In this document: positions 1 to 64,000 of the stretch, piece after piece | Numbering within the stretch: position 1 is the first letter of the stretch | Layout: each line of letters starts with the position of its first letter | Virus record (IMG/VR): IMGVR_UViG_3300028393_000039 | Span: 23,915 to 87,914 of that record | DNA: 64,000 nt | Source: a virus | Reading direction: 5' to 3' (one strand) | The notes under the pieces: model-generated | Told to the model about the DNA's origin: nothing | Seen by the model: only the letters and a program-made list of their open reading frames with translations | Database searches by the model: none | Position numbers and translations under genes: made by a program

Positions 1-839
1 TCATTCATATTACCAACAAACACTTTAAAAATTCTTCTTTCAGGTGCTCTTGAGGTACGATAAATTAACATCGCATCTTCAGATAATAATAATTGTTTCC
101 AAATTCTTCTAGCCTTTTCCAACATAGAAGTACCATAAGGAAGTTTTCTATCGTCACCTAATAATCTAAAGTGAGCAATTTCCCAAGATTGGAATGTAAT
201 TGCTTTTTGTTTCCAAGTAAAAGTTAACGCCTTTTTAGCTTCAGTCTTACCTAAATCTACAGGGTGTTTATCACCCATACCAACTTCGTGTCTTTCAATT
301 TCAATATTAGGTAACTGTTGGCAACCAACAACACCCTTTTCAGGGTCTAATTTTAAGTAAACAAAATTATCACCAAATTTACAAGTATTTCTTGTCCACA
401 TCGGTAAGTTTGTATTAATATCTAAAACATTATTAAACAAATCCGCCAATACAGACTTAATCCTTTTTGATTCGGAATAAATCTGTAACATAAATCCATC
501 TTCATTAACTGTTGTAGATTCTTCTGCATATATGTCTAACGCTGCGGAAATTTCGGGAGTGTACTCCATAGATTCATAATCATAAACAGAAGATAATCTT
601 GTTGGTTCGTAATAAATTGCTTGAGAGTATAAATTATTCTCTACTTTAGCCCACTGTTGTGCTAAATAAAATGTTTGTTGAGCCTGTAGTTTTTCTCTTT
701 CGTATTCTCCCTTATCTTTAGTTCTTAATAATTCTGTTTTATCAAGTTTAAATTGGGGGTAGTCTTGTCCTAGCAAAGAATTGGGTCCGAATGTCTTACC
801 GAGCCTCTGCCATACCGTTAAATTGTTATTTTCAGCCAT
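1..839 (-). CDS. T4-type portal vertex protein, C-terminus beyond window
   Basis: The minus strand is open from an ATG at 837-839 to the window edge (about 279 residues visible). The translation begins MAENNNLTVWQRLGKTFG and contains YDYESMEYTPEISAALDIYAEE as two short blocks, then LDPEKGVVGCQQLPN and APERRIFKVFVGN. This is the pattern of T4 gp20-like portal proteins, which form the dodecameric DNA entry channel at one capsid vertex. It follows the terminase directly, as in T4-like head operons. The gene is cut by the window edge. The prohead protease and major capsid genes are expected beyond position 1 but are not visible. Confidence 0.85.
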   Translation of the reverse strand, partial: MAENNNLTVWQRLGKTFGPNSLLGQDYPQFKLDKTELLRTKDKGEYEREKLQAQQTFYLAQQWAKVENNLYSQAIYYEPTRLSSVYDYESMEYTPEISAALDIYAEESTTVNEDGFMLQIYSESKRIKSVLADLFNNVLDINTNLPMWTRNTCKFGDNFVYLKLDPEKGVVGCQQLPNIEIERHEVGMGDKHPVDLGKTEAKKALTFTWKQKAITFQSWEIAHFRLLGDDRKLPYGTSMLEKARRIWKQLLLSEDAMLIYRTSRAPERRIFKVFVGNMN

Positions 840-877
840 ATAATAAATTTAATTGAAGTAATCAATATTATAAATAC

Positions 878-2641
878 TTATCTACCACCAAATAACCAAC
901 CATATTTTTTATAGTCTTCCATACCAGGTCCTTGACTTGGGAAATGTCCCATTTTTGGTGCTGCTTGAGGTACTAAAGGGTTAAAGAAGTTTGAAGAGTT
1001 TCTATCTTCATTAACTGATGTTGCCCACGAATTAATCATAGCCTTTGTTTGGTTAACATTTTTCTCTAATTGTTGAAATGATTTTTCGCCAACATAGATT
1101 GCCATAGAAATAGACATAATACAATCATCGTGTCCGTTTTTTTGGTGGTCAGGTCTTCCATTAATATAAACAAACCCATTCATTTCATTATGGAGTCGGT
1201 TTGAACGAACCGCAAAATTATGTCTAATTGCTTCTTCAAAAGAGGCAATAATTTGAACTCTTTTGGAGTTAAAATTAATTCCTGGTATTTTTTCAGCCAT
1301 TTTTGGGTCCCATTTCCATTTATTTTGAGTATCCACGTTATCTACGTACATACCACCCTTATAATTCATCTCCTGTAACTTCCTTGCAGTTGCAACACCC
1401 ATTCCTCCTGTTAAATCCGTAACACAGTAAGCATTATACATCGTACCCCATTTATAGGCTATTTCTGCAACAATATCGGGTGGTACTTTTCCAACATATT
1501 CTAATACCTGTTTTCTTTCATCAAAATCAATTATTTGAATACAAGAGAAATCTTCAGAATCTCCCCTTGAAACGTCAATACCCATAACATATTTATGTCC
1601 CGCTTCAGGTTCATCAAAAATCCATAAAGCATTACCCATAAGTTTTGCCTTAGGCTCCTGTATTGTATTATTTTTAATTCTTTGTAATGTTTCGGAGTCA
1701 AACACGTTATCACCCGAACTTAAAAAGTTACATTCCAACTCCTGAGCCACTTTTCTCCTATCAAATTTAAGTTTTTTAACCATTTTCTCAAACCAATCAG
1801 AACAAGGTTTATATCCCTGTTCAATATAATCTTTTGTAATTTCGTGGTCTCTTTCATATGGATTATCAACACTTAAATCAACAATTGCATCTTTTGGATA
1901 TTCTTCTATATTAAGTAAGAAATGAACCAAATCGGTTGTTTTAACCATATACAAATCTTTTGTATATCTCGGGTCTTTATACCAAAACATTTCAGAAATC
2001 TTGAAGTCATTCATACTTCTTAATGCTTGGTCGTAAATCTCGTAATAAATCGGGTCCTGTCCGTTTGGTGTTGATACTACAATAACCTTACCACCCGTAG
2101 ATAGTGATGCCATACAAGCCGCCCAAAAGTCTGAATCCGCATCAATAAACGCCGCTTCATCAAAAATAAGGATAGTAGGTGTATAACCACGAAGAGCATC
2201 TTTTGATGTTGCAACCGCCTTTACCTCACAATCATTATTTAACTTAAAATGTCTTGCGGCGTTCTTTTCGGCCGAAAATCCAATACCAACCCAAGACGGC
2301 CATTGTTCTGTAAAGGCTCTTATTTTATTTGCCATCTCAACTGACGTATCAAGTTTGTTTGCAATAATCAAAACTTTTTCAGGTTTGCTTTTTTTAGCAA
2401 ACGCAAGTTTTTTTGAGGCCCACGCCGCAGTTACCGTAGAAACACCCGCCTGCCTGTATTTTAGGGCGATATTCTCGTTGTATTTTTCGTAGTCCTCAAT
2501 AAGACTAATTTGGTCTGGAAATAGGTCTAATGGTACATACTTTGATTTTGTATTATCAAAAGTTTGTAAATACGTTCTTAACGCATATGGAGTATCTCTC
2601 ATACACTTTGTAACTTCAATTATTAATTGTTCTTTCGTCAT
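878..2641 (-). CDS. terL: Terminase large subunit, T4 gp17-like
   Basis: The 587-residue protein has the two-domain layout of T4-type packaging motors. The N-terminal ATPase has an atypical Walker A region (YRQAGVST, no lysine in the usual place), Walker B ILIFDEAAFID and the coupling motif VVSTPNGQ. The C-terminal RNase H-like nuclease shows acidic residues in MGIDVSRGDSEDFS, VTDLTGG and HDDCIMS. Length is close to T4 gp17 (610). It cuts concatemeric DNA and pumps it into the prohead through the portal encoded next to it. A TATTTAT box lies 6 bases before the ATG, and a bidirectional hairpin separates it from the preceding gene. Confidence 0.95.
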   Translation of the reverse strand: MTKEQLIIEVTKCMRDTPYALRTYLQTFDNTKSKYVPLDLFPDQISLIEDYEKYNENIALKYRQAGVSTVTAAWASKKLAFAKKSKPEKVLIIANKLDTSVEMANKIRAFTEQWPSWVGIGFSAEKNAARHFKLNNDCEVKAVATSKDALRGYTPTILIFDEAAFIDADSDFWAACMASLSTGGKVIVVSTPNGQDPIYYEIYDQALRSMNDFKISEMFWYKDPRYTKDLYMVKTTDLVHFLLNIEEYPKDAIVDLSVDNPYERDHEITKDYIEQGYKPCSDWFEKMVKKLKFDRRKVAQELECNFLSSGDNVFDSETLQRIKNNTIQEPKAKLMGNALWIFDEPEAGHKYVMGIDVSRGDSEDFSCIQIIDFDERKQVLEYVGKVPPDIVAEIAYKWGTMYNAYCVTDLTGGMGVATARKLQEMNYKGGMYVDNVDTQNKWKWDPKMAEKIPGINFNSKRVQIIASFEEAIRHNFAVRSNRLHNEMNGFVYINGRPDHQKNGHDDCIMSISMAIYVGEKSFQQLEKNVNQTKAMINSWATSVNEDRNSSNFFNPLVPQAAPKMGHFPSQGPGMEDYKKYGWLFGGR

Positions 2642-2647
2642 ATTATT

Positions 2648-2654
2648 ATAAATA
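2648..2654 (-). promoter_or_regulatory. TATTTAT box upstream of terL
   Basis: The sense strand reads TATTTAT, then 6 bases, then the terL ATG. The same element at nearly the same spacing precedes many virion-type genes in this window and is the best candidate for the phage late promoter. Confidence 0.5.
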
Positions 2655-2657
2655 GTA

Positions 2658-2692
2658 AAAACCCTCCAATAGTCGCCTAAGGGAGGGTTTTA
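2658..2692. terminator. Hairpin terminator between the 446-aa gene and terL
   Basis: A CCCTCC/GGGAGG stem is flanked by A and T runs on both sides, so it could end transcription in either direction. It sits after the stop of the upstream minus-strand gene and before the terL box. Confidence 0.6.
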
Positions 2693-2708
2693 ATATTATT
2701 ATGTTATT

Positions 2709-4049
2709 TTATTTTGGCATCGATATACCTAAACCACTTAAAAAATCATCCAAATCATCGTCGTCATCTTCACCATCATTAGAAGGTTCTTCACCTTTTT
2801 CTTCTTTTTTCCAATTATCATATTCAGATTTTAAATCTTGAGCTTCACGCATAATTTCTTCAAATCTTGAGGTTGCTTTCTTATTTTTTTTCTCATCAGT
2901 TGAAATTACATCACCCATTATCTGCAAAAACTCTTGAGCTGGAATTTGGTAAAGTTGAATATGGAACCAATTTATTAAACCTTTATTGTCTTCATCAAAC
3001 ATTTCATCAGGTAATGTAAATCTTAATTTTTCATAAATTTCAGGTCCAATTCTCAATTGCATCGGCTCATTTGCCAAAGTATCAGTTTGTCCCATCACAT
3101 TTGCTCTCATACTTGGTTCTTTTGGTAATCCGTGCCTACCTTTAGACGCTTCAATTCCTTTAATAATTTCGTGACATAAGATTGGGAAAAATGCTCCTGT
3201 AGCAACAATTTTTGTATCGGGTGCCTCTTCTCTATCTCCACCTTGTTCTTCAAAATTATCTAAATCTTCCTCGTCAGGTTCGTCTAATTCTACTTTACCG
3301 GCAACACCTTGTCCTGTTTCAGACATCATTTCAATCATTTGTTCCATACTAAAATAGAAGAAATCATTAATAGCCATTATTGTTAAATAATTAGGATATA
3401 ATCTTGGATTGATTGCGTCTAATCTTCTTTTAACTTCAGGTTTTTGAAATACGTAGTGTCCTTTTTTTGCGGCACCTTGAATAAGTGCGTTTATAATATT
3501 TCTTTTGTGTTTTTCTAACTCAAATTCTTCTTCAGGTGTTAAATCTTCAATATCAAAAGATGGTATTTCTAACTTTGGTTTTTTATCGCCTTCTTCTTCA
3601 TCCTCTTCATCATCATCTTTTGGTTCTTCGGGAGAGTATCTAAAATTTGAAACGTCGATTTGTTCCCCTAAACGAGGGTCAATAATATACCAACTTGGGT
3701 CAGCTTCAGTTTCATCTAAACAAATTTCAACAGCCAAATCTTTAAGAGGTTCTTTTACTCTTGATTCTAAATTCATAACTTCTTGGGCTTTTCTCATCAT
3801 TTCACCCATAAGCATTTGCTTAACTTGTCCAGCACTTAAATCTTGAATACCTGTAACTTCTTTTAGTTTATCAACAACTTTTCCAAATCTTGATGAAACA
3901 AGTTTTTGTACGTCTTGTACTCCACCTTTTAAAGCCGGATTTTTAGCGTATAAACTTTCGGGGTCACCCAATTTTCTTTCCAAATTTGGGTCCATTCTTT
4001 CAGGTCTACCGCCGTAATCAATCTGTTCTTTTATTCTTTTTTTATTCAT
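2709..4049 (-). CDS. Acidic virion-block protein of unknown function
   Basis: The 446-residue protein lies just upstream of terL and overlaps the next upstream gene by 8 bases, so it belongs to the head-assembly operon. It is highly charged, with acidic stretches near residues 145-155 and at the C-terminus (DGEDDDDDLDD), and a lysine-rich N-terminus. No catalytic motif is visible. Acidic, helix-rich proteins in this position of T4-like operons are often scaffold or head-completion factors, but that is inference from position only. Confidence 0.75.
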   Translation of the reverse strand: MNKKRIKEQIDYGGRPERMDPNLERKLGDPESLYAKNPALKGGVQDVQKLVSSRFGKVVDKLKEVTGIQDLSAGQVKQMLMGEMMRKAQEVMNLESRVKEPLKDLAVEICLDETEADPSWYIIDPRLGEQIDVSNFRYSPEEPKDDDEEDEEEGDKKPKLEIPSFDIEDLTPEEEFELEKHKRNIINALIQGAAKKGHYVFQKPEVKRRLDAINPRLYPNYLTIMAINDFFYFSMEQMIEMMSETGQGVAGKVELDEPDEEDLDNFEEQGGDREEAPDTKIVATGAFFPILCHEIIKGIEASKGRHGLPKEPSMRANVMGQTDTLANEPMQLRIGPEIYEKLRFTLPDEMFDEDNKGLINWFHIQLYQIPAQEFLQIMGDVISTDEKKNKKATSRFEEIMREAQDLKSEYDNWKKEEKGEEPSNDGEDDDDDLDDFLSGLGISMPK

Positions 4050-4839
4050 TGTCTAAAATTTTCATTATTGCGTTAATTACTTCAGTTTTTGCTCTTTCAG
4101 GTGAAATTGCTCTTGGAGCTTCTTTCTCACCAGGATTTGGATTTTGACCGGGACTTATTGGTCTTGGTCTAGTTGTAGGTTTTGTTATTGGTTTTGTTGG
4201 TGCAGTTGTTGTATTCGCCCTTGGAGCTTCTTTCTCACCAGGATTTGGATTTTGACCGGGACTTATTGGTCTTGGTCTAGTTGTAGGTTTTGTCACCGGT
4301 TTTGTAGGTGCGGTTGTTGTATCTTCTGAAAGATATTGTAATAAATCACCTTTACTGATTCTTGGTGGTATATGTTTTTCTACTATTCTCATAATTTCGT
4401 TTTCTAAAAACAAAGATACAGGATTTTTTCCTTCTTTCAAACTTTTTTTTACTGCTTGAACGCATCTTTCAAATTTTCTTGTTTTTTTAGGTCCAACTTG
4501 AGAGTGACATATTGCCCAAGGATTAGGTTCAGATTTTTTAACTTTATTTTTACCCTCCTCCATTTCTCCTTCCATTTTTGTTGCGGTTATGGAGTTATCT
4601 AAAGGATTTTTTTTAATTGCGTAACCTTTATCACTAGCAGGTAGTGTCCCCCCTTTATCTCCAACTTTATAAGACGGTTGAGATGGTAATGTGGTAATTT
4701 GTTCACCAATCATTTTACTATGTAACTCATCAATTTGAGATTCTGTTAACTTTGAAACAGTCTTGGATGATAATCCTGATTTTATCAGTTGAAGTGCCTT
4801 TATATTATTTTTCATATACAACTTTTTTTTCAAACTCAA
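4042..4839 (-). CDS. Proline-rich repeat protein of the virion block
   Basis: The 265-residue protein has a leader-like start with KLTESQIDELHSKMIGE near residues 31-47, resembling the packaged-protein leaders found elsewhere here. A cysteine-containing motif NPWAICHSQVG followed by KFERCVQAVKKS lies mid-protein. The C-terminal part holds two near-identical copies of a Pro/Thr-rich unit (TTAPTKPxTKPTTRPRP). The function is unknown; the Pro-rich part is probably an extended linker. It overlaps both neighbouring genes, which indicates translational coupling. Confidence 0.75.
   Translation of the reverse strand: MSLKKKLYMKNNIKALQLIKSGLSSKTVSKLTESQIDELHSKMIGEQITTLPSQPSYKVGDKGGTLPASDKGYAIKKNPLDNSITATKMEGEMEEGKNKVKKSEPNPWAICHSQVGPKKTRKFERCVQAVKKSLKEGKNPVSLFLENEIMRIVEKHIPPRISKGDLLQYLSEDTTTAPTKPVTKPTTRPRPISPGQNPNPGEKEAPRANTTTAPTKPITKPTTRPRPISPGQNPNPGEKEAPRAISPERAKTEVINAIMKILDNE
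4094..4320. repeat. Two-copy direct repeat, about 108 bp, inside the proline-rich gene
   Basis: The stretches from about 4098 and about 4218 share nearly the whole sequence, including ggagcttctttctcaccagg. They encode two copies of the same Pro/Thr-rich unit, so copy number can vary without breaking the reading frame. Confidence 0.85.
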
Positions 4840-5200
4840 GGATTAAATCCTTTTCGTATAATAAATCTTTTATTTTTTGTTCTGTATCATTAAACCTAAA
4901 AACCATTCTCGGTTGTTTAACCGTATCATCCTCTTCCCACGCTAAAGCGACAACCCCATCAACAGCATCAATCATCGAAAAATAATCGGAGTTTTGAATT
5001 AACTCCAACTTTATGTTAGTGTCCCTCAAAACTCCTACTTTTGTAATATATTTTAGTTCAGGTGGTAAAGGGTAACCATTACAAGGTTTACTATCCCATC
5101 CATCTCCCCAAACTTCTTGTTCATCCGAAAAAATAAATTCATAAATGTTATCACCTTTAAAGTTTGGTCCCAAACCATTAACATAAATTAGATAACTCAT
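4805..5200 (-). CDS. Conserved-looking virion-block protein, 131 aa
   Basis: The start MSYLIYVNGLGPNFKGDNIY leads a compact, soluble-looking protein with a Trp-rich segment (EVWGDGWDSKPCNG) and a VALAWEEDD segment. It overlaps the upstream gene by 4 bases and the downstream gene by 35 bases, so it is translated with them. I do not recognise the family. Its place between the acidic scaffold-like gene and the proline-rich gene suggests a structural or assembly role. Confidence 0.75.
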   Translation of the reverse strand: MSYLIYVNGLGPNFKGDNIYEFIFSDEQEVWGDGWDSKPCNGYPLPPELKYITKVGVLRDTNIKLELIQNSDYFSMIDAVDGVVALAWEEDDTVKQPRMVFRFNDTEQKIKDLLYEKDLILEFEKKVVYEK

Positions 5201-6426
5201 AGAACAAGTCCTTCAGGTGAAATTTTAATTTGTTTATCTTTATTTTCAAAAACCAAATTTTTCTTATTTGTTTTACCAACAAAAACAAAGGTACGATTTT
5301 CTTCTAAAAATTTTTGTGATGCAAGTTCTTGTTCAATAGTTTCACTTAATTTGATAACGTCTTTCATTTTTCTTTTTGCATCAGATTTAGTAACTAATTT
5401 TCTTTTTTGTTGACTTTCTTTAATCATTCTTTGTTCTTTATCTGAAACTTGGAAATATTTTGAAATAACTTTATCAATTTTTGACTCACCAAAAATGCTA
5501 TCAATTATTGAATGATACATTTCACCCATCTCTCCTTCAGGTTCTGTACCCATATCAGGCATTTCACCTCCCGTATCTTCTCCGCCCATATCAGGAATAT
5601 CAGGTATTTCTTCTTCTCCGCCCATATCTTCCATCCCTTCTTCTTCGTCAAATTTTGAAATAATATCTTCCTTATCTTCTTCTGATAAATTTTTCAAATC
5701 AGCGGCAGATAAAACCATATTAATAACGTACTTAATATTCTCAGATGTTAATCCTTTTTCATTATCAAATTCTCTCATTTTCTGGGTTAATTTACCTGTA
5801 AGTTTTTGAATTGATTTGAATGTAACTTCTTCTTCTTTTTCACCCATATCAGGCATTCCTTCATCGCCTCCCATATCACCCATATCAGGCATATCTCCTC
5901 CTTCCATATCTCCTGTTGGTATTTCAGCCCCTTCAGGTGAAGGAGGTGTTGCATCAGGTGAAGCTGGTAATTCAGGTGTTGGTACTGCTGGTGGTTCTGA
6001 TGGTGGAGGAAGTTCCGCAATAGGTTCATCTCCTGCCGGAGCAGATTTTGGAGTTTTTAAAACAAACTTTTTTTGTTCTCCAAATAAAGAAGTACCTTCT
6101 TCATTCTCAGTCAATCTATTAACTTCTTTTGTTAAAAGATTTAATCTTTTTAGAGCCTGAGAATACGAAGAATAATACTTTCTGTTTTTCATAGGTTCAA
6201 TATAATCAGTCGCAGATTCAGAAATTGTTTTTTTGATGATATAACCCTGTTTTTCTTTTACAATTTCATAGTTATTTCCATCTGCTAAACTAATCCCATA
6301 TTCTGACCTAGATGTTTCGTTGATGTTGGATGGTCTATTTTCATTATATCTTGAGAGTTCAATTATTCTCTTGATTTTTTCTTGCCCTTCCAATTTTTCA
6401 CTTCCGAGCGGTTTTAAGTCTCCCAT
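5197..6426 (-). CDS. Low-complexity acidic head-assembly protein, possible scaffold
   Basis: The 409-residue protein has a Pro-rich stretch (about residues 130-170), two Met/Gly/Asp/Glu-rich stretches with repeated DMGG and PDMG units (about 175-205 and 260-300), a helical segment between them and a lysine-rich C-terminal domain. It is first in the overlapping operon leading to terL and portal. The composition resembles prohead core proteins, but no specific homology is claimed. Confidence 0.75.
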   Translation of the reverse strand: MGDLKPLGSEKLEGQEKIKRIIELSRYNENRPSNINETSRSEYGISLADGNNYEIVKEKQGYIIKKTISESATDYIEPMKNRKYYSSYSQALKRLNLLTKEVNRLTENEEGTSLFGEQKKFVLKTPKSAPAGDEPIAELPPPSEPPAVPTPELPASPDATPPSPEGAEIPTGDMEGGDMPDMGDMGGDEGMPDMGEKEEEVTFKSIQKLTGKLTQKMREFDNEKGLTSENIKYVINMVLSAADLKNLSEEDKEDIISKFDEEEGMEDMGGEEEIPDIPDMGGEDTGGEMPDMGTEPEGEMGEMYHSIIDSIFGESKIDKVISKYFQVSDKEQRMIKESQQKRKLVTKSDAKRKMKDVIKLSETIEQELASQKFLEENRTFVFVGKTNKKNLVFENKDKQIKISPEGLVL

Positions 6427-6487
6427 ATTTTGAGTTTTTAAATTATTTTAATTTTTCTTTATAAATATACAATAAATAGTAAATATT

Positions 6488-7228
6488 TTATTCTATCGTT
6501 TTTCTTTCAATAGATAATTCTTTATCTTTAAGTTTTGTTTTAAGTTCAAATAACCTACCGATATACCCTGAACGTCTCAAATACTTAAAAACCAAATTTT
6601 CATAAGAAAGTTCCCCTTCTTTTTCTAAACCTGATTGTCTATATTCTTTAATCTTTTCTTTTAAGTCTTTTAATTTTTTCCCATCATTTCCCTCTTTGGC
6701 TTCTTCAAGAGCCTTATCTATCTTTGATGTCCAAGTTTTAATTTTGGTTTTTAATAATTCCATATCAATATTCTTATGTTTTTTTGGCGGAACATTAACC
6801 CACTCATCATACATTACAGAATATATACCTTCACTAAATTTTTCATCTTTTGCATCTTGGGCGTAAACCTCAACATCAAAACCATAAATTTTTATATCAT
6901 GTTTATCATTAAATGCATCTTTTTTCAAATCAAACATTTCTTTATAAAGCTCAGGATTATCTAAACCTTCAAAATCAACTAAAAGGTGTAAGTCAAAATC
7001 TGAATATTCCGACCAATTAAAATTGGCTAATGAACCCATTAAATGAATATCTACTATGAATACATCTTCACCCAATTCATCAGAAAATTCATCAGCAATT
7101 TTTAATAATTTTGTTCTAATATTATTTTTAAGTTTTGCTTTTTTTGGTTCTGCGGAATTTTCCCAAACTTTGGGATTTAGAGTATCCCTAACTTCAAAAC
7201 TATTCAATATTTTTTGAAAATCTTTCAT
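6488..7228 (-). CDS. Nucleotidyltransferase-fold protein
   Basis: The 246-residue protein carries the pol-beta/MNT nucleotidyltransferase signature LMGSLANFNWSEYSDFDLHLLV at about residues 66-87: Gly-Ser, then the Asp-x-Asp metal-binding pair. A third acidic residue may lie in GFDVEVYAQD. Such enzymes transfer nucleotides to proteins, RNA or small molecules; the substrate cannot be read here. The start MKDFQKILNSFE is amphipathic. The promoter region has an ATAAATA (sense TATTTAT) box. It could be an RNA or protein modifying enzyme, or the NTase of an antitoxin/toxin pair, although no partner is evident. Confidence 0.8.
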   Translation of the reverse strand: MKDFQKILNSFEVRDTLNPKVWENSAEPKKAKLKNNIRTKLLKIADEFSDELGEDVFIVDIHLMGSLANFNWSEYSDFDLHLLVDFEGLDNPELYKEMFDLKKDAFNDKHDIKIYGFDVEVYAQDAKDEKFSEGIYSVMYDEWVNVPPKKHKNIDMELLKTKIKTWTSKIDKALEEAKEGNDGKKLKDLKEKIKEYRQSGLEKEGELSYENLVFKYLRRSGYIGRLFELKTKLKDKELSIERKTIE

Positions 7229-7249
7229 TAATAATAAATAGTTGGATAA

Positions 7250-7492
7250 TTAGAGTTTTTTATATTTGTATTTTTTTGCTATTTCAGCCATAAAAAATTT
7301 TCCTTGAGATTCTGCGGTTCTAAATTTTGTGTAGATTTGGTGGGGGACATTTTCATACTCATAAACTAACCCGTTATTAAATTCTGTAATAAGTGATTTT
7401 GTCTCTGTATCAAATGTTGTTTTTTTAATGTTTGAGGACTCAATTTCATTAATAATCTTCGTCCCATCTATCATCTCTCTTTTTACTGCCAT
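7250..7492 (-). CDS. KTSC domain protein
   Basis: The 80-residue protein matches the KTSC pattern: SSNIKKTTFD, then LITEFNNGLVYEYENVP, then AESQGKFFMAEIAKKY. KTSC domains are small beta-rich modules of unknown function, frequent in phages. It overlaps the upstream gene by 44 bases in another frame. Confidence 0.85.
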   Translation of the reverse strand: MAVKREMIDGTKIINEIESSNIKKTTFDTETKSLITEFNNGLVYEYENVPHQIYTKFRTAESQGKFFMAEIAKKYKYKKL

Positions 7493-7784
7493 CTTTTAAA
7501 GGTGTTAATTCGTTTATTTGTTTTAACTTTGGAATCATATATTCTTCAAATTCTTCCCAAGTAATATCAAAATAAGATTTTAAGTCGTTAAATAAAGTCA
7601 ATTTTTCATTTTGCATAGTGTGATGCAACCTCATCAATTCTTCTGTATAAAATGGAGGTTTCTCCAAATCTTTTTCACTCCATTCGTATCTTTGAAATAA
7701 TTCCCTTAACTCTTTGTAAATTGAGAGGAATTTTTTATCAAAATCACTATACTTTAAAAATTTCTCAAATGGTTTTAGTTTCAT
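7449..7784 (-). CDS. Hypothetical protein, 111 aa
   Basis: A helical, charged protein beginning MKLKPFEKFLKYSDFDKKF. Its end overlaps the KTSC gene by 44 bases, so the two are probably translated together. No motif was recognised. Confidence 0.65.
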   Translation of the reverse strand: MKLKPFEKFLKYSDFDKKFLSIYKELRELFQRYEWSEKDLEKPPFYTEELMRLHHTMQNEKLTLFNDLKSYFDITWEEFEEYMIPKLKQINELTPLKDGSKKRDDRWDEDY

Positions 7785-7793
7785 CTTACTATA

Positions 7794-8297
7794 TTATGAG
7801 TTTGTTGTCGTATTTTTATTATATTCTAAACAAGTTGGTATTTTAGCAATTGTTTGGAATTTTTTTAATCGATTCCAAGTGTCATCCCAATTATACTTCA
7901 TCTCACCTTCCATCCATCGCCAAAGATTTTGATTATCATATTTAAATGTTTTCCAAATTGCTGATAATTCATTAACCGTTTTAATTTCATCTAATACTTT
8001 AATAAAATCTTCATTTGTTCCTCTCCCTTTCATAGACTTGTATAATCTGTCATTCCACGCCTTTATTTTAGTAGTATTTGAATCAGGTTGAATTTTACCG
8101 CAATAAGTAAGAAGTTGACTTAATTTATTTTTTGCAGGATTTTCTTTTTTACATCCTCCTTTCTCTATTCCTGGAGTAAAGATAACACCCGCTAAAGCTG
8201 GGTCTGAAGCAACATCAAAAAGACCAGGTTGTTCTTTTATTACTCTTTTAACAATTTTTACTAAATCATTTTCTGTTATTCTTATTATCCTTGCCAT
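7794..8297 (-). CDS. Leader-tagged protein (MARIIRITENDLVKIVKRVIKE)
   Basis: The first 22 residues form the ITE-type leader: I-x-E occurs at ITE (residue 9) and again at IKE (residue 22). The rest (about 145 residues) is an unrecognised domain with Trp-rich helices (AIWKTFKYDNQNLWRWMEG). By analogy with T4 internal proteins it is probably packaged in the head and cleaved by the prohead protease. A sense TATTTAT box lies in the upstream region. Confidence 0.75.
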   Translation of the reverse strand: MARIIRITENDLVKIVKRVIKEQPGLFDVASDPALAGVIFTPGIEKGGCKKENPAKNKLSQLLTYCGKIQPDSNTTKIKAWNDRLYKSMKGRGTNEDFIKVLDEIKTVNELSAIWKTFKYDNQNLWRWMEGEMKYNWDDTWNRLKKFQTIAKIPTCLEYNKNTTTNS

Positions 8298-8330
8298 AAC
8301 ATTTTTTATAATAAATACCCCATAAAATTA

Positions 8331-8353
8331 AAAACCCCCATTTAAGGGGGTTA
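8331..8353. terminator. Terminator after hsp20
   Basis: A CCCCCATTTAAGGGGG hairpin with flanking A and T runs lies just beyond the hsp20 stop codon. Confidence 0.75.
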
Positions 8354-8357
8354 ATGA

Positions 8358-8744
8358 TTACAACAAACTTATTCTTTTTTTCTTTTCCGTTTTCTTGTAG
8401 TTTGCAACAAATACGGTAAGTATACCATCTTCAATTGTTGCTTCGATGTTGTCGGGGTTATATTCTTGTCCGATTCTAAATTTTTGTGAAATAACTTTTT
8501 CTGTGTCTTCACCATTTAATTTATATGTTCTTTTACCATCAAGGTAAAGAACTCCCCCTTCCATTTCTACTTTTAAATTTGACTTATTAAAGCCAGGAAC
8601 ATCAAAGAATAAGTAAGCTCCGTCTTTGGTGTAGTTTACCTCATAAGGTTCTTTATCTGAATTTTTAACAACCATATTACTATAAGTAGGTTGTGCGAAA
8701 AACCCATCAAAAAATTTGTCGAAATGTGAATTCAAGTAAATCAT
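8358..8744 (-). CDS. hsp20: Hsp20 / alpha-crystallin small heat-shock protein
   Basis: The 128-residue protein has a complete alpha-crystallin domain: YLFFDVPGFNKSNLKVEME, VLYLDGKRTY, then ATIEDGILTVFVANYKK, ending in a basic tail with the I-x-L type motif RISLL. Small heat-shock proteins hold unfolding proteins in a refoldable state for AAA+ partners. The ClpC-like gene is divergent to it across 170 bases. A sigma54-like promoter lies in that gap. Phage hsp20 genes are known from cyanophages, where a role in virion maturation has been suggested. Confidence 0.92.
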   Translation of the reverse strand: MIYLNSHFDKFFDGFFAQPTYSNMVVKNSDKEPYEVNYTKDGAYLFFDVPGFNKSNLKVEMEGGVLYLDGKRTYKLNGEDTEKVISQKFRIGQEYNPDNIEATIEDGILTVFVANYKKTEKKKRISLL

Positions 8745-8791
8745 AATTTTTTTGTTTTGTTTTTTAAATTTATTTAATTATCTTTGATTAG

Positions 8792-8807
8792 TCAAGTTAT
8801 GTGCCAA
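8792..8807 (-). promoter_or_regulatory. Sigma54-like promoter for hsp20
   Basis: The sense strand reads TTGGCACATAACTTGA, which fits the -24/-12 consensus TTGGCAC-N5-TTGC with one mismatch at the last base. The hsp20 ATG is about 48 bases downstream. A TTG-N20-TAAATTTA sigmaA-type alternative overlaps the same region. Confidence 0.45.
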
Positions 8808-8819
8808 CAGAACATATTA

Positions 8820-8862
8820 TGACAAAATGACATACATAGAAAATTTTCAGGACAATTTGACA
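8820..8862. promoter_or_regulatory. Paired 13-bp operator or enhancer-like motifs
   Basis: TGACAAAATGACA (8820-8832) and GGACAATTTGACA (8850-8862) are two copies of a TGACA-type direct-repeat motif, spaced 30 bases apart in the divergent hsp20/clpC gap. Upstream placement relative to a sigma54-like promoter suggests activator sites. The same motif recurs near the putative origin. Confidence 0.45.
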
Positions 8863-8868
8863 AAAAGT

Positions 8869-8899
8869 TTGGTAATGTCCAAAATTTGATGAACCTTTG
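8869..8899 (+). promoter_or_regulatory. Bacteroidetes-type promoter of the clpC-like gene
   Basis: TTG at 8869-8871, then 20 bases, then AACCTTTG at 8892-8899. It is close to the TTG-N19/20-TAnnTTTG consensus and lies 15 bases before the ATG at 8915. Confidence 0.5.
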
Positions 8900-8914
8900 T
8901 AAAAATTATAAATT

Positions 8915-10972
8915 ATGAATGAACTAATGGATGATGACGAAAAAATGATGAGTAAGAAAAAAACCTCATCAGAAAGTGATACACCTGTGTTAGATAATTT
9001 CAGTAGAGATTTAATTAAACTTGCCGAACAAGGTAAATTAGACCCTGTTATTGGTAGAGAAAAAGAAATCCTACGTATCGCACAGATTTTATCTCGCAGA
9101 AAGAAAAATAACCCGATTATTATTGGTGACCCAGGTTGTGGTAAGACTGCAATTGTTGAGGGATTGGCAATTAAAATCTATAATGGTGATTGCCCGAGAA
9201 ATTTGGTTGATAAAAGAATTGTTGAACTTGATTTGACTTCCGTTGTTGCTGGTACAAAATACAGAGGACAATTTGAGGAAAGATTGAAAGTTATTATGGA
9301 AGAACTCCACAACAATCCAAACATTATTGTCTTTATTGACGAGATTCATACTTTGGTTGGTTCTGGAAACTCTTCAGGTTCTATGGACGGCTCCAACATC
9401 TTTAAACCTGCTCTTGCTCGTGGTGAGCTCCAATGCATCGGTGCAACCACATTAAATGAGTTCAGAAAGAATATTGAAAAAGATGGTGCATTAGAGCGCA
9501 GATTCCAAAAAATAATTGTTGAACCTTCATCAGTTAAGGAAACAATTGAGATTCTCAAAAACATAAGAGAAAAATATGAAACCTATCACAAGGTGAATTA
9601 TAGTGATGAAGTAATTGAAGCTTGTGTTAAACTTGCCGATAGATATATCACGGATAGAGGTTTTCCTGATAAAGCATTTGATATTTTGGATGAAGTTGGG
9701 GCGAGAATGCAAACCGAACTAAAAGTTCCTGAAGAAATTGAGGTATTGAAAAAACAAGCTGCGGAATTGAAACAATTAAAAGTTGACGTTGTTAAAAGAC
9801 AACAATACGAGAAAGCTGCAGAGTTAAGAGACAAAGAGAAAAAACTTATAACCAAGTTAGACGCCGAAAAAAAGAAGTTTGAAGAACAAATGCAAAAAGA
9901 TAAACAAAAAATATCTGTTGAAGATGTCTATTCTGTTGTATCGACTATGACTAATATTCCTGTGAGTAAAATGAATGTTGACGATAACAAGGCACTTATA
10001 AATCTTGATAAATCCTTAATTGATAAGGTTATTGGACAGAATAATGCGGTTATTAAGATTGCGAAATCTATCAAAAGAAACAGATTAGGTATCAAAGACC
10101 CAAATCGTCCAATTGGTTCATTTGTATTTCTTGGTTCAACAGGTGTTGGTAAGACCTATCTGGCAAAGCAACTGGCAAAAGAGATTTTTGGTAGTGAGGA
10201 TTCACTTATCAGAGTTGATATGTCTGAATACCAAGAGAAACATACTGTATCTAAATTAGTAGGAGCACCTCCGGGTTATGTTGGATATGAAGAAGGTGGA
10301 CTTTTAACCGAAAAAGTTAAAAATAAACCATATTCGGTAATCTTGTTTGATGAAGTTGAGAAAGCTCATAAGGACGTGTTTACGGTTCTACTTCAAATAC
10401 TTGATGATGGACACGTAACAGATAGTTTGGGTAGAAAAATCAACTTCAAAAACACCTTGATTATCCTTACATCAAACCTTGGGGTTAAAAAACTTCAGGA
10501 CTTCGGAACAGGTATTGGTTTTAGTTCAAATGCTTATAGCAACGAAGAAGCCAAAAAACAAATGTTGATGAAAGAAATGAAAGCGTTTTTCGCACCTGAA
10601 TTTATCAACAGGATTGATGACACGATTGTCTTCAACACGTTGTCTCCTGACGACATTAAGAAAATCACCCGAATTGAGTTGGATAAACTGATGACTCGTT
10701 TGTTGGATATGAAATATGTTATCAAATATGACGATACGCTTGTTGATTATCTCACCAAGGTTGGTTATGATGAGGCATTTGGTGCAAGACCACTCAAAAG
10801 AGCAATCCAAGACAAAGTTGAGGATTTCTTATCAGAGGAGGTGTTACTTGGTAAAGTATTTGAGGACAAAACTTATATGTTGAGTGTTTCAGAAGAACAA
10901 GTCAATATAAATGAAGAGTTGGTTGTTGAGGAAAAACCAAAAAGAGTTAGTAGAAAAAAGAAAGTAGATTAA
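8915..10972 (+). CDS. clpC: ClpC-like double AAA+ unfoldase lacking the N domain
   Basis: The 685-residue protein has two AAA+ modules: Walker A GDPGCGKT and Walker [10 protein letters not shown] in the first, Walker A GSTGVGKT and [11 protein letters not shown] in the second. The middle region is short and UVR-like ([14 protein letters not shown]) as in ClpC, not the long ClpB coiled coil. The Clp N domain is missing; only about 35 residues precede the first module. After TSNLGVKKL comes GTGIGFSS, aligned with the ClpP-docking loop ([LIV]-G-[FL]) of ClpA/ClpC, so it may feed a ClpP. A phage ClpP is encoded at 22573-23247. It is divergent to hsp20. Confidence 0.93.
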
Positions 10973-10982
10973 TTTTTTTATC

Positions 10983-11008
10983 AGGGGAACAAATGTTCCC
11001 CTTTTTTT
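10983..11008 (+). terminator. Terminator of the clpC-like gene
   Basis: GGGGAACAAATGTTCCCC is followed by seven T residues, 11 bases after the stop codon. Confidence 0.85.
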
Positions 11009-11030
11009 ATATTTTAAGATATTTATAAAT

Positions 11031-11447
11031 ATGGAAAAATGGATTGAAATAAAAAAATTAGATAATCTCTATTCGGTATCAAATTTGGGCAGAGTTAAAA
11101 ATAATAAAACCGGTAGAATTTTAAAACCAAGACTACATAAAAAAACAGGTTATATGAGAATAACAATAACATATAAAAAAAATATGTATTATTTTGAGTT
11201 ACACAGATTAGTATTATCCTGTTTTAATGAAATTGAAGATATTAAAAATATGGAGGTTAATCATATTAACTGGAATGTTGCCGACAATAGATTAGAAAAT
11301 TTAGAATGGGTGACTAAATTTGATAATTTATCTAAAAAAAAGATAATAAATACTAAATCTTACAAGCTTTTTAAAAAATTAATAATAAAATATGGTGACG
11401 ATAATCTTTTAAATCTTTTGAAAGAAATAAAAAACCCCACCTTCTAA
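11031..11447 (+). CDS. NUMOD4-HNH homing endonuclease
   Basis: The 138-residue protein starts WIEIKKLDNLYSVSNLGRVK, the NUMOD4 DNA-binding pattern, followed by the HNH core ELHRLVLSCF, MEVNHINWNVADNRLENLEW. Freestanding nucleases of this type spread by cutting cognate sites in related phages. A TATTTAT box lies 4 bases before the ATG. It sits between clpC and the peptidase gene and is very AT-rich, as expected for a mobile insertion. Confidence 0.9.
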   Translation: MEKWIEIKKLDNLYSVSNLGRVKNNKTGRILKPRLHKKTGYMRITITYKKNMYYFELHRLVLSCFNEIEDIKNMEVNHINWNVADNRLENLEWVTKFDNLSKKKIINTKSYKLFKKLIIKYGDDNLLNLLKEIKNPTF

Positions 11448-11460
11448 TAAGAGTGGGGAT
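11432..11460. terminator. Bidirectional terminator between convergent genes
   Basis: A CCCCAC/GTGGGG hairpin with flanking A and T runs overlaps the end of the HNH gene and precedes the stop of the M20 peptidase on the other strand. Confidence 0.7.
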
Positions 11461-11465
11461 TTAAA

Positions 11466-12305
11466 TTAAAATATTGAACTGTAAGTTCTTTTCTTCTCGT
11501 CCTGTCGTTTTTTGTGTTTAACATATCCGAGAGATTCAATCATCTGTTTACCTATCTCAATTCCGTTATAAACATCCTCAATCACCACATATTCATTTCT
11601 TGTATGATAGTCATAATATCCAATTGAGAAGTTGATACAAGCAAAATCAAATTTGTCTGATAAAGCATAAACATCAGTATAAGGATGAACCATATATCTC
11701 ATTCTATCATTATCCATTCCTTCGGTTAATACCTTATCACATTTCTCAAAAAAGTCAGAATCTCTATCAAAAAGGACATTTCCAAAACACTGTTCAGTAA
11801 TCATCCAATTTTCAGGTGCATCAAATTGAATACCATATCCAACATTTTCAAAAAAAGTTGGGTCTGCCATTCGTGAGCCGTGACATCCCGTTTCTTCTGA
11901 AACAAAAAACGCTGCTTTCACATATGGTAATTCTTGTAAAAGTGTTAGACAGGCAAATACACCACATTTATCATCACCACCAATTCCTGTTGGAACATTA
12001 TTATCATTATACGCCTTAAAAGATGGTTTTAATTCACCTTGAGCATTTTTTAACATCTCTTCTCTAACATTTATTGTATCAAGATTGTGAACAGTATCTG
12101 TGTGGGAAATTACACAAGGAAAATAAAAGTCATCTGAAACTTCTTGTTCCTTCTTGGTCGCATAAACATTACCATAATCATCCATATAATGGTTGATGTT
12201 ATTTTCCGTTAACCAATTTAACAGATAGATAATCATCTTTTCTTCTTTATATGTTTTGGTGGGAACTGAAAGAACCTCTTTTAATAATTCTAAATTTTGT
12301 ATCAT
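11466..12305 (-). CDS. M20-type di-zinc peptidase, peptidase T-like
   Basis: The 279-residue protein shows the ordered metal and catalytic motifs of M20/M28-like exopeptidases: SHTDTVH (His and Asp), GIGGDDKCGV (bridging Asp), VSEETGCHGS (Glu-Glu pair), QFDAP (Asp) and a final His in YYDYHTRNEYV. It lacks room for a full lid domain and is shorter than bacterial PepT (about 400 residues). It would trim short peptides in the cytoplasm, which fits the nearby Clp protease and tmRNA genes. Exopeptidases of this type are rare in phages. Confidence 0.88.
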   Translation of the reverse strand: MIQNLELLKEVLSVPTKTYKEEKMIIYLLNWLTENNINHYMDDYGNVYATKKEQEVSDDFYFPCVISHTDTVHNLDTINVREEMLKNAQGELKPSFKAYNDNNVPTGIGGDDKCGVFACLTLLQELPYVKAAFFVSEETGCHGSRMADPTFFENVGYGIQFDAPENWMITEQCFGNVLFDRDSDFFEKCDKVLTEGMDNDRMRYMVHPYTDVYALSDKFDFACINFSIGYYDYHTRNEYVVIEDVYNGIEIGKQMIESLGYVKHKKRQDEKKRTYSSIF

Positions 12306-12322
12306 TTAATATTTGTTTGATA

Positions 12323-12330
12323 CAAAGATA
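12323..12330 (-). promoter_or_regulatory. Bacteroidetes -7 element of the peptidase gene
   Basis: The sense strand reads TATCTTTG, 17 bases before the ATG. The matching -33 TTG is weak (TTA), so this is a partial promoter. Confidence 0.45.
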
Positions 12331-12348
12331 GGTAAAAAATGTGAATAA

Positions 12349-13467
12349 TTAAAACTTTCTTAATTTTTTAATTATATTTTCTTGCAATTTGAATAATTCG
12401 GGGTGATTTAATAGTAATTTTAATCCTTCAATATCAACGCTCCTAAGTGTTCCCTCATCATTCCAATCATAAGGAGTTTGAGACAACTTAACTCTTATTT
12501 TTAATGTGTCTCTATCAACGCTTTCAATTCTAAATTTATATTTATTATCTTTCGGTAGTTCTTCCCACCTTTGTAAATCATACCCCATCTCAAATATTTG
12601 CTTATAAATCTGACTAACTCTAAGAGTATCTTCATCTTCCTCAAGTTTTTCAATTATTCTATCAAGTTGGGTTTCAATTCCTCTATTAAATGCAACATCA
12701 TCAAAATTGTCGGAGTCTCTAAACTCATATTGGTTTTCATTCCATCCACCAAGTCTTTCTCTTCCTCTTGAATCACTCATTGTAAATTCACAAATTTTGG
12801 TAAATAAATCTTCAAAATCTAAATCTTTCTCATTAAGTCTCAAATACCACATTAAAAGATTTGCGGGGGTTGATATGAGCATATCAAAATTCCTGTATAA
12901 TTTAAAACCAATTTTATTTAAAAAGTCGTTTAATTCTGTACTGATTGACTCTTTGGCGGTTATTCTAATTTCTTCATTAAGATATGTATGAAAATAATCA
13001 ATCATATTACTCGCTTCATTTCTAAAAAGTTCATCTAATGTTTTCGCCAAAAGAGAGTTGTCCGATTCGATACTTAATTCAATTTTTTTTCCAATAATCA
13101 TTTGTGAAATTTCTTGTAGTTTTTTCAAATTCTCTTTATTAAAGTTATAAAAAAGTGAGCCGTACCCCTGAATAAAATCATCATACATACTATCATAAGC
13201 TTCAATATCAATATTTGAGTATGAATCCATAACCCTTCTCGCAAACCATCCGTCATCTTCATCTAATCCCAATAATTCAAATATTTTTTCATCATCACTA
13301 AATTCAAATGTGATTTCTGATTGTGCAGGATTACTTGCACGGGAGATTCTATAGATGTCTTTATCGGCACCATCAAGTTCATCCTCATCAATTTTACCCC
13401 TTGTATATAATCTTAACGCTTTATATAGGGTTATGTCTTCATCATCTTCTTCTAATATAAATCTCAC
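12349..13467 (-). CDS. Leader-tagged protein of unknown function, 372 aa
   Basis: The start MRFILEEDDEDITLYKA has the short [I/L]-x-E form (ILE/LEE). The remainder is helical and acidic, with no catalytic motif I can name. It is transcribed away from the tmRNA and has a TATTTAT-type box upstream. It could be an internal head protein, judged from its leader only. Confidence 0.65.
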   Translation of the reverse strand: MRFILEEDDEDITLYKALRLYTRGKIDEDELDGADKDIYRISRASNPAQSEITFEFSDDEKIFELLGLDEDDGWFARRVMDSYSNIDIEAYDSMYDDFIQGYGSLFYNFNKENLKKLQEISQMIIGKKIELSIESDNSLLAKTLDELFRNEASNMIDYFHTYLNEEIRITAKESISTELNDFLNKIGFKLYRNFDMLISTPANLLMWYLRLNEKDLDFEDLFTKICEFTMSDSRGRERLGGWNENQYEFRDSDNFDDVAFNRGIETQLDRIIEKLEEDEDTLRVSQIYKQIFEMGYDLQRWEELPKDNKYKFRIESVDRDTLKIRVKLSQTPYDWNDEGTLRSVDIEGLKLLLNHPELFKLQENIIKKLRKF

Positions 13468-13497
13468 AGAAATTTTATTAATAAATATTCTTTTGTT

Positions 13498-13527
13498 TTG
13501 AATATTGAATATTTATTCTTACCTTTA
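13498..13527 (+). promoter_or_regulatory. Promoter of the tmRNA gene
   Basis: TTG at 13498-13500, 19 bases, then TACCTTTA at 13520-13527. This is a good fit to the Bacteroidetes TTG-N19-TAnnTTTG consensus. The predicted start leaves about 15 bases of 5' leader for RNase P removal before the mature end at 13548. Confidence 0.7.
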
Positions 13528-13547
13528 CAAAAGTTATTTGAAATTAT

Positions 13548-13941
13548 GGGGGTGAAATGGAATTGATTGGCGTTTATAGGGTTAGATGGCACGTAGGAGC
13601 TGAATTAACTCCTTAAAAACTGATTTAAAACGTAAATGGCAAAACCATTTCTAAACTTTCTACTCTTGGTCTTATCAGAGAAGAAAGCGTTGTAGCTGCT
13701 TAATTAGTAGAGTACGACATTGGGGTCGGTTAGGACATACACCTTGCAACAGAAGTCCGTTGTACGGGTCACAGGTCAGAGCTCGTTTAAAATAATTCTG
13801 AGACCAAGTTGTTTGCAGGTAGGTTTCTCACATACATCAAACCTGATATTTCGTAACGTTGAGAATTAATGTTGTACTAAACGTGTAGTCATCTGATTTT
13901 ATGGCGAACAAGACTCGGCTTCGACGCCGACACCTCCACCA
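13548..13941 (+). ncRNA. ssrA: Transfer-messenger RNA (SsrA)
   Basis: The 5' end GGGGGTG pairs with CACCTCC near the 3' end (7 bp, one G-U), followed by A and an encoded CCA. The 5' segment GGTGAAATGGAATTGATTGG matches the conserved tmRNA D-like region, and a T-arm TCGGC-TTCGAC-GCCGA lies before the acceptor strand. An open frame from GGC at 13638 to TAA at 13701 encodes a 21-residue tag, GKTISKLSTLGLIREESVVAA. The VVAA end fits a Clp-recognised degron. The RNA is 394 nt. Tag and ends were located by eye; the exact resume codon could be one triplet earlier (AAT). Confidence 0.93.
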
Positions 13942-13944
13942 AAT

Positions 13945-13973
13945 TAACCCTCCCCATAAAGGAGGGTTTTTTA
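13945..13973 (+). terminator. Terminator of the tmRNA gene
   Basis: AACCCTCC-CCATAAA-GGAGGG followed by six T residues lies directly after the encoded CCA. Confidence 0.85.
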
Positions 13974-13994
13974 ATTTATAGTATATTTATCATT

Positions 13995-15458
13995 ATGAAA
14001 TTTTCTGAATTTGTCCTATCTGAAGGTAGAAGAGAAACATTACTTAAAAAGTATATGGGTGAGTATGATATGCAAACCTTAGATGCGATTTTAAATGATG
14101 AATTTACAAAAGCAACAAATTACAAATATGTTGATTGGATTTTTAATCATTTAGATTTTGCTTCCACCACACACGCATTAGAAGTTTTACAATTAGTTAA
14201 AGACTTTGATAGGATAGGTAAGAATTTAGAAAAAAAAGACATCAATCAATATCCTGATGTTGCAGAACTAATGGGCGTTATACAATCTTATAGTTCAAAA
14301 TCTCAAGAAAAAAAGATTGACTCTGACGCAAAAAAAATATATGAGGATGGTAGAGTTCTTATTGTGAAACCTTTATCTCATAAAGCGTCTTGTAAATATG
14401 GTGCCGGAACCAAATGGTGCACAACAGAAACTTCACCAGGATATTACGACAAACATACATCAGGTAATCAGGGACTTTATTATATAATAATGAAAGAGTT
14501 TGATATTAGCAATAAGTTTTATAAAATCGCATTACATAGAGATAATAATCAAGATACTTGGTATGATGCAAAAGATACACCGATGCCTCCAAGAGAAGTT
14601 GATGTATTAAAAGTGGGATTAGGAAAAAAAGCAACAAAGGCAATTGATGATGATTTTAATGAGAACAAAAACAAAATAATTAAAGAACTTTTTAATCCAA
14701 AAAATCACGACCACGTAGTTGCCACCTATGACCTCTTTAATTCAAAAAAACCATTAACACTTGAATTTAAAAATCCTCAAATATCTAATGAAGGTGCAGG
14801 ATTTGCGGAAATGGATTTAATTGTTTATTTAGGTTGGGAAGATAATGAACAGATAATTGAACAGGGAACTTTAAAAATTTCTTATAATAAACTACCTGGA
14901 AATGATTCATATTCTTTTGATGTTGGTTATGAACCCGATGATAACTTTGAACCGCCTGCCGAACTTACTACTTTGTGGCATATGGATGCCAATTTTGGAT
15001 TAAACCTAACGCAAAGCACTATTCCCCCATTTAAACAAGTTTGTAATATATTGAATTCTCAAATTTGGAGAAGGCTTGAATATGATAAAAACTTACAAAA
15101 ATTTGTTTTAGGTGGTAAAAAAAGTTGGAGTCCAAATAGAAGTAGTTATGGATTTACCTTTGAAAGAAAGGGTGGTTTAATCAATAAATTAGTTGATTAT
15201 ATAGATAGTGGAAAAGAAGGAAATGCAATAGATTTCTTGGAAGACGCAAAAGTTGTTAGAATTTTAGTCAACCCTGACGGAACAAAAAAATATATTGGAA
15301 AAAGAGGTCATATACAACCAAAAGGATATTTTAGTGCGTTTTTCGCATCTGCAAGAAACGCCGGAATATTAAATTACGAAAGAAAAAATAAAAAAAATAT
15401 TTTAACAAAAGGCCCTAACTTTGATGATTTCAAAGAAGGTAATTTAGTCCCGCTTTAA
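13995..15458 (+). CDS. Leader-tagged protein with KYGAGTKWCT domain
   Basis: The 487-residue protein starts MKFSEFVLSE-GRRE, very like the T4 capsid-targeting peptide MKTYQEFIAE. At about residues 125-150 it has VLIVKPLSHKASCKYGAGTKWCTTE, a domain with an invariant-looking Lys-Trp-Cys. A second copy of this domain occurs at 31838-32926. The C-terminal 250 residues are beta-rich and unrecognised. The Cys-containing motif could be catalytic, but no fold is assigned. A TATTTAT box lies 4 bases before the ATG. Confidence 0.75.
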   Translation: MKFSEFVLSEGRRETLLKKYMGEYDMQTLDAILNDEFTKATNYKYVDWIFNHLDFASTTHALEVLQLVKDFDRIGKNLEKKDINQYPDVAELMGVIQSYSSKSQEKKIDSDAKKIYEDGRVLIVKPLSHKASCKYGAGTKWCTTETSPGYYDKHTSGNQGLYYIIMKEFDISNKFYKIALHRDNNQDTWYDAKDTPMPPREVDVLKVGLGKKATKAIDDDFNENKNKIIKELFNPKNHDHVVATYDLFNSKKPLTLEFKNPQISNEGAGFAEMDLIVYLGWEDNEQIIEQGTLKISYNKLPGNDSYSFDVGYEPDDNFEPPAELTTLWHMDANFGLNLTQSTIPPFKQVCNILNSQIWRRLEYDKNLQKFVLGGKKSWSPNRSSYGFTFERKGGLINKLVDYIDSGKEGNAIDFLEDAKVVRILVNPDGTKKYIGKRGHIQPKGYFSAFFASARNAGILNYERKNKKNILTKGPNFDDFKEGNLVPL

Positions 15459-15459
15459 T

Positions 15460-15792
15460 ATGAAATATAAACTCTCAAACGAAAGATTTAAAAAATTAGT
15501 TTTCAATTTACTTAATAAAGAATTGGGGCGTGGAAGATTTCGTAGTTGGGAATATCATCAGGGTTTTTTTGATATTACAAAAAATGATAAGTATGATGGT
15601 GCGATGGTTCTTGTTGATGAAGAAGAAATAAGAATATATCCCGCATTATATCAAACTATGATGGAAGCTCTTGGTATGGATGTATACCAATTATATGATT
15701 TTTTAACTGATTGGGCATACATTGAATTACCCAAAATAATGCCAGGTAAGAAATTTTCTTATGAAAATAAGTTTGTAGATATTCTATATTAG
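15460..15792 (+). CDS. Hypothetical protein, 110 aa
   Basis: It starts one base after the preceding stop and so is coupled to it. The start MKYKLSNERFKKLVFNLLNKE resembles the KYIITETQ-type leaders but has no clear [I/L]-x-E. The body contains IRIYPALYQTMMEALG. No family was recognised. Confidence 0.65.
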   Translation: MKYKLSNERFKKLVFNLLNKELGRGRFRSWEYHQGFFDITKNDKYDGAMVLVDEEEIRIYPALYQTMMEALGMDVYQLYDFLTDWAYIELPKIMPGKKFSYENKFVDILY

Positions 15793-16013
15793 TTTTTCTT
15801 AGAAAGCCTGCGAAAGTAGATATATAATCCAAAGAATACTCCCGCAATACAATACATAACGAAGTTGGCTTTCCATAAACTTCCTGTCCATAACATCAGA
15901 GAATACTGAACGGCATCGAACCCAAAAGGATTGAAAAATAATGCCAACATTAAAAATATTTGGGAGAGATTGTCTTGAAACGTGGCTCTCCAAGTTTTTC
16001 TGTTTATCTGCAT
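15789..16013 (-). CDS. Small membrane protein with two transmembrane segments
   Basis: The 74-residue protein has hydrophobic segments LSQIFLMLALFFNPFGFDA and FVMYCIAGVFFGLYIYF separated by a short polar loop, and a basic tail RRLSKKN. I chose this frame over an overlapping 73-residue frame because the hydrophobic pattern is coherent. Similar small proteins occur in T4-like phages of uncultured origin (memory, not searched). It ends within the convergent upstream gene. Confidence 0.65.
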   Translation of the reverse strand: MQINRKTWRATFQDNLSQIFLMLALFFNPFGFDAVQYSLMLWTGSLWKANFVMYCIAGVFFGLYIYFRRLSKKN

Positions 16014-16085
16014 CAGCCATAGGGTTAAATTTTAAATTTATGTCTTAATGACTAAATTTTATTATATTTAAATAAATATTAGAAT

Positions 16086-16277
16086 ATGATAGATATTAAA
16101 AAAATTTTAGAAGAAGGAGGCCCGATGAAAAAGTATGATGGCATCGCCCCTGATGGATTTATATTGATTACTGAAGGCGCATTAGAAGAACTTAAAGTCT
16201 TTGATACTTGGAAAGAATGGAAAAATAACACATTATCAATTAAAGAACTTAACAACAGGAATTTTCCTGAAATTTAA
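16086..16277 (+). CDS. Small leader-tagged protein, 63 aa
   Basis: It starts MIDIKKILEEGG, an [I/L]-x-E leader (LEE) followed by glycines. The rest is ITEGALEELKVFDTWKEWKN, unrecognised. It is followed after 12 bases by the M15-type gene. Confidence 0.55.
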   Translation: MIDIKKILEEGGPMKKYDGIAPDGFILITEGALEELKVFDTWKEWKNNTLSIKELNNRNFPEI

Positions 16278-16289
16278 GTATTTATTAGT

Positions 16290-17519
16290 ATGAAAAAATT
16301 AAATGAAAATATTACTAGGTTAAAAACACTTATGAATATTTCAGAGGCGGATGATGTATACGCAAATGTTGATTTTAAAGATAGAGTCGTAGGTAGTAGT
16401 ACACCATCTAAAGATAATATTAATGTCGCACTTTTAAAGGATGTTCAAACTGCAGCTGAAAGAGCTAATGTAAAGGTTGATGTCACGACAGCAGTTTCAG
16501 GACACAAAACAGGTAAATCAAGACATACAACAGGTAATGCGGTTGATATTGCAATAATTAATGGTAAAGCAGTTAGTAACTCAAATAGAGGAGACGCCGA
16601 CAAACTTGTAGGTGAATTGATAAAAATGGGTTATACTAAAAATAGAGAATCTGGTAACCCTAAAGCAGTATTAACTTTTGGATTTCCCGGTCACGATAAT
16701 CACGTTCACGTTTCAAATACAACAGGTACCCCAACAGAAAAACAAGATACCCCAATTTCAGAACCTCTCTCACCTTCAAAAGACTTTGCAACATCACAAT
16801 CAGGAAGTACTCCTACAGATGATATAGAAAGAAATTTTATAAAATCTATAGGTGCTTCATTTGGTTTAAAAGAAGAAAAAATATATTCAGAATTCGGTAA
16901 AGATAAAGTTTTAAGTTCGGGCACAATTAAATTACCAAAAAATAGTAATTCACAAATTAAAAGTCCTGTCGATGGTATTGTAAATAATAAAAAAGATTCT
17001 AGTACGTCTTGTGTTAATAAAATTGTAATTCAACATCTTATTAAAGAGAAAAAATATTATTTAGAATTTTGCAATATAACCAAACCTTACGTTTCTGATG
17101 GTGAAAAAGTACGTAAAGGAAAAATAATAGGTGAAACAAATGATGATGTTATTATTTCACTTTACAACTCTACTTATGATAAGGTATCAATAACAAAATA
17201 TCTTAACGTAGATACAGACGATGATAAAGACAAAGATGACGATAAAGAAAAAGAATATAAAAAATCTAAAACATACAAAGACCCATTAATGGCTGCATTA
17301 ATACAAGCGCCTTTCAAGTTATTAAATCCATTTAAAGACAAATACGATAAAAAAACAGGTGAAAGGATTGAAAAAAGATGGGCAAGAGCAACTGACAAAG
17401 AACAACCAACACCTAATTGGTTAACAAAAATGAGTCCCACATATAAAGAAAAAGAGGTGGATAAAGAAGATGAAAAAATTAACGAGAATATAGAAAGAAT
17501 AAAAAAATTACTTAAATAA
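16290..17519 (+). CDS. M15-type peptidase fused to degenerate M23-like domain, leader-tagged
   Basis: The leader is MKKLNENITRLKTLMNISE (LNE, ISE). Residues about 70-155 match LAS/M15 peptidases: SGHKTGKSRHTTGNAVDIA (His and Asp zinc ligands) and HDNHVHVS (third His). Residues about 215-285 resemble an M23 fold (SPVDGIV, KKYYLEFCNI, VSDGEKVRKGKIIGET), but the HxH pair is replaced, so this part is probably a non-catalytic binding module. The C-terminus is charged and ends NENIERIKKLLK. It may be a virion-carried or lytic peptidoglycan peptidase. Confidence 0.8.
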   Translation: MKKLNENITRLKTLMNISEADDVYANVDFKDRVVGSSTPSKDNINVALLKDVQTAAERANVKVDVTTAVSGHKTGKSRHTTGNAVDIAIINGKAVSNSNRGDADKLVGELIKMGYTKNRESGNPKAVLTFGFPGHDNHVHVSNTTGTPTEKQDTPISEPLSPSKDFATSQSGSTPTDDIERNFIKSIGASFGLKEEKIYSEFGKDKVLSSGTIKLPKNSNSQIKSPVDGIVNNKKDSSTSCVNKIVIQHLIKEKKYYLEFCNITKPYVSDGEKVRKGKIIGETNDDVIISLYNSTYDKVSITKYLNVDTDDDKDKDDDKEKEYKKSKTYKDPLMAALIQAPFKLLNPFKDKYDKKTGERIEKRWARATDKEQPTPNWLTKMSPTYKEKEVDKEDEKINENIERIKKLLK

Positions 17520-17548
17520 AAAAACCCACCTAAAAAGGTGGGTTCTTC
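17519..17548. terminator. Terminator after the M15-type gene
   Basis: AACCCACC-TAAAAA-GGTGGGTT with a T-rich tail. It may also serve the convergent lipoprotein gene. Confidence 0.75.
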
Positions 17549-17564
17549 TTTTTCGGTAGAAAAA

Positions 17565-17753
17565 TTATTTCATTTCTACAGCTTTTGTGGTATCAACAGG
17601 AGTAGTTGTAGTATCTACAACAACTTTAGTTGAGTCACAAGAAGTAGAGTCCATACATACTTTAGTTGAGTCTGTAGTTGGGGTCTCAGTTGATTGTCCA
17701 CCGCCGCAAGATGCTAATGCTACGATAGAAAGAATTGCGATTACTTTTTTCAT
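17565..17753 (-). CDS. Small threonine-rich lipoprotein
   Basis: The start at 17753 gives 62 residues beginning MKKVIAILSIVALASCGGG, a signal peptide with lipobox ALASC. The mature part is Thr/Asp/Val-rich with repeats TKVxxDSTSCDSTKVVVDTTTT and probably extended. The Cys-Gly-Gly lipoprotein start is typical of Bacteroidetes. It may act at the host envelope after infection, for example in superinfection exclusion; that role is inference. Confidence 0.75.
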   Translation of the reverse strand: MKKVIAILSIVALASCGGGQSTETPTTDSTKVCMDSTSCDSTKVVVDTTTTPVDTTKAVEMK

Positions 17754-17879
17754 AATTGTGTTTTTTAATTTATTTCTGTACATAAATATACACAAATATT
17801 GGACAAGTGTCAAATGATTTGGAATTTTTTTTAAAAAAAAGATATTTATTAATAAATAAACTTTTAAAATTTTTTAAAA

Positions 17880-18050
17880 ATGATTGTAAAAGAACAAGTT
17901 TTAGGTTTGATTAGACACGCACTAACATTTGCTGGTGGTCTTCTAATCGCTAAAGGACTCATCACTGAATCAGTATCTGTTGATATTATCGGTGGTGTAA
18001 TGACATTGGTTGGCTCAATTTGGTCAATCTTATCAAAGAAAACTGCTTAA
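17880..18050 (+). CDS. Small holin-like protein, Pam3-gp28 type
   Basis: A 56-residue ORF: MIVKEQVLGLIRHALTFAGG, then LLIAKGLITESVSVDIIGG, then VMTLVGSIWSILSKKTA. It has two hydrophobic segments, a short linker and a basic tail, the layout of small Pam3-gp28-type putative holins. It follows a leader with the sequence GATATTTATTAATAAATAAA and precedes a strong terminator, so it is a single-gene unit. The M15-type peptidase lies upstream. Confidence 0.65.
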   Translation: MIVKEQVLGLIRHALTFAGGLLIAKGLITESVSVDIIGGVMTLVGSIWSILSKKTA

Positions 18051-18073
18051 GTTTTAATAGTTCTAAAAAAGAA

Positions 18074-18103
18074 AAAGGTCAGATTAATCTGACCTTTTTT
18101 TAT
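18074..18103. terminator. Bidirectional terminator between the holin and the RNA operon
   Basis: The 18-bp perfect palindrome GGTCAGATTAATCTGACC (18077-18094) is flanked by A and T runs on both sides. It can end the plus-strand holin transcript and the minus-strand RNA operon. Confidence 0.85.
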
Positions 18104-18238
18104 AACCGAGTGATAAGTTTTATCAGGTATCCCGTCGGCTCACGTTTAACCACTTCACACACCATAAGAGAATTACTAAGTGTGTACCCTTGCGTCTCTG
18201 TTCTCCCAGATAACTCATCTACGCATTTCTACTCGGTT
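18104..18238 (-). ncRNA. Unassigned structured RNA, about 135 nt
   Basis: The ends pair as AACCGAGT/ACTCGGTT. Inside are an ACACAC/GTGTGT hairpin, a GATAA-GTT-TTATC hairpin and a GCGT/ACGC stem, giving a possible multi-branch fold. There is no good coding frame. It lies between the tRNA-like RNA and the terminator, at the 3' end of the operon. Strand is inferred from the operon direction. No known RNA class was recognised. Confidence 0.45.
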
Positions 18239-18244
18239 TAATTG

Positions 18245-18389
18245 TTTAGTTGGTACAGGAATCGAACCTGTTAGGATTTGAATCAGGAATCAACCTTATT
18301 TGATACTCTATCGGATGTATCTATTCGGCCTCTTCCATACCTAAAGCACCGATGATTGCTATGAGGGAACCTCCCACTGCCCAACTAAA
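18245..18389 (-). ncRNA. tRNA-like RNA, about 145 nt, with canonical T-arm
   Basis: The sense strand closes with a 9-bp stem (TTTAGTTGG/CCAACTAAA) and has a perfect T-arm ACAGG-TTCGATT-CCTGT directly before the 3' acceptor strand. The remainder is about 65 nt longer than a tRNA and shows no standard D and anticodon arms. It contains hairpins such as GATAC/GTATC and ATCGG/CCGAT. It could be a tRNA with an insertion, a decayed tRNA or a tRNA-mimic RNA. Confidence 0.5.
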
Positions 18390-18395
18390 AAATTG

Positions 18396-18467
18396 TACCC
18401 CGGACGGGAATTGAACCCGTGACTCTTCCGTGAAAGGGAAGCGTCTTAACCCCTTGACCACCGCGGC
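18396..18467 (-). tRNA. tRNA-Glu (anticodon UUC)
   Basis: The anticodon arm is CTTCC-CTTTCAC-GGAAG, giving anticodon TTC. The T-arm is ACGGG-TTCAATT-CCCGT. The acceptor GCCGCGG/CCGGGGT has one G-U and one G-G mismatch. No CCA is encoded. It is in an operon with tRNA-Trp. Confidence 0.88.
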
Positions 18468-18473
18468 ATTCTG

Positions 18474-18546
18474 CACGCACGTGAGGACTCGAACCTACCA
18501 TCTTCGGTTTTGGAGACCGATGTTCTACCAATTGAACTACGCACGC
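18474..18546 (-). tRNA. tRNA-Trp (anticodon CCA)
   Basis: The anticodon arm is TCGGT-CTCCAAA-ACCGA, giving CCA. The D-arm is GTTC-AATTGGTA-GAAC. The acceptor GCGTGCG/CGTGCGT pairs with three G-U pairs and the T-stem has two mismatches (GTAGG/CCTCA), so it is a weakened but recognisable tRNA. No CCA is encoded. It begins 7 bases beyond the kinase stop. Confidence 0.82.
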
Positions 18547-18553
18547 ATTTTAT

Positions 18554-18937
18554 TTACAATTTAACTTCAAATCTATTTTTCATAAATACTAACTTATCTT
18601 CAGGAACTCCGTGTTCGTTTACTCCTCCGTGTCTATTCTCCACTATGATAGAATGAACTCTATACCCGTATTTTTTGGCTAATTCATAGTACGATTTCAT
18701 CTCCCACTCTTGAGTGAATGTATTGGAAACAATTATTTTTTCGTGTTCATCCAACATCGCAATTTGTGTTTGGTTTTGACAATGACTATGGGCATTACTT
18801 AATAATGACGGATTAAACTTGTATTCACCCTCAAACATAAAAAAATTGTCGGCTTCAAATACTGGTCCACCTAATGTTTTTGCTAATGTTGATTTACCAC
18901 TTCCGGGTAATCCTCTTAATAGTATTAATTCTTTCAT
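18554..18937 (-). CDS. P-loop polynucleotide-kinase-like protein
   Basis: The 127-residue protein starts with a Walker A, LLRGLPGSGKST, followed by FEADNFFMFEGEYKFNP and IIVSNTFTQEWEM, the pattern of the small AAA_33/N4BP2-type kinases that include polynucleotide 5'-kinases. It overlaps nothing but is 3 bases from the 69-residue gene and 7 bases from tRNA-Trp. The context suggests RNA 5'-end phosphorylation, for example tRNA repair, but substrate specificity cannot be seen. Confidence 0.82.
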   Translation of the reverse strand: MKELILLRGLPGSGKSTLAKTLGGPVFEADNFFMFEGEYKFNPSLLSNAHSHCQNQTQIAMLDEHEKIIVSNTFTQEWEMKSYYELAKKYGYRVHSIIVENRHGGVNEHGVPEDKLVFMKNRFEVKL

Positions 18938-18940
18938 AAT

Positions 18941-19150
18941 TTATTGTTTAACGTAATCCATTGTCTCTCTCAATTTGGCTATTAACGCCTCCAAACTTTC
19001 TGTGTTCAAATACAATCTAGTTTTATAATCCGCATCATCAACATCTTTAAACTCCAACGTAATTCCATCAAATTCAGGTGTTGGCTGAATCCTTATATCT
19101 TGTTCTGTGTGTGTTGTAATCTCTGTTTTAATCCAAACTTTATTTTTCAT
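18941..19150 (-). CDS. Hypothetical protein, 69 aa
   Basis: A small protein (MKNKVWIKTEITTHTEQDI) between the kinase and phosphoesterase genes, with gaps of 3 and 5 bases. The gene order indicates it is part of the same operon. No motif was recognised. Confidence 0.7.
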   Translation of the reverse strand: MKNKVWIKTEITTHTEQDIRIQPTPEFDGITLEFKDVDDADYKTRLYLNTESLEALIAKLRETMDYVKQ

Positions 19151-19155
19151 ATATT

Positions 19156-19812
19156 TTATCCTTTATCTTTATTTACAATATCATCTGTGTGGTGGTCTTC
19201 ACCAATTTCCGATTTAATCGGTCTTTTCTTTAATAATGGAACAACTTCTCTTATTAAGTTATAAGGTCTGAACTCAGGATGTCCGTCCATTCCAACATCC
19301 ATTCTTTTACCCACACCAAATCTTCTATTAGTAGGAAGGTGACAGTGTCCGTGTAAGTGCATTACACCCTTATTTAACCCATCCCAGCTCGAAATGGGAT
19401 AGTGCATCAATTGGAATTTATAATCTCCTATTTCAACTGTATTGTAGTGAGAAACACTTTGGAACAATCCTTGTGAACCATCTCTATTTCTATCTATGTG
19501 GTGGTCGTGATTTCCAAGTATAAGGTGAATGTTTTTACAAACTAATCTATCCCAAAATTCTCTGATTTGTTCGTAACCACCAAAACTCCAATCCCCAAGG
19601 TGAATAAGAATATCATCCTGTCCCACAACTTCGTTAATGTTATTAACAATTGCGGTATTCATCTTTTCAATAGTTGTAAAATCCCTTGTTTGTCCCACAG
19701 GAATTTCACCATTAGGTAGTCTCCAATTAGTCACACCACGACATATATTTTTGTGAGAGAAGTGAGAATCACTTGTCACCCAAACATTTGTATTTGTATC
19801 TATTTTTATCAT
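19156..19812 (-). CDS. Calcineurin-like metallophosphoesterase
   Basis: The 218-residue protein has all five motifs of the family: TSDSHFSHKN, LGDWSF, LGNHDHH, LMHYPIS and LHGHCH. It would hydrolyse phosphomono- or diesters with two metal ions. It is the first gene of the operon that runs through the kinase into the tRNA genes, so an RNA-end or cyclic-phosphate substrate is plausible. A perfect Bacteroidetes promoter precedes it. Confidence 0.9.
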   Translation of the reverse strand: MIKIDTNTNVWVTSDSHFSHKNICRGVTNWRLPNGEIPVGQTRDFTTIEKMNTAIVNNINEVVGQDDILIHLGDWSFGGYEQIREFWDRLVCKNIHLILGNHDHHIDRNRDGSQGLFQSVSHYNTVEIGDYKFQLMHYPISSWDGLNKGVMHLHGHCHLPTNRRFGVGKRMDVGMDGHPEFRPYNLIREVVPLLKKRPIKSEIGEDHHTDDIVNKDKG

Positions 19813-19816
19813 AGGA

Positions 19817-19846
19817 CAAAGATACGAAACTTTTTTTAATTACCAA
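19817..19846 (-). promoter_or_regulatory. Promoter of the phosphoesterase-kinase-tRNA operon
   Basis: In sense, TTG (19844-19846), 19 bases, then TATCTTTG (19817-19824), 4 bases before the ATG at 19812. This is a near-consensus host-type promoter that would give an almost leaderless mRNA. Confidence 0.75.
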
Positions 19847-19959
19847 AAAATATTTTAAGGAAAACAGAAGATGGGCGAGTGGACATCTGTTTTTACAATT
19901 GGCTTTACTTGAGATTTCTCCCCTCCTCACCCTTTCGGGTTTCCCAATCAACCTATTAT

Positions 19960-20340
19960 TTATTCACATTCGTATTCGTACATAACACCCGTATCATAAA
20001 GAATTGAGTATAACATATGACTTGATACTTCGGGTTTAAATTTTTTCATCATAAAAACGCATTTATCACCATTTCCGTTTACACACTTCCAAGTATAACA
20101 TACGTGACTTTCATATGTTGTTTTTTCAGGGTCATCATAAGTTTTAAACTTATATGTTCCAATTGTAATGTCCCAATCTTTCATAATTACAAACATATCT
20201 GTGGGTTTACTTGATGATGTTACCTTCCATTCGGTACCATTCCATTCACTTTTACTGGCAACAATAACTCTATTAAAATCTTGTGAATAACTAAATAAAG
20301 TTAGGAGTAGACTGACTACTATGAGTGTTACTTTTTTCAT
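19960..20340 (-). CDS. Secreted protein with signal peptide, 126 aa
   Basis: It starts MKKVTLIVVSLLLTLFSYSQ, a signal peptide ending in the SQ pattern common in Flavobacteria. The mature protein is beta-rich with cysteines (VCYTWKCVNGNGDKCVF). The function is unknown; it would act in the periplasm or outside. The promoter lies inside the terminator of the upstream gene. Confidence 0.75.
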   Translation of the reverse strand: MKKVTLIVVSLLLTLFSYSQDFNRVIVASKSEWNGTEWKVTSSSKPTDMFVIMKDWDITIGTYKFKTYDDPEKTTYESHVCYTWKCVNGNGDKCVFMMKKFKPEVSSHMLYSILYDTGVMYEYECE

Positions 20341-20362
20341 ATTGTTTTAATGTTAATAAACA

Positions 20363-20402
20363 AATATAAATAAAAAACCCGAACTACCAAAGTCCGGGTT
20401 AA
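20363..20402 (-). promoter_or_regulatory. Promoter overlapping an upstream terminator
   Basis: In sense, a hairpin (AACCCGGACT and AGTTCGGGTT arms) ends the upstream 239-residue gene. Its loop-side TTG and the following TATATTTG (19-base spacing) form a Bacteroidetes promoter for the secreted protein gene. Confidence 0.5.
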
Positions 20403-20419
20403 TCTTTTTTCAAATTATT

Positions 20420-21139
20420 TTATTTTCCAAATTCCCCTTCAAATAGTGTTGTTGTTGTACTATTTTGTTCATTCCACGTATGATTTAATTCTGCCGTGTT
20501 ATTTTCCATATTAAATATAAAATTACCTTCAGACCCTTCGTTATCTCCCCAACTTCCAAAATTTCTTGATAATTGTATTTCACACCAATTTTCAACAGGA
20601 CCTGGTACTGGTTCACCATTTTCAAATCTATCTTCCAAATAACCGCTATCACCTGAACCATTATATTTTAATTCCATAATAGGTTCAACTTCAGTACAGT
20701 ATTCTCTAATTGAATTAAATACCTCCATACCAATTTCATCATTTTCTGCGGAGAATTCTAAATTTCTTCCATTACCTGCTTCAATATATGTAATATAATG
20801 AATTAACGTAATTTCATTACTTACACAATCAATTTCAATTTCAATTCTACCATAATTAACATAATCGGGAAAATCTATATCATCTTGTCTTTTTTGTCCT
20901 GCAACCATAATCTTCTCAAGAATTGGTATTAATCCTTCAGGTACTTCAACAGAATAATTATTTGAAAAATTTGTAACTCTATCGAATCTAATATCAGAAA
21001 TTTCATAAATTTCATAACCATCTTCAAGTTCAAGAAGTTCAATATCTCCTCGTTGTAATCCATATGATTGCAAATATCTTGAAACTTTTCTAAGGTATTT
21101 TTTATCTTCGGGTGTTAAAATTGATATACTTTGTTCCAT
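20420..21139 (-). CDS. Hypothetical protein with DUF6878-like C-terminus
   Basis: The 239-residue protein has MELKYNGSGDSGYLED and later NFGSWGDNEGSEGNFIFN, resembling the G-x-GDSG and W-xx-(D/N)-x-G pattern of DUF6878 proteins. Function is unknown. The family assignment is from memory. A sense TATTTAT box lies in the upstream bases. Confidence 0.65.
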   Translation of the reverse strand: MEQSISILTPEDKKYLRKVSRYLQSYGLQRGDIELLELEDGYEIYEISDIRFDRVTNFSNNYSVEVPEGLIPILEKIMVAGQKRQDDIDFPDYVNYGRIEIEIDCVSNEITLIHYITYIEAGNGRNLEFSAENDEIGMEVFNSIREYCTEVEPIMELKYNGSGDSGYLEDRFENGEPVPGPVENWCEIQLSRNFGSWGDNEGSEGNFIFNMENNTAELNHTWNEQNSTTTTLFEGEFGK

Positions 21140-21156
21140 AAACTATAAATATCTCT

Positions 21157-21510
21157 TTAATCTTCAAATTCTAATTTTAAAACTTTTATCATCCAAAGAG
21201 GTCTTTCATTTGATGAAATGTTATTAACCCACTCTTTGGCAGAAGGAATATATCCATTACAATCTTCCTTGACGTGTTGTTCCCCAACATATCTTGTATA
21301 TACCGTTTTCCCATCAGAGTTTTTAAATTCCGTACCAAACCTCTGTTCCATTTCAAATATACCTTCGCTGTGATGTCTAAACATTCTATGTAAAGAATCT
21401 CCAAACCATCCTTTGGTTTCATCAAGCCATTCGTGCAGATGAATATAATCTTCCCATTTCCCACCAAATTTCTTGGCGGAACTCTTCGCGTGTAAATTTG
21501 GATGAGCCAT
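21157..21510 (-). CDS. DUF6915-like protein
   Basis: Taking the internal start at 21510, the protein is MAHPNLHAKSSAKKFGGKW, then HLHEWLDETKGWFGDSLHR, MFRHHSEGIFEMEQRFG, and RYVGEQHVKEDCNGYIPS. The spaced His and Glu residues match DUF6915 proteins. This could be a metal-binding enzyme, but no activity is known. The longer frame to 21600 overlaps the small gene upstream, so the shorter start is preferred. Confidence 0.75.
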   Translation of the reverse strand: MAHPNLHAKSSAKKFGGKWEDYIHLHEWLDETKGWFGDSLHRMFRHHSEGIFEMEQRFGTEFKNSDGKTVYTRYVGEQHVKEDCNGYIPSAKEWVNNISSNERPLWMIKVLKLEFED

Positions 21511-21511
21511 A

Positions 21512-21670
21512 TTATATTTCTTTAAGTATGTATTCGTGAGCAGAATCGGAGTTTGATTGAAACAACAATCTTGTTTTTTCAGCTTCGGCGTAATCTTCAA
21601 AATCTAACACCTCTCCGTGTGTATCTATTATTACTACAGGTACTTTAACACCCTTTTCGGTTAATTCCAT
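21512..21670 (-). CDS. Small protein, 52 aa
   Basis: A short ORF, MELTEKGVKVPVVIIDTHGE, then VLDFEDYAEAEKTRLLFQS, ending HEYILKEI. The stop lies 1 base before the DUF6915-like ATG, so the pair is probably translated together. No family was recognised. Confidence 0.6.
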   Translation of the reverse strand: MELTEKGVKVPVVIIDTHGEVLDFEDYAEAEKTRLLFQSNSDSAHEYILKEI

Positions 21671-21692
21671 TTTTTTAATTATTATCCACATA

Positions 21693-22031
21693 TTATTTAA
21701 TTATTTGTATTAAAATTATTATTATAGCCAAAAGTATTGAAATTAATGTTTTAATTGTAAATGGTTCTTTAAATAAAAGTGAACTCATTATACTAAAAAC
21801 AATAATACCTATTCCAAAACCTATAAATCTTGATTGCCAAATTTCACCTCCAAAATATAAAACTAAACTTTTTACAGATTGAATATATAACCAACTTATT
21901 GGTATACTCACCAATAATAATATATACGGATGTTTCTCATACCAACCATATTTTACATTACCCTGTAACTGCAAAAAACTACCTATCTGTCCAAACAATC
22001 CATATAACACACCAAAAAATAAGTTATTCAT
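21693..22031 (-). CDS. Membrane protein with four hydrophobic segments, DMT/SMR-like
   Basis: The 112-residue protein has the segments NNLFFGVLYGLFGQIGSFLQ, YILLLVSIPISWLYIQS, FIGFGIGIIVFSIMSSLLF and TLISILLAIIIILIQII. The size and the GFGIGIIVF-EP pattern resemble half of a drug/metabolite transporter. Homologues in phages are recalled but not searched. It may alter the host membrane, but no substrate is evident. Confidence 0.65.
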   Translation of the reverse strand: MNNLFFGVLYGLFGQIGSFLQLQGNVKYGWYEKHPYILLLVSIPISWLYIQSVKSLVLYFGGEIWQSRFIGFGIGIIVFSIMSSLLFKEPFTIKTLISILLAIIIILIQIIK

Positions 22032-22187
22032 AAAATAAAATTAGTAAAAATATTTGATATTACAAACTTTTTTTTGATATTTATAGTATATCTTCAAAAG
22101 AATGTCTTTTGGGATAATATATGAGAAATTGGTTAGTACGAGACGTGATATATCTCAAACCATAAAATTCTAAAATCAATTTATAGA

Positions 22188-22214
22188 GGAAATCGAGAGT
22201 CATTTGACTCCCAT
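22188..22214 (+). terminator. Weak terminator-like hairpin
   Basis: GAGAGTCATTTGACTCCC is followed by a T-rich run. It is the only structure I see in the 219-base gap between the divergent genes at 22031 and 22251, apart from AT-rich promoter sequence. Confidence 0.35.
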
Positions 22215-22250
22215 TTTTATTTTTAGTATGTTTGAACAAAATAAAATACT

Positions 22251-22562
22251 ATGAAAAAAATTATTAAACATTTGACTTATTTTAGTCGTGAAATTCTAAT
22301 TGTTTCCTTATCTTTGCTTTTATTCATTAATACCATCACACAAAGTAGTGAGAAAAAACTATATCATCTTCAATCAATTGAAAACAAACAATTAAGAAAA
22401 GAATCAGATAGCTTAAAAATGATTAATGATAGTTTAGTTAGTGATAACATCATTATGGAAATGGAATTATACAGACACGAAATGACGAGACAAGAAGTAT
22501 TTTTAAAAAACCCAAAAGTTGGACAAGAATATGAATACTATTTAGGACACTACACAGAATAA
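22251..22562 (+). CDS. Single-TM coiled-coil protein, spanin-like
   Basis: The 103-residue protein has an N-terminal basic anchor (MKKIIKHLTYFSREI), one membrane segment LIVSLSLLLFINTIT and a long coiled coil (ESDSLKMINDSLVSDNIIME). This is the layout of inner-membrane spanins or of membrane-anchored regulators. No outer-membrane partner is evident next to it. It lies 10 bases before clpP, so an adaptor or anchor role for ClpP is an alternative. Confidence 0.6.
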   Translation: MKKIIKHLTYFSREILIVSLSLLLFINTITQSSEKKLYHLQSIENKQLRKESDSLKMINDSLVSDNIIMEMELYRHEMTRQEVFLKNPKVGQEYEYYLGHYTE

Positions 22563-22572
22563 AATATAATAT

Positions 22573-23247
22573 ATGAATATCGGACAAGAATTTACAAGTT
22601 ATTACACCAAACATTTGGGTAAAGGTTCATTAGATTTACACAACTATGGTAATCAAATTGAATCATCTATGACTCCTTATATCCTTGAAGAACGGGAAAT
22701 GAGGGCAACACAAATTGATATTTTTTCGAGGCTTATGCGCGATAGGATACTATGGGTTGCCGGTCCTGTTGATGATAGAATGTCTACTATTGTTCAGGCA
22801 CAACTTATGTTCTTGGATAATACGGATAAAACTGATATTACTATGCATATTGACTCCGGTGGAGGCTCGGTTAAATCAGGTCTTTCTATGGTTGATGTGA
22901 TGAATTACATCGGATGCGATATCAGGACAGTAAACACAGGAATGGCGGCTTCTATGGGTTCAGTATTGCTAGGTGCGGGTACAAAAGGTAAGAGAAGTTC
23001 TTTAAGATTTTCAAGAACGATGCTTCACCAATCATCAGGTGGTTTCCACGGAAATATTCAGGATGCCGAGATTGATATGAAGGAGTGGTACAAAATTAAC
23101 AATACTCTTTTTGAACTTCTTGGTGAATATTGTGGTAAACCCGCAAAACAAGTTATGAAAGATGCCTCAAGGGATTTATGGTTAGATAGTCAGGAATCTT
23201 TAGATTATGGTATTATTGATGAAATTGTTAAAACCAAAAAGAAGTAA
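22573..23247 (+). CDS. clpP: ClpP-type serine protease
   Basis: The 224-residue protein aligns by eye with ClpP: DRILWVAGPVDD, MHIDSGGGSVKSGLSMVDVM, catalytic Ser in TGMAASMGSVLLGAGTKGKR, catalytic His in RTMLHQSSGG, and the probable Asp in SRDLWLDSQESLDYGIID. It would form the tetradecameric chamber fed by an AAA+ unfoldase. The phage ClpC-like protein at 8915-10972 keeps a ClpP loop. Phage ClpP genes are sometimes prohead proteases; here the full ClpP length and conserved substrate loops argue for a true ClpP, but a capsid protease role cannot be excluded. Confidence 0.92.
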   Translation: MNIGQEFTSYYTKHLGKGSLDLHNYGNQIESSMTPYILEEREMRATQIDIFSRLMRDRILWVAGPVDDRMSTIVQAQLMFLDNTDKTDITMHIDSGGGSVKSGLSMVDVMNYIGCDIRTVNTGMAASMGSVLLGAGTKGKRSSLRFSRTMLHQSSGGFHGNIQDAEIDMKEWYKINNTLFELLGEYCGKPAKQVMKDASRDLWLDSQESLDYGIIDEIVKTKKK

Positions 23248-23256
23248 CAAAAAAAA

Positions 23257-23282
23257 GGGTGTCTTTCGACACCCTCCTTTTA
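23257..23282 (+). terminator. Terminator of clpP
   Basis: GGGTGTC-TTTC-GACACCC with A residues before and a T-containing tail, 9 bases after the stop. Confidence 0.75.
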
Positions 23283-23347
23283 GATTTTGGAACACCCCCT
23301 TTTTTTTAAGAATCACCGTTTATACTAAAGAGTTTTACCTCTATAGA

Positions 23348-24031
23348 TTAACTTGTTGCAACTGCGGGTTGAGGCTCAGCATTTTTGAGTCCACCCAAAC
23401 TTGCAGAAACTTTTTTAGCGTTATCACCAATTTTACCAAATAAACCACAAACAGTCTCAGCCAAACCCCCTTCAAGTTTTTGAGCTAAAGGACTTTCATT
23501 TATTGTGTCTAATAAAGTATTTCTAATTAAATCAAAACCAAAACCACCTAAACCCTTTTCTTTTTGGAAAGTCATAACTACTCCCTCAACAAGAGCTTCT
23601 GCCAAAATTTTTGTCATTTCTTTACAATTACTGAAAGCTTTAACAATTCTTGCAGGGTTTCTTGTAACAAATGAAATAATAACATTTTTCCAATATCCAG
23701 ATAAACCAATTGAACTTAAAAAAGAATTAACAAAAGGTTCCACAAAAGTTTCAACACCCCCACCAATTATATTACCAAATAAACCTTTAAACATTCCTGT
23801 TAAATCAAAATCTTCTTTAATTAAACCAGTTTGTTGTAAATAGTTTATTTCATTCATCAATCTGAAACTCATATTGAGTTTCTTTTTCTCTGAAAGTGAA
23901 TTAAAGTTTTTAATATTATCGGTATTTTCAAATATTACCAATAATCTACTTTTAATTATTTTTTCTTCAATTAAAAGAGTGTCTTTTTTTTCTTTAGCCT
24001 CAATTATTGCTTTTCTAATTTGTTTTTTCAT
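23348..24031 (-). CDS. Glycine-rich hydrophobic virion-type protein, 227 aa
   Basis: It starts MKKQIRKAIIEAKEKK (IIE) and contains LFGNIIGGGVETFVEPFVNS and YWKNVIISFVTRNPARIVKAF, then a second Gly-rich amphipathic region LAETVCGLFGKIGDNAKKV. An earlier GLIKED site (I-K-E at about residue 74) could be the true propeptide end. The hydrophobic Gly-rich body suggests a membrane-active ejection protein, by inference. It heads a set of three similar virion-type genes. Confidence 0.65.
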   Translation of the reverse strand: MKKQIRKAIIEAKEKKDTLLIEEKIIKSRLLVIFENTDNIKNFNSLSEKKKLNMSFRLMNEINYLQQTGLIKEDFDLTGMFKGLFGNIIGGGVETFVEPFVNSFLSSIGLSGYWKNVIISFVTRNPARIVKAFSNCKEMTKILAEALVEGVVMTFQKEKGLGGFGFDLIRNTLLDTINESPLAQKLEGGLAETVCGLFGKIGDNAKKVSASLGGLKNAEPQPAVATS

Positions 24032-24041
24032 AAAAATATTG

Positions 24042-25181
24042 TTATGTTATTCTATATGGATTAGTTCTTTCAGGTGAAGTACCGATTGAATTATTTTCCC
24101 CTGAGAAGAAATCAATAATGTCGTCCATTTTTCTTGAACCACCCATAAGACCTAATTTCCAACTACCTTGACATTTTCCTTGAGTTTTTGAAATGTTTTT
24201 AGAACAGAATTTTCTCTTACAAGATTGAACGTCTTTTTTCATTTGAGTAAATGCGGTTGTTGTTGCGTCTACACCATTTTCATATGCTTCCATATAATTC
24301 TTTAAAAAGTCTTTACAGGTGTCATTATCAATTTTTCTATATCCTGATTCAGTACTAACAACATCTTTTGATGCTTGTCTAATTTTACTTAAACATTCAG
24401 GACTAACAAATATTTTTAACCCTTCTGTCACACCATATTCTGCACCTCCAACAACATTTTCTAAAGACCATTTCGGCTCACTCAAAGGCTCTTCTCCTTG
24501 GAATGCCCAACAAAAACCTTGTGATGGTTGTTTTAATTTTCTTTGGAATCTTGCTCCGTATCTATTGGTTAAAAAATCAATAACCTCAGTTTGTTCTTGT
24601 GAGCCAGCACCACCTACAGTAATTCCTTTCTTTTTGAAATATTGTACACCATTAATTGTCTTTTGCTCGTAGAATTTAGGGTCAGTAAGGTTTATACCCG
24701 CAGCTTTGGCCTCATCATACGTCATCCAACCACCTGCGTCAACTTCTTGTTTACCTGCAGTCGCACTAAAATCATCCGCCTGTGCAGTTAATCCCGCACA
24801 TTTCCACTTATATGTTCCTTTTTTAACCCAATTATTATTTGCTGCCTTTGTTCCATCATATACATCATAAGTCATATCACTTTTATATACAAGAACATCA
24901 CCTGTAACATATTTTGGTTTGTTGGTAACAGCACTTAACGGGCCGTCTTTGGCTGCGGTAATCTTAATTGCACGACTTCCACTTACTCTAACAAAAGCAC
25001 CATTTTTTAATGTGGGACAAACATTTTTGGCTTTTTTGATAAGGTCGTCACCTGTTGGTGCGGTTATCTGCTCGGATAAAACTAATTTATTTTTTAATCT
25101 ATTTTCTAAAATAGATTTAAAACTTTTATGTTTATCTAATATTTCTTTTTTTTCTGTTTCTGAAATTATAAATTTTTTCAT
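24042..25181 (-). CDS. Leader-tagged cysteine-containing virion-type protein, 379 aa
   Basis: The leader MKKFIISETEKKEILDKHKS has ISE at residue 8. LVLSEQ (L-S-E, about residue 37) is another possible cut site. The body holds about ten cysteines (VCPTLKNGAF, YKWKCAGLT, KSCKR-type clusters near the end) and two small beta-rich repeats (KGTYKWKCAG). Function unknown; grouped with its neighbours as a packaged or tail-tip protein. Confidence 0.65.
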   Translation of the reverse strand: MKKFIISETEKKEILDKHKSFKSILENRLKNKLVLSEQITAPTGDDLIKKAKNVCPTLKNGAFVRVSGSRAIKITAAKDGPLSAVTNKPKYVTGDVLVYKSDMTYDVYDGTKAANNNWVKKGTYKWKCAGLTAQADDFSATAGKQEVDAGGWMTYDEAKAAGINLTDPKFYEQKTINGVQYFKKKGITVGGAGSQEQTEVIDFLTNRYGARFQRKLKQPSQGFCWAFQGEEPLSEPKWSLENVVGGAEYGVTEGLKIFVSPECLSKIRQASKDVVSTESGYRKIDNDTCKDFLKNYMEAYENGVDATTTAFTQMKKDVQSCKRKFCSKNISKTQGKCQGSWKLGLMGGSRKMDDIIDFFSGENNSIGTSPERTNPYRIT

Positions 25182-25195
25182 TTTTTTCTTATATT

Positions 25196-26161
25196 TTAAG
25201 CCTCATCAGCATCATCCGCCGATTGTGTTGATTGATTTGAAGTAGTATCTTCCTCATTATCATCTTGAAATGGAGATGGTGTTGTTCCACCACCACAAAC
25301 TTTATCTACAGTATCTTGTGTAATTTCTGTTCCTGTAAGTCCTTTGGCTTCTAAAGCTGCTTGTGTTTTAGGTCCAAACGCACTATCTGATGCAACACCT
25401 AAACATCCTTGAACTTTTCTAATTGTTTCATTTTTACAATACATAGCAATTGGGAAAGTATCAGGACAAGATTTATATTGACTTGGCTGAGGTACTGGTG
25501 TAACATCTGGTGGAGGTGGTGGTGGTTCTTCTCCGTGTAGTTTAGTCCAAATCCAAGAAACAGCCGCGATAGATAGTCCTATTCCTGCGCCCCATTTTAA
25601 CATTTTTTTCCAATTCCAGTTTTTACCTTCAGGTGGCAATTGTTTAATTCCTTTTCCTCCGTCATCAATATCTTTTTGCGTTCGTGGTGCTTTTGGTTCA
25701 AATTTAGCAGCTTTTAATTTATTTGTTGCGGTGATATCATCTTTAATTACCTTAACTTCATCCGCAGTTAAAGGACCTCCCTTTATTTTACTATCCGCAG
25801 CAATTTTTCTTAATGCATCTACTTTAGACACATCTTTAGCTGCAGGACCAAGTGTTCCTTTAGGAAACCCATTTTTTATATCTTCCTCAAAAGCCTTTGC
25901 TAATTGTTTTTCAAAACTTTTAGCATCCATCTTAAGTAATTTTGCAATTTCATCAATTTCTTTTGTAATCTTCATCTCATTTCTTAATGATTCAACGGAT
26001 TTGAATGCTGCCTCAACATCTCTTAATGTTGCGGCTGGAGAAGGACCCGCCTCATTTAAACTATTTTCAACATTTTTTAAATTTTCAGATAATGTTAATT
26101 TTGTATTATAACTTGAAAGAGTTAAATATCTTTCCAGTTGTTCTTTTAATGTTTGTTTCAT
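25196..26161 (-). CDS. Membrane-anchored peptidoglycan-binding virion protein
   Basis: The 321-residue protein has a helical N-terminal half with KLTLSENLKNVENSLNEAG (L-S-E, L-N-E), one transmembrane segment WGAGIGLSIAAVSWIWTKL (about residue 190), a Pro-rich linker EEPPPPPPDVTPVPQPSQ, and a C-terminal PG_binding_1-like domain (IRKVQGCLGVASDSAFGPKTQ). The domain order suggests a protein inserted in the inner membrane with a wall-binding face, as for ejection conduits. Confidence 0.75.
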   Translation of the reverse strand: MKQTLKEQLERYLTLSSYNTKLTLSENLKNVENSLNEAGPSPAATLRDVEAAFKSVESLRNEMKITKEIDEIAKLLKMDAKSFEKQLAKAFEEDIKNGFPKGTLGPAAKDVSKVDALRKIAADSKIKGGPLTADEVKVIKDDITATNKLKAAKFEPKAPRTQKDIDDGGKGIKQLPPEGKNWNWKKMLKWGAGIGLSIAAVSWIWTKLHGEEPPPPPPDVTPVPQPSQYKSCPDTFPIAMYCKNETIRKVQGCLGVASDSAFGPKTQAALEAKGLTGTEITQDTVDKVCGGGTTPSPFQDDNEEDTTSNQSTQSADDADEA

Positions 26162-26184
26162 ATTGTGTTTATTTTATTTAATTT

Positions 26185-27468
26185 TTAACCCCATCCATCT
26201 GCAAAACTACCGTATTTTTCTTCATAATTTTTTATTGATGGTTGTGATAGTTCCGCTAGTTTCATTTCATCATCACCAATACCATAATACATCTGAGCAC
26301 CTTTTTTTATTCCTGTTTCCAAACCATAAACAATACCAGCAGTTTTTAAAGTTTCTTTTCCTGCAACTTTTGCAAATTGTTTTGTTCCTGCGACCGTTGG
26401 TAATGAAGATTTGACTTTTTGTATAAAAGAAGATACATTTCCCATTATTCCCTCAATAAATTTTGCACCACTTGGAAATCTTGGTTTAAGATAATCAATT
26501 GCTTTTTGAAGGAATCCAGGAACTTTATCTATATTTTTCTCCATCGTTATAATAGTTGATTTCAACTCAGGATTTTTCGCCATCGCTGCGGCTAATTGCT
26601 CGGTACTTTTTAAACCTGCAGTTCCCGCTTGAATAGCTTTTCTAGCACCAACTGCGGTAACACCTGCAACAACTAAACCTAAAGCATCACAACCAACCAT
26701 AAGTATTCTTAACCATAACGGCATTTCTTCTTCGTAATTATTAGTTGCAATTTCGTAGATATCAAGAGCCACAATTATTGCCCAAGGTATCCACTGAACC
26801 GCTTTACCAATTCCCGACGCAACCAAAATACCATCTAAAATCATACCGACAGGGTGATACATAGCACTTCTGATACTACGAGCAAGATATATAACACCTT
26901 TACCTATTATATCAAGTATTTTAGTCCATTCTCCATTAGAAATTGCGGAAACTAATTGTTTTCCACCTGAATACGCTTTTGATACAAAAGTTTTAACTCC
27001 ACTAACCGCTTCCTCACCTTTTTTAACTGTCCAATCACCAAAACCCTTTACAGCGTTTTTTGTTGCATCCCAAGCATCTCCTAACCAATTTTCTTTTATA
27101 ATTTCTCTTACGGATTCCTTAAGAAAAGAAATATCTTGAATTGATTCAGTTATTATTAACTTATCCAAATCATTTAAAACACTTTCTTTTATTTGTTTCG
27201 AAATGCCTGATACAGATTCAAAAGAATGTTTTAAAAAAAACTTAAAGTTTTCAAAATTTTCAAAAATATTACCTAATTTGGTTTTATTTCTAATATCATA
27301 TAATTCATCTAAAAAAATACAAAAATTTTCATCAGGTGAAAGCCATTCTTTAATAACAAAATCAGAAGTTTCATCAGTAATGGTTTCCAAAACTGCATGA
27401 TGTTTTTGTACACCATACATTTGTTGTATATTTCTTTTTTCTCCTTCAGTTATAAAAAATTTTCCCAT
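26185..27468 (-). CDS. Large leader-tagged membrane protein with internal cut site
   Basis: The 427-residue protein begins MGKFFITEGEKRNIQQMYG (ITE). At about residue 120 lies SFLKESVREIIKE-NWLGD, the same leader form as other tags, so the propeptide may be about 125 residues. The following part is amphipathic and then has hydrophobic stretches (VGMILDGILVASGIGKAVQ, IPWAIIVALDIYEIA, ILMVGCDALGLVVAGVTAVG). Pore-forming or ejection function is inferred from these hydrophobic segments. Confidence 0.7.
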   Translation of the reverse strand: MGKFFITEGEKRNIQQMYGVQKHHAVLETITDETSDFVIKEWLSPDENFCIFLDELYDIRNKTKLGNIFENFENFKFFLKHSFESVSGISKQIKESVLNDLDKLIITESIQDISFLKESVREIIKENWLGDAWDATKNAVKGFGDWTVKKGEEAVSGVKTFVSKAYSGGKQLVSAISNGEWTKILDIIGKGVIYLARSIRSAMYHPVGMILDGILVASGIGKAVQWIPWAIIVALDIYEIATNNYEEEMPLWLRILMVGCDALGLVVAGVTAVGARKAIQAGTAGLKSTEQLAAAMAKNPELKSTIITMEKNIDKVPGFLQKAIDYLKPRFPSGAKFIEGIMGNVSSFIQKVKSSLPTVAGTKQFAKVAGKETLKTAGIVYGLETGIKKGAQMYYGIGDDEMKLAELSQPSIKNYEEKYGSFADGWG

Positions 27469-27517
27469 TAGTATTTTAACTCTTCTTAAGTTTTTTTATT
27501 TATAAATATATCAATTG

Positions 27518-27760
27518 TTAATAAAACAGTGAATTTGCGTGACCTCTTTGAACGTCAGAATTCCAAACGTATTTAACATCATTCATATATGTTTTACCAA
27601 ATTTTCTTCCTGATTCCCACTTTTTAGGTGTTTTTCCACTTCCTCCGCTTGGTGCCGAAGCTCCGGCAGCCGCCGCATCCTGTTCAGTAAATTCTTCTTT
27701 ACTTTCAGATTTAGTATTATTTTTATAAAATTTGATTAAAAAATCTACGTCTAAATTCAT
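27518..27760 (-). CDS. Small virion-type protein, 80 aa
   Basis: It has an Ala/Gly-rich middle (AAAAGASAPSGGSGK) and a C-terminal motif KKWESGRKFGKTYMND, VKYVWNSDVQRGHANSLF. Such WESG-type tails occur on phage structural proteins. A sense TATTTAT box lies upstream. Confidence 0.6.
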   Translation of the reverse strand: MNLDVDFLIKFYKNNTKSESKEEFTEQDAAAAGASAPSGGSGKTPKKWESGRKFGKTYMNDVKYVWNSDVQRGHANSLFY

Positions 27761-27772
27761 AACTTATAAATA

Positions 27773-28069
27773 TCAGTAAAATTCGGATTTCGGTATTGAT
27801 TTAGAATTTATTGTATAATATTCATTTAAGAAAGATATTAATATGTCTTCATCTAATTCAGTTTCATCTGTAGTAGGTTCATCTTCGTCATCGTCTTCAA
27901 AAAAATCAAATGATTCTGTCTCTAATTCATATCCGTATTCTTCTGCTAATGTGTAGTCAATTTGGTCGTTTCTTAAAACATCCTCGTTATCATCTATTGT
28001 TCTGAAACTTACTTCTAATATATTTGAATCTGTATTGAGGAAGTAAGATATTATTTCTTTAATTTCCAT
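27773..28069 (-). CDS. Acidic small protein, 98 aa
   Basis: Taking the start at 28069 (MEIKEIISYFLNTDSN). The middle is strongly acidic (FDFFEDDDEDEPTTDETELDED). No motif recognised. Confidence 0.6.
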   Translation of the reverse strand: MEIKEIISYFLNTDSNILEVSFRTIDDNEDVLRNDQIDYTLAEEYGYELETESFDFFEDDDEDEPTTDETELDEDILISFLNEYYTINSKSIPKSEFY

Positions 28070-28125
28070 ATGGTTTGTTTTATAAAGAAATATCACAAAA
28101 TATATGAAAATCTATATTTGCATAA

Positions 28126-28150
28126 AAAAACCCTCCGTTTTGGAGGGTTA
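28126..28150. terminator. Terminator after the 256-aa gene
   Basis: An ACCCTCC-GTTTT-GGAGGGT hairpin flanked by A and T runs. Confidence 0.75.
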
Positions 28151-28155
28151 ATTTT

Positions 28156-28926
28156 TTAATTATATCTATTCATTCGGTTGAACATCTCATTTATCTTTGT
28201 TTTTTGTGTGATAAATGATTCTTTAATATCTTCATCAATTTCTTCCCAATCAATATCTTCAACATCACCCATTTTTCTTTTCATTCTTTTTGGTGCTGTG
28301 TCTCTTTCTCCGTAATCTACTAAATCATAAAATTTATCGCTATAATCTGTAAAATCATCATAATCATTTGTATCATAAAAACCTTCTTCCATTTCTTGCT
28401 CATTACGAGTATATGGTCCTTGAGCTTGATTAGGCCCATCAGATTTAAAATCATACGCCTCAAAATCAATATCAGAATATAATGGACTTGGTCCTGAAAT
28501 TTCATCTAACTCATCAGAAAATGCAGATTCCATTTGTTCGTATTCAACTTCTTCGTCTGTGTAATCAAATTTATTTTTTGATTTATTAAATGGTTTTGCA
28601 ACATCATAAATCCCTTCTTCTTCCATATCTTCTTCCATATATCCTCTTCCACATTCCATACATTCTCCTTCCATTAATGGTGAACCACATTCAGAACATA
28701 CTTCTTTTGATTCTTTCATATAAATTTTATTGTTATATGAACTAACTTCGCCTGAACCATTAACGGTAATGCCTTCTTTATCGTTTGCAAAATCTTGAAC
28801 GTAAAGTGGTTGTTCGTTTTGAACTTCGTTCTGCATTCTTTTGTATCCGTTATAAACTTCTCTGTGTTTACCTAAAATGTCTGACTTCTCATCATTTGAT
28901 AATTGTCCTAAAGTATAAAATCTCAT
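28156..28926 (-). CDS. Zinc-ribbon acidic protein of virion block, 256 aa
   Basis: The start MRFYTLGQLSNDEKSDILGKHR resembles the NDEKSDIL/EEEKKQIL-type leaders. A CxxC-x8-CxxC zinc ribbon (CSECGSPLMEGECMECG) lies at about residues 77-93. The remainder is very acidic (many Tyr, Asp and Glu), ending MNRMNRYN-like (MFNRMNRYN). It may be a nucleic acid-binding or capsid-internal protein. A TATTTAT-type box precedes it. Confidence 0.65.
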   Translation of the reverse strand: MRFYTLGQLSNDEKSDILGKHREVYNGYKRMQNEVQNEQPLYVQDFANDKEGITVNGSGEVSSYNNKIYMKESKEVCSECGSPLMEGECMECGRGYMEEDMEEEGIYDVAKPFNKSKNKFDYTDEEVEYEQMESAFSDELDEISGPSPLYSDIDFEAYDFKSDGPNQAQGPYTRNEQEMEEGFYDTNDYDDFTDYSDKFYDLVDYGERDTAPKRMKRKMGDVEDIDWEEIDEDIKESFITQKTKINEMFNRMNRYN

Positions 28927-28969
28927 AATATATTATTTTATAATAAATACATTCTTATTTGAGAAATTA

Positions 28970-29000
28970 TTGATTATTGATTTTATTTCTTTTATCTTTG
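28970..29000 (+). promoter_or_regulatory. Bacteroidetes-type promoter
   Basis: TTG at 28970-28972, 20 bases, TATCTTTG at 28993-29000. It would drive the 29112 gene with an unusually long leader of about 105 bases. Confidence 0.65.
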
Positions 29001-29003
29001 TGG

Positions 29004-29081
29004 AAACAAGTTGAATTCTTTTTTTTCTGATAGTTTATTGGTAGTTTACTAGAGAACTAATTTGAATTCACTTGTTTTTTT
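29004..29081 (+). promoter_or_regulatory. Leader hairpin with T run, possible attenuator
   Basis: AAACAAGTTGAATTC (29004-29018) pairs with GAATTCACTTGTTT (29064-29077), which runs into a T tract. The hairpin lies between the promoter and the ATG at 29112. It looks like an intrinsic terminator in the 5' leader. Confidence 0.5.
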
Positions 29082-29111
29082 AAATTTAAACATTAACAAA
29101 ATTACAAAACG

Positions 29112-29342
29112 ATGCAAACATTAGTATTTGACACAACATTAAAGACAGTTAAAGTCTATGAGACGGATACAGAATCAAAAATTCTTTATCAATTTGGTAA
29201 CATTCCAACAGTAAAAGTAAAAGAAGAAGGACAGTATTATGAAGTTATTCAAAAAGGTATTGATATGATGACTTCCGAAGAAAGAAGTCTTCCAATCGCA
29301 AGATTCCCTATCGCTAATACAAATATGCTTATTGAAAAATAA
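29112..29342 (+). CDS. Hypothetical protein, 76 aa
   Basis: The small beta-rich protein (MQTLVFDTTLKTVKVYETD) is the first gene behind the long structured leader, so it may be a regulated early gene. Its stop overlaps the next gene's ATG by one base. No family recognised. Confidence 0.65.
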   Translation: MQTLVFDTTLKTVKVYETDTESKILYQFGNIPTVKVKEEGQYYEVIQKGIDMMTSEERSLPIARFPIANTNMLIEK

Positions 29343-29524
29343 TGCCGAACTTTGAAAAAATATTGAATGAGAATATCTCTCACAGTATGATTCTTGATAG
29401 AGATGGGATTTTAAAAGCTCTCAAAATTTCATATGAAATTGGTAAAGTAGAGGCTTTAGAATCCCTTCTTTCTTTTGATATTTCCGCAGAATTAAAAGAA
29501 AAAATAATTAAGGAATTATATTAG
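29342..29524 (+). CDS. Small leader-like protein, 60 aa
   Basis: It starts MPNFEKILNENISH, an [I/L]-x-E leader form (LNE). The rest is helical. It is coupled to the preceding gene and converges on the next one. Confidence 0.5.
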   Translation: MPNFEKILNENISHSMILDRDGILKALKISYEIGKVEALESLLSFDISAELKEKIIKELY

Positions 29525-30108
29525 ATGAAATTTCCGTAAAAATCCCACATTTTAATTGCCAATTTTCTAATATTAGAATTAACATTATCAACTGAAACTT
29601 CTTTTCCCTTCGATTCCAGATATTTCATAGTGCCTCTAATCATCATACTTTTAACACTGTCAGCCATATCTAAAACTTGTTCAAACGCTTCTTTATCGGG
29701 TGGATTTTCGCCGTAGTATCTATCAATATGTTCCCTACCTGCATAAAGTAATGGAGACGCCGCAAACATATTAGTAATTCCACTTTCTCTAACTTTCATA
29801 AGAAAATCTCTTACATCTCTATGTTTAAAATATTTTAATAAATCTCCATTATCCCTTAACCAATCTTCTGCGGACTCATCTATGTTCTTTTTTTTTACGT
29901 GTTTCCAAACATCGTAGTTTGATAAGATAGATAAACTACTTCCGTTGTCCCATTTTACGGTGAGAATTTTATTACCATCCTCAAATGGGTCATTTGCGAT
30001 ATGTGTAACAGTTCCTTCTGTACCGGGGTTAACAGTTGTCTCGCCTTCCATATGGTATAGAATAATTCTATCTCCAAGGTTTAATTCAGGATTTTTTGCA
30101 CTTTTCAT
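29521..30108 (-). CDS. DUF4314-like N-domain protein, 195 aa
   Basis: Residues 10-65 (LGDRIILYHMEGE, PGTEGTVTHI, LTVKWDNGSSLSIL) fit a small SH3-like DUF4314 fold. The C-terminal half is helical with no motif. It has a TATTTAT-type box 30113-30119. Confidence 0.65.
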   Translation of the reverse strand: MKSAKNPELNLGDRIILYHMEGETTVNPGTEGTVTHIANDPFEDGNKILTVKWDNGSSLSILSNYDVWKHVKKKNIDESAEDWLRDNGDLLKYFKHRDVRDFLMKVRESGITNMFAASPLLYAGREHIDRYYGENPPDKEAFEQVLDMADSVKSMMIRGTMKYLESKGKEVSVDNVNSNIRKLAIKMWDFYGNFI

Positions 30109-30112
30109 AACA

Positions 30113-30135
30113 ATAAATATTATAATTATATTTAT
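30113..30135. promoter_or_regulatory. Divergent pair of TATTTAT boxes
   Basis: In the minus sense TATTTAT (30113-30119) precedes the DUF4314-like gene; in the plus sense TATTTAT (30129-30135) precedes the next gene by 6 bases. Confidence 0.5.
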
Positions 30136-30141
30136 ATAAAT

Positions 30142-30762
30142 ATGAACTTTTTAATAACAGAAACACAATTAAAATTTTTAGTTGAAGGAATTTCAAGTCC
30201 AAGGGTCGTTGAATCTTTGAGAAAGATGAATTCATTCACAAATAGAATGGTTAATAAGGTTGGGAAAAAATACGGACTTAATTTAAGATTATTAACTACT
30301 TGGGGTCCGGCGGTTGGTGGACTTGTTATGCCACTTGATAATTTTATTAGAACGGGTGAATTTAATTTGGATGATAATCAAATTGCATTAATATTATGTG
30401 GAGCGGCTGCCACATTATTTTTTGATAATAAACCTTTAATGAGGGAATTGGTTAAAAAAATTAAAGAAGAGGGTATTGAGGACGCTTTTAAAGCGGTTTT
30501 ACGTAAAGGAAAGGATTTGAAATATGCTTTCACAACATTTATTGAATCTTTAAATGTTACAATCAATAGTGCATCTGAAATATTATCTTACGCATTTTTA
30601 TTACCAATTATTCCTGATATTCAAAGTATGATTGCAAGAAGTGCTGACTTAACTAAAACGGCAACTTTAATTGGTGAAAGAATGGGTGCTTCGGGTTTGA
30701 TTTTGATTAGTTCTGCCGCCCTTATATCGATATTGAATAAAATATTAAAAAGATTATCTTAA
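30142..30762 (+). CDS. Leader-tagged hydrophobic protein, 206 aa
   Basis: The leader is MNFLITETQLKFLVEG (ITE at residue 7). The body is hydrophobic and Gly-containing (LLTTWGPAVGGLVMPLDNFI, QIALILCGAAATLFFDN, LSYAFLLPIIPDIQSM, ASGLILISSAALISI). It resembles the other packaged membrane-active candidates. Confidence 0.65.
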   Translation: MNFLITETQLKFLVEGISSPRVVESLRKMNSFTNRMVNKVGKKYGLNLRLLTTWGPAVGGLVMPLDNFIRTGEFNLDDNQIALILCGAAATLFFDNKPLMRELVKKIKEEGIEDAFKAVLRKGKDLKYAFTTFIESLNVTINSASEILSYAFLLPIIPDIQSMIARSADLTKTATLIGERMGASGLILISSAALISILNKILKRLS

Positions 30763-31754
30763 TTTCCAAAATTGGCAATTTTCTTTTTTAACTTATCAAT
30801 ATGTTTTTGTTTTAATCTGTGATTTTTTTTATTTTTTCTAAACCATTCATCCATCACAGATTCCAAACTTCTTTTTTCTGCTCTTGCTCTTCTCATAAAT
30901 CCGTTGTATTGAGCTTCTAATTCGTGTTGTTGAGTATAATAATCATATGGTTTTTCTGGGTCTTCAGGAAATTCATAACCACTTTCGTGTTGAACCATAT
31001 GTGTTAATTCGTGAGTAAGGGTTTCATTTAATTCACCTGTTAAATCTTGTAGGTATTCTCTGCCTTCATTTGGATTGATTGTTATTGTAATTTTAATAAT
31101 ATCTTCATCTCTATAATAATCTGCGTCCAATTCATATCCCGAAATAGATTCATCTTCAATAATATTTAATTCAACTGAAAATTCTGTATCTAATTGCGTA
31201 AAACTATATAACATATCTCCACCACTTACATCTTCGGGTAAGGAAAATTCTCCTTCTTGTCCAAACTTTAAAAATTGTATAATATCTGCGGTTATTTTTC
31301 TAACAACGCTGTCTAATTTACCTTCAACAATTAAATTTTCGTTCATAGTTTCTTGTTCAGGGTACAAATTTACAACTTTATTACAAAATACCAAATAATC
31401 TTGCCCCCAATATTGTAAAAAATTTTCTAAAATTACATCAACATCATTAGATAATCTCAAATAAAAAGTGGATTGGTTAATTGAGCTTGGATTGTTAATA
31501 ACTTTTTCACCGGGTATTAGATTTTTCATAACTTTATCAGTATCCGCATCTCCCGATGGAACTATGTAGATTGTATACATAAGATATTTAACATATTCCC
31601 CCCTCCTAATTAAACTCCTAAAATCTGTTAATTCAATTTTGATTGTTATTGGATAAAAATTATCAATCAAAGGATAATTAACACTAAATGTGTGAGTTTT
31701 AAGGAATTTATTAACTCTTGCCAATAACTTATCTTGTGAAAATTCATTTTCCAT
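30759..31754 (-). CDS. HExxH zinc metallopeptidase
   Basis: The 331-residue protein has a zincin signature LTHELTHMVQHES at about residues 248-260, with a possible third ligand in TQQHELEAQYNG about 25 residues on. The N-terminal half (about 150 residues) is unrecognised. NENLIVEGK (about residue 140) could mark a processing site. It might digest host or virion proteins. Substrate unknown. Confidence 0.78.
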   Translation of the reverse strand: MENEFSQDKLLARVNKFLKTHTFSVNYPLIDNFYPITIKIELTDFRSLIRRGEYVKYLMYTIYIVPSGDADTDKVMKNLIPGEKVINNPSSINQSTFYLRLSNDVDVILENFLQYWGQDYLVFCNKVVNLYPEQETMNENLIVEGKLDSVVRKITADIIQFLKFGQEGEFSLPEDVSGGDMLYSFTQLDTEFSVELNIIEDESISGYELDADYYRDEDIIKITITINPNEGREYLQDLTGELNETLTHELTHMVQHESGYEFPEDPEKPYDYYTQQHELEAQYNGFMRRARAEKRSLESVMDEWFRKNKKNHRLKQKHIDKLKKKIANFGN

Positions 31755-31837
31755 ATCACTATAAATACCGAAAAAATAATAAGTGTTTTAGTTGATTGAG
31801 ATTTTTAATTTTCTTACTTTTTTAAAAAATATATTGT

Positions 31838-32926
31838 ATGTCGAGAATAGATGAATTAAAAAAACAACACCCACAATTTAACATAAATTATTTTGATATT
31901 TTCAGGAGGTTAGATATTTCAAAATCAGGTAAATATATGCCAGTAATATCACATATGGTTAATGAATCATTAAAAAAAAGGGTTGAGCACAGAAGTGAGT
32001 TAGATTCTGTAAAATCAAGATGTGAGGAATATGGATTTGATTATAAGGGACTGAATGAGTATGAAATTATTGTCTCATATCTCATATTAGATTATGTTAC
32101 TTCAAGAGATTGGGATATTATGAGAGAATTTATGGAGTATATGGAAAGGGGGGTTATTGATAATAAGGATATTTTAACATATAAAAATATGGAAGATGTT
32201 AGAGCCGCAGTATCATCCGCAACCTTAAAATTATACTCAAAAGAACTTCAAAATCAAATTCATAAAGAGTTTGAAGATGATACTTGGATTGCGGTTAGGC
32301 CACTTTCATTTGAAGCGTCTGCAAAATACGGGGCATCCACCAAATGGTGCACCACATACAAAAAAGAAAAAGAATATTTTGCAAAATATTTTTCAAGAGG
32401 TGTGTTGGTTTATTTTATCAATAAAATTACAGGTTATAAATTCGCATTATATAGCGAAGTTTATGATATAGATAATGAAATTTCATTTTGGAACGCTGAA
32501 GACACAAGAGTTGATTTTTTACAATTAGATATTGACTCATATCTATTACCAATTATTAAAAACTTGGCGACTTGTAAGATAAAGAATAGTGAGATGTTGC
32601 ATCCTGATGATTTAGATAAAGTTTTAGTTGATTGTAAATATTTTTTATACAAAAGCAGTTTGGTGGAAGGAATAGATTTGGCAGAAGGGCCTATGCAACC
32701 GGTGGCGGGTATTACTATGAGATATGCCAATAATGCTAATAATACTCTAACAATTAATCATCCCCCTTATCCCGATGATTACGAATATGAGGAGGTTGTT
32801 GGAGACGTTGAAGTATCGACGGCAACTCTTATACGACCAGCAGGTGATTACATAGTATACGGTAACCCAAATCAATTTAGAATAACAAGGACAGATAATG
32901 GCGAAGTTCAATTAACAAGTGCATAA
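31838..32926 (+). CDS. KYGASTKWCT-domain protein, paralogue of 13995-15458
   Basis: The 362-residue protein has WIAVRPLSFEASAKYGAS then TKWCTTYKKEKEYFAKYF at about residues 145-180, matching the other copy in order and spacing (V-x-P-L-S-x-x-A-S-x-K-Y-G). The flanking domains differ. No leader of the usual kind is seen (MSRIDELKKQHP). The conserved Lys-Trp-Cys is worth noting as a possible active site; no known family is assigned. Confidence 0.7.
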   Translation: MSRIDELKKQHPQFNINYFDIFRRLDISKSGKYMPVISHMVNESLKKRVEHRSELDSVKSRCEEYGFDYKGLNEYEIIVSYLILDYVTSRDWDIMREFMEYMERGVIDNKDILTYKNMEDVRAAVSSATLKLYSKELQNQIHKEFEDDTWIAVRPLSFEASAKYGASTKWCTTYKKEKEYFAKYFSRGVLVYFINKITGYKFALYSEVYDIDNEISFWNAEDTRVDFLQLDIDSYLLPIIKNLATCKIKNSEMLHPDDLDKVLVDCKYFLYKSSLVEGIDLAEGPMQPVAGITMRYANNANNTLTINHPPYPDDYEYEEVVGDVEVSTATLIRPAGDYIVYGNPNQFRITRTDNGEVQLTSA

Positions 32927-32955
32927 GTTTTAATTTTACCAGATATTTATTTCAT

Positions 32956-33723
32956 ATGCAAAATCTGCAAGAGCTATACGACAAATACCAAGTAACGGAA
33001 AAAAACATATCAACAGGTAATTTATCCCGACTTGAAAAAACAATAACTGAATTAGATAAGTTAGACAAGGTGTTATTACTCGCCTGCTCCAACAGATATA
33101 ATTGGAATAAGGATGACGTTGATATACCAAAATCAACAATTCTCGCTATGATAATTCAGGAAGCTCTTGGAGATAAAGCAACTCTAATAGATGTTCCTGA
33201 ATTAACCATTCACCCTTGTGAAGGAAATGTTTCAAGAAAAGATGGTAACTCCTGTGGATTGAAAAAAGCGTTACTTAAAGATGATAAAAAAAATCCATCG
33301 GGATTTCACAGATGTTGGGCTAGTCTTAATAATAGCGATGACGAACTTTGGAGAATTTCAAAAGAATTATTTGAATCAAACGCAGTTATATTTTTTACTT
33401 CCGTAAGATGGGGACAAGCAAGTATGTTCTACCAAAAACTTATTGAGAGATTAACTTGGATTGAAAATAGACACGACACTCTTGGTGAATCAAATATAAT
33501 TAAAGATATTGAGAGTGGTTTTATCTGCACAGGACAAAACTGGCACGGGTTAGATGTTGTTGAAACTCAAAGAAAAGTTCATTCTTTTTATGGTTTCAAA
33601 CCTAACGATAAGTTTTATTGGAATTGGCAATACACAAGTAAAGTTACTGATGAAACTCAAACATCTTATAAAGATTCATTCGGTGCTTTCGCCAAAAAGT
33701 TTGGATTGGATAAGTTATATTAA
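32956..33723 (+). CDS. Flavodoxin-fold NAD(P)H-dependent FMN reductase-like protein
   Basis: The 255-residue protein has the flavodoxin-like order: KVLLLACSNRYNWNKDDVD (phosphate-binding loop), a CEGNVSRKDGNSCGLKKALL Cys-containing segment, AVIFFTSVRWGQASMFYQKL (flavin loop) and ENRHDTLGE. It resembles iron-sulfur/FMN reductases of the NADPH-dependent type. It may be involved in redox metabolism during infection. A TATTTAT box lies before the start. Confidence 0.8.
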   Translation: MQNLQELYDKYQVTEKNISTGNLSRLEKTITELDKLDKVLLLACSNRYNWNKDDVDIPKSTILAMIIQEALGDKATLIDVPELTIHPCEGNVSRKDGNSCGLKKALLKDDKKNPSGFHRCWASLNNSDDELWRISKELFESNAVIFFTSVRWGQASMFYQKLIERLTWIENRHDTLGESNIIKDIESGFICTGQNWHGLDVVETQRKVHSFYGFKPNDKFYWNWQYTSKVTDETQTSYKDSFGAFAKKFGLDKLY

Positions 33724-33916
33724 TCCAATCAAATTTTCCGTTAATAGTTTTTGGTTTGGAATTTTGATATTCCAATTTATATTGTCCCGTTTTTTTAATG
33801 TATTTTAAAATCTCCTCTGTAATTGGATATTCCCTAATGCAATCGGCAATATTAGGATTGGTGGGGTAGTATTTGTAATAACCTATATTTTTTATTTTAT
33901 TTTCCAAGCCAATCAA
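33644..33916 (-). CDS. Possible small protein, 90 aa
   Basis: The frame overlaps the end of the reductase by 80 bases on the other strand. It reads like a folded protein (NIADCIREYPITEEILKYIK). The overlap and lack of a clear promoter make it uncertain. Confidence 0.35.
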   Translation of the reverse strand: MIGLENKIKNIGYYKYYPTNPNIADCIREYPITEEILKYIKKTGQYKLEYQNSKPKTINGKFDWINITYPIQTFWRKHRMNLYKMFEFHQ

Positions 33917-33937
33917 TATTTGTTTTTATTAATTGGC

Positions 33938-34237
33938 TTAATATAGCGGACGACTGTTAAATTGAATACTAATAAGTTTTTTAACACCTAAACTATTAAT
34001 AAAGTCTTTAATATCTTTACTAATAGTTTTAGAAACATAATAACCACTAGGTAAATCGGGGTCAATATCTAAAAATATAGACATCTCCATTGGTAAATGT
34101 TCTTTTGGTTTTATATCGTATATTGAAATAGTGACTGGTTCGTACCCTTCTTGTGACGCAAAATGTCTATTAACTTTTGGAGTAATCACAGTATCCAAAT
34201 AAATTTTCAAATATTTTTTTAATTTACTAATTTCCAT
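33938..34237 (-). CDS. Hypothetical protein, 99 aa
   Basis: Start taken at 34237 (MEISKLKKYLKIYLDT). Helix followed by beta-strands (PVTISIYDIK, MEMSIFLDIDPDL), resembling the small alpha/beta proteins at 52145, 53854 and 56983. It is 2 bases from the preceding stop. Confidence 0.6.
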   Translation of the reverse strand: MEISKLKKYLKIYLDTVITPKVNRHFASQEGYEPVTISIYDIKPKEHLPMEMSIFLDIDPDLPSGYYVSKTISKDIKDFINSLGVKKLISIQFNSRPLY

Positions 34238-34239
34238 AA

Positions 34240-34632
34240 TTACCAAGTTCTACAAGCCCAATATCTTGCTTTCCAGCGAGGTCCGGGGTTATCACAATTC
34301 ATTCTCGCCCTAAATGACTTTCTTCTTGCAGGATTGTTCTTTTTAATAGTCATTCTTTTTCCGTGTGCTGATTTACCACCAAACCCGAAATTAACTTTGA
34401 CTACATTTCCTTTGTCGTTCTTAACATACACTTTCGATTTTTTAACATCGCCCTGCATAACCTTACCCAACTGAACTTTTCTACCTTTATATTCCGCCTC
34501 ATTCAAATTATTATCATCAGCGATAAAATCTGTTATTTCCACAGAACCATACTCATCTTCATATATGATATTTTCTCTTTCTTTAATTATATTATTTAAC
34601 GCTTCTCTAATAATAAACTTTAAATTCTCCAT
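34240..34632 (-). CDS. Leader-tagged basic protein with conserved Cys tail, 130 aa
   Basis: The leader MENLKFIIREALNNIIKERE has two [I/L]-x-E sites (IRE, IKE). The C-terminus KKNNPARRKSFRARMNCD, NPGPRWKARYWACRTW is a basic, Cys/Trp motif I recall from head-region proteins of T4-like phages. It may be a small capsid-internal protein. A sense TATTTAT box precedes it. Confidence 0.7.
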   Translation of the reverse strand: MENLKFIIREALNNIIKERENIIYEDEYGSVEITDFIADDNNLNEAEYKGRKVQLGKVMQGDVKKSKVYVKNDKGNVVKVNFGFGGKSAHGKRMTIKKNNPARRKSFRARMNCDNPGPRWKARYWACRTW

Positions 34633-34672
34633 ATAGTGTATTTTCTAAATAAATACTTCTATATTTCACAAT

Positions 34673-34870
34673 ATGAAATCATTTTTTGTCTTATTAGTCC
34701 TAATTGGTAAAATTTATTTAGGTGCGAGAATAATGTGGTGGGTATTCTTAAAATTTTCCGCACCCGAACTACACAATATTAGTGAAATTGATGTATATGT
34801 TGTCCTTTTGATATTTGATATATGGATTGGGGGACAATCTGTTGAAATTGAGAGAATAAAAAAAAATTAG
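34673..34870 (+). CDS. Small membrane protein, 65 aa
   Basis: Two hydrophobic segments (SFFVLLVLIGKIYLGARIM and VYVVLLIFDIWIGG) with a charged tail. No family recognised; a membrane role is likely. Confidence 0.55.
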   Translation: MKSFFVLLVLIGKIYLGARIMWWVFLKFSAPELHNISEIDVYVVLLIFDIWIGGQSVEIERIKKN

Positions 34871-34928
34871 TATCTCCTTTTAATAACTTAAATACTTATT
34901 AGTAAATAAACAAAGCAAATATACGAAA

Positions 34929-35744
34929 ATGTTATTAAAAAAAGGCTCACAAGGCGAAGAAGTTAAAAAAATTCAACAAAAGTTGGGTTTGGTTGCCGAT
35001 GGAATATTCGGCGCAGGAACCGAGCAAGCGGTAAAAACTTGGCAATCACAAAACGGATTGATTAATGATGGTGTTATTGGTGTAAACACTTGGGACAAGA
35101 TGTTTCCAAAGGTAGTTGCCCCACCCGCACCTGCACCAGTATCATCTGGAACATTAAAATTCGAAAATTTAAGAGATTACATACCTGCAAATGTATTGGC
35201 ACAAATTCCCGATACAATTACAAAATTTCAAATTAACACACCTTTAAGACTTGCACACTTTTTATCACAGTGTGCTCACGAATCAGGTAAATTTAAAATT
35301 ACAGAGGAAAATCTTAACTATTCTGCTGATGGTTTAAGAAAAACTTTTACAAAATATTTTCCTGGTACTCTCGCAGAATCATACGCAAAACAACCTGAAA
35401 AAATTGCATCAAAAGTTTATGGTGCAAGAATGGGAAATGGTGATGAAACTACAAAAGAAGGGTATAAATTCCGTGGCCGAGGTTATATACAATTAACTGG
35501 TAAAGATAATTATAAATCATTTGGGCAATCTATAAATGAGGATATTATTTCTAATCCGGATTTAGTTGCCTCAAAATATCCATTACTTTCAGCTGCTTGG
35601 TTCTTTCAAAGATGTTTAACAAAATGTGATGTAGGAGCAACAAAAGATGCTGTTATTGGTGTAACAAAATGTGTAAACGGTGGAACTAATGGTTTGGATG
35701 ATAGACTTGAATATTTTAACCAATTTTACTTCCTTTTAAAGTAA
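34929..35744 (+). CDS. Endolysin: PG-binding domain plus GH19 chitinase-like lysozyme
   Basis: The 271-residue protein has an N-terminal PG_binding_1 domain (GSQGEEVKKIQQKLG, DGIFGAGTEQAVKTWQ), a Pro-rich linker, and a GH19-type domain: LAHFLSQCAHESGKF (catalytic Glu), ENLNYSADGLRKTF, KVYGARMGNGDETT and YKFRGRGYIQLTGKDNY. GH19 endolysins cleave peptidoglycan glycan strands at lysis. No signal peptide, so a holin or spanin is needed. Confidence 0.92.
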   Translation: MLLKKGSQGEEVKKIQQKLGLVADGIFGAGTEQAVKTWQSQNGLINDGVIGVNTWDKMFPKVVAPPAPAPVSSGTLKFENLRDYIPANVLAQIPDTITKFQINTPLRLAHFLSQCAHESGKFKITEENLNYSADGLRKTFTKYFPGTLAESYAKQPEKIASKVYGARMGNGDETTKEGYKFRGRGYIQLTGKDNYKSFGQSINEDIISNPDLVASKYPLLSAAWFFQRCLTKCDVGATKDAVIGVTKCVNGGTNGLDDRLEYFNQFYFLLK

Positions 35745-35822
35745 AAACTTGATTTTATAAAAAAAATGTGATATTTATTTCTTACATCACTCCTTTTTGA
35801 GAGTGTCTCATATATCAATCCT

Positions 35823-35862
35823 AAAAGACTCGCAAAAAAATAATTTTGACGAGTCTTTTTTT
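35823..35862 (+). terminator. Terminator of the GH19 gene
   Basis: AAAAGACTCG and CGAGTCTTTT pair and are followed by a long T run. The same stretch contains the -33 TTG of the downstream promoter. Confidence 0.75.
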
Positions 35863-35875
35863 TTTCTTATCTTTG
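35846..35875 (+). promoter_or_regulatory. Promoter of the 35894 gene block
   Basis: TTG at 35846-35848, 19 bases, TATCTTTG at 35868-35875, 19 bases before the ATG. It drives a run of about 14 small same-strand genes (35894-39995). Confidence 0.65.
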
Positions 35876-35893
35876 TTGTAAAATAAATTTTAT

Positions 35894-36784
35894 ATGCCAT
35901 TATTACAAAAACCAACCAACATTTACCACACGGGTGAACAAAATACTGGAGGAGCAAAAGATTCTTGGATGAATGAGTTTGAGGATATGTTTAAGACAGA
36001 ACTTGGTGAGAAAGTTGTCGAGGAAACATTAAAACAAGATAAAACACAAGAATTTACGGAACCCGAAAAGGTTGTGGAACCAACTATTGATGAACTTTCA
36101 TATGATGAAAAGTTAGAATTTATGAAAAAATTTGCGAAAGAATTTAATTTGGAATTTACGATGAAAGTCACGCCCTCTATACCTGTAAATTCAACTCCCT
36201 CTGTAACCCCAACTATTGAACCTGTAAAAGAAGAGGAAGTAATTGAACCTGAACCTGTTAAAGAAGAAGTTAAGGTTGAAACTCCAAAACAAACGGAAAA
36301 GCCGATTACCTTTAATTTTGAAAAACCTGAAGGGTGGAATAAGAAAAGAAGTAGAATGAGTTTTTCTAAAGTTTTTTTTAATGGATTATTCGGTATTGAT
36401 ATGGACCCATCTGATTTTAGAAGATATGAGAAATTTATGGATAATTTTAAACCAGTACTTATTATTTTATTAATTGCGGGACTTATTATTTCAGGTTATT
36501 ACTTTAAGGTTGATTATAAAAATACAGGAAAAAAAGTAACACTTATTGATAGGACTTTTAATTTTTTTGTTGATACGTATGATAAATGGACAGGAAGAGA
36601 TAAAAAATATAACCCTACTTATACAATAAAAGATTATAATCAGGACACACCTGTAACCGAAACATTTAATATTAATTATCAACCATATTATCTTGATTCA
36701 CTTAATAAAATAGACACAATTAAAATAGATACTACTCAAATTTCAAGTGATTGGGAAAAAGAATATCAACAATTAAATAATTAA
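35894..36784 (+). CDS. Single-TM protein with acidic/Pro linker, 296 aa
   Basis: The N-terminal half is acidic and Pro/Glu-rich (residues about 50-145, EEVIEPEPVKEEVKVE); one transmembrane segment PVLIILLIAGLIISGYYF at about 193-210; a C-terminal domain of about 80 residues follows (TLIDRTFNFFVDTYDKW). Function unknown. Confidence 0.65.
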   Translation: MPLLQKPTNIYHTGEQNTGGAKDSWMNEFEDMFKTELGEKVVEETLKQDKTQEFTEPEKVVEPTIDELSYDEKLEFMKKFAKEFNLEFTMKVTPSIPVNSTPSVTPTIEPVKEEEVIEPEPVKEEVKVETPKQTEKPITFNFEKPEGWNKKRSRMSFSKVFFNGLFGIDMDPSDFRRYEKFMDNFKPVLIILLIAGLIISGYYFKVDYKNTGKKVTLIDRTFNFFVDTYDKWTGRDKKYNPTYTIKDYNQDTPVTETFNINYQPYYLDSLNKIDTIKIDTTQISSDWEKEYQQLNN

Positions 36785-36788
36785 ACTT

Positions 36789-37301
36789 ATGAGAAAATTT
36801 ATAAAATCTTTAACGAATTTTTGGACTTTTAGAAAAGTAATTTGGAATTTCAGGTGGTGGGATTACTATTTCACTTTGGATGTATTAAAAGTGTGTTTGA
36901 AAGAGATGTCCGACAATCTTGAAACAAAGGGTATTGAAGTTGATGAACCGAGAATTAAAAAAGTTGCCAAAATGAGAAGAGCAATTGAGATTATGAATAA
37001 TATGAAGGGTGTTCAACATATTGAAATGGCAGAAAAAGAACTTGGTGAATTACATATTGAACCATTTCAATTTAAACCATCTGAATCGCATCCCGGTTCA
37101 TTTGAATTAGTTGATAATAAAAAACCTGAACAAAAAGAACATAATAATAAAGTTTATGCAAGAGCTCGTGAAATAGAAGAACAAGAGTGGACGGAACTTT
37201 GGGAGATATTCAAAGGACAAGATAATTCCAAATATAAACCTAAAAAACAAGATTGGAATGATTGGTTTGACGGGACGGGAGCCCGCGGATGGTGGGATTA
37301 A
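36789..37301 (+). CDS. Trp-rich hypothetical protein, 170 aa
   Basis: The N-terminus FWTFRKVIWNFRWWDYYFTL is rich in aromatic residues and looks membrane- or protein-associating. A helical, charged part follows, and the end is DWFDGTGARGWWD. It sits 4 bases after the preceding gene. No family name known to me. Confidence 0.65.
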   Translation: MRKFIKSLTNFWTFRKVIWNFRWWDYYFTLDVLKVCLKEMSDNLETKGIEVDEPRIKKVAKMRRAIEIMNNMKGVQHIEMAEKELGELHIEPFQFKPSESHPGSFELVDNKKPEQKEHNNKVYARAREIEEQEWTELWEIFKGQDNSKYKPKKQDWNDWFDGTGARGWWD

Positions 37302-37320
37302 TATTAAAAAAATTTATAAT

Positions 37321-37476
37321 ATGTGGAAAATATATTTAGTAATATTTGTTATTACAGCAATTATTTCCTATCTTTGGACAATAGGGATTGATAAAATGAA
37401 GGATAAACACCCTGACTATAAGGGTGATGACTTTTTAAATTTTGAAGAAGATGAAGACTATAAAATTCATAAGTGA
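37321..37476 (+). CDS. Small membrane protein, 51 aa
   Basis: Start at 37321 (MWKIYLVIFVITAIISYLWT), one membrane segment and an acidic tail. It overlaps the phosphoesterase gene by 26 bases. Confidence 0.55.
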   Translation: MWKIYLVIFVITAIISYLWTIGIDKMKDKHPDYKGDDFLNFEEDEDYKIHK

Positions 37477-38128
37477 TACTCACGGAAAACACGAATATCT
37501 CACAAGTAAGGGTATGGGAAACATTTTAGGTAGTGGCGATATTTTAATTCACTGCGGAGATGTAACTAATATGGGAAGAAGTCACGAAATCAAGGAATTT
37601 TTAGATTGGTTTAGTAATACTCCATTTACTCACAAGGTATTTATCGCAGGAAACCACGATTTTGGATTCCAATATGCAGATACAATTGCACCTGAATATA
37701 TTGAGAAAGGTGTTCATTACCTTTTTGATAGTAGTGTTGAAATTGATGGGATAAAATTTTATGGTAGTCCTTGGCAACCTGAATTTTATGATTGGGCGTT
37801 TAATCTTCCAAGAGGAGAAAAACTTGCTGAAAAGTGGGCTAAAATACCGGGTAATACTGATATTCTTATAACTCACGGACCATCATTTAGAATGTTAGAC
37901 CACACCATAAGTGGGCAAATGGTTGGGGATGAAGATTTATTTAACAGAATTATGGAAATTCAACCAAAAATTCACGCGTGCGGGCACATCCATTGGGCTT
38001 ACGGACAAAAGAGTTTTAATGATGTTGATTTTATAAATGCTTCCGTTCTTAATGAAAGATATGAACACGAAAACAAACCTATTGTTGTTAATTTTGATGA
38101 AAACACCAAATTATTTGATTACATTTAA
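37451..38128 (+). CDS. Second calcineurin-like metallophosphoesterase
   Basis: The 225-residue protein, starting at MKTIKFISDTHGKHEYL, has SDTHG, HCGDVTNMG, AGNHDFGFQ, ILITHGPSF and ACGHIHWAYG. This is a UPF0046/MPPED-like subfamily and is not closely similar to the enzyme at 19156. The substrate is unknown. Confidence 0.88.
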   Translation: MKTIKFISDTHGKHEYLTSKGMGNILGSGDILIHCGDVTNMGRSHEIKEFLDWFSNTPFTHKVFIAGNHDFGFQYADTIAPEYIEKGVHYLFDSSVEIDGIKFYGSPWQPEFYDWAFNLPRGEKLAEKWAKIPGNTDILITHGPSFRMLDHTISGQMVGDEDLFNRIMEIQPKIHACGHIHWAYGQKSFNDVDFINASVLNERYEHENKPIVVNFDENTKLFDYI

Positions 38129-38139
38129 AAAAAATTAAA

Positions 38140-38328
38140 ATGAAAACATTAAAAGCGTTAAAACACTGGATTAAGGGCTATAGATTACACCCAAAAGAAG
38201 CCAGAAGAATTGAAGACTTGTGGAATAATATTAAAATTGGAGTAATAACAATATTAGTCGTTTCACTAATAATTTGGTTATTATTAGGTATTGGTTTTTT
38301 TGATACAAAGGTTGGATTAAATAATTAA
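38140..38328 (+). CDS. Small membrane protein, 62 aa
   Basis: A basic N-terminus (HWIKGYRLHPKEARR) and one segment IGVITILVVSLIIWLLLGIGF. No function is apparent. Confidence 0.55.
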   Translation: MKTLKALKHWIKGYRLHPKEARRIEDLWNNIKIGVITILVVSLIIWLLLGIGFFDTKVGLNN

Positions 38329-38330
38329 AA

Positions 38331-38537
38331 ATGACACCACAGGAGGCGTATAAAAACTATTACAGATATTGTAGAGATACAGAAACTTGGACTTCTGATT
38401 TTATTAAACATAATCTCAAGAAGAGTTGGATTGACTATGAGGAGTTTAATTTTGAGGAGTTCAAGGATAAGATATTAACTGATGATAAGTTTAATGAGCG
38501 GTGGGGTAATGGATGTAGAGAAGAGTTAAAAAAATAA
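38331..38537 (+). CDS. Hypothetical protein, 68 aa
   Basis: A small acidic helical protein (MTPQEAYKNYYRYCRDTETW). It starts 2 bases after the previous stop. Confidence 0.6.
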   Translation: MTPQEAYKNYYRYCRDTETWTSDFIKHNLKKSWIDYEEFNFEEFKDKILTDDKFNERWGNGCREELKK

Positions 38538-38541
38538 GATT

Positions 38542-38802
38542 ATGAATGAACTTTATCAACAAATTAAGAGCGAATGTGAATTACCGGTCGCACTATTAAG
38601 ATACACATACAAAGATTTTGAAGGCGTGTTACATCCATTTGCTAGTATTCATATTAGTTTTAAAGATAGCGATGAAATCAACATTCAAAAAATGGAAAAC
38701 GTAAAAAGTAAGTATGGAGAATTTTTTATGTTCTTTAATAATAGTAAGGAAGGTAGAGAATTTTGGAAAAATAACCCAATAACAATAACACAAAAACAAT
38801 AG
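38542..38802 (+). CDS. Hypothetical protein, 86 aa
   Basis: Soluble, alpha/beta (ASIHISFKDSDEINIQKM). Part of the same operon; no motif. Confidence 0.6.
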   Translation: MNELYQQIKSECELPVALLRYTYKDFEGVLHPFASIHISFKDSDEINIQKMENVKSKYGEFFMFFNNSKEGREFWKNNPITITQKQ

Positions 38803-38808
38803 AAAGTT

Positions 38809-38940
38809 ATGACAAACGAACAATTTATTTATTGGTTGAAAGGATATATGGCAGCACAAATTGACTGTCAGATTAAGACTGATATTGAGAAAGCACTTGC
38901 AAGCGTAGGAATTAAGTCTACTAGTACACTCATGGGTTAA
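38809..38940 (+). CDS. Small protein, 43 aa
   Basis: MTNEQFIYWLKGYMAAQID, then CQIKTDIEKALASVGIKST. The ATG is preceded by AATAGAAAGTT, a leader repeated before the next genes. Short phage proteins with an EFxxWLKGY-type start are common. Confidence 0.6.
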   Translation: MTNEQFIYWLKGYMAAQIDCQIKTDIEKALASVGIKSTSTLMG

Positions 38941-38999
38941 TTACCAAAACTTATAAGGGTTAAAAAAACTATAACAATAGAAAGTTATGAATAAAAAAT

Positions 39000-39149
39000 A
39001 TGAAGAATAGACAAGTTATTAAAGTAGAAGTGCCAAAAGAAATCTGGGATGCTGATATGTCAATATGGAATGTATTGTTCGGAAGAAGAGATATTATGGG
39101 TGCTTGGATGAAGAGTATAGTAAGCGTAGTTAATCAGATAAAACATTAA
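39000..39149 (+). CDS. Small protein, 49 aa
   Basis: MKNRQVIKVEVPKEIWDAD, then MSIWNVLFGRRDIMGAWM. It overlaps a 7-codon ORF after another AATAGAAAGTT leader (start at 38987), which may be a leader ORF or an alternative start. Confidence 0.5.
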   Translation: MKNRQVIKVEVPKEIWDADMSIWNVLFGRRDIMGAWMKSIVSVVNQIKH

Positions 39150-39164
39150 ACAAAATAGAAAGTT

Positions 39165-39602
39165 ATGAATAGTGAAATAATAAAGAATAAACTTGGTGAT
39201 GAATCTATGTGGAATCAGCCAGGGTTTCCCGAAGGTTTTGATAAATTCATTGAGGATAAAACATCTCCCATAGGCGAAGGAAATGGCCCGTGGAAATACA
39301 TCATTCCATTAAATGAATTAACCATTAACGCATCTCAAGTAGAACAACCCGTGTTTGTATATAATGGACGTGTATATCAATCTCAAATTAGAAAAGCACC
39401 TTTATTAAGAACTCACGAATTAGATAAAAACTTTTCAAATCTTGAGGATAATTTGCAAATAAAAAAAGAGTTGGAGGATTTTATAAACAACAACTACACC
39501 CATATCTACCAAGTTATTGAGGAGAGAATGGCATCCTTTGTTGGTGATAATAGAGTAATGAATGAAGTTACATACATTATTAGAGGCGTTAAAATAATTT
39601 AA
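39165..39602 (+). CDS. Hypothetical protein, 145 aa
   Basis: The ATG follows the AATAGAAAGTT leader. The sequence (MNSEIIKNKLGDESMWNQPG; PVFVYNGRVYQSQIRKA) is soluble and not recognised. Confidence 0.65.
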   Translation: MNSEIIKNKLGDESMWNQPGFPEGFDKFIEDKTSPIGEGNGPWKYIIPLNELTINASQVEQPVFVYNGRVYQSQIRKAPLLRTHELDKNFSNLEDNLQIKKELEDFINNNYTHIYQVIEERMASFVGDNRVMNEVTYIIRGVKII

Positions 39603-39604
39603 TT

Positions 39605-39814
39605 ATGAATATAGATAACAAATACATTATTAATGGTATTTCCATTGACAAAACAAAATATGGGTATAGAGTATTCACAATACCAACCCAACACTTTAAC
39701 ATAGTTAATTTGGATGAATTAACAAATGAAAGATTTGAAGAGGCGATAAAATTCCAAAATGAAGGAGAGGATTTAGAAAATCAACTTATAAAATTAATGT
39801 ATGAAAATGAATAA
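39605..39814 (+). CDS. Hypothetical protein, 69 aa
   Basis: The ATG is 2 bases after the previous stop. Mostly beta (KYIINGISIDKTKYGYRVF). It overlaps the following gene by 14 bases. Confidence 0.55.
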   Translation: MNIDNKYIINGISIDKTKYGYRVFTIPTQHFNIVNLDELTNERFEEAIKFQNEGEDLENQLIKLMYENE

Positions 39815-39995
39815 TATAGACAAAAAGTTTTACACAAGATTATCTGAAAGTCACAGACCTGATTTGCAACCTAATGGTAAAATAGTAAAATGTATTGGTG
39901 ATAAAGGTAATGGATATTTAGTCGTTACTACTGATGAAGAAATGGTGCCTAATACTTGGATAACTCACAAATCTCAACTTAAAGAAATAATATAA
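39801..39995 (+). CDS. Hypothetical protein, 64 aa
   Basis: The 64-residue frame may start at 39801 or 39807. It contains KIVKCIGDKGNGYLVVTTDE, possibly a small SH3-like fold. Coupled to the upstream gene. Confidence 0.55.
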   Translation: MKMNNIDKKFYTRLSESHRPDLQPNGKIVKCIGDKGNGYLVVTTDEEMVPNTWITHKSQLKEII

Positions 39996-40000
39996 AAGTT

Positions 40001-40234
40001 ATGAAAAAAATTTTATTTGTATTAGCATTAATAGTATCATTATCATCTTGTTATGTTGAACCCCCATATTATTCGCAGTGTGGGGAAGTTGTTGGACCGG
40101 GATTTGTTCAGTATACAAGTTGGGGTTATAGATATTATCTACCAGTTAGAATGTGTAATGGATTTGTTATGGATGTCCTCGTTGACCAATTTACTTTTAA
40201 CAACGCGGGACCTGGAATGAGAATTTGTTATTAA
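40001..40234 (+). CDS. Small lipoprotein, 77 aa
   Basis: The start MKKILFVLALIVSLSSCYVE is a lipoprotein signal with lipobox SLSSC. The mature part is Tyr/Gly-rich with three further Cys. It may sit in the host envelope; a superinfection role is inferred only from location. Confidence 0.7.
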   Translation: MKKILFVLALIVSLSSCYVEPPYYSQCGEVVGPGFVQYTSWGYRYYLPVRMCNGFVMDVLVDQFTFNNAGPGMRICY

Positions 40235-40255
40235 TGAAAAAATACCTTATCTTTG
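40225..40255 (+). promoter_or_regulatory. Promoter of the FISUMP lipoprotein gene
   Basis: TTG at 40225-40227, 20 bases, TATCTTTG at 40248-40255, then 4 bases to the ATG at 40260. The predicted mRNA is leaderless. Confidence 0.65.
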
Positions 40256-40259
40256 TATT

Positions 40260-40934
40260 ATGAAAAATTTACTACTACTATTAACAGTTACAACTATTTT
40301 AAGTTGTTCCAAAAATGATGAAATTTCAAGACAAACGAGCAACGATGTTCCTCAAGTTCAAATTGGTTCACAAATTTGGGCTAAAAGAAATCTTGACGTA
40401 TCAACCTACAGAAATGGAGATACAATCCCACAAGTAACCGACCCAACAGAATGGAGAAATTTAACCACAGGTGCTTGGTGTTATTATAATAATGACCCGG
40501 CGATGGGAGAAATTTATGGAAAGTTATATAATTGGGAAGCCGTTTCCGACCCAAGAGGGCTCGCACCTCAAGGGTGGAAAATACCATCAGATTCGGATTG
40601 GACAATTCTAACTAATTATTTAGGTGGAGACACAATATCGGCAGGAAAGTTGAAAGAAATTGGAACTGCACATTGGTTAATTAATCAATTTGGAACAAAT
40701 TCAACAGGATTTAACGCATTATCTGGTGGTGTTAGAGGAGAAGATGGCGCTTTTGTGTTTTTAAATAGTAACAGTAATTGGTGGTCGAATACTTATAGAG
40801 CCCCTTACCATTGTTTTTTAGGTGGCGGAATAATAAGAAGTATGTATGCGGATAGTCCTTATAATCAAAATAAATTATACAGATGGAGTATGAATTATTT
40901 CTACGGTGCATCTGTTAGATGTTTAAAAAATTAA
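40260..40934 (+). CDS. FISUMP-domain lipoprotein
   Basis: The 224-residue protein has a lipoprotein signal (LLLLLTVTTILSCSKND) and a Fibrobacter succinogenes major paralogous (FISUMP, PF09603) domain: IGSQIWAKRNLDVSTYRNGD, GAWCYYNND, GKLYNWEAVSDPRGLAP, GWKIPSDSDW, STGFNALSGGVR and ASVRCLKN. Such domains are surface or envelope lipoproteins in Bacteroidetes. In a phage it may alter adsorption or block superinfection; that is inference. Confidence 0.88.
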   Translation: MKNLLLLLTVTTILSCSKNDEISRQTSNDVPQVQIGSQIWAKRNLDVSTYRNGDTIPQVTDPTEWRNLTTGAWCYYNNDPAMGEIYGKLYNWEAVSDPRGLAPQGWKIPSDSDWTILTNYLGGDTISAGKLKEIGTAHWLINQFGTNSTGFNALSGGVRGEDGAFVFLNSNSNWWSNTYRAPYHCFLGGGIIRSMYADSPYNQNKLYRWSMNYFYGASVRCLKN

Positions 40935-40947
40935 CTATATTTGTATT

Positions 40948-41157
40948 ATGGAAAATAAAAAATCTTTAGATGAATTGGAAGACTCAGGTGATTTGATGGA
41001 ATATCTTAAGTCAGAGAGGTTCCAACAAGAAATGCTCAAAAGAATAAAAGAGAGTACTTGGGAAGAAGGACTTCCTATGATTTATATGGATAAAGAGGGT
41101 TGGTTGGTTAAAGAGTGGAAAGACGGAAAAATTGAAAAAGTAAAAAAATTACAATGA
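40948..41157 (+). CDS. Hypothetical protein, 69 aa
   Basis: MENKKSLDELEDSGDLMEYL, with C-terminal basic residues. A TATATTTG -7 element lies 4 bases before the ATG. The stop overlaps the next ATG by 4 bases. Confidence 0.6.
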   Translation: MENKKSLDELEDSGDLMEYLKSERFQQEMLKRIKESTWEEGLPMIYMDKEGWLVKEWKDGKIEKVKKLQ

Positions 41158-41570
41158 AAAAATTATTCTTGGACGACATCAGGGTTCCTTTTGACTGCGC
41201 AAAATATATGCGTCCTGATGACTTAAAATATATGTATGAGGATGAGCAGTGGGATATTGTAAGAACTTATAATGATTTTGTTGGGTATATTGAACATTTC
41301 GGTGTACCTGATTTAATCTCATTTGACCACGACTTAGCTGACGAACACTACTCACCTATGATGTATGATAATAGTTCATTATATAATCAGTTGTATGATG
41401 AATTCAAAGAAAAAACTGGTTATGACTGCGCCAAATGGTTATGTAATTACTGTTCTGAAAACGGAATTCCACTTCCAACATATTTGGTGCATTCTATGAA
41501 TCCTGTCGGTAGGGATAATATCTTGGGAGTTTTTAAAAACTTTGAAAGGTTTGAAAAAAGGGTGAAGTAA
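41154..41570 (+). CDS. cREC (cyclic-phosphate receiver-like) domain protein
   Basis: The 138-residue protein fits the cREC receiver-like domain: KKLFLDDIRVPFD, TYNDFVGYIEHFGVPDLIS, FDHDLADEHY, and YDCAKWLCNYC, LVHSMNPVGRDNILGV. The domain has been proposed to act on cyclic phosphates in RNA repair or nucleotide signalling. In this phage it may counter host cyclic-nucleotide defence or help repair RNA; neither is shown. Confidence 0.75.
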   Translation: MKKLFLDDIRVPFDCAKYMRPDDLKYMYEDEQWDIVRTYNDFVGYIEHFGVPDLISFDHDLADEHYSPMMYDNSSLYNQLYDEFKEKTGYDCAKWLCNYCSENGIPLPTYLVHSMNPVGRDNILGVFKNFERFEKRVK

Positions 41571-41588
41571 TTTTCACCTTTTTTTTAT
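41562..41588 (+). terminator. Terminator after the cREC gene
   Basis: GGGTGAA-GTAA-TTTTCACC followed by eight T residues, overlapping the gene end. Confidence 0.7.
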
Positions 41589-41599
41589 ATTTATTGTTT

Positions 41600-42217
41600 A
41601 TGGAGAATGCAAGTTTATTTCACAACTATTCAAAAAAACATTTGGCTTTTATTATAAGTGAGCTCATTAATAATAACTTTGATTTTACTGACCCATACGC
41701 GGATGATTATAATATAAACATTCTTGAGGATGCGGTAAAACCATTTGGTGAATCAATATCAGATATTGATATGGAGTTTTTCGCAAAACTAATTCAAAAC
41801 GATGAGGGGTTGGCGGTTGAGATTTCAAATTCAAAATCAAGTAAATCTTTATATGAAAGATTGGAAATACCAAAAGTAGACAAATATAATGTACACTGGA
41901 AAGAGAGAGGTTCTTGTACTTATGAAAGATTTTTTAAAGATACTTGGGATTCATACGATAAAGATTGGGTTGAATACGCAATTGATAAGGCACATAATGA
42001 TGGAAATTATGAAAAATGGAGTGCAGAATACGATACAGATTATGAGAATTTTGAATCTTATGATGATGTTTTCACAAGTGTTGAAAAAATTGTAGAAACA
42101 AAACAATCAGGAATTGATAAACTTGTAATTGAAAATACAAGTTATGCGATTGATTCACTTGATAGAAAATCTTTAATTATTCTTAAAAGTATAATTGATA
42201 AGAAGTTAGGACTTTAA
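41600..42217 (+). CDS. Hypothetical acidic protein, 205 aa
   Basis: Start at the ATG 41600 (MENASLFHNYSKKHL); a TTG two codons upstream is less likely. The body is acidic with aromatic residues (WDSYDKDWVEYAIDK, NYEKWSAEYDTDYENF). No motif known. A TATTTAT box lies 4-5 bases before the ATG. Confidence 0.65.
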   Translation: MENASLFHNYSKKHLAFIISELINNNFDFTDPYADDYNINILEDAVKPFGESISDIDMEFFAKLIQNDEGLAVEISNSKSSKSLYERLEIPKVDKYNVHWKERGSCTYERFFKDTWDSYDKDWVEYAIDKAHNDGNYEKWSAEYDTDYENFESYDDVFTSVEKIVETKQSGIDKLVIENTSYAIDSLDRKSLIILKSIIDKKLGL

Positions 42218-42424
42218 CTTCTTTTTTTGGTCTGCAAGGTCTCCTAAAGTCATCTTTTTCTGATTCCAAGGATTAAAACTTCTCTTCCACTTATATTCCA
42301 CGTTTATAGGTCCATAAGGGTTCTTATTTAAGTCGTATTTCCAAATTGAAGTACATTCGTCATCTTCATAGATGCGTTCAAATTTGGTGGGTTTCTCTAC
42401 TTTTGGGTTGATTGATACTGCCAT
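42206..42424 (-). CDS. Hypothetical protein, 72 aa
   Basis: MAVSINPKVEKPTKFERIYE with a YDLNKNPYGPINVEYKWKR segment. The convergent overlap with the upstream gene is 12 bases. It lies 1 base after the tagged nuclease-like gene's stop. Confidence 0.55.
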   Translation of the reverse strand: MAVSINPKVEKPTKFERIYEDDECTSIWKYDLNKNPYGPINVEYKWKRSFNPWNQKKMTLGDLADQKKKLKS

Positions 42425-42425
42425 A

Positions 42426-43364
42426 TTAAATACATTTTTTAACTAGTGATGAAATTGGTTTTGGTGGTACCTTTTTATCGTGAAAATAATAAAACTCTCC
42501 TTCAGATGGAAATACTGAAATACCTTTATAAGGTATTGATTTTAACGCATCATTCTGATTTGATTTAACTTGTATTGAAAACCAAATATTTCTACATTTC
42601 ATCGCACCATCAAATCCTGCTCTATCTACAAAATTACCACCGCCTGAAAAAATCCTTAAATTTTCTTCACTCACACCTAATTGTCTTAACTGATTAAAAA
42701 ATTTATTTTCAACTTCTTGTCCTCCACCCCAAGTTTTTGAAAAAATAGTTTGTTTATAATTTTCTCTATCAATCAATATCGCTCTTAATAAATCGTGAGC
42801 AGCCATTGAGTCCGAACCACCACTATAATATTCTTCTAAAAAATCATCAACATTTATTTCTGTATTAGAATCAATTCTATTGTTAATTAAATTAATCCAC
42901 AGAATAATATTATTATCAAACATATTAACAATACTCCATTCGTCGTCTTTTTCGTGAAATAAAACAATAAATTTTGAATTTGGATTAACTAATTGTAATT
43001 CTAAAAAATCTAAATTTTCTTTTAAATCATTTCTTTTTGAATTTGATAATTCTAAATTATCAAAAACAAAATTAATATCCTCTATATTTTTTTTAATAAA
43101 CTCAGCACTAGGAACTTTTAATTGTAAACCATGCTTTTCTAACCAATAATTTATTTTTCTATTAGTATTAGGTTCAATATAATTTTTAATATCACTAAAA
43201 ATTTTCACACCCGAACCTTTAATTTTATCTTTCTGAGAATCAGTTAAAGAGTTATAGGTTAATTTCTTTAAATTTGGTTTTTTTTCAGTATTATTATCTT
43301 CCATAATAGTTCTTTTCACCAAAGATACTAACTCAGATTCACTTAACCTAATAATTTTTTTCAT
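42426..43364 (-). CDS. Leader-tagged PD-(D/E)XK-like nuclease
   Basis: The leader MKKIIRLSESELVSLVKRTIMED (LSE, IME) is followed by an unknown middle domain and a C-terminal part with WGGGQEVENKFFNQLRQLG (possible first helix Glu), FVDRAGFDGAMKC and WFSIQVKSNQND. The Asp followed by Q-x-K on the next strand is the restriction endonuclease-like core. If packaged, it would enter the host with the DNA. TATTTAT lies 6 bases before the ATG. Confidence 0.72.
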   Translation of the reverse strand: MKKIIRLSESELVSLVKRTIMEDNNTEKKPNLKKLTYNSLTDSQKDKIKGSGVKIFSDIKNYIEPNTNRKINYWLEKHGLQLKVPSAEFIKKNIEDINFVFDNLELSNSKRNDLKENLDFLELQLVNPNSKFIVLFHEKDDEWSIVNMFDNNIILWINLINNRIDSNTEINVDDFLEEYYSGGSDSMAAHDLLRAILIDRENYKQTIFSKTWGGGQEVENKFFNQLRQLGVSEENLRIFSGGGNFVDRAGFDGAMKCRNIWFSIQVKSNQNDALKSIPYKGISVFPSEGEFYYFHDKKVPPKPISSLVKKCI

Positions 43365-43388
43365 ATTTCTATAAATACTATGTAAAAA

Positions 43389-43421
43389 TAAAAAACCCCA
43401 CTCTTTTGAAGTGGGGTTTAA
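43389..43421. terminator. Bidirectional terminator
   Basis: AAAACCCCACTC-TTTT-GAAGTGGGGTTT, between the tagged nuclease gene start and the stop of the 91-residue gene. Confidence 0.75.
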
Positions 43422-43426
43422 TGTTT

Positions 43427-43702
43427 TTACTCAGCTGGAGGAGGTGGAGGTGTGTCATCAGGGTTTGTTGGTTTTTTTCCCCATATTTTATCAACAGAGG
43501 ATAAACCCAAACATCCGAAAGCCAACATAGCCACAGCATCCACAATAGCGGTTGATGGTGCGATGTGTTCCTCTGTGAAACTATTTTGATACAACGTAGC
43601 ACAAAGTGTGATTGTACAAAGAAGTCCACAAAGACGTTTCATCGAAACAACCCCATGCTCATCTGAGAATAAACTTCTGATAGAATTAAAAAGTCCTTTC
43701 AT
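43427..43702 (-). CDS. Small membrane protein, holin-like, 91 aa
   Basis: Two hydrophobic segments (KRLCGLLCTITLCATLYQ and IVDAVAMLAFGCLGLSSVDKI), a basic loop and a Pro-rich acidic end (DDTPPPPPAE). Size and topology fit a class II holin. It is a second holin candidate besides 17880-18050. Confidence 0.65.
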   Translation of the reverse strand: MKGLFNSIRSLFSDEHGVVSMKRLCGLLCTITLCATLYQNSFTEEHIAPSTAIVDAVAMLAFGCLGLSSVDKIWGKKPTNPDDTPPPPPAE

Positions 43703-43763
43703 AATATTGGTAATTTACTTACCAATAAATAGTTTCTAAAAGTAAATAGTTTATAATATTTTG

Positions 43764-43838
43764 TGGTAGGACCAAGAATCGAACTTGGGGCACACGACAT
43801 CTCTGCACGCTGCTCTAACCCACTGAGCTATCACTACC
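43764..43838 (-). tRNA. Unusual tRNA, possibly degenerate
   Basis: The acceptor GGTAGTG/TCCTACC, D-arm GCTC-AGTGGGTTA-GAGC, T-arm CCAAG-TTCGATT-CTTGG and discriminator A are all recognisable. The anticodon arm is broken: GCGTG-CAGAGAT-GTCGT has only three possible pairs and lacks the invariant U33, so anticodon GAG (Leu) is formal only. It may be a decayed tRNA or one that folds in another way. Confidence 0.6.
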
Positions 43839-43845
43839 AATTGTT

Positions 43846-44136
43846 TTAATTTAACAGGTTCCCGTCAATATATTTTTTGATTGTTCTTCTTAAAGTACTC
43901 TTATCAATATCATTCCATTTACCATCCTCTAAATTAAAAATTTTATTAACCATAAGTTTTTTATTTCCGGTTAATATTTTTCTTTTATCATCAATTGTGA
44001 TGAAATGAATTACCCTATCCAATATTTTTTGAGAATCAACAGGATAAGCCCGTATAAGATGTCTTAAGAACTCATCTGAAGTATTATCTTGATATTTTGA
44101 TAAAATTTGTTTTTTTTCTTCTTCGCTAATGAACAT
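43846..44136 (-). CDS. Leader-tagged protein (MFISEEEKKQIL), 96 aa
   Basis: The start at 44136 gives MFISEEEKKQILSKYQD (ISE), the EEEKK-type leader. The body (IRAYPVDSQKILDRVIHFIT) is helical. Function unknown. The gene starts only 36 bases from the divergent small basic gene. Confidence 0.6.
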   Translation of the reverse strand: MFISEEEKKQILSKYQDNTSDEFLRHLIRAYPVDSQKILDRVIHFITIDDKRKILTGNKKLMVNKIFNLEDGKWNDIDKSTLRRTIKKYIDGNLLN

Positions 44137-44172
44137 AATGATAAATATAATATTTATTTTAAAAATAATCAA

Positions 44173-44295
44173 ATGGCAAAAGGTTCTAATGACTCAAGAA
44201 AAGTTACCTTCGGTAAAAGAAAAAAAGGTACTGCTAAAAAATCTTTTAACAAACATAATAAAAGACCGAAAAAATACGTGGGGCAAGGTAGATAA
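44173..44295 (+). CDS. Small basic protein, 40 aa
   Basis: MAKGSNDSRKVTFGKRKKGT, then AKKSFNKHNKRPKKYVGQGR. It is very basic and probably binds nucleic acid or a virion component. It resembles 40-residue basic proteins common in Bacteroidetes phages. Confidence 0.7.
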   Translation: MAKGSNDSRKVTFGKRKKGTAKKSFNKHNKRPKKYVGQGR

Positions 44296-44322
44296 TATTT
44301 AATTCTATCTTATATTTTTATT

Positions 44323-44607
44323 ATGGACCCGAAAAAAAGACTTTTTCGACTAATAGAGGTATATCTTAACGAATACAGAAAAAATGAAGTGGAAGAGATA
44401 TATGGAAAGGGTACCAAAATTAAAATCCACACAATAAATCATAGTATTACAACAAACTCACTTCTAATTGAGGCGGTTATTTATCTTGGAGATATAATAA
44501 CTGAAGAAGTTATGGATAGGGAACTTGCAGATATCATAATACAAGAAGCTCTTGATTATTTTTATCCTGAATGTTCTATTAAAACTATGGTACGGTGGGA
44601 TGCTTAA
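44323..44607 (+). CDS. Hypothetical protein, 94 aa
   Basis: MDPKKRLFRLIEVYLNEYRK, alpha/beta, with the alternating hydrophobic segment LLIEAVIYLGDIITEEVMD. Overlaps the convergent gene by 4 bases. Confidence 0.6.
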   Translation: MDPKKRLFRLIEVYLNEYRKNEVEEIYGKGTKIKIHTINHSITTNSLLIEAVIYLGDIITEEVMDRELADIIIQEALDYFYPECSIKTMVRWDA

Positions 44608-44900
44608 TCTTTTAACTTATGTAATTCCGAATTTTCTTTTTGTAAAAATTCAACTTTAACTGCTAACGCCGCAACTTGTTCCGTCAATCTTAAAATAGTA
44701 GTACGCATTTCATCTTTTTCTTTACTACTTTCAATCAACAAAGCTTCCAATTTAGCAATTCTTTCTCTGCATTCATCACGAAGATATCCTTCATCTTTTT
44801 CTTTTCTTTGAGCTCTTCTTTCATAAAATCTCCAAGCGGAGGACGAACCCAATACTGTTACAGCTGTTACAATTGCGGTCCAAATAGTTTCTTGATTCAT
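44604..44900 (-). CDS. TM plus coiled-coil protein, 98 aa
   Basis: One membrane segment WTAIVTAVTVLGSSSAW then a long coiled coil (ERIAKLEALLIESSKEKDEM; VAALAVKVEFLQKENSEL). This layout fits an inner-membrane spanin or a membrane-associated scaffold. Confidence 0.6.
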   Translation of the reverse strand: MNQETIWTAIVTAVTVLGSSSAWRFYERRAQRKEKDEGYLRDECRERIAKLEALLIESSKEKDEMRTTILRLTEQVAALAVKVEFLQKENSELHKLKD

Positions 44901-44944
44901 AGGCAGTTTTTCTAAAATAATAAATATATTAAAATTATTAAAAA

Positions 44945-45439
44945 TTAATCTCCTTTAATAATTGATAAAGAATGTTTTAAAAATTCTTTTGCTCTTGGGT
45001 CGATATGATGAAAAGACATTATTTTTTCAATATCACTAACCAATTCTTCTCCGTGTTCATCTTCTTTATATAATTCAATTATTTTATCCATCGCTCTATT
45101 ACATTCTTTACTTTGTTCTTCAAAATAATTGTATGGTTTATAAGCCTTCAAAGTATTCATAACATTATTAGCCAAATGAACTCCACCATCATTAACTTTT
45201 TCTAAAGTATGGTATGACCTAAGAGTTTCTAACGCATCGGTTAAACCTCTAACACCATTTTTTCTTAATTTAATTCCATCAACATAGTCCTCATATTCAT
45301 CTTCCCCCATAACCTCATCTAATGACTTGGTGTTTCCTTTATGGCAAAACCTTCTTTCTTCGGAGGTTTTTTGTTCAAAGAAATAATTCTTTCTTATTTC
45401 TTTTCTTTCTTCTTCTGTGAGTGTAAATCTTTTATTCAT
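44945..45439 (-). CDS. Leader-tagged protein (MNKRFTLTEEERKEI), 164 aa
   Basis: The leader MNKRFTLTEEERKEIRKNYF has LTE at residue 9. It is helical and charged with no recognised motif; the Cys in RRFCHKGN and KECNRAM may bind metal. A TATTTAT box precedes it. Confidence 0.65.
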   Translation of the reverse strand: MNKRFTLTEEERKEIRKNYFFEQKTSEERRFCHKGNTKSLDEVMGEDEYEDYVDGIKLRKNGVRGLTDALETLRSYHTLEKVNDGGVHLANNVMNTLKAYKPYNYFEEQSKECNRAMDKIIELYKEDEHGEELVSDIEKIMSFHHIDPRAKEFLKHSLSIIKGD

Positions 45440-45460
45440 ACTTTATAAATATTTATATTT

Positions 45461-46099
45461 ATGAAAAAGTTATTTTTATTTAAATTATTGTTGTTAATTT
45501 CAATTACAACATTTTCTCAAGATACTGTGAGAATTAAACATATTAATTATACTACAGTATTTTCAAAATCAAAGAGATATCCTGTATTAGTTGAGTGGTG
45601 GTTAACCAAATCTATGGTTACTTGTCCAACACCTTTAAAAAGGAAAGATAATTTCAAACCAGACCCCCAATTACCTAAAGAAACTGATATTGCCGCTGAT
45701 TATGTTGGTAGTGGTACGGATAGGGGACATATGTGTCCTGCGGCCGATAATTTATGCCAAACACAAGAAGTTCAAGATGAATGTTTTTATTTTTCTAATA
45801 TGGTTCCCCAACCACATACACTTAACGCAGGTTCGTGGAAAACTTTGGAAACTAAAACTAGAGAAACTGCACTTGAAAATGATAGTGTTCACATATGGTG
45901 TGGAGCTGTAGGAGTAATTAAAACATTTGGTGTTAATAATGTTGCGGTTCCATTAAAATGTTGGAAAGTAATATACATTAAAAAAACAAAACAATTTAAA
46001 ACTTATATTTTTCCAAATACATCCGAAAAATTTGAATTGGATAAATTAGAAGTTAAAAAAGAAGATATAGAAAAATTAACAGGGTTTAAGTTTTATTAA
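45461..46099 (+). CDS. Secreted NUC1-type DNA/RNA non-specific endonuclease
   Basis: The 212-residue protein has a signal peptide LFLFKLLLLISITTFSQ and the NUC1 core VGSGTDRGHMCPAADN (DRGH, general base His), then FYFSNMVPQPHTLNAGSW, which supplies the metal-binding Asn. The C-terminal part has a VHIWCGAVG region. It would act in the periplasm or outside, degrading DNA of infecting phages or extracellular DNA. The target is inferred. Confidence 0.9.
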   Translation: MKKLFLFKLLLLISITTFSQDTVRIKHINYTTVFSKSKRYPVLVEWWLTKSMVTCPTPLKRKDNFKPDPQLPKETDIAADYVGSGTDRGHMCPAADNLCQTQEVQDECFYFSNMVPQPHTLNAGSWKTLETKTRETALENDSVHIWCGAVGVIKTFGVNNVAVPLKCWKVIYIKKTKQFKTYIFPNTSEKFELDKLEVKKEDIEKLTGFKFY

Positions 46100-46142
46100 A
46101 AATAATTGTTTATATTCCGGGGATTAGATATATTTATAATAT

Positions 46143-46904
46143 ATGAGAGGAATTTATAAAATAACTAATCCGTCAGGTAAAATCTACATAGGGCAAAGCG
46201 GGGATATTGATAAAAGAATTAAAAGATATCAAAAACTACAATGCAAAGGACAAAGAATATTGTATAATTCATTAAAAAAATACGGTTGGGAAAATCATAT
46301 TTTTGAGATAATAGAAATTATAGATAATAATGATAGTTTAATAGAACGAGAAACTTTTTGGAAAATTCATTATAAAGTATTAGAGATACCATCTTTATGT
46401 TGTAAAATTGACGGCAGAGAAGGTAAAATGTCGAAAGATAGTTGTATTCTATTATCAGAATCAATAAAAAAATATTGGAATAATTTAAATAAAGAAGAGT
46501 ATCAAGAAAGAATTAAAAGAAATAAACCTACAAACGAAACTATTAAAAAAATTTCCGAATCTCAAAAAGGAAAAAAATTATCCGACGAACATATAAAAAA
46601 ATTAAAATTATCTCAAAATAATCCGGAGACCGTAAAAAAAAGAAAAGAAAGTTTAAAAAAATATTGGAGTAATATGACGGAAGAAAAAAGGGAGAGTTTA
46701 AGATTACTTAACATTCAAACGCAAAATAGACCGGACGTAAAAGAAAAATTATCAACTAATAATCCATCAAGAAAATTTGAAGTTAGAGAAAAACAAAGTA
46801 AATCAGCCTTGAATAAACAAAAATTAAAATGTCCACATTGCGGGAAGATTATGGATTCCAGTAATGCGAAAAAATATCATTTTGATAAATGTAAATTTAA
46901 TTAA
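46143..46904 (+). CDS. GIY-YIG homing endonuclease with NUMOD3 and zinc finger
   Basis: The 253-residue protein starts with GIYKITNPSGKIYIGQSGDIDKR split around the GIY-YIG core, then a 25-nt-type linker, NUMOD3 repeats (KGKKLSDEHIKKLK, NPETVKKRKESLKKYW) and a C-terminal zinc finger (LKCPHCGKIMDSSNAKKYHF). The layout is that of freestanding mobile endonucleases in T4-like phages. TATTTAT lies 5 bases before the ATG. Confidence 0.92.
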   Translation: MRGIYKITNPSGKIYIGQSGDIDKRIKRYQKLQCKGQRILYNSLKKYGWENHIFEIIEIIDNNDSLIERETFWKIHYKVLEIPSLCCKIDGREGKMSKDSCILLSESIKKYWNNLNKEEYQERIKRNKPTNETIKKISESQKGKKLSDEHIKKLKLSQNNPETVKKRKESLKKYWSNMTEEKRESLRLLNIQTQNRPDVKEKLSTNNPSRKFEVREKQSKSALNKQKLKCPHCGKIMDSSNAKKYHFDKCKFN

Positions 46905-47095
46905 CGATATAACTTTTCAGTTTCGTTATAAATCATTTTCATTCTTCTTTCAATCTCAACAATTTTTCTTTCGTCGCTTTCCGAGATATTAACACTTTGT
47001 GCTCTTATCAATCTAACTTCTTCTTGAAGTCTTTGATATTGATGAAGTAAATTGTTGTAGGCAGTTGCTTTTTGTTCGGTTGTTAAATTTTGCAT
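46901..47095 (-). CDS. Small coiled-coil protein, 64 aa
   Basis: MQNLTTEQKATAYNNLLHQY with heptads (RLQEEVRLIRAQ; VEIERRMKMIYNETEKL). Possibly a structural or regulatory protein. Its stop touches the homing endonuclease end. Confidence 0.6.
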   Translation of the reverse strand: MQNLTTEQKATAYNNLLHQYQRLQEEVRLIRAQSVNISESDERKIVEIERRMKMIYNETEKLYR

Positions 47096-47128
47096 AATTA
47101 ATTATAATTTACCTTATTAAAGAGTAAA

Positions 47129-47401
47129 CTATGATTGGTATTTTATACTTGAGAAAGTTTTATTTAAATCATCTAAATTTCTATATATTCTACCTTTTAA
47201 TGTCGTATCAACTTCTTTACCTGATTGTAACATATTAAGTAGTTCTTTTAACTTGTCTATAATCTCTTCTACAGACTGTTCGGCGTCCTTATTTCCGTCG
47301 TTTGAAGAAAAGTTAGGTAATTGGGTGTATTTATCCAAATCCATCGCAGTTTCAATTAATTTGACTAATTCGGATTCTTTTATTAATATTGTTCGTGGCA
47401 T
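47129..47401 (-). CDS. Leader-tagged small protein (MPRTILIKESELVKLI), 90 aa
   Basis: The leader has IKE at residue 9, followed by 70 helical, acidic residues (SVEEIIDKLKELLNMLQSG). Probably packaged; no other function suggested. Confidence 0.6.
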   Translation of the reverse strand: MPRTILIKESELVKLIETAMDLDKYTQLPNFSSNDGNKDAEQSVEEIIDKLKELLNMLQSGKEVDTTLKGRIYRNLDDLNKTFSSIKYQS

Positions 47402-47448
47402 CTTTTATAAATATGATAATTAAATTCTTTCTACTACTCGAAAGAAAA

Positions 47449-47475
47449 AAGGACTTATTAAAGTCCTTATTTTAC
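47449..47475. terminator. Hairpin terminator
   Basis: AAGGACTT-ATTA-AAGTCCTT with flanking A/T runs, between two minus-strand tagged genes. Confidence 0.6.
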
Positions 47476-47521
47476 CTTACAGGTACTCTTGTATTTATTT
47501 ATTTTTTACTTCTTTTTTATT

Positions 47522-48313
47522 TTATTTTGAAGTTTTTATCTTAATTAATTCTGGGTTTTTAGTTGCAAAATATCTTTTCACTTCTTCGTGGTCAAGTATT
47601 TTTGTTTTTGGTGATAATCTTCTTGGTTTTTTATGAACATTATTAAATACTGCACCAACATAAACATAATTAGGTAATACATTAACCCAAATATTTAAAG
47701 ATTCAAGATATAAAAAATTATCAGAAAAAAGTACATCAACGTCATCTATTACCGCCAAATACATTTGTTTACCTAACCCAGTTCCTTTAGCCTCTTTATC
47801 TAATCCTGAAGTTGAAACTGCCCAAGAATTTTTAGGAAATTTAATATCACCAAAATATTCTGAAGTTTCTTTAACCGCAATTGAACCTATTGACTGTTCA
47901 AGTTCTGGGTCAAAAAAGAAGTATTGCTTGCCGCCCCATCTTGGTTGTTCAATAAAACAATCTAATCCCCTCAATCTTTTAATTCTCAAAAATTTCTTTG
48001 CAAGATAATACGCAAGATTTGATAAAACATCTTTTGTTTTTAATTCTGATGGGATATCATTATAATCACCTTCAATATTATCAGGAAATAGTTTGGTATA
48101 TTTTTTGGCGTCAGAACCCTTAAATTTAGTCAGACTATATCCAAGTTCATTTTTAATGTAATCTTTAACTGCATTTTTTATATTCTTTTCATTAACTCTT
48201 TCTTTAACAATATTAAAAATATCAACATAACTATCGGTAATATCCCAAGTTCCTTCTTGTACTCTAATTTCAGATATAAGTTTGTATTGTTCTTCTGTAA
48301 CAATATATTTCAT
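47522..48313 (-). CDS. Leader-tagged GNAT-like acetyltransferase
   Basis: The leader is MKYIVTEEQYKLISEIRVQE (VTE, ISE). A GNAT motif A, AKGTGLGKQMYLAVIDDVD, lies at about residues 180-198, followed by LYLESLNIWVN and YVYVGAVF. The N-terminal half (about 130 residues) has no known motif. It would acetylate a host target after injection; the target is unknown. Confidence 0.75.
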   Translation of the reverse strand: MKYIVTEEQYKLISEIRVQEGTWDITDSYVDIFNIVKERVNEKNIKNAVKDYIKNELGYSLTKFKGSDAKKYTKLFPDNIEGDYNDIPSELKTKDVLSNLAYYLAKKFLRIKRLRGLDCFIEQPRWGGKQYFFFDPELEQSIGSIAVKETSEYFGDIKFPKNSWAVSTSGLDKEAKGTGLGKQMYLAVIDDVDVLFSDNFLYLESLNIWVNVLPNYVYVGAVFNNVHKKPRRLSPKTKILDHEEVKRYFATKNPELIKIKTSK

Positions 48314-48353
48314 AATATATAAATATTGTGATATTTATTAATAAATAAAAATT

Positions 48354-48728
48354 ATGAGTAAAATAGTAAGATTAACTGAATCTGAATTAGTTAGATTGGT
48401 TAAAAGAATGATTAAAGAAAGTGAAGAAGGTTTTGAAGTGATTGATGATGATTTTGAAGATATTCCTAATAAATCAACAGAATTCCCTGATAATGAGGAT
48501 GATGATATTGTAGATTATGGCTTTGATATTGAGGATAAATTTAGCGATGATGATGATTTTCAAAATAAAATGAAGTTTAAATCACATATGAGTAAACATA
48601 GGCCAAGTAGTATTGGAATTGGTGATAGTAAAAGATGGGATAAAGATAGTGAGAAAGAGTGGAGCCCCATCAAAGATGATGATTTACCATTAGATAAGTT
48701 TTTGAAATCAAAATATAATAAGAGATAA
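48354..48728 (+). CDS. Leader-tagged acidic protein, 124 aa
   Basis: The leader MSKIVRLTESELVRLVKRMIKE is followed by an acidic tail (EVIDDDFEDIPN; DNEDDDIVDYGFD) and a basic Ser/Lys end. LTE and IKE are both cleavable sites. An internal head or DNA-condensing function is possible. Confidence 0.65.
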   Translation: MSKIVRLTESELVRLVKRMIKESEEGFEVIDDDFEDIPNKSTEFPDNEDDDIVDYGFDIEDKFSDDDDFQNKMKFKSHMSKHRPSSIGIGDSKRWDKDSEKEWSPIKDDDLPLDKFLKSKYNKR

Positions 48729-48730
48729 AA

Positions 48731-48758
48731 AACAAATCCCACTTTTAAGGTGGGATTT
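48731..48758. terminator. Terminator between convergent genes
   Basis: AATCCCACTT-TTAA-GGTGGGATTT hairpin with T run. Confidence 0.75.
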
Positions 48759-48762
48759 TTTA

Positions 48763-49482
48763 TTAAACTAATGTATTTGTAATTCTTTCTATTTTTGAAG
48801 CTCCTTGTGAAACTAAACTATTTCCACTATTTTTTCTAATATCAATAGCAGCTTTTAATAATTCTTCAGGGTCTGTAACACCATATTCAACTTTTTTATT
48901 TATTTGTGATGCAAATTTCTTGAACCATCCTGGTCCATTCCAAGTAGCATAAATAAAATTAAATAATAATCCGGGATTACCATTAACAATTTCCCTTGAT
49001 TCGGGTGTTAAATATAAATTAGAATTTTTATCAAATTGTGGTTTAATTATTTGAGGGACAATATCCTTTAATTTTGATTCAAGTGGTCCTCCCATATAAT
49101 TCCATTTCCAAGTAGACCTAGCATTTGCATCATCTATTATTCCCCAAAACTTTTCACCAGCAGGAGTTGTATTTATATCTCCACCCGCCTTCCTATCAAT
49201 ACCAAACATAGTTTCACCTGAATTACCATATCTACTATCTTTAACTCTACCATCTTTTAACATATCAGGGTGGTAGTACCCTCCTTCAAGATTATCTATT
49301 ACTTTTTTAACCATTTCATCAAAATCTGAACTTACATTACTTGAACCTGATGATTTAGTAGAAATATTATTTTTTTTAGTTTTGTCGCTATCTACCATAG
49401 TTGGGTTAATCACACCACCTAATAAATCATTCATTAAATCAGCAAGTTGTTGTTCAGAAATTAATATGTTTTTCTTTCTCAT
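48763..49482 (-). CDS. Leader-tagged GH108-type muramidase
   Basis: Start at 49482 (MRKKNILISEQQLADLMNDL; ISE). A Ser/Gly linker leads to KKVIDNLEGGYYHPDMLKDG (probable catalytic Glu in EGGYY), GNSGETMFGIDRKAGGD and WKWNYMGGPL, then FIYATWNGPGWFKKFA. This is the pattern of GH108-like virion lysozymes, which cut the wall during entry. Linked to the adjacent tagged gene by 1 base. Confidence 0.78.
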   Translation of the reverse strand: MRKKNILISEQQLADLMNDLLGGVINPTMVDSDKTKKNNISTKSSGSSNVSSDFDEMVKKVIDNLEGGYYHPDMLKDGRVKDSRYGNSGETMFGIDRKAGGDINTTPAGEKFWGIIDDANARSTWKWNYMGGPLESKLKDIVPQIIKPQFDKNSNLYLTPESREIVNGNPGLLFNFIYATWNGPGWFKKFASQINKKVEYGVTDPEELLKAAIDIRKNSGNSLVSQGASKIERITNTLV

Positions 49483-49483
49483 A

Positions 49484-49921
49484 TTATGGGTTTGGATGTA
49501 TTTTTTTATAATCTTCAATATGCTCTTTATATATTCTATCAACATTACTTTTTAATGTTGAATCATTAATATATTTACCGCCTAACCAGGTTAATTTTTG
49601 GGCAGTTAATACTCCTTCTCCAAACTGTTTAACCTGTACATTAAGTTTTGATAATCTTTTATACAATTTCTTATATCCATTTTGGTCTAACCAAGTTGGG
49701 AATGATGATGATGGACTATTAGCCGCAAATAAGTCAAATAACTTTTTACCTAACAATCTTTTCTCCTCTTTATTTGGGTCGTCTGAAATTGTTAATAATT
49801 CTTGTTGTGTAGGCTCTAACGAAGAATCGTCCATCTCACTTTCACCTTCAAGGATAACTTTTCTTTCCAATCTTAAATTGGCTTCTTGGATGTGTCTTAT
49901 TTTACTATAACTTCTGTTCAT
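49484..49921 (-). CDS. Leader-tagged protein (MNRSYSKIRHIQEANLRLE), 145 aa
   Basis: A longer leader of the type MNRSYSKIRHIQEANLRLER, with KVILEGE (ILE) at about residue 25. The C-terminal 90 residues are compact (FPTWLDQNGYKKLYKRL). Not recognised further. It overlaps or abuts the muramidase gene. Confidence 0.65.
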   Translation of the reverse strand: MNRSYSKIRHIQEANLRLERKVILEGESEMDDSSLEPTQQELLTISDDPNKEEKRLLGKKLFDLFAANSPSSSFPTWLDQNGYKKLYKRLSKLNVQVKQFGEGVLTAQKLTWLGGKYINDSTLKSNVDRIYKEHIEDYKKIHPNP

Positions 49922-49961
49922 ATATGTTTTTATTATAAATAGTTTAATTAATCAAAAAAAG

Positions 49962-49995
49962 GGATAAGAGTAGCGAATTCTTATCCCAAAGTTTG
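49962..49995 (-). terminator. Rho-independent terminator
   Basis: In sense, GGGATAAGA-ATTCGCTAC-TCTTATCCC followed by seven T residues ends the operon upstream of the 145-residue gene. A second small GGGGTAAGAACCCC hairpin lies just before it. Confidence 0.8.
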
Positions 49996-50043
49996 CGGAA
50001 CATAACTGCTCCGGCCCTAAGTGGGGTTCTTACCCCTACATTA

Positions 50044-50289
50044 TTAGTTTGAACCTGTACTACCTCTACCTACCTTACCTTCCATCTTCTCGTAGAATCC
50101 TTCTTTACTACCTCTCCAATCCCAAGGTAATCCGTGTTTGGCGTTGTATTCTATCTGTTCGTTAGATACACCTTTAAGTTTTTGCATTAGTTTTTTAACT
50201 AACGACATTTTTTCTTTTTCTTCCTCTTGAATAATTCTTTTTGTTATTCTCTCTAAATCAGATTCTGTAAGTTTTACTATTTTTTTCAT
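50044..50289 (-). CDS. Leader-tagged small protein, 81 aa
   Basis: The leader MKKIVKLTESDLERITKRIIQE (LTE, IQE) is followed by an amphipathic tail with HGLPWDWRGSKEGFYEKM. Probably packaged. No domain is recognised. Confidence 0.65.
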   Translation of the reverse strand: MKKIVKLTESDLERITKRIIQEEEKEKMSLVKKLMQKLKGVSNEQIEYNAKHGLPWDWRGSKEGFYEKMEGKVGRGSTGSN

Positions 50290-50300
50290 ATGTTTTTGTT

Positions 50301-50825
50301 TTAAAAATCTATTCCTTCAACGTGAACAGGTAATCCAATATTTGGTTCCCAATTTTCTTTTATGTATTCCATAACTTTCATTAAAGAATCACCGGTGTTT
50401 CCTTCATTCATTCCTTCAACAAGTAATTCATCTTTTTCTTGTGATGTTGTTAATCTTAATTTATTTCCCGCATCAAAATATTCAAAACCATATCCATCTT
50501 CGTCAATTATATTACTTACTTGAAATATTTGAAATACGGTGTCTCCGTCTTTTTCATCTCCAAGTATCATAATGTCTTTATAATCAATAAATCCACTACT
50601 TATTAATCTGGACATCACCTCACTTGAAAAAATTATTTTTTCAGCATCATCAAGTTCTACTTCATCTTCTTCAGGTTCAATTTTCTCATCAGGATTTTGT
50701 AAAATATGTAATTCTTCGGGTGTTAATGAATCTTTACCCAACTCATTCATCTTATCAAGTATTCTATCAATCTCATCTTGATTAACTAATCTTCTATACT
50801 GCTCTTCCGTTATAATAATTTTCAT
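50301..50825 (-). CDS. Leader-tagged protein (MKIIITEEQYRRL), 174 aa
   Basis: The leader has ITE at residue 7. A helix LDKMNELGKDSLTPEELHIL, resembling a SHOCT-type helix, follows at about residues 20-45. The rest is acidic and soluble. Function unknown. Confidence 0.6.
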   Translation of the reverse strand: MKIIITEEQYRRLVNQDEIDRILDKMNELGKDSLTPEELHILQNPDEKIEPEEDEVELDDAEKIIFSSEVMSRLISSGFIDYKDIMILGDEKDGDTVFQIFQVSNIIDEDGYGFEYFDAGNKLRLTTSQEKDELLVEGMNEGNTGDSLMKVMEYIKENWEPNIGLPVHVEGIDF

Positions 50826-50827
50826 AA

Positions 50828-50941
50828 TTACTTTTCCTTTAATTTATTAAGAATAATTGAATTTTCAGTTACTCTTTTAATTGTTTTTTGTGTTGAGCGT
50901 CTGCTCTTTAATTTGTGTAGTTTTTTAACTCTTTTTGCCAT
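50828..50941 (-). CDS. Very small basic protein, 37 aa
   Basis: MAKRVKKLHKLKSRRSTQKT, then IKRVTENSIILNKLKEK. It ends 2 bases before the ATG of the ITE-tagged gene. Possibly a DNA-binding or virion protein. Confidence 0.6.
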   Translation of the reverse strand: MAKRVKKLHKLKSRRSTQKTIKRVTENSIILNKLKEK

Positions 50942-50962
50942 AGTAATATTTTATAATAAATA

Positions 50963-51535
50963 CTACGGAATATAAACTCTAATATTTTTATAACCTTGAG
51001 ATGCCAAATAATCTTTCGCAAGATTTTTAATTGTGTATTCACTTCTTCGACTAACCCAATCTTTCTTTAATATAATTTTAATTTCCATTTCATATTTTGA
51101 AGTTAAATCAAATCTAATTGAGTGAATACTATCTCCATCACCTGTTGATTTCATATATTTTTTTAAGTCTTTAAGAAACTTTTCGGCAAATTCTTTTTTG
51201 TTTATATATGGGGAGGAAATGAACCATCTATCTATTCCAAGCGCATCTGAAAGTCTATCAAATTTATTGTCTGTGTCTTTTATGTAAGAATATTCACCTT
51301 TTGCGTATCTCTCGGCGTCCATATTCATAGTTAAAGTTAAATTATACCAATTATTATCATTTGGGTCATCATCCAAGATTATTTTTTCGTCATATCTATC
51401 AAGTTTTAATTCATCATTAGGAAACTCTCGTCTAAGTTCCCTCATAAAGATTTTAGCATTTCTTGGGAGCTCTGATTCATTTTGGTAAATTCTATGTTCT
51501 ACCGTATCATTATGTGTATGAAAAATATTTGGCAT
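50963..51535 (-). CDS. Tandem paralogue A, 190 aa
   Basis: Start at 51535 (MPNIFHTHNDTVEHRIYQ). It aligns along its length with the next gene: ESELPRNAKIFMRELRR, YAKGEYSYIKDTDNKFDRL, DALGIDRWF, NKKEFAEKFLKDLKKYMKST. The family is unknown. The pair is a recent duplication. Confidence 0.7.
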   Translation of the reverse strand: MPNIFHTHNDTVEHRIYQNESELPRNAKIFMRELRREFPNDELKLDRYDEKIILDDDPNDNNWYNLTLTMNMDAERYAKGEYSYIKDTDNKFDRLSDALGIDRWFISSPYINKKEFAEKFLKDLKKYMKSTGDGDSIHSIRFDLTSKYEMEIKIILKKDWVSRRSEYTIKNLAKDYLASQGYKNIRVYIP

Positions 51536-51547
51536 AATCAATAAATA

Positions 51548-52129
51548 TTACGGAACGTGAATAGTAACCTTGTTATATCCAAGTGAATCAAGATAGTATC
51601 TTGCAGCATCCCTAACGTTACTATACCTACTCCAAAAATCTCTTTTAAGCACAAATACAAGTTCCAAATCGTGAGTATTATTTACATTAAATTTAATTGC
51701 ATGAATATAATCACCAACATCAGTTGATTTCATAAATTTTTTTAGTTCTTTAAGAAATTTATCTGCGAATTCTTTTTTATTTACAATTTTGGTAAAGGCA
51801 GTCCAACTTTTAATACCTAATGCATCTGCGAGGTAGTCAAATTTATCATTTATATCACGACGGTTGCCAGGCACTTCCCCTTTTGCATAATCTTCAGCAT
51901 CCACAAAATAGTTTAAATCCAAGTCATCATTATTATCATCAGGGTCATAATCTTTATCACCAGGATTTAACAAACTTTTACTTACTGTATACTCATCAAA
52001 TTTTAGATTATCACCTAATTTACTTCTCAATTCTTTAATAAAAATTTTGATGTTTCTAGGTAATTCACTTTCATCATTATACATAGTGATTTGAGCTGTT
52101 TCATTATAGTTATTATAAACTTTTGGCAT
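51548..52129 (-). CDS. Tandem paralogue B, 193 aa
   Basis: MPKVYNNYNETAQITMYNDE with ESELPRNIKIFIKELRS and NKKEFADKFLKELKKFMKST, as in the preceding gene. Divergence is moderate; the gap to copy A is 12 bases. Function unknown. Confidence 0.7.
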   Translation of the reverse strand: MPKVYNNYNETAQITMYNDESELPRNIKIFIKELRSKLGDNLKFDEYTVSKSLLNPGDKDYDPDDNNDDLDLNYFVDAEDYAKGEVPGNRRDINDKFDYLADALGIKSWTAFTKIVNKKEFADKFLKELKKFMKSTDVGDYIHAIKFNVNNTHDLELVFVLKRDFWSRYSNVRDAARYYLDSLGYNKVTIHVP

Positions 52130-52144
52130 AATTATAAGTATTTT

Positions 52145-52402
52145 TTAAAGCGTAATATATTCAATACTTAAATTAAACTTTTCTCCCGTATGGTCCAAAA
52201 TTTCTTTTATATAATCTTGAATATCTTGTTCTTGTTGGTACTCGGTCCCATCAACATAAATTACCACATTAAAAATTCCCTCCTTCATCCTGTAATTTTC
52301 GCTCACATCTTCAACCTCAACGCTTTCAATTTCAGGAAATTTTTTTGGTAAAAAAGTTGATAATAATTTCTTAAACATTTTATATTTTTGTTCTGTAGTC
52401 AT
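52145..52402 (-). CDS. Small alpha/beta protein, 85 aa
   Basis: MTTEQKYKMFKKLLSTFLPKK, then FPEIESVEVEDVSENY. The P-x-I-x-x-V-E-V motif recurs in other short genes (53854, 56983, 62394 C-terminus). It may be a small recurring fold. Confidence 0.6.
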   Translation of the reverse strand: MTTEQKYKMFKKLLSTFLPKKFPEIESVEVEDVSENYRMKEGIFNVVIYVDGTEYQQEQDIQDYIKEILDHTGEKFNLSIEYITL

Positions 52403-52713
52403 TACATTATATTGTGAATCTTTTTAACTTCGGGGTATCTTTTATTTATATATCTTGCCATAGATTGGTGATATTCTTTTTGGGTTATATCAAGAATTAA
52501 AGCTCCGTCACTTAATATTGGCCCGTCTGAAAACCATAAACTATCATCGTTAGACGGATGTCCCACAAGCATATCTTCCGCAGAAAAAATACCATTCCAT
52601 TTTTGGCCACCTTCAAATTTTATATTATGACGATAAATTGAATCTTTAAATTTCCCATCAAAATAACGAAACATTATTTTATCAATCATCTCATTAGTTA
52701 ATTCATTTGCCAT
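52402..52713 (-). CDS. Hypothetical protein, 103 aa
   Basis: Start at 52713 (MANELTNEMIDKIMFRYFDG). Soluble; overlaps the next gene start by 1 base. No known motif. A TATTTAT box is upstream. Confidence 0.6.
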   Translation of the reverse strand: MANELTNEMIDKIMFRYFDGKFKDSIYRHNIKFEGGQKWNGIFSAEDMLVGHPSNDDSLWFSDGPILSDGALILDITQKEYHQSMARYINKRYPEVKKIHNIM

Positions 52714-52737
52714 AATAATAAATATAATAAACCCCAA

Positions 52738-53097
52738 TTAAGAACTAATGGGGTCAGGAATAAATTTCAATAAATCATTAACCTTTTTCATATCATATTT
52801 ATCGGCAAACCATTCTCTAACATATTTCATAGCATCATCATCACAAACGGAAAAGAATCGGCAAATCATATTACATAATTCAAGCCCACGAAATATTGAA
52901 ATGGAATCATTTTTGCAAACCTTAAATGATAATATCAAAATACCTTTATTGGAATAAAGATTATATGTGTCCTTATTTATTTTCCAAGTTTGTCCATAAA
53001 GTTCATAAACAGGGGTGAAAATATATTTAACATTAATCCCATCACCAACATAACCATCAAGAAATTTGTTTATAACCTTTTTTAAATGTTGTTCCAT
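52738..53097 (-). CDS. Hypothetical protein, 119 aa
   Basis: MEQHLKKVINKFLDGYVGDG; alpha/beta with cysteines (KVCKNDSISIF; CRFFSVCDDDAM). A TATCTTTG -7 element in the sense leader suggests an early host-type promoter. Confidence 0.6.
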   Translation of the reverse strand: MEQHLKKVINKFLDGYVGDGINVKYIFTPVYELYGQTWKINKDTYNLYSNKGILILSFKVCKNDSISIFRGLELCNMICRFFSVCDDDAMKYVREWFADKYDMKKVNDLLKFIPDPISS

Positions 53098-53131
53098 AAT
53101 ATATCTTTTTTACAAAGATAATGAAACATAA

Positions 53132-53230
53132 TTAAACCACCAAAAAAAGGGGCGGGGGATTAAACCGACCGAAGGGAGGGGACGGAGTCCGTCGGTTTAC
53201 GAATACACACAAAAAAACCTCACTCTTATT
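53132..53230. other. GC-rich hairpin region in an AT-rich gap
   Basis: AAACCGAC (53164-53171) pairs with GTCGGTTT (53191-53198), enclosing GGACGGAGTCC, in a stretch that also holds GGGGCGGGGG and GGGAGGGG. It does not look coding. It stands out sharply in composition. Confidence 0.5.
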
Positions 53231-53247
53231 AGGAATGGGGATATATA

Positions 53248-53823
53248 CTATTTTGACGATAACCTTTTTTCAATCCATTTAACAAACACATCAATAGGAA
53301 CCCTATGTCCCATATTAGGTTCAATATGTTTATCATAATTATTGTCCCCAACATTTGACTCAATCCAATCCATAGTTAACTGCGGAGGAAGAAGTTCATC
53401 AATCTCACCCATAACAATTTCAATATTAGGATTATACTTTCCACTTGTATCAAATGATATTCCAAATCTATCCATAGGTATATTTGGGTCCAATACAGGA
53501 TTAAATAACAATCCATCAATACCCAATTTCTTACATAAACAATATGCCAAAAACCCACCCATAGATGAACCAATAATTAACTTCACATTTCTTTTGGATA
53601 TCTCATCCACCATCCAATCAAATATTTCATTAGAATCCTCATTACGATAATTAAGATGGGGAGCAAATACATCATACCCAAGAGAATATAAGAAATTTAT
53701 TTTAACCCCAATAGGGACAGCATCCAATCCGTGCAAATATACAATAGTCTCATCCTGTGATTCCTTTATAACCCTCCTAACAATTTTACCCAAATCAGAT
53801 TCAGTTAATTTAATAATTTTCAT
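53248..53823 (-). CDS. Leader-tagged alpha/beta hydrolase, YqiA-like
   Basis: The leader MKIIKLTESDLGKIVRRVIKES (LTE, IKE). After it, ETIVYLHGLDAVPIG, then the nucleophile elbow IGSSMGGFLAY (G-x-S-x-G), an acid in GEIDELLPP, and a His in NMGHRVPIDVF. This order fits the UPF0227/YqiA esterase group. If packaged it would hydrolyse a host ester or thioester after entry. Substrate unknown. Confidence 0.82.
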   Translation of the reverse strand: MKIIKLTESDLGKIVRRVIKESQDETIVYLHGLDAVPIGVKINFLYSLGYDVFAPHLNYRNEDSNEIFDWMVDEISKRNVKLIIGSSMGGFLAYCLCKKLGIDGLLFNPVLDPNIPMDRFGISFDTSGKYNPNIEIVMGEIDELLPPQLTMDWIESNVGDNNYDKHIEPNMGHRVPIDVFVKWIEKRLSSK

Positions 53824-53853
53824 AACAATAAATATAATAAAAAATACAGATAA

Positions 53854-54147
53854 TCAATCACCACCATAATCATCTTCAGAGCCGGCTTCCAAATAATAAA
53901 ACCTAACCCTACCATTAAGTCCAATGGCGTCCCTTATATCAAGAACGGAATCTTCAAACTTTTTCCAATCATCAAAATCTCCCCAATCATTAATTTTAAA
54001 AAAAACATTATACGTCATATTTTTTTCCTTATCAATATAATGACTATTCATATCCCTTTCTGAACTTACCTCAATTTCCACAATAAATGGATATTGTTTT
54101 TTCATTACACGGGAAATCATATGGTTAAATAATTCTTTATCTTTCAT
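53854..54147 (-). CDS. Small alpha/beta protein, 97 aa
   Basis: MKDKELFNHMISRVMKKQYP, then FIVEIEVSSERDMNS. Same P-F-I-V-x-I-E-V signature as 56983 and 62394. Acidic C-terminus (AGSEDDYGGD). Confidence 0.6.
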   Translation of the reverse strand: MKDKELFNHMISRVMKKQYPFIVEIEVSSERDMNSHYIDKEKNMTYNVFFKINDWGDFDDWKKFEDSVLDIRDAIGLNGRVRFYYLEAGSEDDYGGD

Positions 54148-54165
54148 AATATATAAATATAATAA

Positions 54166-54196
54166 AAAACCCCCACTATTAAAGATGGGGGTTATA
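54166..54196. terminator. Hairpin terminator
   Basis: AACCCCCA-CTATTAAAGA-TGGGGGTT flanked by A/T runs. Confidence 0.65.
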
Positions 54197-54211
54197 TAAG
54201 TTTAAAAAAGA

Positions 54212-54520
54212 TTAGTCTTGCAAAAACATTCCATAAGGGTCATCAAGTGACGCTTCAATCGCGGATTCTATTTCATCTTTTTCTTCATCAGATAATGAAT
54301 CATTATCTGCAGCCTCCATTGAAATATTAATTAAATCATTATAAGTTTGTTTGAGGGTTTCCAAATGACGACCGAGTTCACTTCTATATTCATCAAAAGA
54401 TTTTTCTTTTTCAGGGCGGTTGGTTACATTCCATTTAGGTGAAAATTCCTCATCTTCCTTAATTACCTTTTTAACCAATCTATTTAAATCTGCTTCCGTT
54501 AATTTTGTTATTCTTGCCAT
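54212..54520 (-). CDS. Leader-tagged acidic protein, 102 aa
   Basis: Start at 54520: MARITKLTEADLNRLVKKVIKE (LTE, IKE), then an acidic helical body (SDEEKDEIESAIEASLDD). Packaged role inferred from the leader. Confidence 0.65.
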   Translation of the reverse strand: MARITKLTEADLNRLVKKVIKEDEEFSPKWNVTNRPEKEKSFDEYRSELGRHLETLKQTYNDLINISMEAADNDSLSDEEKDEIESAIEASLDDPYGMFLQD

Positions 54521-54562
54521 AATATTATTTTTAATTATAAATATCCACACATAATAAAAAAC

Positions 54563-54907
54563 CTACGTTGAATAAGGGGGGAATTTTTTAATAAACTTAT
54601 CAATAAGAATATCTTTAATCTTATCCTCAAATTCACCTGGAGGTAATTTATCAAATCTTTTCTTTGGACCCAAATGAATACTAATCCAATTATTGTCGGG
54701 TCCTTTAACCTTTGCAATTATGTTCTCCCTTGAATCAACCGTATATGTATACTTTGGATTCTCAAGATAATTAATTTTATTTAACTTATCTTTTATTTCC
54801 TCATACCTATTAATTACAGATTCATTCTCACGTTTTAATTTATCCAACTCATTTTGAAGTTCTATTGTGATTTGAATAAATTGAGATTCCGTTATAATAA
54901 TTTTCAT
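54563..54907 (-). CDS. Leader-tagged protein (MKIIITESQFIQI), 114 aa
   Basis: ITE at residue 7, then a coiled coil (LQNELDKLKRENESVINRY) and a beta-rich end (ENIIAKVKGPDNNWISIHLG). Function unknown. Confidence 0.65.
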   Translation of the reverse strand: MKIIITESQFIQITIELQNELDKLKRENESVINRYEEIKDKLNKINYLENPKYTYTVDSRENIIAKVKGPDNNWISIHLGPKKRFDKLPPGEFEDKIKDILIDKFIKKFPPYST

Positions 54908-54940
54908 AATAATAAATACCTTATATAAATAAAAAACCCA

Positions 54941-55336
54941 TTACATCTCAATCATATTAACGCCAAGCATCTCACATATATTCTTTATGTGCTCAATCTT
55001 CTTTTCGGTGGAACTATATGTGGATACATAAAAACCCTCACATATATTAACAACACAGTTTCTTTCAATATGCGATTCACTAAATGATTCAGAATCCTTT
55101 GATATATAATAAGCGGGGAGACATAACTGAAAAAACTCATAACTATGAATCTTTGATATATCCTTTAAGAAATTAATATAGTTATCAACAAACTTATTAC
55201 TGTCATATATTTTCCCAATAGCTCCAAAATGAAATATTGTCTTATTCTTCTTTTTGAAATTTTCATTATATAACTTATTAACTAACTCTTCAACCTGTTC
55301 AGGACATCTATCCATTAAAATCTCTAACTTATTCAT
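54941..55336 (-). CDS. Hypothetical protein, 131 aa
   Basis: MNKLEILMDRCPEQVEELVN; alpha/beta with four Cys, no motif recognised. Confidence 0.6.
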   Translation of the reverse strand: MNKLEILMDRCPEQVEELVNKLYNENFKKKNKTIFHFGAIGKIYDSNKFVDNYINFLKDISKIHSYEFFQLCLPAYYISKDSESFSESHIERNCVVNICEGFYVSTYSSTEKKIEHIKNICEMLGVNMIEM

Positions 55337-55366
55337 ATTGTTTAATTTTTCATAAACATAATAAAA

Positions 55367-55398
55367 TAAAAAAACCTAGTCAATAATGCTAGGTTTAT
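55367..55398. terminator. Hairpin terminator
   Basis: AAACCTAG-TCAATAATG-CTAGGTTT with T-rich flank. Confidence 0.6.
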
Positions 55399-55418
55399 TT
55401 CTTTTAAAGTAACTGATA

Positions 55419-55772
55419 TCACTTACAATTATTATCGTAATATGATTCTATCTTTTTAGAATATAGTAAATCAAAAAATTTTTCGAATTTTTTAGTATCT
55501 TCACTAAACTCATCAACACCAAAATAAAAATGGATATTATCAAAATCATTTCTTTCAATTGATACCAATATAAAGTCCTTAACCCACTGAACATATTCCT
55601 TTTTTGTCCCTCCCTTACAATACGATTTTAAAGATTCTTTCATCTTATAATCAATTAAAGAATCATATTTTCTAAGTCTCCTTAAAAAAAATAATTTATT
55701 ATCGCTCTCATTTATAACTCTTTTAATAATCCTATTCAAATCAGATTCCGTTAATCTTATAATCTTTTTCAT
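55419..55772 (-). CDS. Leader-tagged protein, 117 aa
   Basis: Start at 55772: MKKIIRLTESDLNRIIKRVINES (LTE, INE). An upstream extension of the frame lacks a plausible start. The body (YDSLIDYKMKESLKSYCKG) is helical with no motif. Confidence 0.65.
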   Translation of the reverse strand: MKKIIRLTESDLNRIIKRVINESDNKLFFLRRLRKYDSLIDYKMKESLKSYCKGGTKKEYVQWVKDFILVSIERNDFDNIHFYFGVDEFSEDTKKFEKFFDLLYSKKIESYYDNNCK

Positions 55773-55942
55773 ATTCCATAAATACCAAAAAAATCCAGAA
55801 AATTTTTTTTTAATATGCCGCCCCTTTTTATAAACACCCCGTCGTGTTTTAGAAAAACAAAATCTAAAACACCCCCATTTTTCCCAAAAATTTTTTTTCA
55901 TATATAGGGTACTAATTTAGAGAAGGGGGTCGTGTTCTAGGA

Positions 55943-55974
55943 AATAAAAAACCCCTCTTATTAGGAGAGGGGAT
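55943..55974. terminator. Hairpin terminator
   Basis: AACCCCTCTT-ATTA-GGAGAGGGG hairpin with T-rich side, between the 117-residue and 107-residue genes. Confidence 0.6.
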
Positions 55975-55995
55975 TAATTTTATTATTACATACAA

Positions 55996-56319
55996 TTATT
56001 TCTTTGGACTTGTATCTTGAAGTTGTTCTAATGTTGGTAATGTAACACCCGTTATCTTTTGGGTCGCCAATTCATCCTGAACCAATTTAATTACTTGAGA
56101 ATATAATTGATTAACATCTTTTCCCTCAGCACCTTTACTTGTTATGATTTGACTTGTTTCTTTATTTATGACTTTTATATCCACCCTACAACTTCCAAAA
56201 AAACAAAACTTTGTTCCCGCAGCCATATATAATGAATTTGGTGTCGTACCCGTTGTTTGTTGTTCATATAAACTCTTTATATGTTTTTTTTCTTCTTCTG
56301 TAATTATAAATTTTCCCAT
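55996..56319 (-). CDS. Leader-tagged protein (MGKFIITEEEKKHI), 107 aa
   Basis: Start at 56319: MGKFIITEEEKKHIKSLYEQ (ITE at residue 8). A Cys pair in KFCFFGSCRVDIKV lies mid-protein. Its end is at the edge of the putative origin. Confidence 0.65.
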   Translation of the reverse strand: MGKFIITEEEKKHIKSLYEQQTTGTTPNSLYMAAGTKFCFFGSCRVDIKVINKETSQIITSKGAEGKDVNQLYSQVIKLVQDELATQKITGVTLPTLEQLQDTSPKK

Positions 56320-56399
56320 AATATATTTGTTTACATATAAATACCCCATTTTTCCCAAAAATTTTTTTTGATTAACATAGGGGATTGTCCCCCCTAAAC

Positions 56400-56545
56400 C
56401 TGTCATTTTGTCCTATATAAGGGGGGATACGGGGGGAGGGGGGTAGTTATCCCCATCCAGGGGGGACTTATCCACGGGGGTATGTGGATAACTTTTTATT
56501 ATCCCCCTCCCTATATAAGTTATCCACAGTATGACACCTTGTCTG
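56400..56545. other. Putative origin, left DnaA-box cluster
   Basis: Within 150 bases lie TTATCCCCA (56447-56455), TTATCCACG (56468-56476), TGTGGATAA (56483-56491, minus) and TTATCCACA (56520-56528). Two are perfect DnaA boxes. It also contains G-rich tracts and motif TGTCATTTTGTCC (56401-56413). No gene is seen in 56320-56609. Confidence 0.6.
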
Positions 56546-56581
56546 TTAATAACTTTATTTCCATATGTCTTGACTATATCA

Positions 56582-56589
56582 TATCTTTG
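56582..56589 (+). promoter_or_regulatory. Bacteroidetes -7 element
   Basis: TATCTTTG, 20 bases before the ATG at 56610. The upstream -33 is only TTT, so the promoter is partial. Confidence 0.5.
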
Positions 56590-56609
56590 TACCCAATAAA
56601 ATAAATCAT

Positions 56610-57011
56610 ATGACGGACGAACAAGTTATCAAGTTTAATAAGTATGTTGCAAAGCAGACCAAGAAGGTTATGGTGGATAGGGTAATAGAAGTTACAACAT
56701 ATAGAATGCAGATAAAGGTTAAGGTATCATCTGTTATTGCTCCCAAAGGTAAGTGGGGTGATTTCAGATTTAATGTTAAGGTGGTGGAGAGTAAGGTTAA
56801 AGCATCTGTATGGAATCAGGATAGTACAAGAGCAAGAGATGAGCATGGGGACCTTCTATTTGAATATGTTCCCCGCCGCATAAATAGAAGTGATGTAAAT
56901 AACACCAATAATAATATCAGAAGGGAAGTTGGATATAAGTGTAGGGAGATGTTATCTTTTTTTGGTATTGATGGATGGAGAGTTAAGGTTGAGAAGGTAA
57001 CCCACTCTTAA
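56610..57011 (+). CDS. Hypothetical protein next to putative origin, 133 aa
   Basis: MTDEQVIKFNKYVAKQTKKV; basic, alpha/beta, ends with FFGIDGWRVKVEKV. No motif known. Its place between two DnaA-box clusters allows a role in replication, but nothing in the sequence shows it. Confidence 0.6.
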   Translation: MTDEQVIKFNKYVAKQTKKVMVDRVIEVTTYRMQIKVKVSSVIAPKGKWGDFRFNVKVVESKVKASVWNQDSTRARDEHGDLLFEYVPRRINRSDVNNTNNNIRREVGYKCREMLSFFGIDGWRVKVEKVTHS

Positions 57012-57441
57012 GTGTATCCTTATCAATATAGAAATTTGATATATCAAATACTCTATCATTTGCTAATCTTAATTCTTTGGGGATTGCAGTGGACCGAGCT
57101 ACACTATGTAGTATCTTTAGTATATCATCAATAAGTGGTTTGAAATAAGCAATTCTTTCGTGTATGTTAGCACCATTAAAAAATGCTGCAAAACTTGATG
57201 CTCCCCATATATTTTGTTCAGAGTGGTTTAAATAATACTTCTTATAAAAATTATCAAGCTCATACTTTGGCATAATCTCCATTAACTTGAATATGTCTAT
57301 GTATATATCTAAAAATATTAGGGAGCTATATTTCTCCACATCATCGGGGACCACCAATCTAACAATAAATGGATAATTTTTTTTTAATATCTTTTTAACG
57401 GCCTTAAAGGGGAGACTACTTTCTACTTCCTGTTTATTCAT
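56983..57441 (-). CDS. Small alpha/beta protein, 152 aa
   Basis: It has KKILKKNYPFIVRLVVPDDV, the PFIV signature of the recurring family. It overlaps the convergent gene by 29 bases. Function unknown. Confidence 0.6.
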   Translation of the reverse strand: MNKQEVESSLPFKAVKKILKKNYPFIVRLVVPDDVEKYSSLIFLDIYIDIFKLMEIMPKYELDNFYKKYYLNHSEQNIWGASSFAAFFNGANIHERIAYFKPLIDDILKILHSVARSTAIPKELRLANDRVFDISNFYIDKDTLKSGLPSQP

Positions 57442-57476
57442 ACATATAAATATATTATATATAATAAAAATAGATT

Positions 57477-57506
57477 TTGCTGTCTCAATTAATTGTCGTA
57501 CCTTTG
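57477..57506 (+). promoter_or_regulatory. Promoter of HEYTH protein gene
   Basis: TTG (57477-57479), 19 bases, TACCTTTG (57499-57506), 4 bases before ATG 57511. Predicted leaderless. Confidence 0.7.
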
Positions 57507-57510
57507 TATT

Positions 57511-57924
57511 ATGAAAATAACAACAAAGACATATAATCTATCCCCCCGTGAGCATAAGCGTATCGTGGGGGAAACCATTAAGTGGTGTCAGCAGTTCTTT
57601 GGTATAAACCATAGAAGAAAGAATGAGTTCACTTATTATGTGGGTCCCCAACCCAAACGCTTACTTAAAAAATATGGTAAGTACTTCGGGTGTTATGACT
57701 GCGTTAAAAATAAGTTGAATATATTTCCCGAGAACAATAAGAATATTAAAGACCTGATTAAAACCACCATCCACGAATATACCCATTATACCCAACCCAT
57801 TCGTTCCAAGTATTACAAACTTAATGAACAGTATGGTTATCTAAACAACCCCTTTGAAGTGGTTGCTCGTACAAATGAAAAGTTATATAAAGTATGTTGG
57901 AAGTCTATTAAAGGTTCTCTATGA
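57511..57924 (+). CDS. SprT-like HExxH metalloprotein
   Basis: Start at 57511 (MKITTKTYNLSPREHKRIVG). It has TTIHEYTHYTQPIR (HExxH) at about residues 88-101, and a third possible ligand in NPFEVVARTNE. Small SprT-like zinc proteases have this size. A role in protein or DNA-protein crosslink processing is inferred at most. Confidence 0.75.
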   Translation: MKITTKTYNLSPREHKRIVGETIKWCQQFFGINHRRKNEFTYYVGPQPKRLLKKYGKYFGCYDCVKNKLNIFPENNKNIKDLIKTTIHEYTHYTQPIRSKYYKLNEQYGYLNNPFEVVARTNEKLYKVCWKSIKGSL

Positions 57925-58159
57925 GGACCTGACAGTGTGAAATGATTTGCTTGGGGGTGATATTGTCACCCCCATATTCGTATAGTCCCTCTACTTTAGC
58001 ATCCACACATCCCCATTTAGTGGGGAGAATAGGTTTCTTATTCCATATGTGTTTGGGTTTCTCAAAATATAATAGTCCTAATGTTACCCCACTTATTCCC
58101 ACCTCCACACATATACGGTCCTCCGTTAGTCTTTGAATGTCGTATGTCAATTTGTCCAT
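57908..58159 (-). CDS. Possible small protein, 83 aa
   Basis: MDKLTYDIQRLTEDRICVEV; overlaps the convergent gene by 17 bases. It has a compact look with several Trp and Gly, and ends at the right DnaA-box cluster. Medium support. Confidence 0.5.
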   Translation of the reverse strand: MDKLTYDIQRLTEDRICVEVGISGVTLGLLYFEKPKHIWNKKPILPTKWGCVDAKVEGLYEYGGDNITPKQIISHCQVLIENL

Positions 58160-58196
58160 AGTGTTAAATATAGGTTAAGAACATATAAAAATAAAG

Positions 58197-58243
58197 TTAT
58201 CCACACCCACTTATCCACACTGACATATTGTCTATGTGGATAA
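58197..58243. other. Putative origin, right DnaA-box cluster
   Basis: TTATCCACA at 58197-58205 and 58211-58219, and TGTGGATAA at 58235-58243, all perfect matches to the DnaA-box consensus. A TGACATATTGTC element lies between them (58221-58232). Confidence 0.65.
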
Positions 58244-58329
58244 CTTTTTGTTAAAAAATTTGAAAATGTCATATTGTCAGTTTGGTGTTGGAGTGGGGAC
58301 AATCCCCTTCCCCCATATTAGGGGTTACA

Positions 58330-58388
58330 GGTTCTACCATTTCCTCCCACTTTTTACCACCATTATTAGGCTGGTTATAGGTAGAACC
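58330..58388. repeat. Inverted repeat GGTTCTACC / GGTAGAACC
   Basis: Two 9-base arms (58330-58338 and 58380-58388) separated by 41 bases, inside the origin-like gap. Confidence 0.5.
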
Positions 58389-58833
58389 CCACTTTTTCCC
58401 TTCTGACGCTATCAGGAAGACCACTTTTTTACTATATACATTTTCCAGCTAAAAATAGAAGACTTAAATTAAATGCGGGTGGGTGAACGTAGTGAACCTT
58501 TAATAGTATATCTTCAACGAAAATTTGTTTTATGTCCCCATTTATTCCAACGAAAAAGTGTATATTACACCACATAAAACGAACGATAATATTCCCCATT
58601 AGTAAACATATTATATTGTGGGATTTTGTGGGAGATTATTACCATATGATAATGGGGGACTAACGTCCCCAAACATATATGGTTTAGTTCTCCCATACTA
58701 TGTAAGATATTATATAAAATATCGGATAAATTCCGATAGGTGTCTTTAAATTTTACAACTATCATATTATACCCACATAAGATATGTTATAATATATGGG
58801 GGGTAAATTGTCGCGGCAGTGTCGCGAGAATTT

Positions 58834-58908
58834 AATGAGGGGAAATTATACTTCTCCGAATAGAATGAGGGGAATTATACTTCTCCGAATAGAATGAGGG
58901 GAAGAAAG
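58834..58908. repeat. Tandem repeat, about 30 bp, 2.5 copies
   Basis: The unit AATGAGGGGAAATTATACTT then CTCCGAATAG starts at 58834, 58864 and 58893, with the third unit partial. Close spacing and identity suggest recent amplification. Confidence 0.75.
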
Positions 58909-58980
58909 AATTAACTTATGAATGAGGACAACCCCATCCGCAGGAATGGGGGATTTGTTGTCCGAGTGAATAAGTTAATT
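58909..58980. other. Large interrupted hairpin (cruciform candidate)
   Basis: Successive arms pair: AATTAACTTAT with ATAAGTTAATT, GGACAA with TTGTCC, CCCCAT with ATGGGG, loop CCGCAGGA. The arms include about 24 matched pairs. It ends at the -33 element of the next promoter. Confidence 0.65.
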
Positions 58981-59009
58981 GTTTATTCCATAGTATTTTT
59001 TTATCTTTA
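58979..59009 (+). promoter_or_regulatory. Promoter of the 59016 gene
   Basis: TTG (58979-58981), 20 bases, TATCTTTA (59002-59009), then 6 bases to the ATG. One mismatch to the -7 consensus. Confidence 0.6.
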
Positions 59010-59015
59010 TGTATT

Positions 59016-59336
59016 ATGGAAATTAGAATAAGAAGAAGATTAAATGATGTGGATGATTTTGTTATTTTTATGATTACAGTAGTTTATCCTGCCGTCAGTC
59101 CGGTAAGTAAAACCCCCATAAATTATGGTGATTGGAATAATTATAGACAATCTGTTCTTAATTCTATTTTACGTCACGCATTAATGAGTTTCATAACTAA
59201 AGATTTCTTAAAAGAATGGGATAGTAAAGTTGAATTCGAATTGAAACAATATGTTCTATCCAAATATACTGATAAGTTATATGAGGAGTATAAGAAAACC
59301 GCCCACTATATTAAAAATGAATTATCATCAGTATAA
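59016..59336 (+). CDS. Hypothetical protein, 106 aa
   Basis: MEIRIRRRLNDVDDFVIFMI; helical. Length and helical character resemble the KYIITETQ paralogues but it lacks their leader. The gene is 12 bases from the next one. Confidence 0.6.
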   Translation: MEIRIRRRLNDVDDFVIFMITVVYPAVSPVSKTPINYGDWNNYRQSVLNSILRHALMSFITKDFLKEWDSKVEFELKQYVLSKYTDKLYEEYKKTAHYIKNELSSV

Positions 59337-59348
59337 TATTTATCTATT

Positions 59349-59645
59349 ATGAATAATTACATTAGAGCACTCAGAAGACTTTGGGCAATTGATAATTTAG
59401 TTAAATATAGATTGGAGGATTATGATAAAATATATATGGAGTATGGATTATGTGATGAGGATAAAAATTATTTTTATGCTGTTGTTAGTGGATGGGTTAT
59501 AGAACAAATGTATTATAATTACTTCGGAGATATTGATGATAGCTCTGATGAGTGGACGGAAATATTTGATGTTATGGAGAAGTATATTAATTCAGTACAC
59601 AAGAAAACTATTATGGACTTCTTTACTGATAGATGTAATAAGTAG
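59349..59645 (+). CDS. Hypothetical protein, 98 aa
   Basis: MNNYIRALRRLWAIDNLVKY; acidic helical protein. It resembles the 61467-63680 family in size, with a matching C-terminal form (TIMDFFTDRCNK). TATTTAT lies 5 bases before the ATG. Confidence 0.6.
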   Translation: MNNYIRALRRLWAIDNLVKYRLEDYDKIYMEYGLCDEDKNYFYAVVSGWVIEQMYYNYFGDIDDSSDEWTEIFDVMEKYINSVHKKTIMDFFTDRCNK

Positions 59646-60485
59646 TTATTTCTTCTTCTTTACACAATTTGGATATCTCTTCCCAAACATAGTTTTCATT
59701 CCTTTTTGAGTATATCCCTTCCAACACTTTTCTGTTAGTTCCGCCTCTTTCATTTCTTCTTTATCTGAACCCAATTCTTTATACATAGTATGATTCATTT
59801 TATTTTTATTGTCCTTTTCACTTATAAATCCTAACGTTTTATAGAAATCTATCGCTCTATGATTATCATTCATTACTGATAATTTTATCAAATTCATATG
59901 TAATTTATTTTTAACATGATTAAAAATATTTTTCATTAAAATTTTACCATATCCCATTTTTAAAAACTTTTCGTAAGTAATCATACCATGTAAACCAACA
60001 TAATTATCTAATATAGTAAAATAACAAGAACTAACCAATTCGTTATCAACCAAAAGTTTAAATTGATTATCATCAATTATGAATTCTGTGTTAGATATGT
60101 TTTCATTCAAAAATTGTATCCAATTCTTTACTCTGTCTATTTGTTCTCTCATTTCTTCTTTATCGGATTTTAATTTTTCTATAATATAATCACTATAATA
60201 TTTCTTTAGATATATCTTCGCCAATTCATAATACTCTTCCCCACCCAAATCCAAATTATTTTCATTAAAAAATAATATAACCGCCGAATTACATATTGCA
60301 TCTATAACAAAATCCTTTGATTTATCAATACCATTTGCATTTACTGCCGCTAAAATTATCTTCATAGAACCTTTAATTGAATCCTTAATTTGGGAATCTC
60401 TTCTTCTCATAAACATATTAAACTTTCTATGCATATCTTCGTGCTCTTCTCTTAATACTTTTCTTATTGTTTCTTGTAAGTTCAT
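59646..60485 (-). CDS. Leader-tagged GNAT acetyltransferase, 279 aa
   Basis: The leader MNLQETIRKVLREE (LQE, LRE). The GNAT part is at about residues 125-240: VDNELVSSCYFTILDNYVGL, GYGKILMKNIFNHVKNKL and LSVMNDNHRAIDFYKTLGF. The C-terminus has CWKGYTQKGMKTMFGKRYPN, a motif I recall from T4-like phage head-region proteins. Likely packaged. Confidence 0.8.
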   Translation of the reverse strand: MNLQETIRKVLREEHEDMHRKFNMFMRRRDSQIKDSIKGSMKIILAAVNANGIDKSKDFVIDAICNSAVILFFNENNLDLGGEEYYELAKIYLKKYYSDYIIEKLKSDKEEMREQIDRVKNWIQFLNENISNTEFIIDDNQFKLLVDNELVSSCYFTILDNYVGLHGMITYEKFLKMGYGKILMKNIFNHVKNKLHMNLIKLSVMNDNHRAIDFYKTLGFISEKDNKNKMNHTMYKELGSDKEEMKEAELTEKCWKGYTQKGMKTMFGKRYPNCVKKKK

Positions 60486-60489
60486 AGTG

Positions 60490-60906
60490 TTATCTATTAT
60501 ATGGTCTAAATCTCATAGGATTAACGTTTATTGCTGTTTTGGAGAATCTTGTTCCAACTCCCTGTCTTCTTGCATTTTTCAAGGTTCTTGCATATTCATT
60601 TTGTTCTTCTTTGTGAGGGTTTTCTAATTCGTTAATAGATTTAACAAGTTTACGACATTTATCGGAGACTCCACCTTTTTCGTGGTCTGTTATTGATATT
60701 GTAACCTTATTATAATTTATTGTGATGTCGGGATGATGGTTTTGTTTTTCAGCTATCTTTGCAACCTTATTAACAAAATCAATTGAGTCATTAAAATCTT
60801 TGAATTTAAAAGTTCTTTCCAATTTTTCTTTGGAATCTCCCCAATCTTTGGATTTATTTACATCCATTTCAATTAATACTCTTCTTATTGTTTCTTGTAA
60901 GTTCAT
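60490..60906 (-). CDS. Leader-tagged pterin-4a-carbinolamine dehydratase-like protein
   Basis: The leader MNLQETIRRVLIEMD (LQE, LIE) precedes a PCD/DCoH-like domain: FKFKDFNDSIDFVNKVAKIA, EKQNHHPDITINYNKVTISI and TDHEKGGVSDKCRKLVKSI. The paired His in HHPD is the usual active-site motif. PCD recycles pterin cofactor. Why such an enzyme would be packaged is unclear. C-terminal about 45 residues are basic. Confidence 0.82.
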   Translation of the reverse strand: MNLQETIRRVLIEMDVNKSKDWGDSKEKLERTFKFKDFNDSIDFVNKVAKIAEKQNHHPDITINYNKVTISITDHEKGGVSDKCRKLVKSINELENPHKEEQNEYARTLKNARRQGVGTRFSKTAINVNPMRFRPYNR

Positions 60907-61433
60907 TATGCGGGTTTTATATTTTCAGGGTTAAATACAACATATTGTTTTGATGTTACGGCATATTCATCACCCGTATCATTCCAAGTATCTTCACCTA
61001 TTATTATTCCGTCGTGTCCATCTGCCGCCAACATATCCATAAGTTGTTCTCTTCCTTGACTAACCGCATCATCCAAATAACCACGCCAAAAATTATCATA
61101 ATACTTTGGGTTCTGTAAGTTAATATGATATGGTTTTCCTTCCCTCTTTTCATTTCTAACTGAATATGAGAAGTCCTCCACACCTTTTTTTGTTTCTGCA
61201 AACCATATTCCTCCACCTCTTGGGTCAAGTTTCATTTCTCCTGCTCTCCAGACAATTTCCTTAACTTTGCTATTGGAAAAATCACCCGTATTCTCGGGAT
61301 TATATTCTTTCCCCCTGTATGGATTTTGTTCTTTTCTTTTTTGGTCAGCCCTGTCCACTAAATTTTGGAGAAAGGACTGCTCATTTAGTCCCATCACCTC
61401 CTTAATTCTATTTATATTCTCTTGTAAGTTCAT
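60906..61433 (-). CDS. Leader-tagged ADP-ribosyltransferase-like protein
   Basis: Start at 61433: MNLQENINRIKEVMGLNE (LQE, LNE). The body matches ART-fold enzymes of the polyvalent type: IVWRAGEMKLDPRGGGIWFA, FSYSVRNEKREG, then DGHDGIIIGED and TSKQYVVFNPENIK. The Arg of WRAGE fits an ART first motif. The usual catalytic Glu is not obvious (Gln in KQYVVF). T4 Alt is a packaged ADP-ribosyltransferase, so this is the closest functional parallel in the set. Confidence 0.72.
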   Translation of the reverse strand: MNLQENINRIKEVMGLNEQSFLQNLVDRADQKRKEQNPYRGKEYNPENTGDFSNSKVKEIVWRAGEMKLDPRGGGIWFAETKKGVEDFSYSVRNEKREGKPYHINLQNPKYYDNFWRGYLDDAVSQGREQLMDMLAADGHDGIIIGEDTWNDTGDEYAVTSKQYVVFNPENIKPA

Positions 61434-61439
61434 AATGAT

Positions 61440-61460
61440 ATAAATATCTCGTATATTTAT
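61440..61460. promoter_or_regulatory. Divergent TATTTAT boxes
   Basis: Minus sense box 61440-61446 (6 bases from the ART-like ATG) and plus box 61454-61460 (6 bases from the ATG at 61467). Spacing is the same on both sides. Confidence 0.55.
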
Positions 61461-61466
61461 AATGAT

Positions 61467-61790
61467 ATGAAATACATTATAACGGAAACACAAGCAGAAA
61501 AAATTAAAATTCTTCGTAGGATTTATAGTGAGGATTGGAATTGGATAAGTCAAATAGTTGATGATTTGGTTAATATGTTTAACCCCTGCAATTATGAAAG
61601 CGAAGAAGATTATTTGGATTCAGTATCAAGAACTACTGCAAATACTTATCTAGTTAGCTATCTTGGTTCTGAGGAAGGTTCAGATACTTTTTTGAGTCTT
61701 TCTGATTATATTAAATTGTTAATTAAACAAAGAATGGGTGATGATATAATGGAGTATTATGGAGACTTAATAAACGATTGCGAAAATTAA
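61467..61790 (+). CDS. KYIITETQ-family paralogue 1, 107 aa
   Basis: The leader MKYIITETQAEKIKILRRI. The body (EDWNWISQIVDDLVNMFNPC, EDYLDSVSRTTANTYL, RMGDDIMEYYGDLINDCEN) is close to the next gene. It starts a run of six tandem genes. Function unknown. Confidence 0.75.
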   Translation: MKYIITETQAEKIKILRRIYSEDWNWISQIVDDLVNMFNPCNYESEEDYLDSVSRTTANTYLVSYLGSEEGSDTFLSLSDYIKLLIKQRMGDDIMEYYGDLINDCEN

Positions 61791-61791
61791 T

Positions 61792-62115
61792 ATGAAATAC
61801 ATTATAACGGAAACACAGGCTGAAAGGATTAAACTTCTTCGTAGGATTAATGGCGAGGATTGGGATTGGATAAGTGAAATAGTTGAGGAAGGAATTGATT
61901 TATATAACCCCTGCCATTATGAAAGCAAAGAAGATTATATGGATTCTGTTGCAAGAAGTTGTGCTAATGCTTATCTATTAAACTATTTTGATTTTGGGAA
62001 ACGTTCAGATACATTTTTCCAACTTTATAATTATATGATTGCATTAATTAAAAAAAGAATGGGTGATGATATAATTAACCATTATGAAGATTTAATAAAC
62101 GATTGCGAAGATTAA
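61792..62115 (+). CDS. KYIITETQ-family paralogue 2, 107 aa
   Basis: MKYIITETQAERIKLLRRIN, with EDWDWISEIVEEGIDLYNPC and RMGDDIINHYEDLINDCED. High identity to paralogue 1, so a recent tandem duplicate. Starts 1 base after its stop. Confidence 0.75.
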   Translation: MKYIITETQAERIKLLRRINGEDWDWISEIVEEGIDLYNPCHYESKEDYMDSVARSCANAYLLNYFDFGKRSDTFFQLYNYMIALIKKRMGDDIINHYEDLINDCED

Positions 62116-62116
62116 T

Positions 62117-62392
62117 ATGAAATACATTATAACGGAAACACAAGCAGAAAGATTGCAAGTTATGAGAAGAATAAAAGAATTAAGGGAGTATATCAAATCT
62201 TCGGATGCTTATAACTATATTTGTGATTATAGCTCATTTGATGATTTCTTATATGACGGATTATATTTGGGTATGCAGGAGGATGGAGAACTTGATTGGG
62301 TAACATCAAATAATATTGATTATGTGTTTGATGTTATTAACACGATGTTCTATAAGGAATTAAAAAATTTTTATAAAAATAGATGCGATTAA
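62117..62392 (+). CDS. KYIITETQ-family paralogue 3, 91 aa
   Basis: MKYIITETQAERLQVMRRIK; the body has diverged from copies 1 and 2 (FDDFLYDGLYLGMQEDGELD). The start follows the previous stop by 1 base. Confidence 0.72.
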   Translation: MKYIITETQAERLQVMRRIKELREYIKSSDAYNYICDYSSFDDFLYDGLYLGMQEDGELDWVTSNNIDYVFDVINTMFYKELKNFYKNRCD

Positions 62393-62393
62393 T

Positions 62394-63089
62394 ATGAAAT
62401 ACGTTGTAGACAATTTTAGTGATGATGAATTAATGAGAATTATTCGTAAATTTATCATCCATATATACGGGAAACAATTAACTATGAAAGAAAATAGTAG
62501 TGGGTATATTAATTTCTATTCTTCGGGACCCGTGCCACCATATCACAGAAACTGGTCAGGTAGATTGTGGATTGATGATGATAGATTATATAATATAATA
62601 GAAACTTTCTTTTCAATAAGTGGACATCAGGCACTTGCCTTAATTGGTTTTTATTTCTCAAATTTTTATGGTATTAAAGTAACGGACGCAAGAATTCAAT
62701 CTCACATATTTTTTGATACACGAATTGATTATTCACAATTTGATGATGAGAACTATCAAGTTGAAGATGATGATGATGATGATGAGGATATTATAACTGA
62801 ATCGCAGTTTGATAGATATAAGAAATTAGTTAGAAAATATGTTATATCTATGAAATATCCTGGTGTTTGTAAGATTGAGGTGATGGATGATGAAGATGAA
62901 GATAAGATGTATGTTCACGTTTTCTTTTCCGCCGAGTGGTATGCAGAAACCGCTAATACTGGAGGTGAGATGAGTATTGTAAAAAAAGTTGTGGGAACAA
63001 TTGTGGAAATAAAACAAGAATTGGAAGAAATGTTTTCCCCTATGAAATTTTATGTGGGACATAGCATTAGAGCAAATAAAAATTGTTAA
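62394..63089 (+). CDS. Two-part member of the array, 231 aa
   Basis: The start MKYVVDNFSDDELMRIIRKF differs from the others. Residues about 1-115 resemble a separate small fold (WSGRLWIDDDRLYNIIETFF). An acidic stretch and DIITESQFDRYKKLV lead to the PGVCKIEVMDDE fold at the C-terminus. It looks like a fusion of two small domains. Confidence 0.7.
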   Translation: MKYVVDNFSDDELMRIIRKFIIHIYGKQLTMKENSSGYINFYSSGPVPPYHRNWSGRLWIDDDRLYNIIETFFSISGHQALALIGFYFSNFYGIKVTDARIQSHIFFDTRIDYSQFDDENYQVEDDDDDDEDIITESQFDRYKKLVRKYVISMKYPGVCKIEVMDDEDEDKMYVHVFFSAEWYAETANTGGEMSIVKKVVGTIVEIKQELEEMFSPMKFYVGHSIRANKNC

Positions 63090-63090
63090 T

Positions 63091-63375
63091 ATGAAATACA
63101 TTATAACTGAAACACAAAGAGATAGATTAATGGTAAGAAGAAGATTACCTGAACTTAAAGATTTGATTAAAAACTTATTCCCTTTTTATTATCCTTGCGA
63201 TTATGATTCTTTATCAGAATATATGATGGCAATGAAAGTTGAAATGTTTGAAACACTAACCCTTGATTGGTTTGAAGGTGTTGATGAAGATGTAATTTGG
63301 GATATGGTTACAGATATATATAGTGATTATATGGCCGATAACTATATCTCCAATTGTGGAGAAAACCAAAAATAA
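63091..63375 (+). CDS. KYIITETQ-family paralogue 4, 94 aa
   Basis: Start at 63091: MKYIITETQRDRLMVRRRLP. The body shares the FYYPCDYDSLSEYMMAMKVE pattern with copies 1 and 2. Confidence 0.72.
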   Translation: MKYIITETQRDRLMVRRRLPELKDLIKNLFPFYYPCDYDSLSEYMMAMKVEMFETLTLDWFEGVDEDVIWDMVTDIYSDYMADNYISNCGENQK

Positions 63376-63380
63376 TAACT

Positions 63381-63680
63381 ATGAAATACATCATAACTGA
63401 AACGCAACTACATTATTTAAGAAGATTATCTATTATTGATAAGTTAATTAAAAGTTCTCTTGAGATGTTTGATAGATGGCACTTTTCTAATATTGATGTT
63501 GATTATATGATTAAATATCTTGTACCAGATGTTGCCGAATTATATTTTTTTAGATTTGCCGACGACATTTATATTGATGGTGAGGATTATGGTAAATTAA
63601 CAGATTTTCTTGAAGTATATTTGGAAAAAAATTGGAGGGATAAACTTGAGAGCATAATAAAAAGTCATAAAGGAAAATGA
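63381..63680 (+). CDS. KYIITETQ-family paralogue 5, 99 aa
   Basis: Start at 63381: MKYIITETQLHYLRRLSIID. The stop TGA overlaps the next ATG (ATGA). Confidence 0.72.
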   Translation: MKYIITETQLHYLRRLSIIDKLIKSSLEMFDRWHFSNIDVDYMIKYLVPDVAELYFFRFADDIYIDGEDYGKLTDFLEVYLEKNWRDKLESIIKSHKGK

Positions 63681-64000
63681 AATACATTATAACAGAAGAA
63701 CAACATTTAAGATTATATAAAATAATGAAAAATCTTATGCTTGAAAGGCTTCCCCAACTTGAATTTCCTCTTGAAAAAAGTATGATTCAAATTCACAAAA
63801 AAACAACATCATATAAAGATGCTGATGGTGAGCCTTGGTTTAAAGAATTTGATGATAGAGATAGATTTGAAGATTCCAAATGGGAAGTTAATCAAGGATT
63901 AGAATTTCTTTTTGATGTATTTGGTGAAGATTTATTTATGGATTTTGTTAAACATTATTTTAACATAAACATTAGAGAGAAAGGTAATAAAAAATGGGAT
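63677..64000 (+). CDS. KYIITEEQ-family paralogue 6, cut by window end
   Basis: MKYIITEEQHLRLYKIMKNL, then about 88 further residues to the window edge without a stop (ends INIREKGNKKWD). Probably a longer member of the family. Confidence 0.7.
   Translation, partial: MKYIITEEQHLRLYKIMKNLMLERLPQLEFPLEKSMIQIHKKTTSYKDADGEPWFKEFDDRDRFEDSKWEVNQGLEFLFDVFGEDLFMDFVKHYFNINIREKGNKKWD

What the first reader, a model, noticed from the sequence alone, without database searches (positions are those of the whole stretch)
7794..64000. About thirty unrelated proteins share a capsid-targeting-like leader ending in [I/L]-x-E
Short N-terminal leaders precede bodies that differ completely. Types: KIIRLTESDLxRIVKRVIKE-like (starts at 8297, 43364, 47401, 48354, 50289, 53823, 54520, 55772); KYIITETQ/IITEEQ (30142, 48313, 50825, 54907, 61467 onward); GKFIITEEEKK-like (25181, 27468, 44136, 45439, 56319); NLQE (60485, 60906, 61433); SEFVLSE (13995); plus ISEQQ, LNE and ILEE forms. 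All except the KYIVTE form (VTE, at 48313, where ISE follows later in the leader) have [I/L]-x-E within about 10 residues, and the first type has a second copy at about residue 22. The T4 internal-protein capsid-targeting peptide MKTYQEFIAE/ITE is cut after [L/I]-x-E by gp21. If the same holds here, the phage packs dozens of proteins in its head and injects them.
Basis: partly seen in the sequence, partly recalled or inferred. Interest (0 to 1): 0.95.

Follow-up and report, generated by a model that had tools for sequence, protein, structure and literature searches.

The report
Swappable packaging tags on phage proteins
A T4-related environmental phage carries about thirty mostly unrelated proteins that share a few short, interchangeable leader peptides ending where a T4-type head protease would cut, which suggests they are loaded into the phage head and injected into the host.

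Summary
Strict patterns for the leader types match 24 window genes (26 of 141 in the 87.9-kb record) against about 0.1 by chance; with looser variants the count is about 30. The record also encodes a T4-type head module: gp20 portal, gp22-like scaffold, gp23 with a LINE|A maturation site, and an S77 (gp21-family) prohead protease.

In IMG/VR the same leaders sit on hundreds of different bodies. In class A, conservation stops at a nearly invariant E22 of [I/L]-x-E that the search pattern did not require. Homologous bodies carry different leaders joined at the same [I/L]-x-E. Bodies behind class A and C leaders specifically avoid internal [IL]xE (ratio 0.76, permutation p<=5e-5). T4 Alt starts MELITE|, IPII/IPIII MKTYQEFIAE|.

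Conclusion: classes A and C are very likely capsid-targeting propeptides; B and D probably are, through leader swaps, but lack the site-avoidance signal. Window cargo includes an M23 peptidase, GNAT, pterin dehydratase and a weak ADP-ribosyltransferase match; relatives add muralytic enzymes and an ECF-type sigma factor. Packaging, cleavage and injection are inferred, not shown.

The parts
7794..8297 (-). class A leader MARIIRITE|NDLVKIVKRVIKE|Q + 167-aa protein
13995..15458 (+). leader MKFSEFVLSE|GRR (resembles T4 EFIAE) + 487-aa protein; homologues keep E|GR behind other leaders (MKFMGILLRE|GRK, MDFLKLIQE|GRV)
16086..16277 (+). ILEE-type leader MIDIKKILE|E + 63-aa ORF (weak case)
16290..17519 (+). 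leader MKKLNE|NITRLKTLMNISE|A + M23 peptidase; M23 homologues carry other leaders or none
24042..25181 (-). class C leader MKKFIISE|TEKKEILDKHKSFK... + 379-aa protein
25196..26161 (-). leader-like MKQTLKE|QLERYLTLSSYNTKLTLSE| + 321-aa protein
26185..27468 (-). class C leader MGKFFITE|GEKRNIQQMY + 427-aa protein
29342..29524 (+). LNE-type leader MPNFEKILNE|N + 60-aa ORF (weak case)
30142..30762 (+). class B leader MNFLITE|TQLKFLVE|G + 206-aa protein; homologues with variant leaders
34240..34632 (-). leader-like MENLKFIIRE|ALNNIIKE| + 130-aa protein
42426..43364 (-). class A leader MKKIIRLSE|SELVSLVKRTIME|D + 312-aa protein
43846..44136 (-). class C variant MFISE|EEKKQILSKY + 96-aa protein; a homologue carries a class B leader (L367)
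44945..45439 (-). class C leader MNKRFTLTE|EERKEIRKNYFFE + 164-aa protein
47129..47401 (-). class A variant MPRTILIKE|SELVKLIE|TAMD + 90-aa protein
47522..48313 (-). class B leader MKYIVTEEQYKLISE|I + 263-aa protein
48354..48728 (+). class A leader MSKIVRLTE|SELVRLVKRMIKE|S + 124-aa acidic protein
48763..49482 (-). leader MRKKNILISE|QQ... + EGGY-domain protein; relatives carry class B, class C and other leaders; AF2 residues 1-48 pLDDT<50, most of 52-239 folded
50044..50289 (-). class A leader MKKIVKLTE|SDLERITKRIIQE|E + 81-aa protein
50301..50825 (-). class B leader MKIIITE|EQ + 174-aa protein
53248..53823 (-). class A leader MKIIKLTE|SDLGKIVRRVIKE|S + UPF0227 / alpha-beta hydrolase-like protein
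54212..54520 (-). class A leader MARITKLTE|ADLNRLVKKVIKE|D + 102-aa protein
54563..54907 (-). class B leader MKIIITE|SQ + 114-aa protein
55419..55772 (-). class A leader MKKIIRLTE|SDLNRIIKRVINE|S + 117-aa protein (internal ATG of a longer ORF)
55996..56319 (-). class C leader MGKFIITE|EEKKHIKSLYE + 107-aa protein (internal ATG)
59646..60485 (-). class D leader MNLQE|TIRKVLRE| + GNAT acetyltransferase
60490..60906 (-). class D leader MNLQE|TIRRVLIE|M + pterin-4a-carbinolamine dehydratase; class B leader on homologues in L380 and L469
60906..61433 (-). class D leader MNLQE|NINRIKEVMGLNE|Q + ART-PolyVal-like protein (weak Pfam match, below cut-off)
61467..64000 (+). run of seven genes, six with class B leaders MKYIITE|[TE]Q: 61467, 61792, 62117, 63091, 63381, 63677; the gene at 62394 lacks the full leader
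1..840 (-). part of the gp20-type portal gene (PF07230, E=7.4e-77) that runs over the left edge of the window; the S77 protease, scaffold and gp23 lie further left in the record, outside the window

Best explanation
The leaders are capsid-targeting propeptides of the T4 type. Each has an [I/L][T/S]E or similar near the N-terminus, usually followed by a short helix and a second [I/L]xE. Inferred mechanism: the leader docks the newly made protein onto the prohead scaffold; when the head matures, the S77 protease cuts after the last [I/L]xE (and perhaps the inner one), freeing the body inside the head; the body is then ejected with the DNA. Because the leader is a separable module, unrelated proteins have acquired it and homologous proteins have exchanged one leader type for another. 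Shown by sequence: the leaders, the junction, the swaps, the protease gene, the matching gp23 site, and the avoidance of internal sites in A/C bodies. Inferred: docking, cleavage, packaging, injection, and the functional equivalence of classes B and D.
For: S77 protease E=1.7e-22 and portal E=7.4e-77 in the record; gp23 site LINE|A invariant in 30 distinct relatives, like T4 SFLTE|A. Class A profile from a scan that did not specify residue 22: E22 in 75/78, [ILV]xE in 74/78, position 21 variable, information near background from residue 24 on. Class C second site 58/60 against 6-10 in control windows. 349 body clusters bear A/B/C leaders; 15 clusters below 60 members mix leader classes. Junctions coincide across leader types: A ...VINE|Q versus C ...YNLNE|Q; A ...ILSE|QPDEKMP versus B ...ILLE|QPDSKMP; in a DHH family the junction Glu is invariant behind leaders of 7, 8, 11, 21 and 22 residues. 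Site avoidance: A+C [IL]xE O/E 0.84 against 1.12 in untagged proteins, ratio 0.76, z=-5.1; none of 13 other residues tested at that position is significantly depleted, nor are VxE, MxE or FxE; permutation p<=5e-5 and the same direction in three length classes. T4 IPI-III mature regions have 0 such sites against 2.8 expected. S77 in 19/40 leader-bearing contigs, 8/8 at or above 280 kb, against 1/22 arbitrary contigs, Fisher p=3.3e-4. Leader outside the confident AF2 fold. T4 precedent for CTS and [L/I]-X-E cleavage: PMC9026906.
Against: No virion proteomics. Class B and D bodies do not significantly avoid [IL]xE (ratio to control motifs about 0.9, intervals include 1), although T4 Alt, which is packaged and processed, does not either. 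Two thirds of class B leaders lack a second site. S77 co-occurrence may reflect shared lineage only. The window leaders do not align with the T4 CTS sequence. Three Prevotella/Segatella genomes carry one class A-like leader each. Motif A also occurs at the C-terminus of some proteins.
Confidence: 0.82

Rival explanations
1. Only class A and C leaders are head-targeting propeptides. Class B (MKYIITExQ) and D (MNLQE) are a different N-terminal element, for example a regulatory or oligomerisation peptide of small cytosolic proteins.
For: A, C and the C-like variants show clear [IL]xE avoidance (0.73, 0.67, 0.57 relative to control motifs); B (0.90-0.93) and D (0.88) have intervals that include 1. 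Class B often has no second site.
Against: Leaders swap A-B, B-C and B-D on homologous bodies, sometimes with the second site aligned. T4 Alt begins MELITE|, much like MKYIITE|, and does not avoid the motif either.
Confidence: 0.22
2. The leaders target proteins somewhere other than the head (membrane, replication compartment, tail), and the S77 link is lineage coincidence.
For: The class A leader has a basic, helix-forming segment; no packaging data exist; the S77 association alone could be shared descent.
Against: Does not explain why conservation stops at [I/L]xE, why the residue before the Glu is variable, why homologues share that junction, or why A/C bodies avoid exactly [IL]xE and not Ex[IL], [IL]xD or VxE.
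Confidence: 0.08
3. The leaders are ordinary N-terminal strand-plus-helix starts ([TS]-E helix caps) inherited by duplication and recombination, without a targeting role.
For: [TS]xx[EDQ] is a common helix N-cap (own knowledge); class B genes at 61467-64000 include paralogues; many tagged genes sit in adjacent accessory blocks.
Against: Hundreds of different body clusters; known domains occur with different leaders or none (M23, pterin dehydratase, DHH); 0 of 1,361 ORFs in arbitrary viral contigs match; residues 1-48 of the EGGY protein are low confidence; synonymous codon differences point to protein-level conservation.
Confidence: 0.05

Closest known systems
[quoted passage not shown]
   Same: Short N-terminal peptide ending [L/I]xE in front of unrelated bodies; S77 protease and gp20/gp22/gp23 head module in the same phage; gp23 matured at the same type of site; IP bodies lack internal sites; Alt starts MELITE|LF
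   Different: About 24-30 tagged genes rather than about four; at least four leader families, mostly 15-30 residues with two sites; class A-D sequences do not align with MKTYQEFIAE; found here almost only in uncultured phages
phiKZ / SPN3US head propeptides and ejection proteins
   Same: Many head proteins trimmed after a short xE motif by a gp21-related protease; ejection proteins enter the host (PMC10052503, PMC9026906)
   Different: Cleavage motif S/A-x-E in phiKZ; propeptides mostly long and not a shared swappable leader; few substrates carry short leaders
P1 DarB capsid-targeting sequence
   Same: The N-terminal 30 residues send a reporter into the head (PMC9024508)
   Different: No consensus shared among Dar proteins; P1 appears to lack a separate scaffold
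Flavobacterium phage immuto (NC_055915)
   Same: Closest isolate by major capsid protein; has gp23, S77 and its own leader-like families on different ORFs (MENFDLKKFLVENKLTxNSKLLKE, MKKQILSEQFxRMQxLAGIITE, MKKSQLRxIIKE)
   Different: Different leader sequences; none of classes A-C

Membership tests
T4-type capsid-targeting propeptide (CTS) system | Short N-terminal leader ending in [L/I]-x-E | tested here: met
T4-type capsid-targeting propeptide (CTS) system | The same leader precedes unrelated mature proteins | tested here: met
   349 body clusters with A/B/C leaders; swaps between homologous bodies
T4-type capsid-targeting propeptide (CTS) system | The phage encodes a gp21-family (S77) prohead protease and T4-type head genes | tested here: met
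   PF03420 1.7e-22, PF07230 7.4e-77, gp23-like MCP
T4-type capsid-targeting propeptide (CTS) system | Bodies exposed in the prohead lack internal protease sites (seen in IPI-III): classes A and C | tested here: met
   Ratio 0.76, permutation p<=5e-5
T4-type capsid-targeting propeptide (CTS) system | Same site avoidance for classes B and D | tested here: inconclusive
   T4 Alt also shows no avoidance
T4-type capsid-targeting propeptide (CTS) system | Sequence relation to MKTYQEFIAE (targeting at residues 4 and 7; processing at 8 and 10) | tested here: inconclusive
   Classes A-D do not resemble it beyond the final [I/L]xE; DHH homologues in two 635-642-kb phages carry ..KYxQFINE|, keeping Y, F, I, E in the same spacing; window 13995 has EFVLSE
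T4-type capsid-targeting propeptide (CTS) system | Leader sends a fused protein into the head | not testable with these tools
   Needs a reporter fusion in an infected host
T4-type capsid-targeting propeptide (CTS) system | Leader removed after E, mature protein found in virions and injected | not testable with these tools
   Needs virion proteomics with N-terminal mapping

The most novel reading that the evidence does not exclude
A widespread group of uncultured T4-related and jumbo phages uses the head as a general protein-delivery device. Several leader families act as exchangeable address tags that load tens of effectors per phage, including cell-wall enzymes, acetyl- and ADP-ribosyltransferases and, in some phages, a sigma factor that would act on host transcription at injection. 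Different tags may mark different positions or release times in the core.
Probability: 0.35. Interest if true: 0.93.

Novelty: new variant of a known kind. Interest (0 to 1): 0.82.

Why it matters
Capsid targeting is known experimentally for a handful of T4 proteins and for P1 DarB. If this reading is right, leader sequence alone identifies injected proteins in many uncultured phages, giving a catalogue of hundreds of candidate early effectors and anti-defence proteins, and a set of leaders that could be tested for loading cargo into phage heads. It also predicts exact neo-N-termini that one virion proteomics run could check.

Tried and rejected
A 24-aa class A leader gave no tblastn match in isolate phages, so leaders were scanned as degenerate DNA patterns. 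Literature searches for the leader letters found nothing in the held library; papers outside it were not searched. The PDB fold search with the EGGY model had no significant hit (best E=1.5); GH24 muramidase and MltC appear only at low probability, so no function is claimed from it. The AF2 model of the class A protein near gp23 is of moderate confidence (pTM 0.42) with the leader as a separate helix; it is not used as proof. Considered and rejected: that the first [I/L]xE is the leader end in class A (E22 is); that the S77 association alone proves function (lineage effect possible). The GTDB scan for class A gave mostly chance matches, apart from three Prevotella/Segatella records.
Full report
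What the window is. The window is bases 23915-87914 of an 87,914-base IMG/VR virus record. Left of the window and at its left edge lies a T4-type head module on the minus strand: portal gp20 (PF07230, E=7.4e-77), an S77 prohead protease of the gp21 family (PF03420, E=1.7e-22), a gp22-like acidic scaffold and a gp23-type capsid protein. The capsid protein's closest isolates are Flavobacterium phage immuto, Microcystis phage Mel-JY01 and Rhodothermus phage RM378, all below 60% identity. Its N-terminus reads ...ASFLINE|ASS; LINE|A is invariant in 30 distinct relatives and matches the place of the T4 gp23 site SFLTE|A.

The observation. Across the record, 48 of 138 genes have [IL]xE ending at residue 3-13, against 18.3 expected and 21.9 +/- 4.1 in shuffles. 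Strict leader patterns match 26 of 141 genes (9 A, 11 B, 4 C, 2 D), against about 0.1 in shuffles, and A/B/C match 0 of 1,361 ORFs in arbitrary viral contigs. Two relatives of 322 and 294 kb carry 25 and 28 by the same patterns, a 98-kb one 15; four others that may be partial carry 0-3, so the number varies widely.

Where the leader ends. A degenerate DNA pattern for class A (residues 7-17 only) was scanned over IMG/VR. Of 90 matches, 82 start 4-8 residues after an ATG. In 78 distinct proteins the residues outside the pattern are informative: position 20 is I/L/V in nearly all, position 21 is variable, position 22 is E in 75 of 78, and information falls to near background from residue 24. Class C has a second [ILVM]xE at residue 16-32 in 58 of 60 proteins, against 6-10 in control windows; class B has one at residue 11-17 in 34 of 101, against 10-11.

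Leaders are separable modules. Clustering by body sequence gives 349 clusters with A, B or C leaders. Homologous bodies carry different leaders: L127 (A) and L483 (C); peptidoglycan-binding proteins with A or C; the EGGY proteins of window 48763-49482 with class B, class C and other leaders; pterin dehydratase with D in the window and B in L380 and L469. The junctions coincide: A VINE|QMYHREHIY against C YNLNE|QDQAAIETKY; A ILSE|QPDEKMP against B ILLE|QPDSKMP. In a DHH phosphoesterase family the junction Glu is invariant in nine sequences whose leaders are 7, 8, 11, 21 or 22 residues long. Two of these, from 635-642-kb phages, have KYxQFINE|, which keeps the Y, F, I and E of the T4 CTS in the same spacing; in IPIII, residues 4 and 7 matter for targeting and 8 and 10 for processing (PMC9026906). 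In a conserved class A family near gp23, the two leader Glu residues and a third [MIV]xE|G[RK]KK Glu are invariant while the residue before each varies. M23 peptidase homologues occur with several leaders or with none, and AF2 leaves residues 1-48 of the EGGY protein at low confidence while most of the rest is confident.

An independent test. If tagged bodies meet an [I/L]xE protease in the prohead, they should avoid that motif. Class A and C bodies (residue 41 on, one per cluster) have [IL]xE at 0.84 of expectation, untagged proteins 1.12: ratio 0.76, z=-5.1. None of the 13 other residues tested at that position is significantly depleted, nor are VxE, MxE or FxE, nor the mirror motif Ex[IL]. 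No permutation of 20,000 reached the observed ratio, and the direction holds in three length classes. T4 IPI-III mature regions have 0 sites against 2.8 expected; Alt and gp24 show no avoidance. Class B and D bodies do not significantly avoid the motif, so for them the case rests on leader swaps and on the resemblance of MKYIITE| to Alt's MELITE|.

Co-occurrence. S77 was found in 19 of 40 leader-bearing contigs of 36-326 kb, including all eight of at least 280 kb, against 1 of 22 arbitrary contigs (Fisher p=3.3e-4; size-matched 35-100 kb: 6/21 against 0/19, p=0.014). The six leader-bearing contigs above 100 kb without S77 also lack gp23 and are probably fragments. This could be lineage alone.

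Cargo. Window: M23 peptidase (16290, 6.2e-7), GNAT (59646, 4e-11), pterin-4a-carbinolamine dehydratase (60490, 4.7e-24), UPF0227 (53248, 4.1e-8), and a below-cut-off ART-PolyVal match (60906, 3.3e-5). Relatives: PG_binding_1, M23, phage lysozyme, SLT, LysM, Tae4, TseH-like, GNAT, and an ECF-type sigma factor behind MKYIITEQQYKLITE| in L465. Most bodies have no known family. Such activities suit proteins that enter a host early, but that is inference.

What is not shown. No experiment shows packaging, cleavage or injection. Single class A-like leaders in three Prevotella/Segatella genomes and motif A at the C-terminus of a few proteins are not explained; T4 Alt is also processed at its C-terminus (PMC9026906), which may bear on the latter. 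The held library gave no earlier description of these leader families, but it lacks most subscription journals.

Noticed in passing
L465:3698-4258: ECF-type sigma factor (Sigma70_r2 3.6e-7, Sigma70_r4_2 2.8e-11) behind a class B leader with a second site, MKYIITEQQYKLITE|; a possible injected sigma factor.
   Followed up: partly
L655, L656, L658: Two 635-642-kb uncultured phages have other recurrent leaders, MKYLKxFE| / MKxxxSYKIFE| and Mxx(K/N)xxxFI(N/K/R)E|, the latter close to T4 MKTYQEFIAE|. Their S77 matches are weak and below the cut-off.
   Followed up: partly
NC_055915 (L084-L087): Flavobacterium phage immuto has its own leader-like families on different ORFs, e.g. MENFDLKKFLVENKLTxNSKLLKE and MKKQILSEQFxRMQxLAGIITE, several near its head genes.
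   Followed up: partly
L003:1853-2317: Conserved class A protein near gp23: its C-terminal basic domain (GTKLCARGKAAAKSKFKVYPSAYANGYAVQVCKG) follows an invariant [MIV]xE and recurs in pelagiphages and, between scaffold and capsid genes, in Prochlorococcus phage P-SCSP2.
   Followed up: partly
L140, L181, L163: Class A motif at the C-terminus of two proteins, and in the middle of a third ORF where two tagged units look fused.
   Followed up: partly
L635, L639, L645: Single class A-like leaders (MNKKLIRLTESDLHRIVKESVNR...) in Segatella/Prevotella genomes; in L635 an 87-aa ORF among host-like genes, perhaps a phage remnant.
   Followed up: partly
window 61467-64000: Consecutive short class B genes, some clearly paralogous; the run continues to the end of the record.
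   Followed up: no
window 18395-18546: tRNA-Glu and tRNA-Trp genes side by side on the minus strand.
   Followed up: no
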